Shown here in pieces: positions 1-23,514 of a stretch of DNA of 23,514 nt; the stretch's first letter is position 1, and every line of letters begins with the position of its first letter. The stretch lies in IMG/VR virus record IMGVR_UViG_3300021962_005625, positions 1 to 23,514 of that record; one strand, given 5' to 3'. The notes under the pieces were generated by a model that worked only from the letters and a program-made list of their open reading frames with translations, searched no databases and had not been told where the DNA came from. The stretch comes from a virus. A program made the translations under genes and the position numbers.

Positions 1-367
1 TAACAGGCAAGTCGGCCATCTTAACTTCATCCAATTCAACTTCTTCTTTTTGAGTTGGTTTTTGACCAGTTTGTGGCACACCCATCTTGCGTTGTAAGTC
101 TTTGCGTTGGTCCTCATCTGAACCACCTGTAAGTACCTTAACTGCCTTTTTAGCCATATCTTTAAGGCCTTCTTCAACAGTTTCTTCTTCTTTGACAGTT
201 TTCTTTTCACCACGAAGAATCTTGAAATCTTGACTATCAAGTTTGTTATTGTGGTTCTTATCAAGTTTAACTTGACCACCTTTCAATTCTTCTTCAACTG
301 GTTGTCCAGACATGATGCGAGCTGCAATATCAGCCACATCTCTTAGTTTTTTATTTTCGAATTCCAT
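1..367 (-). CDS. EF-hand-like acidic phage protein, C-terminus cut off by the window
   Basis: Translation starts at the ATG at 367-365, eight bases after an AAGGA ribosome site, and stays open to the window edge (122 residues visible). Residues 36-47 (DKNHNNKLDSQD) resemble a calcium-binding EF-hand loop, with acidic or amide side chains at loop positions 1, 3, 5, 9 and 12 but no glycine at position 6. The middle is a lysine/glutamate linker. Near the visible end, residues 108-115 (KEEVELDE region) repeat a motif found in the gene at 641-1645. This LDE triplet fits the T4 prohead-protease consensus [L/I]xE. I do not recognise a named family. It is last in the late operon that begins at the promoter near 3833, so a structural or head-associated role is inferred only from context. 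Confidence 0.75.
   Translation of the reverse strand, partial: MEFENKKLRDVADIAARIMSGQPVEEELKGGQVKLDKNHNNKLDSQDFKILRGEKKTVKEEETVEEGLKDMAKKAVKVLTGGSDEDQRKDLQRKMGVPQTGQKPTQKEEVELDEVKMADLPV
23..50. repeat. 28-bp direct repeat, copy 1 (codes KEEVELDEV)
   Basis: Identical over 28 bases to 911-938. On the minus strand both copies encode the acidic peptide KEEVELDEV in the same frame, here in the truncated EF-hand-like protein. Flanking bases differ. Confidence 0.85.
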
Positions 368-386
368 TTTTTTTCCTTTTTTGTTG

Positions 387-653
387 TTAATTTTTATAAG
401 CAATTGATACGACTTTAACATCAGTTCCACTATCAACTTGCAAAGTGTTTGTTCTATGTTTTTCTAAAATTAATTCGGTATTATTTAACATAGTAAATGT
501 ACCAATGTTTGAACCAGCACCATCAGCAATAGTTATTAAATGTTCTTGAGCACCAGTATGCACTAATCTAACCACAACAGCGGTATTAACTGTTGTATTC
601 GAAGCAGAATTTAAAGGAAATTCATTTCCTAAAACGTGTATTAACAATTCCAT
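387..653 (-). CDS. Small beta-rich phage protein of unknown function (88 aa)
   Basis: An 88-residue protein starting at the ATG at 653-651, which overlaps the 3' end of the upstream gene by 13 bases; an AAGGA sits unusually close to the start codon. The composition (many T, V, I, N and alternating hydrophobics, no cysteine, no signal peptide) suggests a small beta-sandwich. Proteins of this size and composition occur in marine phages beside structural genes, but I cannot name the family. Its position in a late operon makes a virion accessory role plausible; this is inference. Confidence 0.7.
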   Translation of the reverse strand: MELLIHVLGNEFPLNSASNTTVNTAVVVRLVHTGAQEHLITIADGAGSNIGTFTMLNNTELILEKHRTNTLQVDSGTDVKVVSIAYKN

Positions 654-1645
654 TTCCTTAATGATTTATTGATGCGTGAATCTGGATCATTTGCTGTTTT
701 TGCAGAAGTCAAACGCTTCTTCATGCCAGACATTCTAGCACAAAATGATTTTCTACGATTGGCTGCTTTCGAACCAGGTTTTAATTTAGATGGTTTTGTT
801 GTAACTGCCATTGAAAGTTTAGAACCTGGATTCTCTCTACGATATGATTCAATACCTTTACGATTTAGGCCACCAGATTCAGATTTACCTTCTTTGCGTT
901 GCCAAGCAGCAACTTCATCCAATTCAACTTCTTCTTTTCTGCAAGAACCTTGTTCATATGCTTTTTTGCCTGGTACTTCTTTATAACCTGGCCAGCATCT
1001 TTCGTTGATGAATGATTTAAATGAAAGCAATTCTTCTTTTTCACTAACAGATTTCCATCCACCACCCATCTCTTTATACTTCTTTGATGCCCAACCATTC
1101 GCATAAGCAGAAGGATATACATCAAACTTAGCTTTAGCTTGTGCTTTAGCTTGTGCCCATTTTTCAGGACTTGTTGGTACATTCTTTTCATCGATTTGTT
1201 CGATTTCTTCTTTCATTTCTTTTTTCCTTTGCTCATTTGACTTTTTATTTGGAGCATCTGGATTCTTGTAGGGTTTAACTCTTAACCCATCTTTGTCATA
1301 ATTTCCAGATTTCTTTTTAGAAATTGCAGTAGCGGCTGCAATAGCAGCTGCTGATGCTTCTGATATCTTTCCTTTACCAAAGTTTGACACGTTGATTGGT
1401 TCACCTTTTCTCTCAGGATTAGGGTCGTGTTTTCTTTTTGCACGAACAGCAGATGCTCTTTCTTTTTTAGTTAGTTGAGCTCTCTTTTCATTTGACATAC
1501 ACTTAGGTTTAGGTTCACCTGGTTCTCTTGCACAAGGACCAATTGCTTCACCTTTACTGTTGATTCTTTTCCAACCACCTTCTGGATCGGTTTTACTGAA
1601 CCACTTGCGTAAATCTTCAACAACAAATGTATTAAATGTTTTCAT
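641..1645 (-). CDS. Three-module basic, cysteine-containing phage protein with DUF6321-like C-terminus
   Basis: A 334-residue, lysine-rich protein beginning one base after the upstream stop, with an AGGG ribosome site before the ATG. Three modules are visible. Residues 1-150 start with a W-x-x-I/V-type segment containing C38 and C49, then a basic Ala/Lys stretch. Residues 155-200 hold an alanine/aromatic segment (KFDVYPSAYANGWASKKY). Residues 216-334 include C217, C235, C302 and C334 and end in a segment resembling the phage family DUF6321 (AWQRKEGK...GGLNRKG...NRRKSFCARM). Modules are separated by IDE (151-153), INE (213-215) and LDE (242-244), each matching the [L/I]xE prohead-protease site. 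The N-terminus MKTFNTFVVE resembles the T4 capsid-targeting peptide. Function is unknown; nucleic-acid binding is plausible from charge. Family names are from memory. Confidence 0.78.
   Translation of the reverse strand: MKTFNTFVVEDLRKWFSKTDPEGGWKRINSKGEAIGPCAREPGEPKPKCMSNEKRAQLTKKERASAVRAKRKHDPNPERKGEPINVSNFGKGKISEASAAAIAAATAISKKKSGNYDKDGLRVKPYKNPDAPNKKSNEQRKKEMKEEIEQIDEKNVPTSPEKWAQAKAQAKAKFDVYPSAYANGWASKKYKEMGGGWKSVSEKEELLSFKSFINERCWPGYKEVPGKKAYEQGSCRKEEVELDEVAAWQRKEGKSESGGLNRKGIESYRRENPGSKLSMAVTTKPSKLKPGSKAANRRKSFCARMSGMKKRLTSAKTANDPDSRINKSLRKWNC
911..938. repeat. 28-bp direct repeat, copy 2 (codes KEEVELDEV)
   Basis: Second copy of the repeat at 23-50. It lies at the linker before the DUF6321-like module (residues 238-245) of the 334-residue protein. 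Identity at the DNA level, including third codon positions, points to recent duplication or gene conversion rather than only protein-level constraint. Confidence 0.85.
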
Positions 1646-1646
1646 A

Positions 1647-3794
1647 TTACCCTACAAATTTCTTTGCTTTAAATGATGAAAGATTGATGCCTACTTTTTT
1701 AAGGTCATCTTCTTTTTTATCACCAATACTCATAGTAGTTTCATCACCAGTTAATTCTGTAACAGTTACTTTACCATCTTTACGTTTTCTGCTGATAGTT
1801 TCTTTTGCGTAACCATTCAATGCCATACCTGGTTCTGTACCACCATCAATTTCATTTATTTTTTCTTTTTGGCGGGCACGGATTTCTTCGAGGGTGATTT
1901 TTTTACTGCCGGTTTCTTCACCTCTGGTTCTGGAACTGGTTGTACTTCCACTTTCGGTGATTCTTCTACCTTCGGTTTCAACTTTAAATAATTGACTAAT
2001 GCTTTTAACATCTTCATTCTCCTTTATTTTAACAACATATCCCTTATCGATTTTATGTACGACACCATTGTGTGTATGAGCCTCTTTGGCTGCATTTCTG
2101 CGTATCATAAAAGTTCTAACTTTACCTTTACCATCTTTCATTAATTTACTATGGTGTAAATCAACTTTGTTAGATTCTTCTATTACCGATACTGTAACCG
2201 ATTCATTTAAAAAGTTTTCGAATTCTTCGTTAACTTTTTTAATCTTCTCAATAGTTTTTGTTTGTGGTACTTGCACGGTTTGTTGTCCTCTTTTTTCTGT
2301 TTCGTTGGCAACTAATTGACCATGCACAACATGATGTGAAACAACACCACCTTTACCCCAACGACCAAAACCAAAATAGGTTAAACCTAATTGTCTTGCT
2401 TGTAGAGTAGCTTTAGAATCTCTATCTGCTGGGTGATGTACAGCTTCTTGTCCTTTTTTAGGAACCGGTAAAGTATCTTTCTTGCCTAATTGCCCACCAA
2501 CCCATTCTTTTGCTTTATCATTCTTAGGTGGTTTAGAAACAAACTTTTGAAAGTTTTTATACAAAGATAACAATTCATCTTTTTTGGTTTTAACTACATC
2601 TGGATGTGCAGAACGCAAATCTTCAGAATTATCAAATTCAACATAGTTATCTTTAAATAACTCTGCAAGTTGTGGTCTTGATTTCTGAACTGAGTCCCAT
2701 TTTTCTTTACGGATGTTTTCCGGCACGGTACGACCACCACGTTGGCCACGCTCAACATTTCTTTGTTGAGAAACTTCATCACGAGTATTAACTGTAATCA
2801 TAGAAGTTTCATAACCAATGGCTTCTAATTTTTCTTTGATGCGTTTGATTTTTTCATAGTCATCACCAGTACCATTGATGATAAGGCCGTTGCGACCTTG
2901 TAGTGCCAATCGTTGGCGCAATTCAGTCATACTTTTAGCTCTTGAACGAACAGCATCTCTTTGTGCTTCTTCGTTATCAGGCATTTTCTTGTCGAGGTTC
3001 TCTTTGTCCATGAGAAACTCAAGTGCCTTATCTGAATTGATTTCAGTTAGGCCATGACCTGCAAGTGTGTTATCAAGAACATAGTCTTTACCAGAACCTG
3101 GACCACCTGCTAAAAATACTGCTTTGAAAATGGCTTTATCGTGGACACCTTCTTCTAAAATTTCTTCAAACAGAATATCAAGTTCTGTTTCTTCTTTAAT
3201 ACCCATATGTTTACGAACATCATGGTACAATTCTTTTGCATGATGTGGTTCAACGTGAGAGGGAATGCCTTTTTTAAATTCTTTAAAATTACCTTTTGCA
3301 GCATGGCCTCTCATTTTAGAGGCTGACATACCAGTTGTGCCTTCAGCATCAGGATCCCGTTCGCCTGCACTATGAACCGTAATCTTTTTAAAATTATATA
3401 ATGCACCTTCGTGTGTGCCATTATATTGTGCGAGTTTCTTTTTGTATTCAGGAACACGGTCAGAACCAGCAACCATGTGTAAATGAGTTACACCTTGTTT
3501 GTGAAGTTTTGCTGCGTGTTGTAGGAATGTTGGATGTTCTTTGTTCGATACTGAAAGATTAGTATCTGGAAAGAATCGTTTTGCGTGTTTTATCTTATCT
3601 TCGGCAGACAGAGGATTCTTTTCCTTGTCTTGCGAATGTGATAATATGACATGATGAGAACCGCCTACTTTTTTGGCGACCTCTTTAACTTTGTCTACAA
3701 GTTTACCATGACCTGTTGTTGGAGGGTTCATCCTTCCAAAAGCCATAACGGCATGGTTTTCTTTTTGTTCTTCTAAAAATTCTCTAAATTTCAT
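1647..3794 (-). CDS. Multidomain protein: NMN adenylyltransferase-like nucleotidyltransferase fused to P-loop kinase-like domain
   Basis: A 715-residue fusion preceded by AGAGG five bases before the ATG. Residues 13-195 form a cytidylyltransferase-superfamily domain: MNPPTTGH at 22-29 is the (T/H)xGH nucleotide-binding motif and GMSASKMR at 155-162 corresponds to the C-terminal ISxTxxR motif; NadM/NadR-type NMN adenylyltransferases are the closest I recognise. Residues 222-415 form a P-loop domain with Walker A GGPGSGKD at 230-237 (Asp where Ser/Thr is usual), like zeta-toxin/polynucleotide-kinase-type proteins. Residues 450-495 and 535-595 hold two further small segments of unknown fold, rich in His. 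NadR shows the same transferase-kinase order, but the kinase similarity is generic. The N-terminus MKFREFLEE and linkers at 208-214 and 525-531 resemble head-targeting/protease sites. A late promoter lies about 40 bases upstream. Possible NAD salvage or nucleotide chemistry; substrate unproven. Confidence 0.8.
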   Translation of the reverse strand: MKFREFLEEQKENHAVMAFGRMNPPTTGHGKLVDKVKEVAKKVGGSHHVILSHSQDKEKNPLSAEDKIKHAKRFFPDTNLSVSNKEHPTFLQHAAKLHKQGVTHLHMVAGSDRVPEYKKKLAQYNGTHEGALYNFKKITVHSAGERDPDAEGTTGMSASKMRGHAAKGNFKEFKKGIPSHVEPHHAKELYHDVRKHMGIKEETELDILFEEILEEGVHDKAIFKAVFLAGGPGSGKDYVLDNTLAGHGLTEINSDKALEFLMDKENLDKKMPDNEEAQRDAVRSRAKSMTELRQRLALQGRNGLIINGTGDDYEKIKRIKEKLEAIGYETSMITVNTRDEVSQQRNVERGQRGGRTVPENIRKEKWDSVQKSRPQLAELFKDNYVEFDNSEDLRSAHPDVVKTKKDELLSLYKNFQKFVSKPPKNDKAKEWVGGQLGKKDTLPVPKKGQEAVHHPADRDSKATLQARQLGLTYFGFGRWGKGGVVSHHVVHGQLVANETEKRGQQTVQVPQTKTIEKIKKVNEEFENFLNESVTVSVIEESNKVDLHHSKLMKDGKGKVRTFMIRRNAAKEAHTHNGVVHKIDKGYVVKIKENEDVKSISQLFKVETEGRRITESGSTTSSRTRGEETGSKKITLEEIRARQKEKINEIDGGTEPGMALNGYAKETISRKRKDGKVTVTELTGDETTMSIGDKKEDDLKKVGINLSSFKAKKFVG

Positions 3795-3820
3795 TTCCGC
3801 CTCTACAGCGATAATATTAC

Positions 3821-3863
3821 AAGTTTACAGACTATTTATGTATTTACGGTGTTCTGTAAACTT
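3821..3863. repeat. Perfect 11-bp inverted repeat surrounding a late promoter
   Basis: The arms at 3821-3831 (aagtttacaga) and 3853-3863 (tctgtaaactt) are exact reverse complements with a 21-base loop. The right arm lies in the last codons of the oxygenase gene ending at 3844; the loop contains its stop codon and the promoter motif at 3833-3840. No U-rich run follows on the minus strand, so a classic intrinsic terminator is not supported. An RNA hairpin at the operon junction is possible. Confidence 0.75.
3833..3840 (-). promoter_or_regulatory. T4-type late promoter (CATAAATA)
   Basis: On the minus strand this reads CATAAATA, one base from the T4 late -10 consensus TATAAATA recognised by gp55-class late sigma factors. 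It lies about 40 bases upstream of the start codon at 3794 in one of the few real intergenic gaps. It would drive the genes from 3794 down to the left edge. T4 late promoters need no -35 element, and none is seen. Confidence 0.65.
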
Positions 3864-4626
3864 CACCGGATGTCTTGGAACTAGACCGTTTTTTAATCAA
3901 TTCAAGTATCTGAGGGTCATTTACTTGGTCACCATATGGTGCAAACAAAGCTTTATCGTGTTTTTCTGATTCCGGTCTGGCTTCAGAAACATAGTAAATA
4001 TTCAATGACTTACGATATACACCTTCTGGACATTGGAGCTCTGTTGGTAGTCCATGCCATGAGTTATCTGCGGTGTCAAATAGAACCGCACGATTAAATT
4101 TATTATACAATTTGGTCACACATTCTTTTGGTAGATTCTTCTCTGCATCATGTGACCAGAATTCTAAACCACCACCCCATTCTTCTTCCCATGCAGGTGT
4201 CATGTAGATGATAATGTTGATGCGTCTTTCTTTGCCTAGTTTAGGATGAATTGAATAATCTTTGTGCATATTCAATTTACCACCTCGAGCAGTCATGTGC
4301 CAACCACCACCATGTAAACCATAATCGGCTTCTAGATTATTGATACCTGTAATTATGCGAATCTTATCAACAAACTCTGGAGTATTCATCAAAGTAAATG
4401 CTCGGTATGTATTTTTAGGAAACAAGTCCCAATTAGGAGTCAGTTTCTTATTCTCAATAGGGTTCTTATATACAGACCAAATTTTAGGGTCATTGAAGTC
4501 TGGAAATTCAGCAGATAGTTTCAATGCAGTTTCAGCATCAAAGAAGTTGTCAATCACCACATGGCGAAATGGTTTGCCTTCTTGATATTGTTTAATTAAC
4601 TTTTCATAGTCAAATTGATTAATCAT
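3844..4626 (-). CDS. 2-oxoglutarate/Fe(II)-dependent oxygenase (prolyl-hydroxylase type)
   Basis: A 260-residue protein with the facial triad of the double-stranded beta-helix dioxygenases: H121 and D123 (MHKDYS), distal H191 (SWHGLP) and a basic 2-oxoglutarate anchor in RKSLNIYY around R205. The strand RINIIIYM and a GGGLEFW segment between them fit the prolyl-4-hydroxylase branch. Such enzymes couple 2-oxoglutarate decarboxylation to hydroxylation of a protein, sugar or nucleotide. It overlaps the upstream gene by 8 bases and is the last gene of the sugar/cyclitol cluster, so a carbohydrate or surface-polymer substrate is possible; protein hydroxylation is the alternative. Common in marine T4-like phages. 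Family call is firm, substrate unknown. Confidence 0.85.
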   Translation of the reverse strand: MINQFDYEKLIKQYQEGKPFRHVVIDNFFDAETALKLSAEFPDFNDPKIWSVYKNPIENKKLTPNWDLFPKNTYRAFTLMNTPEFVDKIRIITGINNLEADYGLHGGGWHMTARGGKLNMHKDYSIHPKLGKERRINIIIYMTPAWEEEWGGGLEFWSHDAEKNLPKECVTKLYNKFNRAVLFDTADNSWHGLPTELQCPEGVYRKSLNIYYVSEARPESEKHDKALFAPYGDQVNDPQILELIKKRSSSKTSGEVYRTP

Positions 4627-5269
4627 GGTATTTTTTAACAGTTATTTGTCGATTCAAAATATTGTGAATAGAGAACAACCTTTCAATAACAAATGAAAAG
4701 TATGGAATAAAATGTCCATTATATTCTCGACCATCTTTGTATATGTAGTTGCTCAACCGTTCATCTTCATCACATAGTTTTAGACATAGGTCAATAAAAC
4801 CAAGGTAATTTGTCCAAAATTTAGAGTTGCCTACAAAATAATTGCAAGTTCCAAAATCTTCAGGTAGATATTTAAACTGTTCAACTGGTGTATTGATGCC
4901 AATTTTTGGAAATAATATTCTTGCAAACTCTAGCATACCTGGATGCCACATATCACCTTGCACCCATAAATTTGGAAAATCATTGGCAAGATATGCAAAA
5001 GGGTCTAGATGATAAACATCGTAACCTTCATTTGCGAGAATCCATTCTTTGAATTTTATTGGTGGTACACCAGTTTTTTGTAACCATCTCCATGACAAAA
5101 GACCCCAATGTAAATCGGAGTCTTTGTGTTGTTCTAATAACTTTCTCCACATCGGCAACTCACGCAAATGTGGTGCATCGTTTGCCGTATTGTCGTAAGG
5201 AGTAAAAGTCGAATCTAGGTGAACAAGTTGTTCTTGCTGGTAATATGCCTGATATAGAATTAAATTCAT
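4619..5269 (-). CDS. Putative glycosyltransferase-like protein of the polysaccharide cluster (216 aa)
   Basis: I start the gene at the ATG at 5269-5267, which forms an ATGA overlap with the stop of the upstream epimerase and follows GGTGA; a longer reading frame to 5350 would run 85 bases into the epimerase gene and is not needed. The protein begins LILYQAYYQQEQ and has an aromatic-rich body (LHWGLLSWRW, NYFVGNSKFW). I recognise this pattern only loosely from uncharacterised proteins in capsule and LPS clusters and cannot name a Pfam family. No signal peptide, membrane segment or clear DxD motif is visible. Its coupling between an epimerase and an oxygenase gene supports a role in glycan assembly; the activity is inferred. 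Confidence 0.7.
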   Translation of the reverse strand: MNLILYQAYYQQEQLVHLDSTFTPYDNTANDAPHLRELPMWRKLLEQHKDSDLHWGLLSWRWLQKTGVPPIKFKEWILANEGYDVYHLDPFAYLANDFPNLWVQGDMWHPGMLEFARILFPKIGINTPVEQFKYLPEDFGTCNYFVGNSKFWTNYLGFIDLCLKLCDEDERLSNYIYKDGREYNGHFIPYFSFVIERLFSIHNILNRQITVKKYHD

Positions 5270-6081
5270 TTCACCATGTCTTGAATGATAGCCTTCATAT
5301 CGTACATTAGAGTGTATCCAAGCGCTGCCAATTTGTCGTTCTTCATCCACATACTACGGACTTGAACTGTCTTGTGGAACTGTGGAATTTCGATTGGATT
5401 TAATTTGCCTTGCCCACCGACTAATTCTTTGGCATACTCAATCATATCTTTAAACAAAAGAGGCATACCATTGCCCACATTATAGATTGTGTTTACTTCA
5501 CCTTTTTCCAATATCAATTCGATTGCTCGGGCAACATCATTGACATGAATATAATCACGATACAAATTACCACCATCATACACATTTACATCACGACCTA
5601 ACTTCAATTCATTAATCATATGTTGAAGTGCGTTCTTTTGTGGTGAGGCTTTCTTATCACCATGACCCGCTACATTGGCCAATCTGAGAATACGATACTT
5701 GATACCAAAAGTTTCACAATAAGAAATCAATAATTGTTCTGCACATCTTTTTGTAATCGAATAGAAACCATTTGGGTAACAATTTGATTCTTCAGTTGCA
5801 GGCATTTCTGTTTCACCATAAACAAACCATGAACTGACAAAGTTAAATGTCAAATTCATATCTTTACATTGACTCAACACCATCATCAACGTCATCAAAT
5901 TAGTTTTGATATCAATGTATGGGTCTGTTTTGACATGGTAATTTGTAACTGTCGAAATCATATAAAGAACATCTTCTGCACCTACGGTGTAGTCATTTCT
6001 TGATTTAACAATACAATCTGGATTTCTTTTCACATAAGCAGAACCAACAAATCCATTACCACCAAATACTTGTACTTTCAT
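5266..6081 (-). CDS. NAD-dependent sugar epimerase/dehydratase (extended SDR)
   Basis: A 271-residue extended short-chain dehydrogenase. The N-terminal Rossmann motif is GGNGFVG at residues 7-13; SSWFVYG (83-89) supplies the catalytic Ser region and YSITK gives Y107 and K111 of the YxxxK pair. The C-terminal half contains DYIHVNDVARAI and YNVGNG, typical of NAD-dependent nucleotide-sugar epimerases and dehydratases. It is shorter than GalE or RmlB (about 330-350 aa), nearer to RmlD/GDP-fucose-synthase-like members. It starts in an ATGA overlap with the 63-aa gene and ends in an ATGA overlap with the next. It probably acts on an NDP-hexose made in this cluster; specificity cannot be read. Confidence 0.88.
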   Translation of the reverse strand: MKVQVFGGNGFVGSAYVKRNPDCIVKSRNDYTVGAEDVLYMISTVTNYHVKTDPYIDIKTNLMTLMMVLSQCKDMNLTFNFVSSWFVYGETEMPATEESNCYPNGFYSITKRCAEQLLISYCETFGIKYRILRLANVAGHGDKKASPQKNALQHMINELKLGRDVNVYDGGNLYRDYIHVNDVARAIELILEKGEVNTIYNVGNGMPLLFKDMIEYAKELVGGQGKLNPIEIPQFHKTVQVRSMWMKNDKLAALGYTLMYDMKAIIQDMVK

Positions 6082-6269
6082 AGTGCAGCTTTAATCATTT
6101 TAATTTCATCTTCAGTGAGATACAATTCAAATTTACTGTAAGTAAGAATAGAACCATCTTCATTGTATGAAGTTTTTTTAAAAACTAATTCTTTCAACTC
6201 TGGTGGGTTAAAAACTGGATTTTTATCTACGGTTAATTTGTAGTGTGGTTTATCAATAATTACTGACAT
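6078..6269 (-). CDS. Small unknown protein in the sugar cluster (63 aa)
   Basis: A 63-residue protein linked by a 10-base overlap with the dehydrase gene upstream and an ATGA overlap with the epimerase gene downstream. It has charged, beta-prone segments (HYKLTVDKNPVF, ILTYSKFELYLTEDEIKMIKAAL) and ends in a short amphipathic helix. There are no cysteines, signal peptide or membrane segment. I do not recognise it. The overlaps on both sides argue that it is translated. Confidence 0.6.
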   Translation of the reverse strand: MSVIIDKPHYKLTVDKNPVFNPPELKELVFKKTSYNEDGSILTYSKFELYLTEDEIKMIKAAL

Positions 6270-7543
6270 GATTTTAATACCTTTTCAATGTAATCAAATA
6301 CTGCATCGTTCCAAAAAGGAGGACAACCTAACAAAAATACATGAGATAGTGCTTTGTTTGCCAATGGATATTTACTTGCATCATCTAGATGTTTAAAACC
6401 TGGATGTAACAATATATTACCAGCAAAATAGTTTCTTGTTTGAATACGATTTGCTTCAAAGAAGGCAACTAACTTTTCTTTCACTTCTTGTGATTCACAA
6501 ATAATTGGAACACCAAACCATGATGGGTCTGACTTCTCTAACTTATCTGCAATACGAACATTCAAATACTTAGTCAGCAGTTTAGATAATCGTTCTTTGT
6601 GTTCTTTTCTTTTCTGGTCTATGTAATCAACTTTTCCTAGTTGTGCAATACCAATAGCACCTTGCATATCAAGTGGTTTCAAATTATAACCTGCATATGC
6701 AAAGATGTATTTGTGGTCGATGATGCCATCATAACCAGGTAACCATTTATCGAATCGATTGCCACAAGTACCACATGGTAACATATTGTTTGAACCGACA
6801 CAATAACAATCACGACCCCACCATGATATAGACCTAGCAACATCAATCAGTTTAATGTCGTTGGATGAAATCATGCCACCTTCACCTGTTGACATATGGT
6901 GTGCGGGATAGAATGATGTTGACCAACAGTAATATAAATCGGTAATTAATTTACCATCCCATTTGGTGCCTAGTGAATCACAATTGTCACCAATCAACAC
7001 AAGATTATGTTTCTTGCAGATATCAACAATCGCATCCATATCTGGTGGGTTTGCCAACACAGGAGAAACAATGATTGCTTTTGTTTTTGGTGTAATCTTT
7101 TCTTCGATTAGATTCACATCAAAGTTTAATGTATCAAACTCAATATCAATGAATACTGGTTTGAGGTTGTTCTGCATCAATGGTGCGATTGTAGTTGGGA
7201 ATCCTACAGGTGAAACGATAACTTCATCACCATCTTGCCATTGTAGATGATTCTTAACTGCGGCCATCATAACCAAATTGGCTGATGAACCAGAGTTTAC
7301 CATGTGCGAAGCCTTCACATTATATTTCTTTGAAAACTTCATTTGAAATTGTTCAACTCTTTCACCAGCAGGCAACCATTTACCTGTTAGAAAAGATTTA
7401 AGACCAGCTGCAAACTCGTCATGGTCCCACAACTGACCAGAATACATCACATAATCTTTTTCTGGATTAAAGTTAGTGTAGTCTTGTTGATATTTTGGTT
7501 TTGCTTGACGAGCAAGTTCTTCAATTAGTTTATCATCAATCAT
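6260..7543 (-). CDS. E1/RfbH-type NDP-4-keto-6-deoxyhexose 3-dehydrase (DegT/DnrJ fold, PMP-dependent)
   Basis: The start is taken at the ATG at 7543-7541, which shares one base with the upstream stop (TGATG), giving 427 residues; a longer frame to 7588 would overlap the neighbour by 46 bases. The DegT/DnrJ/EryC1/StrS fold is clear (NSGSSAN at 83-89, GDNCDSLG, SFYPAHHMSTGEGG). The PLP-binding Lys is replaced by H215, the hallmark of E1 (CDP-6-deoxy-hexulose 3-dehydrase, RfbH/DdhC/AscC) and of ColD. Cysteines C188, C246 and C248 give C-x57-C-x1-C, matching the E1 [2Fe-2S] motif as I remember it, with C257 and C260 next. In the known pathway E1 with reductase E3 removes the 3-hydroxyl to yield 3,6-dideoxyhexoses. 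No E3 gene is visible here. Confidence 0.87.
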   Translation of the reverse strand: MIDDKLIEELARQAKPKYQQDYTNFNPEKDYVMYSGQLWDHDEFAAGLKSFLTGKWLPAGERVEQFQMKFSKKYNVKASHMVNSGSSANLVMMAAVKNHLQWQDGDEVIVSPVGFPTTIAPLMQNNLKPVFIDIEFDTLNFDVNLIEEKITPKTKAIIVSPVLANPPDMDAIVDICKKHNLVLIGDNCDSLGTKWDGKLITDLYYCWSTSFYPAHHMSTGEGGMISSNDIKLIDVARSISWWGRDCYCVGSNNMLPCGTCGNRFDKWLPGYDGIIDHKYIFAYAGYNLKPLDMQGAIGIAQLGKVDYIDQKRKEHKERLSKLLTKYLNVRIADKLEKSDPSWFGVPIICESQEVKEKLVAFFEANRIQTRNYFAGNILLHPGFKHLDDASKYPLANKALSHVFLLGCPPFWNDAVFDYIEKVLKSCQ

Positions 7544-8265
7544 CAATATGTTTCCGTAAGTCCTGTTGATGCCATAGTTCCTTGGCAATACAAATTATCA
7601 AATTCAACCAAGTATTGTTTATCTATGTGCTTGTAATGTCCATGTTCCGTATCAATATTGTTTTCATTCACAGATTGATAAATCAAAGGTAATGTATTGT
7701 AGTAGTTATCTAATAAAGAAATACAGATAGAATACATTCTTGTAATCAATAAGTGGTCTGCACCCGTGCCAACTTGTTTATCGATAGGCATCCATGATGG
7801 CATACGTTTCTTAAAAACATATTTACCATACAAGTTTTTATCATTATATCTTTCAATGTCAAAACCATCAATCAAATTAGTTCTACCTGATAATTTGTAA
7901 ACTCTCTTTACACTTGACATGACTTTTAACAAATCAGCATTCATTTTGAACATTGATAATGTTTTATGTAACAGTATAATTTCTGCTTGTGATTTTAATC
8001 CAGCATTTGCAAGTGTACACAGGTCACTATCATTATGAAATATTAAATTTATGTTACTGTACTTCGACATTTCATCCATGATAGATTTATCTACTGGTCT
8101 TGATGATGCATCAGTCAAAGTAATAATTGCTTGAGGCACTCTTTCACGGAGAACTTTCAAGGTTTCAAGTGTTTGATTGACACGAGTTTCAAAATCAATA
8201 ACACCAATGCCCGTATTAAGGGCAGAAGTAACTATGAAAAGGTGGTTGTCAGGTATAATACTCAT
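7543..8265 (-). CDS. Putative WavE-like/LPS-associated glycosyltransferase (240 aa)
   Basis: The chosen start is the ATG at 8265-8263, which makes an ATGA overlap with the SDR stop; an ATG nine bases upstream (8274) is an alternative. The N-terminal half (FIVTSALNTGIG, LKVLRERVPQAIITLTDAS) looks like a Rossmann-type GT-A start. The segment YKLSGRTNLIDGFD followed by YGKYVFKKRMPSWM resembles proteins annotated as WavE-like LPS synthesis or glycosyltransferase-like in surface polysaccharide loci. No membrane span. It is coupled to the SDR upstream and the 3-dehydrase downstream (TGATG). Transfer of a sugar is inferred; the family assignment is tentative. Confidence 0.65.
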   Translation of the reverse strand: MSIIPDNHLFIVTSALNTGIGVIDFETRVNQTLETLKVLRERVPQAIITLTDASSRPVDKSIMDEMSKYSNINLIFHNDSDLCTLANAGLKSQAEIILLHKTLSMFKMNADLLKVMSSVKRVYKLSGRTNLIDGFDIERYNDKNLYGKYVFKKRMPSWMPIDKQVGTGADHLLITRMYSICISLLDNYYNTLPLIYQSVNENNIDTEHGHYKHIDKQYLVEFDNLYCQGTMASTGLTETY

Positions 8266-8939
8266 TGATGCCATTCTGTATCAGGGAACATTTTAATTGT
8301 TTTATAATCAATATTGAATTTACTATTATACACGAAATCAATTAATTTTACAACCTCTATTGGTGAGATTGCCTTACTTACATCACCACATGGGTAAGGT
8401 ACATCTTTGTTCCATAGTGGTGTATCAATACCACCTGGATGTATGCTGGTAACTTTGATTCCTTTTGATTGCAATTCTTTACCAAGAACTCCTGCAAATC
8501 CTGTAAGACCATGTTTTGTGGCACAATATACAGATTGGTTTTCTAATTGTTCTAAACCAGCAACTGAATTGATGAAAAATATACGACTGCCTTTTTCCAT
8601 ATTTTTTAATGCAAACTTAGTTACATACATTGGACCTTTAAGATTGATATCAATCATATCGCACATATCATCAATTCTTGTTTCTGAAAAAGATTTCATT
8701 TTAAAAATAGCGGCATTGTTAACCAAGATATCAATCTTAGTATCTCCGATTTGGTCAAAGGTATCACTTAAACTTGTATAGATTTTACTAATGTCTGTCT
8801 TATAATGTTTATAGTTAGAATATGAAAATATAGAATCACTACGAGCTAAACCAATTACATTCCAACCTTGTTCGAGATAGTGGTGAGCAATCGTAGCACC
8901 AAGACCACTTGTTGTGCCAGTAATTAAAATTGTTTTCAT
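8262..8939 (-). CDS. Short-chain dehydrogenase/reductase (classical SDR)
   Basis: A 225-residue classical SDR with all key elements: TGTTSGLG (7-14) for NAD(P) binding, NNAA (74-77), catalytic S125, and Y138/K142 in YCATK, followed by the PGGIDT loop. Length is near the usual 240-250. It oxidises or reduces an alcohol/ketone, likely on a sugar or cyclitol. It sits between the sedoheptulose-7-phosphate cyclase gene (ATGA overlap at 8936-8939) and a glycosyltransferase-like gene, so a keto-cyclitol from the cyclase is an attractive but unproven substrate. Classical SDRs also serve in fatty-acid and many other pathways; the family call is firm, the substrate inferred. Confidence 0.9.
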   Translation of the reverse strand: MKTILITGTTSGLGATIAHHYLEQGWNVIGLARSDSIFSYSNYKHYKTDISKIYTSLSDTFDQIGDTKIDILVNNAAIFKMKSFSETRIDDMCDMIDINLKGPMYVTKFALKNMEKGSRIFFINSVAGLEQLENQSVYCATKHGLTGFAGVLGKELQSKGIKVTSIHPGGIDTPLWNKDVPYPCGDVSKAISPIEVVKLIDFVYNSKFNIDYKTIKMFPDTEWHQ

Positions 8940-10069
8940 ATTTCCTCAAATAAATCAGCTGCCACTCTCAATTCATCGACAGTAACATTATTCAACATTG
9001 TATATTGTCCAATACCAATTGGCACAGGAAGATATTGATTACCATTTCTGTGTTTCTTTGTATCTTCTAAGGCAGACTCAAGTAAACGAACCTTAGAAAA
9101 ATCTTGGTGCCATGTTGGTAGTTTTAATTTTTTAGCACAAATAAAGATTCTCGATAACTGTTCTCTTGTGATATACCCACGAACTTCTGCAATACAAGAA
9201 CTGAACAAACAATCTAACACAACAGCCTCACCGTGATATAGGTTTGGTAAGTTATTCATCTCTATCAAAGGACCAAATGAATGACCAAAGTCAACACATC
9301 GGTCTAATTTCTTTTCCCATAGATTTGGTGCCAATTCATCAATCATACCTGTGATTGCAAGGTTGATTACACGAACAGGTACCGCACCAAATTGAAACTT
9401 CTCATTAATTAATTGTTCATAGTTTTCTTCAAGTAAGACAAACAATTCTTCACTCTTGATAACAGCAAGTTTGAATATCTCAGCAATACCATTAACGATA
9501 TCTCTTTCGTTTTGTGTCTTGATAAACTTCTTGTCGAGAAAGGTTGCGATTGGTGGATAGTATGCACCAATACGATTACGCCTATCAAAATGATTTGCGG
9601 CAACTTTAACACCAACTGAAGCATCTACGATTGCCAATAATGTTGTTGGTATCTTAATGTAAGGAATACCACGGCGATAGATACTGCAACAGAAACCAAC
9701 AAGGTCTAGTAAAACTCCACCACCAATAGCAATGATTGGTTCTCTACGAAGAACACCAACATCTTCAAAGAATCTTAAAACTTCATCTGTATGTTTCCAA
9801 TCCTTGTTTTCTTCTGTTGCATCAATTACAAATAATTTCAACTCAACTTTATGTTTATCAAAAAAACTATGCAAATCATCTTTGTAAATTTCATAAACTG
9901 TTTTATCGATAACAACCAACCTACGATAAGAATCATTATATGACAACAAATCCAAGTTAGATGAATTGAAAATATCACTTGAATATTTGACAGTAAAAGA
10001 AACAGGTAACTCTGCCTTAACAGACCAAGTTCTTTTGAAATTGTCAAAATTAACTAATACATTTTCCAT
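8936..10069 (-). CDS. Sedoheptulose-7-phosphate cyclase, 2-epi-5-epi-valiolone synthase-like (AroB superfamily)
   Basis: A 377-residue member of the 3-dehydroquinate-synthase fold. GGGVLLD (116-122) binds NAD; PTTLLAIVDASVGVK (141-155) lines the active site; E197, H263 and H279 match the metal ligands. Features point to the sedoheptulose-7-phosphate cyclases (EEVS, AcbC/ValA type) rather than AroB: RRGIPYIKIPTTL, ELAPNLWE (245-252) and VDFGHSFGPLIEM (259-271), with Pro where dehydroquinate synthase has the second His of GHTFGH. EEVS cyclises sedoheptulose 7-phosphate to a C7 cyclitol. EVS and DDGS products are alternatives that need pocket comparison. Neighbouring kinase-like, NTP-transferase and SDR genes mirror steps of aminocyclitol pathways. 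It overlaps the upstream gene by one base (TAATG). Confidence 0.85.
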   Translation of the reverse strand: MENVLVNFDNFKRTWSVKAELPVSFTVKYSSDIFNSSNLDLLSYNDSYRRLVVIDKTVYEIYKDDLHSFFDKHKVELKLFVIDATEENKDWKHTDEVLRFFEDVGVLRREPIIAIGGGVLLDLVGFCCSIYRRGIPYIKIPTTLLAIVDASVGVKVAANHFDRRNRIGAYYPPIATFLDKKFIKTQNERDIVNGIAEIFKLAVIKSEELFVLLEENYEQLINEKFQFGAVPVRVINLAITGMIDELAPNLWEKKLDRCVDFGHSFGPLIEMNNLPNLYHGEAVVLDCLFSSCIAEVRGYITREQLSRIFICAKKLKLPTWHQDFSKVRLLESALEDTKKHRNGNQYLPVPIGIGQYTMLNNVTVDELRVAADLFEEI

Positions 10070-11037
10070 TAATTTAAAACCTTACCTAATAAGTTACAGG
10101 CATGAACATAGAAGAACTTTGCCTTTTTAATCTCACCAGCACGACATTTGAATGGCAACATACGAATGAATTGTGTGGCTTCTAATATATTTACCAACTT
10201 AATCCAATTGTTTGGAATCTTCAATTCAAAATAGAAATTGAATTTCTCAAAGTTTTTTGGTATTTCTAAATTATGAGATACACTTGAACCCATAACAACA
10301 ACATCACGGTCATTTATATAACCATAATGACTGCGTGAACACTGTAACACCTGTGCATAATCTAGAAACTTTGTGTCCATCATACTTTCTTCATAGAGGT
10401 CAATAAAAACAACTCTATCTTCCTCAAATGAATACAACATATTTTCCAATGTTGGATTACCATGTATGTTTTCTTCAGAAGAAAGTTTCAAATCAAAGAA
10501 TATATTTTCTAATTCATAAAGATAAGAAAATATACCATGAGTCATTTCACCATTGTATTCAAATACGCCACCTGTAGCATGACCGAAAAATTGTAGAAAT
10601 TCATCATTTATCAAAGCATCATTTAGTTTCTGCCTCACTTCTTCTTTATAATATAACTTAGGCGCACCAATAACTGGTGGATAAGTTTTAGAATGTAGTA
10701 AAGCAAATGATTTCCAAATAGCATCTACTATTTTTATAATCTGTTGCTCAGTTAATTTATCTTCGGATAGAATAGTTTTGATATCTCTAAAACCTTCCAT
10801 GTGTTGTAAAGTCATAACTGCATAGTCTGTTTCATATGAAACATCAATAATTTTTGGAAACAAACTTGGAAAATCAACAGAGTATCTTTGTATCTTCTTT
10901 AATTGAGAATACCAACGAACAAATCCATATTCTCTTTCTTTGACAAGATTGATTTTCTTTTTGACATAATGAACACCATCAATTTCGTGTAACTCTGTGG
11001 TACTTAAAGAACCACCTTTCAAGTCTTTTATTTTCAT
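10069..11037 (-). CDS. Aminoglycoside-phosphotransferase-fold kinase-like protein with HGN in place of HGD
   Basis: A 322-residue protein with an APH/choline-kinase-like layout. The N-lobe has a Lys cluster at 26-28 (YVKKKI); the catalytic-loop motif reads IHGNPTLEN at 191-199, followed by VVFIDLYEE with metal-binding D213, then FLDYAQVLQ. In active members the loop is HGDxxxxN; here the general-base Asp is Asn (N194, codon AAT). It may therefore be inactive, use another base, or bind without phosphorylating. It overlaps the nucleotidyltransferase gene (ATGA), the arrangement of a sugar or cyclitol kinase beside its NTP-transferase, as in LicA/LicC or the cyclitol kinase/NTP-transferase pairs of valienamine pathways. 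Substrate is inferred from context only. Confidence 0.75.
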   Translation of the reverse strand: MKIKDLKGGSLSTTELHEIDGVHYVKKKINLVKEREYGFVRWYSQLKKIQRYSVDFPSLFPKIIDVSYETDYAVMTLQHMEGFRDIKTILSEDKLTEQQIIKIVDAIWKSFALLHSKTYPPVIGAPKLYYKEEVRQKLNDALINDEFLQFFGHATGGVFEYNGEMTHGIFSYLYELENIFFDLKLSSEENIHGNPTLENMLYSFEEDRVVFIDLYEESMMDTKFLDYAQVLQCSRSHYGYINDRDVVVMGSSVSHNLEIPKNFEKFNFYFELKIPNNWIKLVNILEATQFIRMLPFKCRAGEIKKAKFFYVHACNLLGKVLN

Positions 11038-11759
11038 TTTAAACTCATTCTTGCCAATTCAAGGCCGTATTCTTGTGGACTACCAAGAACGATTGTTTCA
11101 TATTCATTATTCAATTCATTTAGACCAATCGACATATTATTCTTTATCATATAGTCTAACACATTTGCAATATACATTTCTTTTCCCATATATCCCTGTG
11201 ATAGAGATTCATACATTTTTTGATATAGATTGGGATTATTAAAACCATAAAGACCAGAACTTGCAAATGGAGAAATAAAAGCCTTCTCAACAATCTCGGT
11301 CACAAGACCATCTTTTGACCTGACATAAGAATATTTTGGATTGTTGGCAACAAACACATCAACATAACCATCAGACATTGTTGATTCAATTTCTTTGAAA
11401 TCTCTGCCAATCAATAGTGTGTCGGCATTATGAACAAAGAAAGGATGGGGAAGGGTATTTCTGTTCTTTAATAGTGAGGCACCAATATAAGCAGTATGTG
11501 CTTGACCACTTGTGTCACCAATATAATGAATATTATCTTTAGTGAGACCAAGTGGTTCAATAGTTTTCACCAAGTTAGGCATGAAATACACATCACGCTT
11601 ATTAGCTAACAATAGGATTTCATCAAATTTACCTAGTTGTTTGAGAATCTCATGGATGATTGTTTCATTTTTCCATGGTAACAAATACTTTGGTATATCA
11701 AAACCAACATCATGGAATCTGGTATTCAAACCAGCCATGCAAATTACTAACGAAGCCAT
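11034..11759 (-). CDS. NTP-transferase (sugar/cyclitol-phosphate nucleotidylyltransferase)
   Basis: A 241-residue GT-A-fold nucleotidyltransferase. The N-terminal signature is present in short form (MAGLNTRF at 8-15, then IPKYLLPW with K24), followed by HNADTLL, the metal-binding Asp region, and a product-loop segment SSGLYGF. Such enzymes join NTP and a sugar 1-phosphate to give NDP-sugar and pyrophosphate. Length is like compact RmlA/LicC-type enzymes without a left-handed beta-helix domain. It overlaps the upstream gene by 13 bases and the kinase-like gene by ATGA. Together these could activate the cyclitol or deoxysugar made by the cluster. Base preference (C, G, T or U) cannot be read. 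Confidence 0.85.
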   Translation of the reverse strand: MASLVICMAGLNTRFHDVGFDIPKYLLPWKNETIIHEILKQLGKFDEILLLANKRDVYFMPNLVKTIEPLGLTKDNIHYIGDTSGQAHTAYIGASLLKNRNTLPHPFFVHNADTLLIGRDFKEIESTMSDGYVDVFVANNPKYSYVRSKDGLVTEIVEKAFISPFASSGLYGFNNPNLYQKMYESLSQGYMGKEMYIANVLDYMIKNNMSIGLNELNNEYETIVLGSPQEYGLELARMSLK

Positions 11760-12451
11760 TGTTCAAAGTCCTCACGAATTAAACTGTGCCAAGTTCCATT
11801 GTATGGACCTGGAGGAAACGGGTGATTGATATCACAGTAAACAAGATTTTCACCAATCAAACCTTTCTGTTTCCAATTTGCACTCATCAAATCTTCACAC
11901 ATCATTTGTGTGCCTGAATCATAAAATTCATCGATACGATTAAATGTATCAGAATATTTGTCCATGTTTTCAGATGAAGAAAATGCAAATTGGTCATTGC
12001 CAAAATCACGACTTGGTACCATACGGCAATTAGGTATGTGAAGTTTACTGTTATCTAATTCTTCAAATGGAATTTTAGCATTGATTGCAAAATCAAAACG
12101 ACTACGAATGACCCAATCAAACTTCATACTGTTTTCATCTTCATATACAAGTTTTAATTCGTTGCACTTTAAGATAGCATACAATTGATTATATGTTGAA
12201 CGGACTGGATCTTTTACTTTCCAATTTGGTTGTGGTGGTGGAAATCTTGTGTATTTTGATAAGTCATCAGTTAAAGATTTCTCCATCATATACGCTTCAG
12301 GTTTATAAAGTTCAATATCTATGACCTCTGGATTTTCCCAAACATGGCAAAAAACGGTAACATCGTTACCGTCTAGTATGTTGCGTTTAACAAACTCATA
12401 GCCTTGTTTTACACTACGAGGTTGTCCTGATAGACATAATGCTATTTTCAT
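11747..12451 (-). CDS. Putative glycosyltransferase-like phage protein (234 aa)
   Basis: A 234-residue protein starting MKIALCLSGQPRSVKQGYEF, a beginning I recognise from uncharacterised proteins in surface-glycan loci and large phage genomes. It contains DWVIRSRFDFAI (a possible metal/nucleotide-binding DxD-like site within RSRFDF), FGNDQFAFSSSENM, and a C-terminal HPFPPGPYNGTWH segment. The layout resembles small GT-A-like transferases, but no named family can be assigned with confidence. No membrane span. It starts in an ATGA overlap with the RmlB-like gene, so it is co-translated with nucleotide-sugar enzymes. Confidence 0.68.
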   Translation of the reverse strand: MKIALCLSGQPRSVKQGYEFVKRNILDGNDVTVFCHVWENPEVIDIELYKPEAYMMEKSLTDDLSKYTRFPPPQPNWKVKDPVRSTYNQLYAILKCNELKLVYEDENSMKFDWVIRSRFDFAINAKIPFEELDNSKLHIPNCRMVPSRDFGNDQFAFSSSENMDKYSDTFNRIDEFYDSGTQMMCEDLMSANWKQKGLIGENLVYCDINHPFPPGPYNGTWHSLIREDFEQWLR

Positions 12452-13476
12452 TTAAGCCACTTATCATTTTCTAATGACCAGATAACCATATCTCTAATGC
12501 GTTCACGCAAAGAAATCTTTGGTTTCCATCCTAAAGCTGCCATGTAATCACCAGATAATGCATAACGCAAATCATGGCCAGGTCGTGATGAATGGAAATC
12601 AACCATTTCATATTTGAGTTCTTTGTTTTGTGCTTCTGCGATAAGTTTAGCCAACTCTAAATTATCTACTTCATCAGGTCCAACAATGTTAAATTTAGGA
12701 ATCTTTGCACCACCAAAATCAGGAACTTTGGCATAATCTTCAGGTAAATTGAGAATAAACATCAAACCATCAGCAACATCTTTTGCATGAACATAGTGCC
12801 GAGAACCGGCTTTAGTTTTACTTCTGTCTGAATGAATAGTTAGTGTTTCACCATCACGAGCATATCGAATGGCTTTAGGAATAAATTTCTCTGGATGCTG
12901 ACGTTCACCAAACACATTCATTGTGTGTGTAATGTAAATTGGCATATTGTAAGTGTTCTCAAAGGCAACACACATTTCTTCACCCGCTGCCTTGCTGGCA
13001 GAATAAGGATTCGTAGCATTATATCGGTCTCTCTCTTTATAGTCAACACCTTCAGGTGCAGGTCCAAATACTTCATCAGTTGAGAAGTATACAAACCTCT
13101 CCAAGTTCTTTAGTGTTCTTGAAAATTGTAAAAGGTTGACTGTGCCGATAACATTATCTTGCACAAATTCCATTGGAAATTCAATTGAACGGTCTACATG
13201 AGAACCAGCTGCAAGGTGTAACACAAGTTGGCAATCACCAATCAAACCAGCGGTTTGTGGATTAACTTCTGCTCGCAAATCGTGAAAGACAATCTCAACC
13301 CGTTTCTTTTGTTCGGGTGAATATTTCTTCATAATATCTTCTAGGCGATTTAAATTGCCAGAGAAGTCTAGTCGGTCAAGTGATACAATTGTCCAATCTG
13401 TGGTGTCCAGAATAGTTTCAATTAAATGATGTGCAATAAAGCCTGCACCGCCGGTGATTAATACTCGTTTAGTCAT
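12448..13476 (-). CDS. NDP-glucose 4,6-dehydratase-like protein (RmlB family)
   Basis: The start is the ATG at 13476-13474, preceded by GAGGA at a good distance; the frame extends to 13575, but that would overlap the upstream gene by over 100 bases. The 342-residue product has GGAGFIA (9-15) for NAD, LHLAAGSHVDRSI (87-98), STDEVFG (132-138) with catalytic Thr/Asp/Glu, and Y158/K162 in YSASK. SRPGHDLRYALS near the C-terminus is typical of RmlB. Length fits dTDP-glucose 4,6-dehydratase; a CDP-glucose enzyme would better suit the E1-type 3-dehydrase downstream, and the two cannot be separated by eye. It makes an NDP-4-keto-6-deoxyhexose, the usual branch point to deoxysugars. Confidence 0.87.
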   Translation of the reverse strand: MTKRVLITGGAGFIAHHLIETILDTTDWTIVSLDRLDFSGNLNRLEDIMKKYSPEQKKRVEIVFHDLRAEVNPQTAGLIGDCQLVLHLAAGSHVDRSIEFPMEFVQDNVIGTVNLLQFSRTLKNLERFVYFSTDEVFGPAPEGVDYKERDRYNATNPYSASKAAGEEMCVAFENTYNMPIYITHTMNVFGERQHPEKFIPKAIRYARDGETLTIHSDRSKTKAGSRHYVHAKDVADGLMFILNLPEDYAKVPDFGGAKIPKFNIVGPDEVDNLELAKLIAEAQNKELKYEMVDFHSSRPGHDLRYALSGDYMAALGWKPKISLRERIRDMVIWSLENDKWLK

Positions 13477-14317
13477 TATATTTTTCCTCGATAATTTTGC
13501 GCCATTCTGGTATTCTATCATACTGATGCACAATTGTAAAGTCTTTTCCTCTAGATGTTGTAACATTGCCTGCAATCATTTTTGGTGATGCTTCTAATAA
13601 GAAAGGTCTGAATTGTTCTATCTTACTTGGGTCAACAGTTGTACCCAATTGACAAGCCCAACCATCTTCTGATTTACAATATCTTGCTGTTGACAAATAT
13701 GGTTCTTGTGAAATCATAAAGTTAAATGTTGATTGGTCTACAATTGGTATTGGTCGATTGACTGACATGGCAAAAATCATTGCTGCCAAATCTTGAATAG
13801 CATGGCCACGACCAGCAAGAACACCCACATTATAAATTTCATTCTCTTTGAAAATATTGTGGAAGAAAGGACCAAATGTTTCAATCAAATTTTGATTGCC
13901 CCATGGTTCATCTTTGTAGTACATACTTTCGGAAGCAAATAGGTACAGTTGTCTTGCACCTAGTTCTAAGTCTAATGCTTCAGATGGGTTGTGTTGGAAG
14001 ATAACATCTTTCACATCGGTTGTGATAACATACCGATATTCATCATGTGTTTGTAGATAGTTGTAAATGTGGATGAATCGTTCCACATGGATTGGTAAGT
14101 TAGATTGATAGGTGAATTGTTTGTTCACCTCATCGGATTTACCAGGAACAATAACTTGGAAACCAGCTTTAGTTAATCTGTCAACAGTTTCAAAGCTTAT
14201 ATTAAAGGCAACCATAACCTTGTCGCCAGTAAAACCACTTCTGTTTATTGAGTTAACCCAATACTTTAATTTGTCCCAATCATAGTTGGTGCAAGCACCT
14301 ATAATCAAATCTTTCAT
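13469..14317 (-). CDS. Putative GT-A glycosyltransferase (282 aa)
   Basis: A 282-residue protein with GT-A-like features: an N-terminal strand LIIGACTNYDWDKLKYWV, the segment YVITTDVKDVIFQHNP whose D101 and D104 could form the metal/nucleotide-binding DxD-type site, then YNVGVLAGRG and PIVDQSTFNFMI, as in galactosyltransferase-like and DUF616-like proteins. No signal peptide or membrane segment. It is the first gene of the coupled sugar cluster, with a weak GGA before the ATG and a 22-base gap from the small gene upstream; its end overlaps the RmlB-like gene by 8 bases. Donor and acceptor are unknown. Confidence 0.75.
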   Translation of the reverse strand: MKDLIIGACTNYDWDKLKYWVNSINRSGFTGDKVMVAFNISFETVDRLTKAGFQVIVPGKSDEVNKQFTYQSNLPIHVERFIHIYNYLQTHDEYRYVITTDVKDVIFQHNPSEALDLELGARQLYLFASESMYYKDEPWGNQNLIETFGPFFHNIFKENEIYNVGVLAGRGHAIQDLAAMIFAMSVNRPIPIVDQSTFNFMISQEPYLSTARYCKSEDGWACQLGTTVDPSKIEQFRPFLLEASPKMIAGNVTTSRGKDFTIVHQYDRIPEWRKIIEEKYND

Positions 14318-14339
14318 AATATTCCAATCAGTTAAATAA

Positions 14340-14504
14340 TTACTTATGTCGCCTATACTCTTTAAACCTGGTAATCTTTTGACCTGGTGTATCTTTTAGA
14401 TAAGTATTTTTCAACTCATCTGTACCCCATTGACCTGCACCAGCTTTTGGTAGAATATCTTTTTCTACTTTCTCTCTTAACTTTCTTACAGCACGGACAA
14501 TCAT
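14340..14504 (-). CDS. Small basic unknown protein (54 aa)
   Basis: A 54-residue reading frame from the ATG at 14504-14502 to the TAA at 14342-14340, with AGAGG five bases before the start and only one base between it and the upstream stop. The product (MIVRAVRKLREKVEKDILPK..., ending RFKEYRRHK) is rich in Lys and Arg, with an N-terminal helix and a GAGQWG turn. It fills what would otherwise be a 188-base gap, and the strong ribosome site argues that it is real. No family recognised. Confidence 0.62.
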   Translation of the reverse strand: MIVRAVRKLREKVEKDILPKAGAGQWGTDELKNTYLKDTPGQKITRFKEYRRHK

Positions 14505-14505
14505 A

Positions 14506-14787
14506 TCATCCTCTAGTTAGGTTTAATATTTTTTGAATCTGTGATTCTAATACAGGCTTTCGATTAGGCCACTTAATGATAGGTTGGTCTGCCGTCTGTA
14601 ACAGTTTTGTTAGAAATGGAAGAATCAATTTCTCAACTTCATGTAGTCTTGCTTTGTATTCTTCAACAGTATCTTCTTTTTCAGCAATAATCGAATTGTA
14701 TTCTTCTTCATCGATTGCCGTAAAACCAAAATCATTATCGCCGTATTCGGCCATAATGGAACTTAAATCAAATTTTTTCTCTGCCAT
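14506..14787 (-). CDS. Small acidic helical phage protein (93 aa)
   Basis: The chosen start is the ATG at 14787-14785, sharing one base with the upstream stop (TAATG); a TTG four codons earlier is the alternative. The product starts MAEKKFDLSSIMAEYGDNDFGFTAID, is acidic in its first half, has a probable helix or short coiled coil at about 35-65 (EEEYNSIIAEKEDTVEEYKARLHEVEKLIL), and ends in a basic tail with KWPNRKP. I know similar short proteins from T4-like marine phages only as unnamed. A structural adaptor role is possible but unsupported. Confidence 0.65.
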   Translation of the reverse strand: MAEKKFDLSSIMAEYGDNDFGFTAIDEEEYNSIIAEKEDTVEEYKARLHEVEKLILPFLTKLLQTADQPIIKWPNRKPVLESQIQKILNLTRG

Positions 14788-16016
14788 TATTTGTCCCAAT
14801 TCTTAGCTGCATTAAAGTTGGCGTGGGCAAATTCTAACCTATCAACCAATTTAACTGCGTTACCTTTTAATTTATCTACTGCAACAAAACCTTCTGGTGC
14901 AGTAATTCTAAACCCATCATCAGTACGAATGAAAGTACCAACATCACGAATAGTTTCTAATTTGCGAATGATTTTTAATTTTGCATCAACAATCAGATTC
15001 ATAAAGTCAAATACTTTACGCAACTCAGATGCATTACTGCGGTAGAATCGCATAACTTCATTCTTTTCAGCAACTCTTTTCTTCCTAGTATCTTCTTTCT
15101 TGGCATCAAGAACGTGTTGATTTAATTTTGCTTCAATCGTTTTAATTAATTCTGTTGTATGTTTCTGAGTATCTTTGATTCTTTCACCAGCACGAACTTT
15201 GGTGTTGTTGAATGTTGCAATTTGAATTCTGATAGTTTCAGTAGATGCAATGCGATTAACTGTCAGAGAAGAAATCGATTGAAATATTCTACCTGCTTGT
15301 GATAAAATGCCTGTCAATTCTTTTGTTTCATCTTCTGTAAATGTGGCTGAACCTGAAGCATCAACAAATGATGCATCACGGAACCAAACATCTTTTGTTG
15401 ATGATAATTTACCGATATCAATATTAAAAGATGCTTTCATATCTTCAATAGTTCTGCCTGTGTATGAAGTATGAAACACAATACCCATTTGTGCAGCTTG
15501 CATAGACGCAGCAAGTTTAGAATCGGATGGTATGGCATAAACAATTGTATTTGGTTGAAATGTAATATAGTTTTCACCATCGATTGTTTGTTTCTTTAAA
15601 TCACCTTTAGAGAACATCATATCACCTTGCAGAATACCTTTGATGCCTAACTTAGGCAAGTATCGCAAAGCAACTTTTAATTTCGCATTAAGACCTTCAG
15701 ATGGGTGATTGTTATCAATATCTTCATCGGTATAGTTTAACTTGGCATTTTTATTAAAGACGCCTTTAGTACCAACAAAGAACTTACCATTCTCAGGATT
15801 AATACCACAGAATACGGCAGGCGCACCATCCCATTTCGTGGTAATGTTCACTTTAGATTTTGCATGACCAGCAAGCATATCTCTCAACGACTGTAAGAAA
15901 TTAATTGCATCACGACCACCTTGCACACCACGATTAAGAATCTCATCCTCAATATGTTCGAGGTGTAGGTTCTTACCTGTTGCTGTTGCTTCCGTTAAAA
16001 ATTCTTTGAATTTCAT
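14787..16016 (-). CDS. KxDG-motif nucleotidyltransferase/ligase-like protein (DUF6267-like), possible head-targeted protein
   Basis: A 409-residue protein. TTKWDGAPAVF at 59-69 matches motif I (KxDG, K61) of covalent nucleotidyltransferases such as DNA and RNA ligases; GTKGVFNK (82-89), GILQGDMMF (127-135) and TIVYAIP (157-163) sit where motifs II-IV would be expected. The C-terminal half (about 220-340) is helical and charged. I associate this with the phage family DUF6267, from memory. It may adenylylate itself or a nucleic acid end, or be a degenerate relative. The first residues MKFKEFLTEA closely resemble the T4 capsid-targeting peptide MKTYQEFIAE-A, with LTE as cleavage site. It is second in the operon behind the late promoter near 17113. 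Confidence 0.72.
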   Translation of the reverse strand: MKFKEFLTEATATGKNLHLEHIEDEILNRGVQGGRDAINFLQSLRDMLAGHAKSKVNITTKWDGAPAVFCGINPENGKFFVGTKGVFNKNAKLNYTDEDIDNNHPSEGLNAKLKVALRYLPKLGIKGILQGDMMFSKGDLKKQTIDGENYITFQPNTIVYAIPSDSKLAASMQAAQMGIVFHTSYTGRTIEDMKASFNIDIGKLSSTKDVWFRDASFVDASGSATFTEDETKELTGILSQAGRIFQSISSLTVNRIASTETIRIQIATFNNTKVRAGERIKDTQKHTTELIKTIEAKLNQHVLDAKKEDTRKKRVAEKNEVMRFYRSNASELRKVFDFMNLIVDAKLKIIRKLETIRDVGTFIRTDDGFRITAPEGFVAVDKLKGNAVKLVDRLEFAHANFNAAKNWDK

Positions 16017-16017
16017 A

Positions 16018-17088
16018 TTAACTATACTTTATGAAAATGCTACTGTTTTTTGTGGCTGATGATGCATATTGAAACATATAAGAACAGAGAGGATCCATTT
16101 TCTTTTCTTTAATCATAGTATACACAAGGTCGATACCAATATACTTTGACATCCACCAAGTCTTATCTTTCCTGTGTCCTGCTTTTGCTTGAATAATTAA
16201 ATTAGGAATTGATTCTTTACTCTTTGACAATTCTTTAAACATCGTTGCAAACTGTTTAAATTGTGCTTCAGTAGGTTTATCAATTGGTGTTTGATTAGGT
16301 AATGTTAACTTTGCTCTGTTAACTCCAGTATCTATGGCACCTTCAAAAATCACACCGCCACCAATTTTACCACCAGCAGCTGTCTTACCTTTAATTTCTC
16401 CTTGCCATGACGATGGTACTGGTCTACTAGAGAAGTTTCTCAATTGAATTTCTCCATCTTTACCTTCAGACTTAAATTTTATGTAAATGTCTTTTGAGTC
16501 CAACATATTTGGTCCAAGTTTGACACCAGTAAATTCTGCTGTCAATGGTTTACCTGCATTAAAAATTTTAGAGTGAGCAGAACCTTTTGGATCCAATTTC
16601 TTTAATGAAATGCCTATCAAATTCTTTCTAGCAAACTCATCGTACATATATCGATTGTATTCCCTTAATGTTGGCCATTTTGTTTTCAATGTGAAACCTT
16701 TTTTGACCATCCAAATGTCGGCAGGATTCCATTTATCATCACCTGTAAGACCACTATCTTTTTTCATCCTACGCCATTCATTATAAATTGAATCTACAAA
16801 TTTACCACCACGATAAAACTTATATTTGTTTCCAGTTCTTGCTTCAGGTACATCTACGAATATTTGATTTGCAGTTTTGACAACACTTGTGAACCAATTT
16901 TCATCCAAAGTTTTCATACACTTGTCTAATGTCCTATCACATTCGGCATCACCAATAGTTTTGGATGTAACTTGAGATATGTCAACAAGGTCTTTACCTA
17001 GATATTGTCTAGTTGCACAAGCATATGCTTGCAGACTTTCAGCTAATGCTGTTATCTCCGCACCTGCGCCTGATATTCCTTCTGCCAT
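16018..17088 (-). CDS. Unknown phage protein with KWNPADIW motif (356 aa)
   Basis: A 356-residue protein first in the operon behind the late promoter, with GGAG before the ATG. Visible features: an N-terminal helical part with C24, C50 and C57; the conserved-looking segment DDKWNPADIWMVKKG (117-131); a glycine-rich central part (GKTAAGGKIGGGVIF); and a C-terminal AKAGHRKDKTWWMSKYIGIDL segment. KWNPADIW-type segments occur in uncharacterised phage proteins I cannot tie to a function. The mix of Asp and Lys residues might hint at a nuclease fold, but no complete catalytic motif can be named. Late expression and adjacency to the KxDG protein suggest a virion-related role. Confidence 0.7.
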   Translation of the reverse strand: MAEGISGAGAEITALAESLQAYACATRQYLGKDLVDISQVTSKTIGDAECDRTLDKCMKTLDENWFTSVVKTANQIFVDVPEARTGNKYKFYRGGKFVDSIYNEWRRMKKDSGLTGDDKWNPADIWMVKKGFTLKTKWPTLREYNRYMYDEFARKNLIGISLKKLDPKGSAHSKIFNAGKPLTAEFTGVKLGPNMLDSKDIYIKFKSEGKDGEIQLRNFSSRPVPSSWQGEIKGKTAAGGKIGGGVIFEGAIDTGVNRAKLTLPNQTPIDKPTEAQFKQFATMFKELSKSKESIPNLIIQAKAGHRKDKTWWMSKYIGIDLVYTMIKEKKMDPLCSYMFQYASSATKNSSIFIKYS

Positions 17089-17090
17089 TT

Positions 17091-17116
17091 AATACTCCTA
17101 TCAATTTTGGAGTATT
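17091..17116. repeat. Perfect 8-bp inverted repeat spanning ribosome site and late promoter
   Basis: The arms at 17091-17098 (aatactcc) and 17109-17116 (ggagtatt) are exact reverse complements with a 10-base loop. On the minus strand the promoter-proximal arm overlaps the late promoter ATAAATA and the distal arm contains the GGAG ribosome site of the gene starting at 17088. Transcripts beginning upstream could form a hairpin hiding the ribosome site, while those starting at the late promoter would probably lack most of one arm. Confidence 0.7.
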
Positions 17117-17120
17117 TATC
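17113..17120 (-). promoter_or_regulatory. T4-type late promoter (GATAAATA)
   Basis: The minus strand reads GATAAATA, one base from TATAAATA. It lies 25 bases before the ATG at 17088 in a 41-base gap between the DruA-like gene and the next gene. It would start transcription of the KWNPADIW gene, the KxDG gene, the small genes and perhaps the sugar cluster, since no other promoter or convincing terminator was seen down to 3840. Confidence 0.65.
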
Positions 17121-17129
17121 CTACCGCAT

Positions 17130-18245
17130 TTAACGAATAATGTCAAGCACTTTTCCACTAGTCCAGACTTCTTGTTCTGTTCTTAGACGACCTTCCGTCT
17201 TTAGATTGTCGAACCGATTGGTGGCCTTCTGTTTCCACCAATCTACAATTTTCTCCATATGAAACTTGTCATAGTTTTCATCTGGTATCAACTTATCGGT
17301 TCTTCCAAGTACCACATCAACATAGTTCTTAAAACCATAGTTTGAAGCATAGTATCTCTTTTGTTCTGTCAAATTCTTAGCATTATTGATAGTAGTAACG
17401 AAGGCATCATATTCATCTTTATGTGTTTTCAATGCAGCCTTTGTCATAGCAATAATTGTATTTGATATCTTCAACTTACGACTTGAAGCATCTTCTGGTA
17501 CAATAGGACCACCATTAATTTTTTCCACATAATCTCTGATATCATCATATGGTTTGCCGTGCATCATTGGTAGAAAATCTGAATCTGTAAGACCTTTGAA
17601 TCTTAAATATGGTTTCATACCATCATATTGTGAGGCTGCCTTTGAAGAACCATAAAGACTTGTAGTTTCAAACAAACAAGTATTCATTTTGTATTTGTCA
17701 TTCAACAAATTTCTAACTTCATGTGAACAACAGATTGCCGCAAGTAACTTGCCACCAAGGTAATTAAACCCAAAAGGTTGAGCAGGTACAATAACGAAAC
17801 CCATAATCGTTGTGTTATTAAACGATTTGGCACCCTCTGGAGTGTTTGTAAAGACTTCACCAAGCATCTCATTACGAGGCTTCATCATAATCGTTGGAGA
17901 CCCAAGGCGACAGAATCCGACCCACTTATTTGTTTTCTTTTCCAGAACACCAAAGCGTAATGATTTACCTGGACTTGAAAGATTATTATGTGAAGAAATA
18001 ATATCAAGGTAAGAAGCCCATCGTTCCTGTTCCATCAATACAATTTCAAACTCCATATCCATTGGTGACATGGAAAAATCAGAAAATAAATCTTCTTCTG
18101 GTCCACATCCAGGTAAAACAAAAGGTCTTTCAGCCAATGAATTAAGTTTTTGCTCCCGCATATACTCATCGATACGGGAAAACTTATCGAAATAGTCTGC
18201 AAATGCTTTTGCACAATGAAGTGCTTGGTCTCTATTTAAACTCAT
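17130..18245 (-). CDS. DUF4338/DruA-like protein
   Basis: A 371-residue protein. The central part follows the order I associate with the DUF4338 family that includes Druantia DruA: a GNAT-like segment LRFGVLEKKTNKWVGFCRLGSP (97-116), then NNTTIMGFVIVPAQPFGFNYLGGKLLA (143-169), then CLFETTSLYGSSKAASQYDGMKPYLRFKG (190-218), comparable to the 'LxP...nLas.lL' and 'ETF...f.Gt.Y.aanw...G' blocks of DruA. The C-terminal third is helical and charged. It overlaps the 80-aa gene by ATGA at the end of the replication module. Its role in phage is unknown. In Druantia the family is a defence component, but a phage copy beside replication genes may act on phage DNA. Family call is moderate. Confidence 0.6.
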   Translation of the reverse strand: MSLNRDQALHCAKAFADYFDKFSRIDEYMREQKLNSLAERPFVLPGCGPEEDLFSDFSMSPMDMEFEIVLMEQERWASYLDIISSHNNLSSPGKSLRFGVLEKKTNKWVGFCRLGSPTIMMKPRNEMLGEVFTNTPEGAKSFNNTTIMGFVIVPAQPFGFNYLGGKLLAAICCSHEVRNLLNDKYKMNTCLFETTSLYGSSKAASQYDGMKPYLRFKGLTDSDFLPMMHGKPYDDIRDYVEKINGGPIVPEDASSRKLKISNTIIAMTKAALKTHKDEYDAFVTTINNAKNLTEQKRYYASNYGFKNYVDVVLGRTDKLIPDENYDKFHMEKIVDWWKQKATNRFDNLKTEGRLRTEQEVWTSGKVLDIIR

Positions 18246-18484
18246 TGTTCTTCATTAACTTGAAATAATATATGTTTACCAATTTCAAATAGGCCTACTG
18301 CACCCACATAATCTTGGCAACAAACTGTAATCACAACTTCACCATCATTTGGATCCATAGAAGCAATAACAAATTCTTCAACTTCATCATCAACTATTCT
18401 TTGACGAAACGAATCGATGATTTCCAATAAATCTTTTTTACGTTTCTCTTTTGGTAACTCACGATTTAAATTTACGACCTTCAT
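18242..18484 (-). CDS. Small acidic unknown protein between helicase and DruA-like genes (80 aa)
   Basis: An 80-residue protein whose ATG directly follows the helicase stop and whose end overlaps the next gene by ATGA. A basic N-terminus (LPKEKRKKDLL) is followed by a predicted alpha/beta segment (EEFVIASMDPNDGEVVITVCCQDYVGAVGLFEIGKHIL). No named family. Its place behind the gp41-like gene suggests a replication accessory protein, but nothing in the sequence proves this. Confidence 0.65.
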   Translation of the reverse strand: MKVVNLNRELPKEKRKKDLLEIIDSFRQRIVDDEVEEFVIASMDPNDGEVVITVCCQDYVGAVGLFEIGKHILFQVNEEQ

Positions 18485-19888
18485 TTAAACTCTCACTCCT
18501 TCAAATTTACTATTGAATTTTCTTTCACGGTCACCAAAAGTATTTAAAGGTTTATCTGGTATATCGTGGCCACTATCAACAATGCCATTCTGTGCATCAG
18601 GTTCAGCATCGAATAGTTTCATCTTTGCTCTATCGATACCAATAACGAATCGTTTATAGTTGTTTGGATCCGAATAACGATTCTTCAATTGCTTAACCAT
18701 AATCTGGCCAAGTTGTTCAAGTTCTTCTGTTGTAATCAAAGCAAACATAAAGTCGGCAGTTGCAGGCAGACCAAACGATTCACTTGTATCTTCAAGACCA
18801 GGGTCGCTGTTTGTAAAACCACTTCTTGTTGTTTGTGTTGCACTAACAATAGGCACAGCAAACTCAACAGCAAGACCTCGCAATTCTTCAGCAATCGCCT
18901 TGATGTAAGTGTAACTGTTAACACTATTACCAGGTTTCATACGAGCAGAGGAACAAATATTCAGATAATCAACAAAGATGATATCTGGTTTGAAGTTCTT
19001 CTTTAGATGTAAATCTTGTAACAAAGACCTGAAATGTAATGTAGAAGCAGAAGCAGTTGGATATTCTTTGATGATTAGTTTACCTTGTGTCTTACTTCTC
19101 AACACATCAAACTTACGGTCATAATCTTGTTTGCTAATTGTGTGTAGTTCTTGTATATCAATGTTAAGAAGGTTTGCATCGATTCGTTCAGCGATTCGTT
19201 CTTCTGCCATCTCAAGTGTGATGTACAAAACATTTTTACCTTGACTGATACAGGCGGCAGCCACATGACACATAAACAAAGATTTGCCAACGCCTGTACC
19301 TGCCAAAGCAATATTCAAAGTCTTAACAGGTAATCCACCTTTTGTAATCTTGTTAAACAAGTCAAGGTCAAAACGAACACGTTCTTCAACACGATGGTAG
19401 AAGTCAAATCGTTCTTCTGCATCGTTGATATAATCGTGACCAATGTGTGAATCAAAAGAAACACCAAGAGCATCACTTAGAAGTTTTGGAATTTCACCTT
19501 TGGATGTCTTGTGATTCTTGTCATCAAGGATTGAAACAGACTCCATGATGGCATTGTAAATGGCTTTATCTTGACAGAACTTCTCAGTCTGCTCGATAAG
19601 CCATTGTTCTTCGGTAGGTTCTTCTCTGTGTTCGTGAATCTCATTGAGAAGATTTATAGATGTTCTAACTTGTGCTTCAGTTAGAGATTTACTTTCTGTG
19701 AAGTTAATCACCAAAGCTTCATGTGTTGGTAAATTTTTATATTTGTTTACAAACTCATTAACTTCTTTGAATACTACTTTTTCGGTATCATCCGAAAAGT
19801 AGTCAGCACTTATGAATGGTAATACCTTACGGCAATAACTATCATTGTAAATCAGGTTCTTCAGTATTGAATGTTCTAGTCGGTTCAT
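18485..19888 (-). CDS. 41: Replicative DNA helicase, gp41/DnaB-like
   Basis: A 467-residue hexameric replicative helicase of the T4 gp41/DnaB class (5'-3' helicase that partners with primase at the fork). The N-terminus LEHSILKNLIYNDSYCRKVLPFISADYF aligns with the start of gp41-type proteins. Walker A is AGTGVGKS at 196-203, Walker B PDIIFVDYLN at 301-310, and PIVSATQTTR is the DnaB-type H3 motif. Length is close to T4 gp41 (475 aa). The start overlaps the preceding gene by 47 bases, unusually long here, but the N-terminal similarity begins at this methionine and no later ATG lies nearby. It follows uvsX as in T4. Confidence 0.93.
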   Translation of the reverse strand: MNRLEHSILKNLIYNDSYCRKVLPFISADYFSDDTEKVVFKEVNEFVNKYKNLPTHEALVINFTESKSLTEAQVRTSINLLNEIHEHREEPTEEQWLIEQTEKFCQDKAIYNAIMESVSILDDKNHKTSKGEIPKLLSDALGVSFDSHIGHDYINDAEERFDFYHRVEERVRFDLDLFNKITKGGLPVKTLNIALAGTGVGKSLFMCHVAAACISQGKNVLYITLEMAEERIAERIDANLLNIDIQELHTISKQDYDRKFDVLRSKTQGKLIIKEYPTASASTLHFRSLLQDLHLKKNFKPDIIFVDYLNICSSARMKPGNSVNSYTYIKAIAEELRGLAVEFAVPIVSATQTTRSGFTNSDPGLEDTSESFGLPATADFMFALITTEELEQLGQIMVKQLKNRYSDPNNYKRFVIGIDRAKMKLFDAEPDAQNGIVDSGHDIPDKPLNTFGDRERKFNSKFEGVRV

Positions 19889-20153
19889 TATGTTGATTTA
19901 TCAAAATCTCTGTTAGTATGTCACCCATTATTGTAACAAATTCTTCGTTGTTTTGCAACTCATCTATGTCATGTTTACCTGAGTGGACGAGTGTATAACC
20001 GAATTGTAGTTTTGCAAATTCGCCTGCCTCTTGAACTCTTGCTTTACCATAATGATAGACTACACCGGCAAATTCTCCTTCAAGAATTTGAATTCCTGTA
20101 ATTTCGGAATTGGTGAAGTCTATGAAGCGGTAATCTTTACCTTCAAGCAGCAT
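19842..20153 (-). CDS. Small unknown protein between uvsX and helicase (103 aa)
   Basis: The start is the ATG at 20153-20151, overlapping the uvsX end by 11 bases; the frame is open to 20246, but that would overlap uvsX by more than 100 bases. The product (MLLEGKDYRFIDF... FAGVVYHYGKARVQEAGEFAKLQFGYTLVHSG...) has a beta-rich first half and an acidic helix near EEFVTIMGDILTEIL. Marine T4-like phages often carry a short unnamed gene at this place. In T4 the slot holds gene 40, but I see no sequence reason to equate them. The C-terminal tail is encoded within the helicase overlap. Confidence 0.68.
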   Translation of the reverse strand: MLLEGKDYRFIDFTNSEITGIQILEGEFAGVVYHYGKARVQEAGEFAKLQFGYTLVHSGKHDIDELQNNEEFVTIMGDILTEILINQHNEPTRTFNTEEPDLQ

Positions 20154-21201
20154 CTTCGGCTTCTTCCAAAACAGGAGTTTCTCCCATAATGTTCCCATAA
20201 GCAATCTCATATTTGTGTTTAATAAAATCTCTGAATTTACTATCATTCAGAATCGGTTCCATAAATTCTGGTGTTGATGTGTCAGCGATACGTTTCTTAT
20301 CACCGATTTCACCAGTCTTTTGGTCTACCTTTGCATACCAACCATTGGTTGGTTTGACCACATGGCCGGATTCAATCGCAAGGTCAAGTAGACCACTATA
20401 CTTACTAATACCACCATCAAAAGATACAGAAATAGGTATTTTAGATTTTTCTTTAACATAACGGGATTTCTCTACATTGATAATAAAATTGTAACCGACA
20501 ATTTCGGTGCCATCTTTTTCTTGCTGACGACCAAGAATGTAAATGTTGTCAGCTGAGTAATAAGAACCTGTGCCACCACCAACGATATCTTTCGGGAACA
20601 TACCAATCTCTTTGTATGTGTGATTGACAACCACCATTGGAATATCTTTTAGATTCAAGTGTGGTGTTACCATGCGGAACAAACTCTTAACTTGTTTCGC
20701 ACGACTCATATCTGCAACAGATTTACCTTCAAGTGCATCTTCTACTTCCTTCTTAGATGCTAGATTACCAATAGAATCAAGGATGATAATTAGTTTATCA
20801 CCACGGTTCACATCTTGAAGCTGTTGCATAATATCGAACTTCAACTGTTCAATGTCAGTTAAAGGTGTATGTAGAACTCTGTCCATATCAATCTGAAATG
20901 TTTCAAAGTATTTAACAGGTGTTCCAAATTCTGAATCATAGAATAACAATACTGATTCTGGATATTTGTCCATGTAAGCCTTTGCCATCAACAAACTAAA
21001 GGCAGTCTTAAAGTGTTTCGATGGTCCTGCCCACATAGTAAGACCAGGAATAATACCACCATCAAGGCGACCAGATAGTGCCACATTAATCATCGGCACT
21101 TCTGTTGGTACCATATCTTTTTCAGTAAAGAATTTAGATTTGGATAGAATTGCGCTATCTTTAATTGTTGAATTCTTTTTCAATTTGTCTAGTAAACTCA
21201 T
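20143..21201 (-). CDS. uvsX: UvsX-type RecA-like recombinase
   Basis: A 352-residue RecA-family strand-exchange protein closely resembling T4 UvsX in block order: SKFFTEKDMVPTEVPMINVALSG at the N-terminus, Walker A GPSKHFKT (59-66), LLFYDSEFG (85-93), Walker B LIIILDSIGNLASKK (137-151), VVNHTY, VGGGTGSYYSADNIYILG and FDGGISKYSGLLDLA. It coats single-stranded DNA and promotes recombination-dependent replication with UvsY and gp32. It is slightly shorter than T4 UvsX (about 390 aa), losing part of the acidic tail, though EEAEDAA remains. AAGGA precedes the ATG. Very confident. Confidence 0.97.
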   Translation of the reverse strand: MSLLDKLKKNSTIKDSAILSKSKFFTEKDMVPTEVPMINVALSGRLDGGIIPGLTMWAGPSKHFKTAFSLLMAKAYMDKYPESVLLFYDSEFGTPVKYFETFQIDMDRVLHTPLTDIEQLKFDIMQQLQDVNRGDKLIIILDSIGNLASKKEVEDALEGKSVADMSRAKQVKSLFRMVTPHLNLKDIPMVVVNHTYKEIGMFPKDIVGGGTGSYYSADNIYILGRQQEKDGTEIVGYNFIINVEKSRYVKEKSKIPISVSFDGGISKYSGLLDLAIESGHVVKPTNGWYAKVDQKTGEIGDKKRIADTSTPEFMEPILNDSKFRDFIKHKYEIAYGNIMGETPVLEEAEDAA

Positions 21202-21212
21202 AATATTTCCTT

Positions 21213-22142
21213 TTAAAATGTACCACCCTCAAGAGTATTCTTTCGAGGTTTAATTTCTACGATATCTGATTTCTTTATGACTTCTGTATCTTCCATGAAC
21301 AATTCTACACTAGGTGCTGTTGATTTGGCAACCTCTTTTTTCTTCTTTACCTTGCGTTTATATGGTTCAATTGGTTCCGATTCTTCTTCTTTTATTTTTC
21401 GGTATGTTTGATTTGAGGCAATCAATAATAGAATTGCAAGTGGGTCAAACACAACAATGATTAATAAAATTACCAGCCTGACCGCTTTGTCAATGATATC
21501 CACATCAACCGCCTGATTGTAGAGTAAGGCGGCAATATATTTGATTGGTCCAACATCCGCTTCGATTTTCTTAAGCTCATTAGATAGAGGCGCACGTTCC
21601 TCGGAGTATTTGGCAATGGTGGTTTGCGACTGTTGAATATCTTGTAATATTCTACTACGGTCTTTCTGTTGGGTACGGCGTATCGCTTGCGCCTTGTCGG
21701 TACCTTTTTCATCTGTTGTGCGACCCATCGTTTGGTCCACAATCTCATCATATTGTTTGAGTATTTTGCGATTGGCATCAATGTTCTCTCTCTCTGTTTT
21801 AATTCTCTCATCTAAGATTGAAATCTTGTTTACAAGTGGTGCATTATCCGATGAATGTTCAAGGTGTGCCTTAGACAAGAAACCAAAAATACCCATTGAA
21901 GTAATCATCATTAATAAAATAATGGCTGCTAAAAAATAGTAGCGCATCACATTAACAGTATTATTCCAATTATTATATAACCAAGATACTGTTACCAATT
22001 TTGATGCTTCAAGTATCGAACCCATGATGATAATTGGCCAGTATGAACCTGGAAATATCTGTGCTAGGCCGATAACTGAATAGTAAGCTGCAATGCCTGA
22101 TAGACCAATTGCAGTTAAAAAAGGTAATAGAACTTGTAACAT
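21213..22142 (-). CDS. Membrane protein with central coiled coil and C-terminal DPLAILLL segment (309 aa)
   Basis: A 309-residue protein with three likely membrane spans near the N-terminus (about 2-28, 34-56, 67-90), a long charged coiled-coil-like region (100-200), a fourth span at about 220-243 ending VVFDPLAILLLIASNQ, and a basic cytoplasmic tail (KRKVKKKKE). I have seen proteins of this pattern, including the DPLA-LLL segment, in marine T4-like phages without a known role. It could be an inner-membrane protein acting during infection (replication anchoring, exclusion or lysis control) or a virion protein. It shares one base with the upstream stop (TAATG) and precedes uvsX by 11 bases. 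Confidence 0.72.
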   Translation of the reverse strand: MLQVLLPFLTAIGLSGIAAYYSVIGLAQIFPGSYWPIIIMGSILEASKLVTVSWLYNNWNNTVNVMRYYFLAAIILLMMITSMGIFGFLSKAHLEHSSDNAPLVNKISILDERIKTERENIDANRKILKQYDEIVDQTMGRTTDEKGTDKAQAIRRTQQKDRSRILQDIQQSQTTIAKYSEERAPLSNELKKIEADVGPIKYIAALLYNQAVDVDIIDKAVRLVILLIIVVFDPLAILLLIASNQTYRKIKEEESEPIEPYKRKVKKKKEVAKSTAPSVELFMEDTEVIKKSDIVEIKPRKNTLEGGTF

Positions 22143-22690
22143 TATGGGTTTGATTTTGAATGTGGTACATCAAAGACAAAGGTGATTCTTGTACAATCAC
22201 CAACATTTTCTGTGCCATGCAATAATTTATTATTGAACCACAACAAAGTACCCGGTTCAACAATCACTTCTTCGTCTCCGACCATATACTTATATCGACC
22301 TTGAATGGATAAATGATATCTATCTTTTGTTAGATAATAAGTGCCTTCATCTATGTGTCGACCAACTGTACCACCAACCTCTAATGATAGAAAACCACAT
22401 CGTTTGAAATTTTTAAAATGTCTTTTTAGAAAACCAATAATCTCTGTGTGTCTATCATAAGCAGGAGTGGGAATACAAATCTCACTATCACCAACAAAAT
22501 CATTTACATTCGTTACACCACCAATGACTAGTTGTAATACACCGGCAGGCAAGTCATCAAAGCCACGGTCAATCAATGATTGAGCACCATCTAATTTCTT
22601 TTGGTTTTCCCAATCTTCAGGATATTGTTTCAGTTGTTTAATTATCTTTGAAACATTGATACCTGTTTTGATGACACGAATATTATCCAA
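22142..22690 (-). CDS. 2-oxoglutarate/Fe(II) oxygenase, aspartyl/asparaginyl beta-hydroxylase-like
   Basis: A roughly 182-residue oxygenase. With the chosen start, H112 and D114 (GRHIDEG), distal H158 (LLHGTEN) and R168 (TRITFVF) form the iron and 2-oxoglutarate sites; RYHLSIQGRYKYMVGDEEVIVEPGTLLWF matches the Asp/Asn beta-hydroxylase family core. There is no in-frame ATG near the start. I use the TTG at 22690, preceded by GGAAAG, because both lie inside the 24-bp repeat and would survive the endonuclease insertion upstream; the frame also extends to a TTG at 22717 with no ribosome site. Likely a protein-residue hydroxylase in the phage or host; substrate unknown. Confidence 0.8.
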   Translation of the reverse strand: MDNIRVIKTGINVSKIIKQLKQYPEDWENQKKLDGAQSLIDRGFDDLPAGVLQLVIGGVTNVNDFVGDSEICIPTPAYDRHTEIIGFLKRHFKNFKRCGFLSLEVGGTVGRHIDEGTYYLTKDRYHLSIQGRYKYMVGDEEVIVEPGTLLWFNNKLLHGTENVGDCTRITFVFDVPHSKSNP

Positions 22691-22706
22691 AGAAACTTTC
22701 CAATGA
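22683..22706. repeat. 24-bp direct repeat, downstream copy (end of endonuclease gene)
   Basis: Identical over 24 bases to 23280-23303. On the minus strand this copy encodes the last residues SLESFFG and the stop of the GIY-YIG gene and also contains the probable ribosome site and TTG start of the oxygenase gene. Flanking bases differ on both sides. Confidence 0.9.
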
Positions 22707-23276
22707 ATTAATTTCAATACTTTTAAATCTATTCAGTTCCATATTTTCTTTATGTTTTTTAGTTGAAATAAAAACCATATCTTTTTTATTGGAGTAAGGT
22801 AATAACATTGGTTTTCCATGTGTTGGATATTCCATAGTTCTAAATGGTATTTTTAATTTCGATGATTCTTCATAATTATGCATTATTTGTGCAATTAAAT
22901 TTGGATAAAAATAACATGAAGGACTGTTTTTAATACCAAACATCTCTATACATTCTTCACCAAATAATGTAGTTATTTTTAGTGGATTTCTTTTCTCTTT
23001 TGGTTTATAATTTATATCATCACTAAAGATTTTTTCAAATGTTGGTTCATCATAATGAAACCATTCACCATTTATGTGAAATTCTTTCAGTTGTTTATGA
23101 TATTTTTTCTCTGTAAAGAAACTATGTTCCTCAGACTTACATTCAATTTGATGAATTACATTTAGAATATTAGGATTTCCAGTTTGTAAATCAGAAAGTC
23201 GTTGTTCTATATTATTTGCTTTACCAATTTTTATTGCTTTAGATTTTTCATCTAATATAAAATAAACATAACTCAT
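22683..23276 (-). CDS. GIY-YIG endonuclease (T5orf172-like), probable homing endonuclease
   Basis: A 197-residue protein. The N-terminus MSYVYFILDEKSKAIKIGKANNIEQRL is a GIY-YIG motif (VYFIL ... IKIGK) with the conserved Arg of xxRL; Glu residues in CKSEEHSFFTEKKYHKQL and the segment FHINGEWFHY fit the T5orf172/MUG113 branch. Residues 85-190 are an unrecognised target-recognition-like part with two cysteines (ECIEMFG, SPSCYFY). The last seven residues SLESFFG are the same as the DNA polymerase C-terminus because the gene ends in a 24-bp repeat. It sits 3 bases after the polymerase stop, where it could spread without disrupting the polymerase. It is noticeably more AT-rich than neighbours to the eye. 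Confidence 0.82.
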   Translation of the reverse strand: MSYVYFILDEKSKAIKIGKANNIEQRLSDLQTGNPNILNVIHQIECKSEEHSFFTEKKYHKQLKEFHINGEWFHYDEPTFEKIFSDDINYKPKEKRNPLKITTLFGEECIEMFGIKNSPSCYFYPNLIAQIMHNYEESSKLKIPFRTMEYPTHGKPMLLPYSNKKDMVFISTKKHKENMELNRFKSIEINSLESFFG

Positions 23277-23279
23277 AAT

Positions 23280-23303
23280 TTATCCAAAGAAACTTTCCAA
23301 TGA
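23280..23303. repeat. 24-bp direct repeat, upstream copy (end of DNA polymerase gene)
   Basis: Identical to 22683-22706. On the minus strand it encodes the last residues of the DNA polymerase (SLESFFG) and its TAA stop. The repeat therefore covers exactly the C-terminal clamp-binding-like peptide plus the stop codon. Confidence 0.9.
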
Positions 23304-23514
23304 GGTCTTTTTCTCAATAGACCATCCCATACAATCAAGAATCACTTTAATTGGTTCAATGAAGGCCTTCTCAAATTGAGTATCATAATCAATATACATC
23401 TGCATATCAAACTCTTTTGGTAATCTTTGAGGAAAAGATATTACTGAATCTTTAAAAGGATTCGGTTGTTTCAGATAAGTAAATTTCAATTTCTCACCTT
23501 CTTGAATGAAAGGA
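23280..23514 (-). CDS. 43: DNA polymerase (gp43, family B), C-terminal 77 residues only
   Basis: The frame is open to the right window edge without a stop; residues read PFIQEGEKLKFTYLKQPNPF, then FPQRLPKEF, then MYIDYDTQFEKAFIEPIKVIL, and end GWSIEKKTSLESFFG. This pattern (ExxKFxYLKxPNP, IDYxxQFEKxFxxP, GW) is the thumb/C-terminal end of T4-like gp43 replicative polymerases. The final SLESFFG after EKK is a likely sliding-clamp (gp45) binding peptide, as shown for the RB69 gp43 C-terminus. A TTG at 23489 could be mistaken for a start, but the upstream in-frame codons continue the polymerase. No catalytic motifs are in the window. Confidence 0.82.
   Translation of the reverse strand, partial: PFIQEGEKLKFTYLKQPNPFKDSVISFPQRLPKEFDMQMYIDYDTQFEKAFIEPIKVILDCMGWSIEKKTSLESFFG

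Follow-up and report, generated by a model that had tools for sequence, protein, structure and literature searches.

The 23,514-nt stretch of viral DNA analyzed here (hereafter the window) encodes two enzymes, starting at positions 3794 and 16016, whose N-terminal leaders probably correspond to the capsid targeting sequence (CTS) of T4 and would load the enzymes into the head, with cleavage of the leader and injection of the cargo. Support for reading the leaders as tags comes from the residues mapped in T4 IPIII, retention of the leaders in relatives, the protease and core genes of the lineage and the parallel between leader and virion detection in related phages. For a third, Cys-rich protein starting at 1645, the same reading is weaker. 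Features are listed in Table 1.

Table 1. Features of the window referred to in the text.
Feature	Position	Strand	Basis or remark
334-aa protein with C-terminal DUF6321	641..1645	(-)	Pfam
Internal core motif FKSFINE (residues 209-215), immediately before RCWPGY module	1001..1021	(-)	Relatives' gene starts
Weaker leader MKTFNTFVVE of 334-aa protein	1616..1645	(-)	Aromatics F4/F7; Val at processing position
715-aa protein: predicted adenylyltransferase fold, P-loop kinase, variable C-terminal part	1647..3794	(-)	Pfam CTP_transf_like and Zeta_toxin; model, fold matches
Internal core motif FENFLNE (residues 525-531), after kinase region	2202..2222	(-)	Alignment
Adenylyltransferase-kinase junction FEEILEE (residues 209-215)	3150..3170	(-)	Window copy deviates from strict pattern
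Leader MKFREFLEE of 715-aa protein	3768..3794	(-)	Aromatics F3/F6, then LEE
ATAAATA late-promoter motif	3833..3839	(-)	38 bp before 3794 start
409-aa DUF6267 protein, RNA-ligase-like (predicted)	14787..16016	(-)	Pfam DUF6267, E 7e-117
KWDG motif of DUF6267 protein	15825-15836	(-)	KxDG invariant
Leader MKFKEFLTE of DUF6267 protein (N-terminus MKFKEFLTEA)	15990..16016	(-)	Aromatics F3/F6, then LTE
ATAAATA late-promoter motif	17113..17119	(-)	24 bp before gene starting at 17088

Leaders and late-promoter motifs in the window

An ORF reading of the window confirmed that the three proteins named in the initial annotation are ATG-started and begin as claimed, each with its leader at the very N-terminus and two aromatic residues three positions apart. 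In T4 IPIII, according to the accessible text of the source, mutations assign targeting to aromatic residues 4 and 7 and processing to [I/L] 8 and Glu 10, and the CTS suffices to package a foreign protein (PMC9026906). The four determinants, aromatic-x-x-aromatic-[I/L]-x-E, are complete in the 3794 and 16016 proteins, so that the likeness to the CTS proposed for all three leaders held for these two and fell short in the 1645 protein, which has Val at one determinant. Its VVE, in place of LEE or LTE, lies off the [L/I]xE consensus and had rightly been called the weaker match. A T4-like search pattern (M, 1-4 residues, [FYLW]xx[FY][ILVMF]xE) matched the window four times, at the three proteins and, within the 641-1645 frame, at an internal TTG. 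The leaders are predicted to be disordered by structure modeling, and PADLOC returned no match for the three proteins.

A motif search of the window found no TATAAATA and two occurrences of ATAAATA, compared to 10.0 expected by chance. The 3794 and 16016 genes had been placed just behind these two motifs, which is correct for the former; the second motif stands directly before the gene starting at 17088, making the 16016 gene the second gene of the unit. Late-promoter motifs precede 13 of 38 leader genes versus 230 of 2877 other genes, with the link being weak in the window's own lineage (1/4 versus 16/196).

Enrichment and conservation of the leader

A 135.9-kb contig with the same genes contains four leader matches among 200 called ORFs, three being these proteins and the fourth a 71-aa ORF. 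The called ORFs of this contig total 43,494 residues, among which the core of the motif, [FYW]xx[FYW][ILV]xE, occurs 10 times; five of these occurrences fall within the three proteins, which account for 3.4% of the residues (p 9e-6). Across 14 phages, including DLP_6, which bears a siphovirus name, 43 of the 4298 Met codons close to a gene start begin a match to the pattern, versus 19 of the 10983 Met codons lying internally (OR 5.8, p 1.8e-11, a value that is optimistic because the genomes are related). The families are present in HTVC008M with the strict leader in none. A scan of the T4 genome recovered ipII, ipIII and 61.1 at their annotated starts; 61.1 was dropped as a candidate internal protein after the sole apparent mention checked turned out to be a journal volume number.

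Among the best 40 kinase loci, the 3794-type leader is kept in 34 of 37 relatives with a readable N-terminus, one scan pattern for this family having overlapped the end of the leader. The corresponding figure for the 16016-type leader among the best 80 DUF6267 loci is 78 of 79; one of the six scan patterns was the leader itself, and exactly those letters occur in three of the 78 leaders. Melnitz-3 is one phage whose DUF6267 protein carries the leader. In S-CRM01, the DUF6267 protein has no leader and its gene adjoins leader-bearing genes. In both of these unrelated families, residues 3, 6, 7, and 9 show the lowest variability within residues 2-13, a range picked after the calculation and one that matters, since residue 14 of the DUF6267 alignment has a lower entropy than residues 6 and 7 and a wider range would not return the same four positions. 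Glu 9 is almost invariant in both.

Published virion proteomes of relatives

Virion proteins were taken from S-CREM2 (52, Table 3 of its paper), S-SCSM1 (48 CDS so marked in the record; the paper gives 45) and S-SZBM1 (30, Table 1 of its paper), and S-CREM1 (14 detected proteins) was left out of the pooled counts. The strict leader, a pattern settled after the S-CREM2 N-termini had been viewed, was found in 7 of 130 virion proteins versus 4 of 589 others (p 0.00095). Most of this signal stems from S-CREM2 (5/52 versus 1/167), whose leader-bearing proteins include gp154, gp6, and gp14; S-SCSM1 (1/48 versus 1/234) and S-SZBM1 (1/30 versus 2/188) were not significant alone. When the T4-derived pattern was used instead, the pooled counts were 6/130 and 5/589 (p 0.0066). 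Whether the motif is equally common in non-virion proteins depends on its form: the strict leader is not, whereas the pattern initially suggested for this comparison, MK[TSF][FY]xxF[ILV]xE, matched just one of the three proteins behind its own proposal and, at 1/130 versus 1/589, was rejected as a genome-wide test without power. A loose pattern lacking the hydrophobic and Glu constraints (13/130 versus 24/589, p 0.0085) was judged too unspecific. Four pattern-bearing proteins, SCSM1_30, SZBM1_191, SZBM1_192, and CREM2 gp175, were not detected in virions.

Across the two enzyme families, detection in the three proteome phages tracks the leader. All three adenylyltransferase homologs bear it and all three were detected, compared to none of the three DUF6267 homologs on either count. 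Virion detection of the adenylyltransferase homologs had already been published in the proteome papers on S-CREM2, S-SCSM1, and S-SZBM1, and the suggestion that such enzymes had not been annotated as virion proteins is thus only partly right. S-CREM1 also encodes a leader-bearing homolog, named NadR-like in its record; this protein is not named where the main text of the S-CREM1 paper treats the 14 detected proteins, the complete list being in the supplement. Together, the virion proteomes of the three relatives support packaging of leader proteins.

The 641-1645 family is found in virions even without the leader, as the DUF6321 homologs SCSM1_29, CREM2 gp137, and CREM2 gp160 are leaderless virion proteins, and one leader-bearing homolog of the 334-aa protein was undetected in the three phages. 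The strict leader is present in two and missing in six of eight readable relatives among the best 80 DUF6321 loci. Along with the off-consensus VVE, these observations weaken the leader reading for the 334-aa protein, and the chance is only slightly short of even that it is a virion protein with no need of a leader, MKTFNTFVVE resembling the CTS by descent or coincidence. The S-BM3 homolog adjoins the small terminase gene, which also fits a leader-independent protein. Against it stands the second module (RCWPGY), which is a gene of its own in 19 relatives, starts 10-13 residues past the first ATG and has a leader-like beginning that follows the strict pattern in 12 of the 19 (counted by eye; some rows are near-duplicates).

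Cargo domains and junction motifs

In fold comparisons, the adenylyltransferase domain of the 715-aa protein scored equally well against PPAT (Z 14.5) and NMNAT (Z 13.9), and assignment as an NMN-specific adenylyltransferase was dropped since these scores do not separate the two. The kinase domain resembles polynucleotide and adenylate kinases, and a match of the protein to phrog_3462 was weak (E 0.004). At the junction between these domains, FxxLLxE-G occurs in 10 of 30 aligned relatives, and a FENFLNE-type core motif occurs in 18 of 30 sequences, the window counted (both counted by eye, some rows being near-duplicates). The linker at residues 201-219 is modeled with pLDDT under 50. The leader-like motifs seen at domain junctions are new here, and at one of them relatives start a gene. 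By their sequence these motifs suggest that the 715-aa protein may be divided in the prohead into its parts, with the 334-aa protein perhaps treated likewise.

Six residues of the DUF6267 protein (K61, D63, G64, E375, G376, and V378) are invariant across 25 DUF6267 sequences. They fall in two motifs known from ATP-dependent RNA ligases, the nucleotidyl-lysine motif KxDG and a motif of the EGxV type. Sequence comparison of the single protein with solved structures gave nothing at E ≤ 1, and the family profile retrieved two keratins and a single weak, unrelated match. Foldseek alone reached a best E of 0.51 with the structure model; in a second structural comparison the top 34 rows were all RNA or DNA ligases, the best aligning at Z 8.0 and an rmsd of 3.8 over 184 residues. 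A literature search for DUF6267 found no paper, and its predicted RNA-ligase-like fold is new here.

Judged by predicted folds, the cargo would comprise an RNA-ligase-like enzyme, an adenylyltransferase and a polynucleotide- or nucleotide-kinase-like domain. Such a set brings to mind a repair kit, as might counter host defenses that cut RNA or drain NAD. Tentatively, and with the odds against it, T4-like phages infecting aquatic bacteria may share one portable, protease-cleaved code for an enzyme cargo that varies, the code recurring within fused proteins to let a single polyprotein deliver several enzymes released separately; the cargo in this lineage would be a pre-made kit for RNA or NAD repair at the start of infection.

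Head-assembly genes and the proposed route

Homologs of gp21, gp22, and gp23 (prohead protease, scaffold, and capsid) lie side by side on the 135.9-kb contig, where they were read. Under the proposed route, the 3794 and 16016 enzymes would be made late in infection and held to the prohead scaffold core by the aromatic pair of the leader. A gp21-type protease would then cut after the leader Glu, leaving the mature enzymes in the head to pass into the next host along with the DNA. The 715-aa protein would also be divided at its junction motifs in the prohead, as might the 334-aa protein.

The leader might instead target proteins to the core and stay uncut or only partly cut, the tag being kept. 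In T4, an Asp at residue 10 prevents processing yet leaves targeting intact, according to the accessible text of PMC9026906, and the 3794 and 1645 leaders continue as LEE-Q and VVE-D. We consider this improbable given the near invariance of Glu 9 in both enzyme families and the LxE-A that the capsid proteins of the 135.9-kb contig carry at the T4 cleavage position. Still less probable is that abundant late proteins simply stick to particles and that the leader serves some different purpose, for instance as a short helix aiding folding or partner binding: contamination was raised by the authors of the S-CREM2 and S-SCSM1 proteomes, who also suggested entry into the host, and cytidylyltransferase peptides were few (three in S-CREM2, two in S-SZBM1), but contamination does not predict a leader common to unrelated enzymes, the T4 determinants or the contrast with DUF6267.

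If targeting, cleavage and injection by way of the leader are borne out, the proteins brought into the cell by a large group of T4-like phages could be predicted from a ten-residue tag, and unknown late genes would yield lists of entry effectors open to testing. It would also account for the enzymes that recur in cyanophage virion proteomes, and the junction motifs would represent a new way of building multi-enzyme cargo.

Comparison with known systems

A search of titles and abstract openings, with most subscription papers and preprints outside its reach, found no report of a CTS in cyanophages. Virion-associated enzymes of S-CREM2, S-SCSM1, and S-SZBM1 include an adenylyl/cytidylyltransferase, a kinase, a SAM hydrolase and a Cas9-annotated protein, and the accessible parts of these papers name no packaging signal. 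The homologous adenylyltransferases detected there by mass spectrometry have the same leader type as ours; DUF6267, in contrast, is leaderless and undetected in those phages.

As far as the accessible text of the sources goes, the leaders resemble those of T4 IPI, IPII, and IPIII in being N-terminal tags of 9-10 residues with an aromatic pair, [I/L] and Glu (PMC9026906, PMC3012670, PMC12373910), and the systems share late genes, a gp21-type protease with core genes, and otherwise unrelated protein bodies. Unlike the T4 proteins, which are small restriction inhibitors, the cargo here consists of multidomain enzymes of 409-715 aa, two of the three leaders are one residue shorter, and similar motifs also occur at domain junctions. 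The portions available for polyvalent proteins likewise describe single proteins that combine several enzyme domains and for which injection is predicted, with packaging deduced from context and domains (PMC5512222), whereas here a tag and candidate protease sites are present. Head proteins of phiKZ and SPN3US are, in the sections consulted, packaged, ejected and processed after Glu by a prohead protease (PMC9026906, PMC10052503), as proposed here; the phiKZ motif is S/A-x-E, whereas the leaders described have [I/L]xE preceded by two aromatic residues.

Leaders on the three proteins

The three open reading frames that the initial annotation had proposed as head-loaded enzymes were all found in the window, a 23.5-kb virus record, with the starts it gave, beginning MKFREFLEE (3794), MKFKEFLTEA (16016) and MKTFNTFVVE (1645). 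These leaders, candidates for a T4-like capsid targeting sequence (CTS), were scored with a strict pattern (M, 1-4 residues, [FYLW]xx[FY][ILVMF]xE) or its core ([FYW]xx[FYW][ILV]xE). A 135.9-kb IMG/VR contig, G001, stood in for the rest of the genome; its 715-aa and DUF6267 proteins are 100% identical to the window's, and its copy of the 334-aa protein has the same length and start.

Coordinates of features in the window
Feature	Position	Strand	Content or basis
334-aa protein	641-1645	-	DUF6321 at C-terminal end (Pfam)
715-aa protein	1647-3794	-	CTP_transf_like + Zeta_toxin/AAA_33 domains (Pfam)
ATAAATA copy 1	38 bp before 3794 start	-	motif search
Gene run between two late units	5266-13575	-	sugar-nucleotide/glycan-like, by eye: epimerase/dehydratase, aminotransferase, sugar-phosphate cyclase, nucleotidyltransferase-like ORFs
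409-aa protein	14787-16016	-	DUF6267 (Pfam)
Gene directly behind second late motif	16018-17088	-	phrog_1462; no leader
ATAAATA copy 2	24 bp before 17088 start	-	motif search
371-aa protein	17130-18245	-	weak matches to Pfam DruA (PF14236) and PADLOC DruA
gp41 helicase and UvsX genes	18485-21201		T4-type

The name DruA comes from an antiphage system; here the domain is encoded by a phage.

Across 14 phages, the pattern occurred at 43 of 4298 Met codons near gene starts and at 19 of 10983 internal ones, confirming enrichment at N-termini. The core occurs 10 times in the 43,494 residues of G001, five of them within the three proteins. The leader at the starts of these proteins is not a product of chance.

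According to a T4 review, the first ten residues of IPIII suffice for packaging, residues 4 and 7 serving mainly targeting and 8 and 10 mainly processing, and gp21 cleaves after L/I-x-E (PMC9026906). Among relatives with a readable N-terminus, the leader is kept in 78/79 DUF6267 proteins (best 80 loci; one set aside) and 34/37 kinase-family proteins (best 40 loci; three set aside). Four DUF6267 proteins at 30-33% identity also have it. When residues 2-13 were ranked in non-redundant alignments of 21 and 24 sequences, respectively, positions 3, 6, 7 and 9, the T4 determinants shifted by one, were the least variable in both families, and residues 4, 5, 8 and 10 were variable in both. In the structural model, the leader falls within a region with pLDDT < 50. 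Only eight of the best 80 DUF6321 loci had a readable N-terminus, two of them with a leader. The claim of T4-like leaders on three proteins holds for 3794 and 16016, with their conserved T4 determinants, and is less firm for 1645.

Similar motifs occur at domain boundaries. The 334-aa protein has an internal FKSFINE followed by an RCWPGY module. In 19 relatives a separate gene encodes this module, which begins 10-13 residues past that gene's first ATG; 12 of these 19 starts match the strict pattern. In the 715-aa family, a leader-like motif stands between adenylyltransferase and kinase in 10/30 sequences and after the kinase region in 18/30, the window's included. The window's own adenylyltransferase/kinase junction, FEEILEE, falls outside the strict pattern and is disordered in the predicted model. 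HTVC008M encodes the kinase on its own, in a gene whose product starts MIPFILKE at this boundary. Most simply, genes headed by a leader would undergo fusion and fission, with the motif retained as a protease site; the protease would then also cleave at domain junctions.

Published virion proteomes

All 719 annotated proteins of S-CREM2, S-SCSM1 and S-SZBM1 were scored against the published virion assignments (PMC10665884, Table 3; PMC9602691, marks in the sequence record; PMC9146016, Table 1). Pooled, the strict leader was present in 7/130 virion proteins vs. 4/589 others (p 0.00095); with F/Y/W only at both aromatic positions the counts were 6/130 and 5/589 (p 0.0066). S-CREM2 by itself gave 5/52 vs. 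1/167 (p 0.003), and neither S-SCSM1 (1/48 vs. 1/234) nor S-SZBM1 (1/30 vs. 2/188) was significant alone. Of the S-CREM2 virion proteins, those classed as enzymes of regulation or DNA metabolism had the core within 35 residues of the start in 4/4 cases, compared with 3/167 non-virion proteins. It was found at the start of the SAM hydrolase, APH/ChoK-like kinase and cytidylyltransferase, and behind a short extension (FASFMAE, residues 19-25) in the Cas9-annotated protein (L207, the S-CREM2 locus, 7704-10313). S-CRM01 g128 and S-N03 QIN96773 have similar starts, with the core after an extension.

In all three phages, adenylyltransferase homologs combined a leader with virion detection, and DUF6267 homologs had no leader and were undetected in the virion lists. 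The published data are a partial test of the association. Several results run against it. The DUF6321 homologs SCSM1_29, CREM2 gp137 and CREM2 gp160 are leaderless virion proteins; SZBM1_192, of the same family, has a leader and is absent from the S-SZBM1 list, as are the pattern-matching SCSM1_30, SZBM1_191 and CREM2 gp175 from the lists of their phages. The NadR-like homolog of S-CREM1 starts MKRYTNFLSEA and so has a leader, and is unnamed in the main-text account of 14 virion proteins (four structural, nine of unknown function, one without matches; full list in the supplement; PMC9964418). HTVC008M has the same families and zero strict leaders. Contamination of virion preparations was allowed for by the S-CREM2 and S-SCSM1 authors, whose papers had already reported the adenylyltransferase in virions and the idea of host entry (PMC10665884, PMC9602691); the view that such enzymes were not annotated as virion proteins is right only in part. 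The literature searched contained no report of a CTS-like signal in aquatic T4-like phages.

Overall, the 715-aa and DUF6267 enzymes probably bear a functional tag for loading into the head; the tag would be cleaved there, and the enzymes would be injected into the host. The 334-aa protein probably belongs to the virion, though its leader need not be what brings it there.

Late expression and prohead machinery

The window contains two copies of ATAAATA, taken here as these phages' late promoter, which is below the 10 expected. One copy immediately precedes the gene at 3794, as had been proposed; the other directly precedes the 17088 gene rather than that at 16016. The S-SCSM1 homolog of the 17088 gene, SCSM1_90, is a virion protein. 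Across 13 phages, the motif lay within 70 bp upstream of 13/38 leader genes vs. 230/2877 others (p 5.6e-6). The link was most marked in S-CREM2 (4/4 vs. 17/209), whereas G001 showed only a weak one (1/4 vs. 16/196). Of the 19 copies in G001, 18 are found no more than 150 bp upstream of called genes, the scaffold gene being one of these.

Homologs of gp21, gp22 and gp23 are adjacent in G001. T4 gp23 is cleaved after FGSFLTE, and five other capsid proteins read LTE-A, LAE-A, LTE-A, LNE-A and LTE-A at this position, by sequence reading only. Just before the gp21 homolog is a 144-aa ORF (G001 48503-48937; L217) beginning MKFVELIAENK, which by eye resembles the T4 prohead core protein gp67 in location and start.

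Possible cargo

In S-CRM01, g130 (kinase), g129 and g127 begin with strict leaders, g131 has a leader-like start, g128 has a leader after a short extension, and the neighboring g132 (DUF6267) has none; the kinase is cited as a virion protein in the S-CREM2 paper (PMC10665884). When 10 leader-bearing proteins encoded by other genomes were compared with Pfam, four were assigned to DUF6267 or DUF6321 and one to a RimK-like family above cut-offs, one each to GNAT and DUF5872 below cut-offs, and three to no family. A RimK-like ATP-grasp protein of Melnitz-3 (L273 82-1128) has the leader MTQKFSQFITEE, and a GNAT-like protein of S-CRM01 (L247 19045-19437) has MKTFDEFLTEG; such proteins could act in early modification of host proteins.

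KxDG and EGxV are invariant in the DUF6267 alignment. Foldseek alone found nothing significant for its model; in a second structural comparison the 34 best-ranked rows were all RNA or DNA ligases, with a borderline best match (Z 8.0, rmsd 3.8, 184 residues). The 715-aa model begins with a domain of adenylyltransferase fold (PPAT Z 14.5, NMNAT 13.9), followed by one similar to adenylate and polynucleotide kinases (Foldseek E ~1e-5). Because DUF6267 and adenylyltransferase are fused in phrog_455 and in locus L072 (4205-5998, 598 aa, no leader), the two may cooperate. As a guess, the cargo could be a kit for the repair of RNA or of cofactors, injected into the host.

Comparison with T4

At annotated starts in the T4 genome (L231), the pattern matched three genes, ipII, ipIII and 61.1; a further match fell inside the uvsW frame, and ipI, whose leader diverges, was not matched. 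Gene 61.1 (NC_000866.4, 18966-19130), the sole strict match at an annotated start beyond ipII and ipIII, encodes a 54-aa hypothetical protein beginning MKTFKEFIKED and is a possible further internal protein. The T4 review itself suggests that the CTS may allow packaging of various proteins by T4-like phages (PMC9026906).
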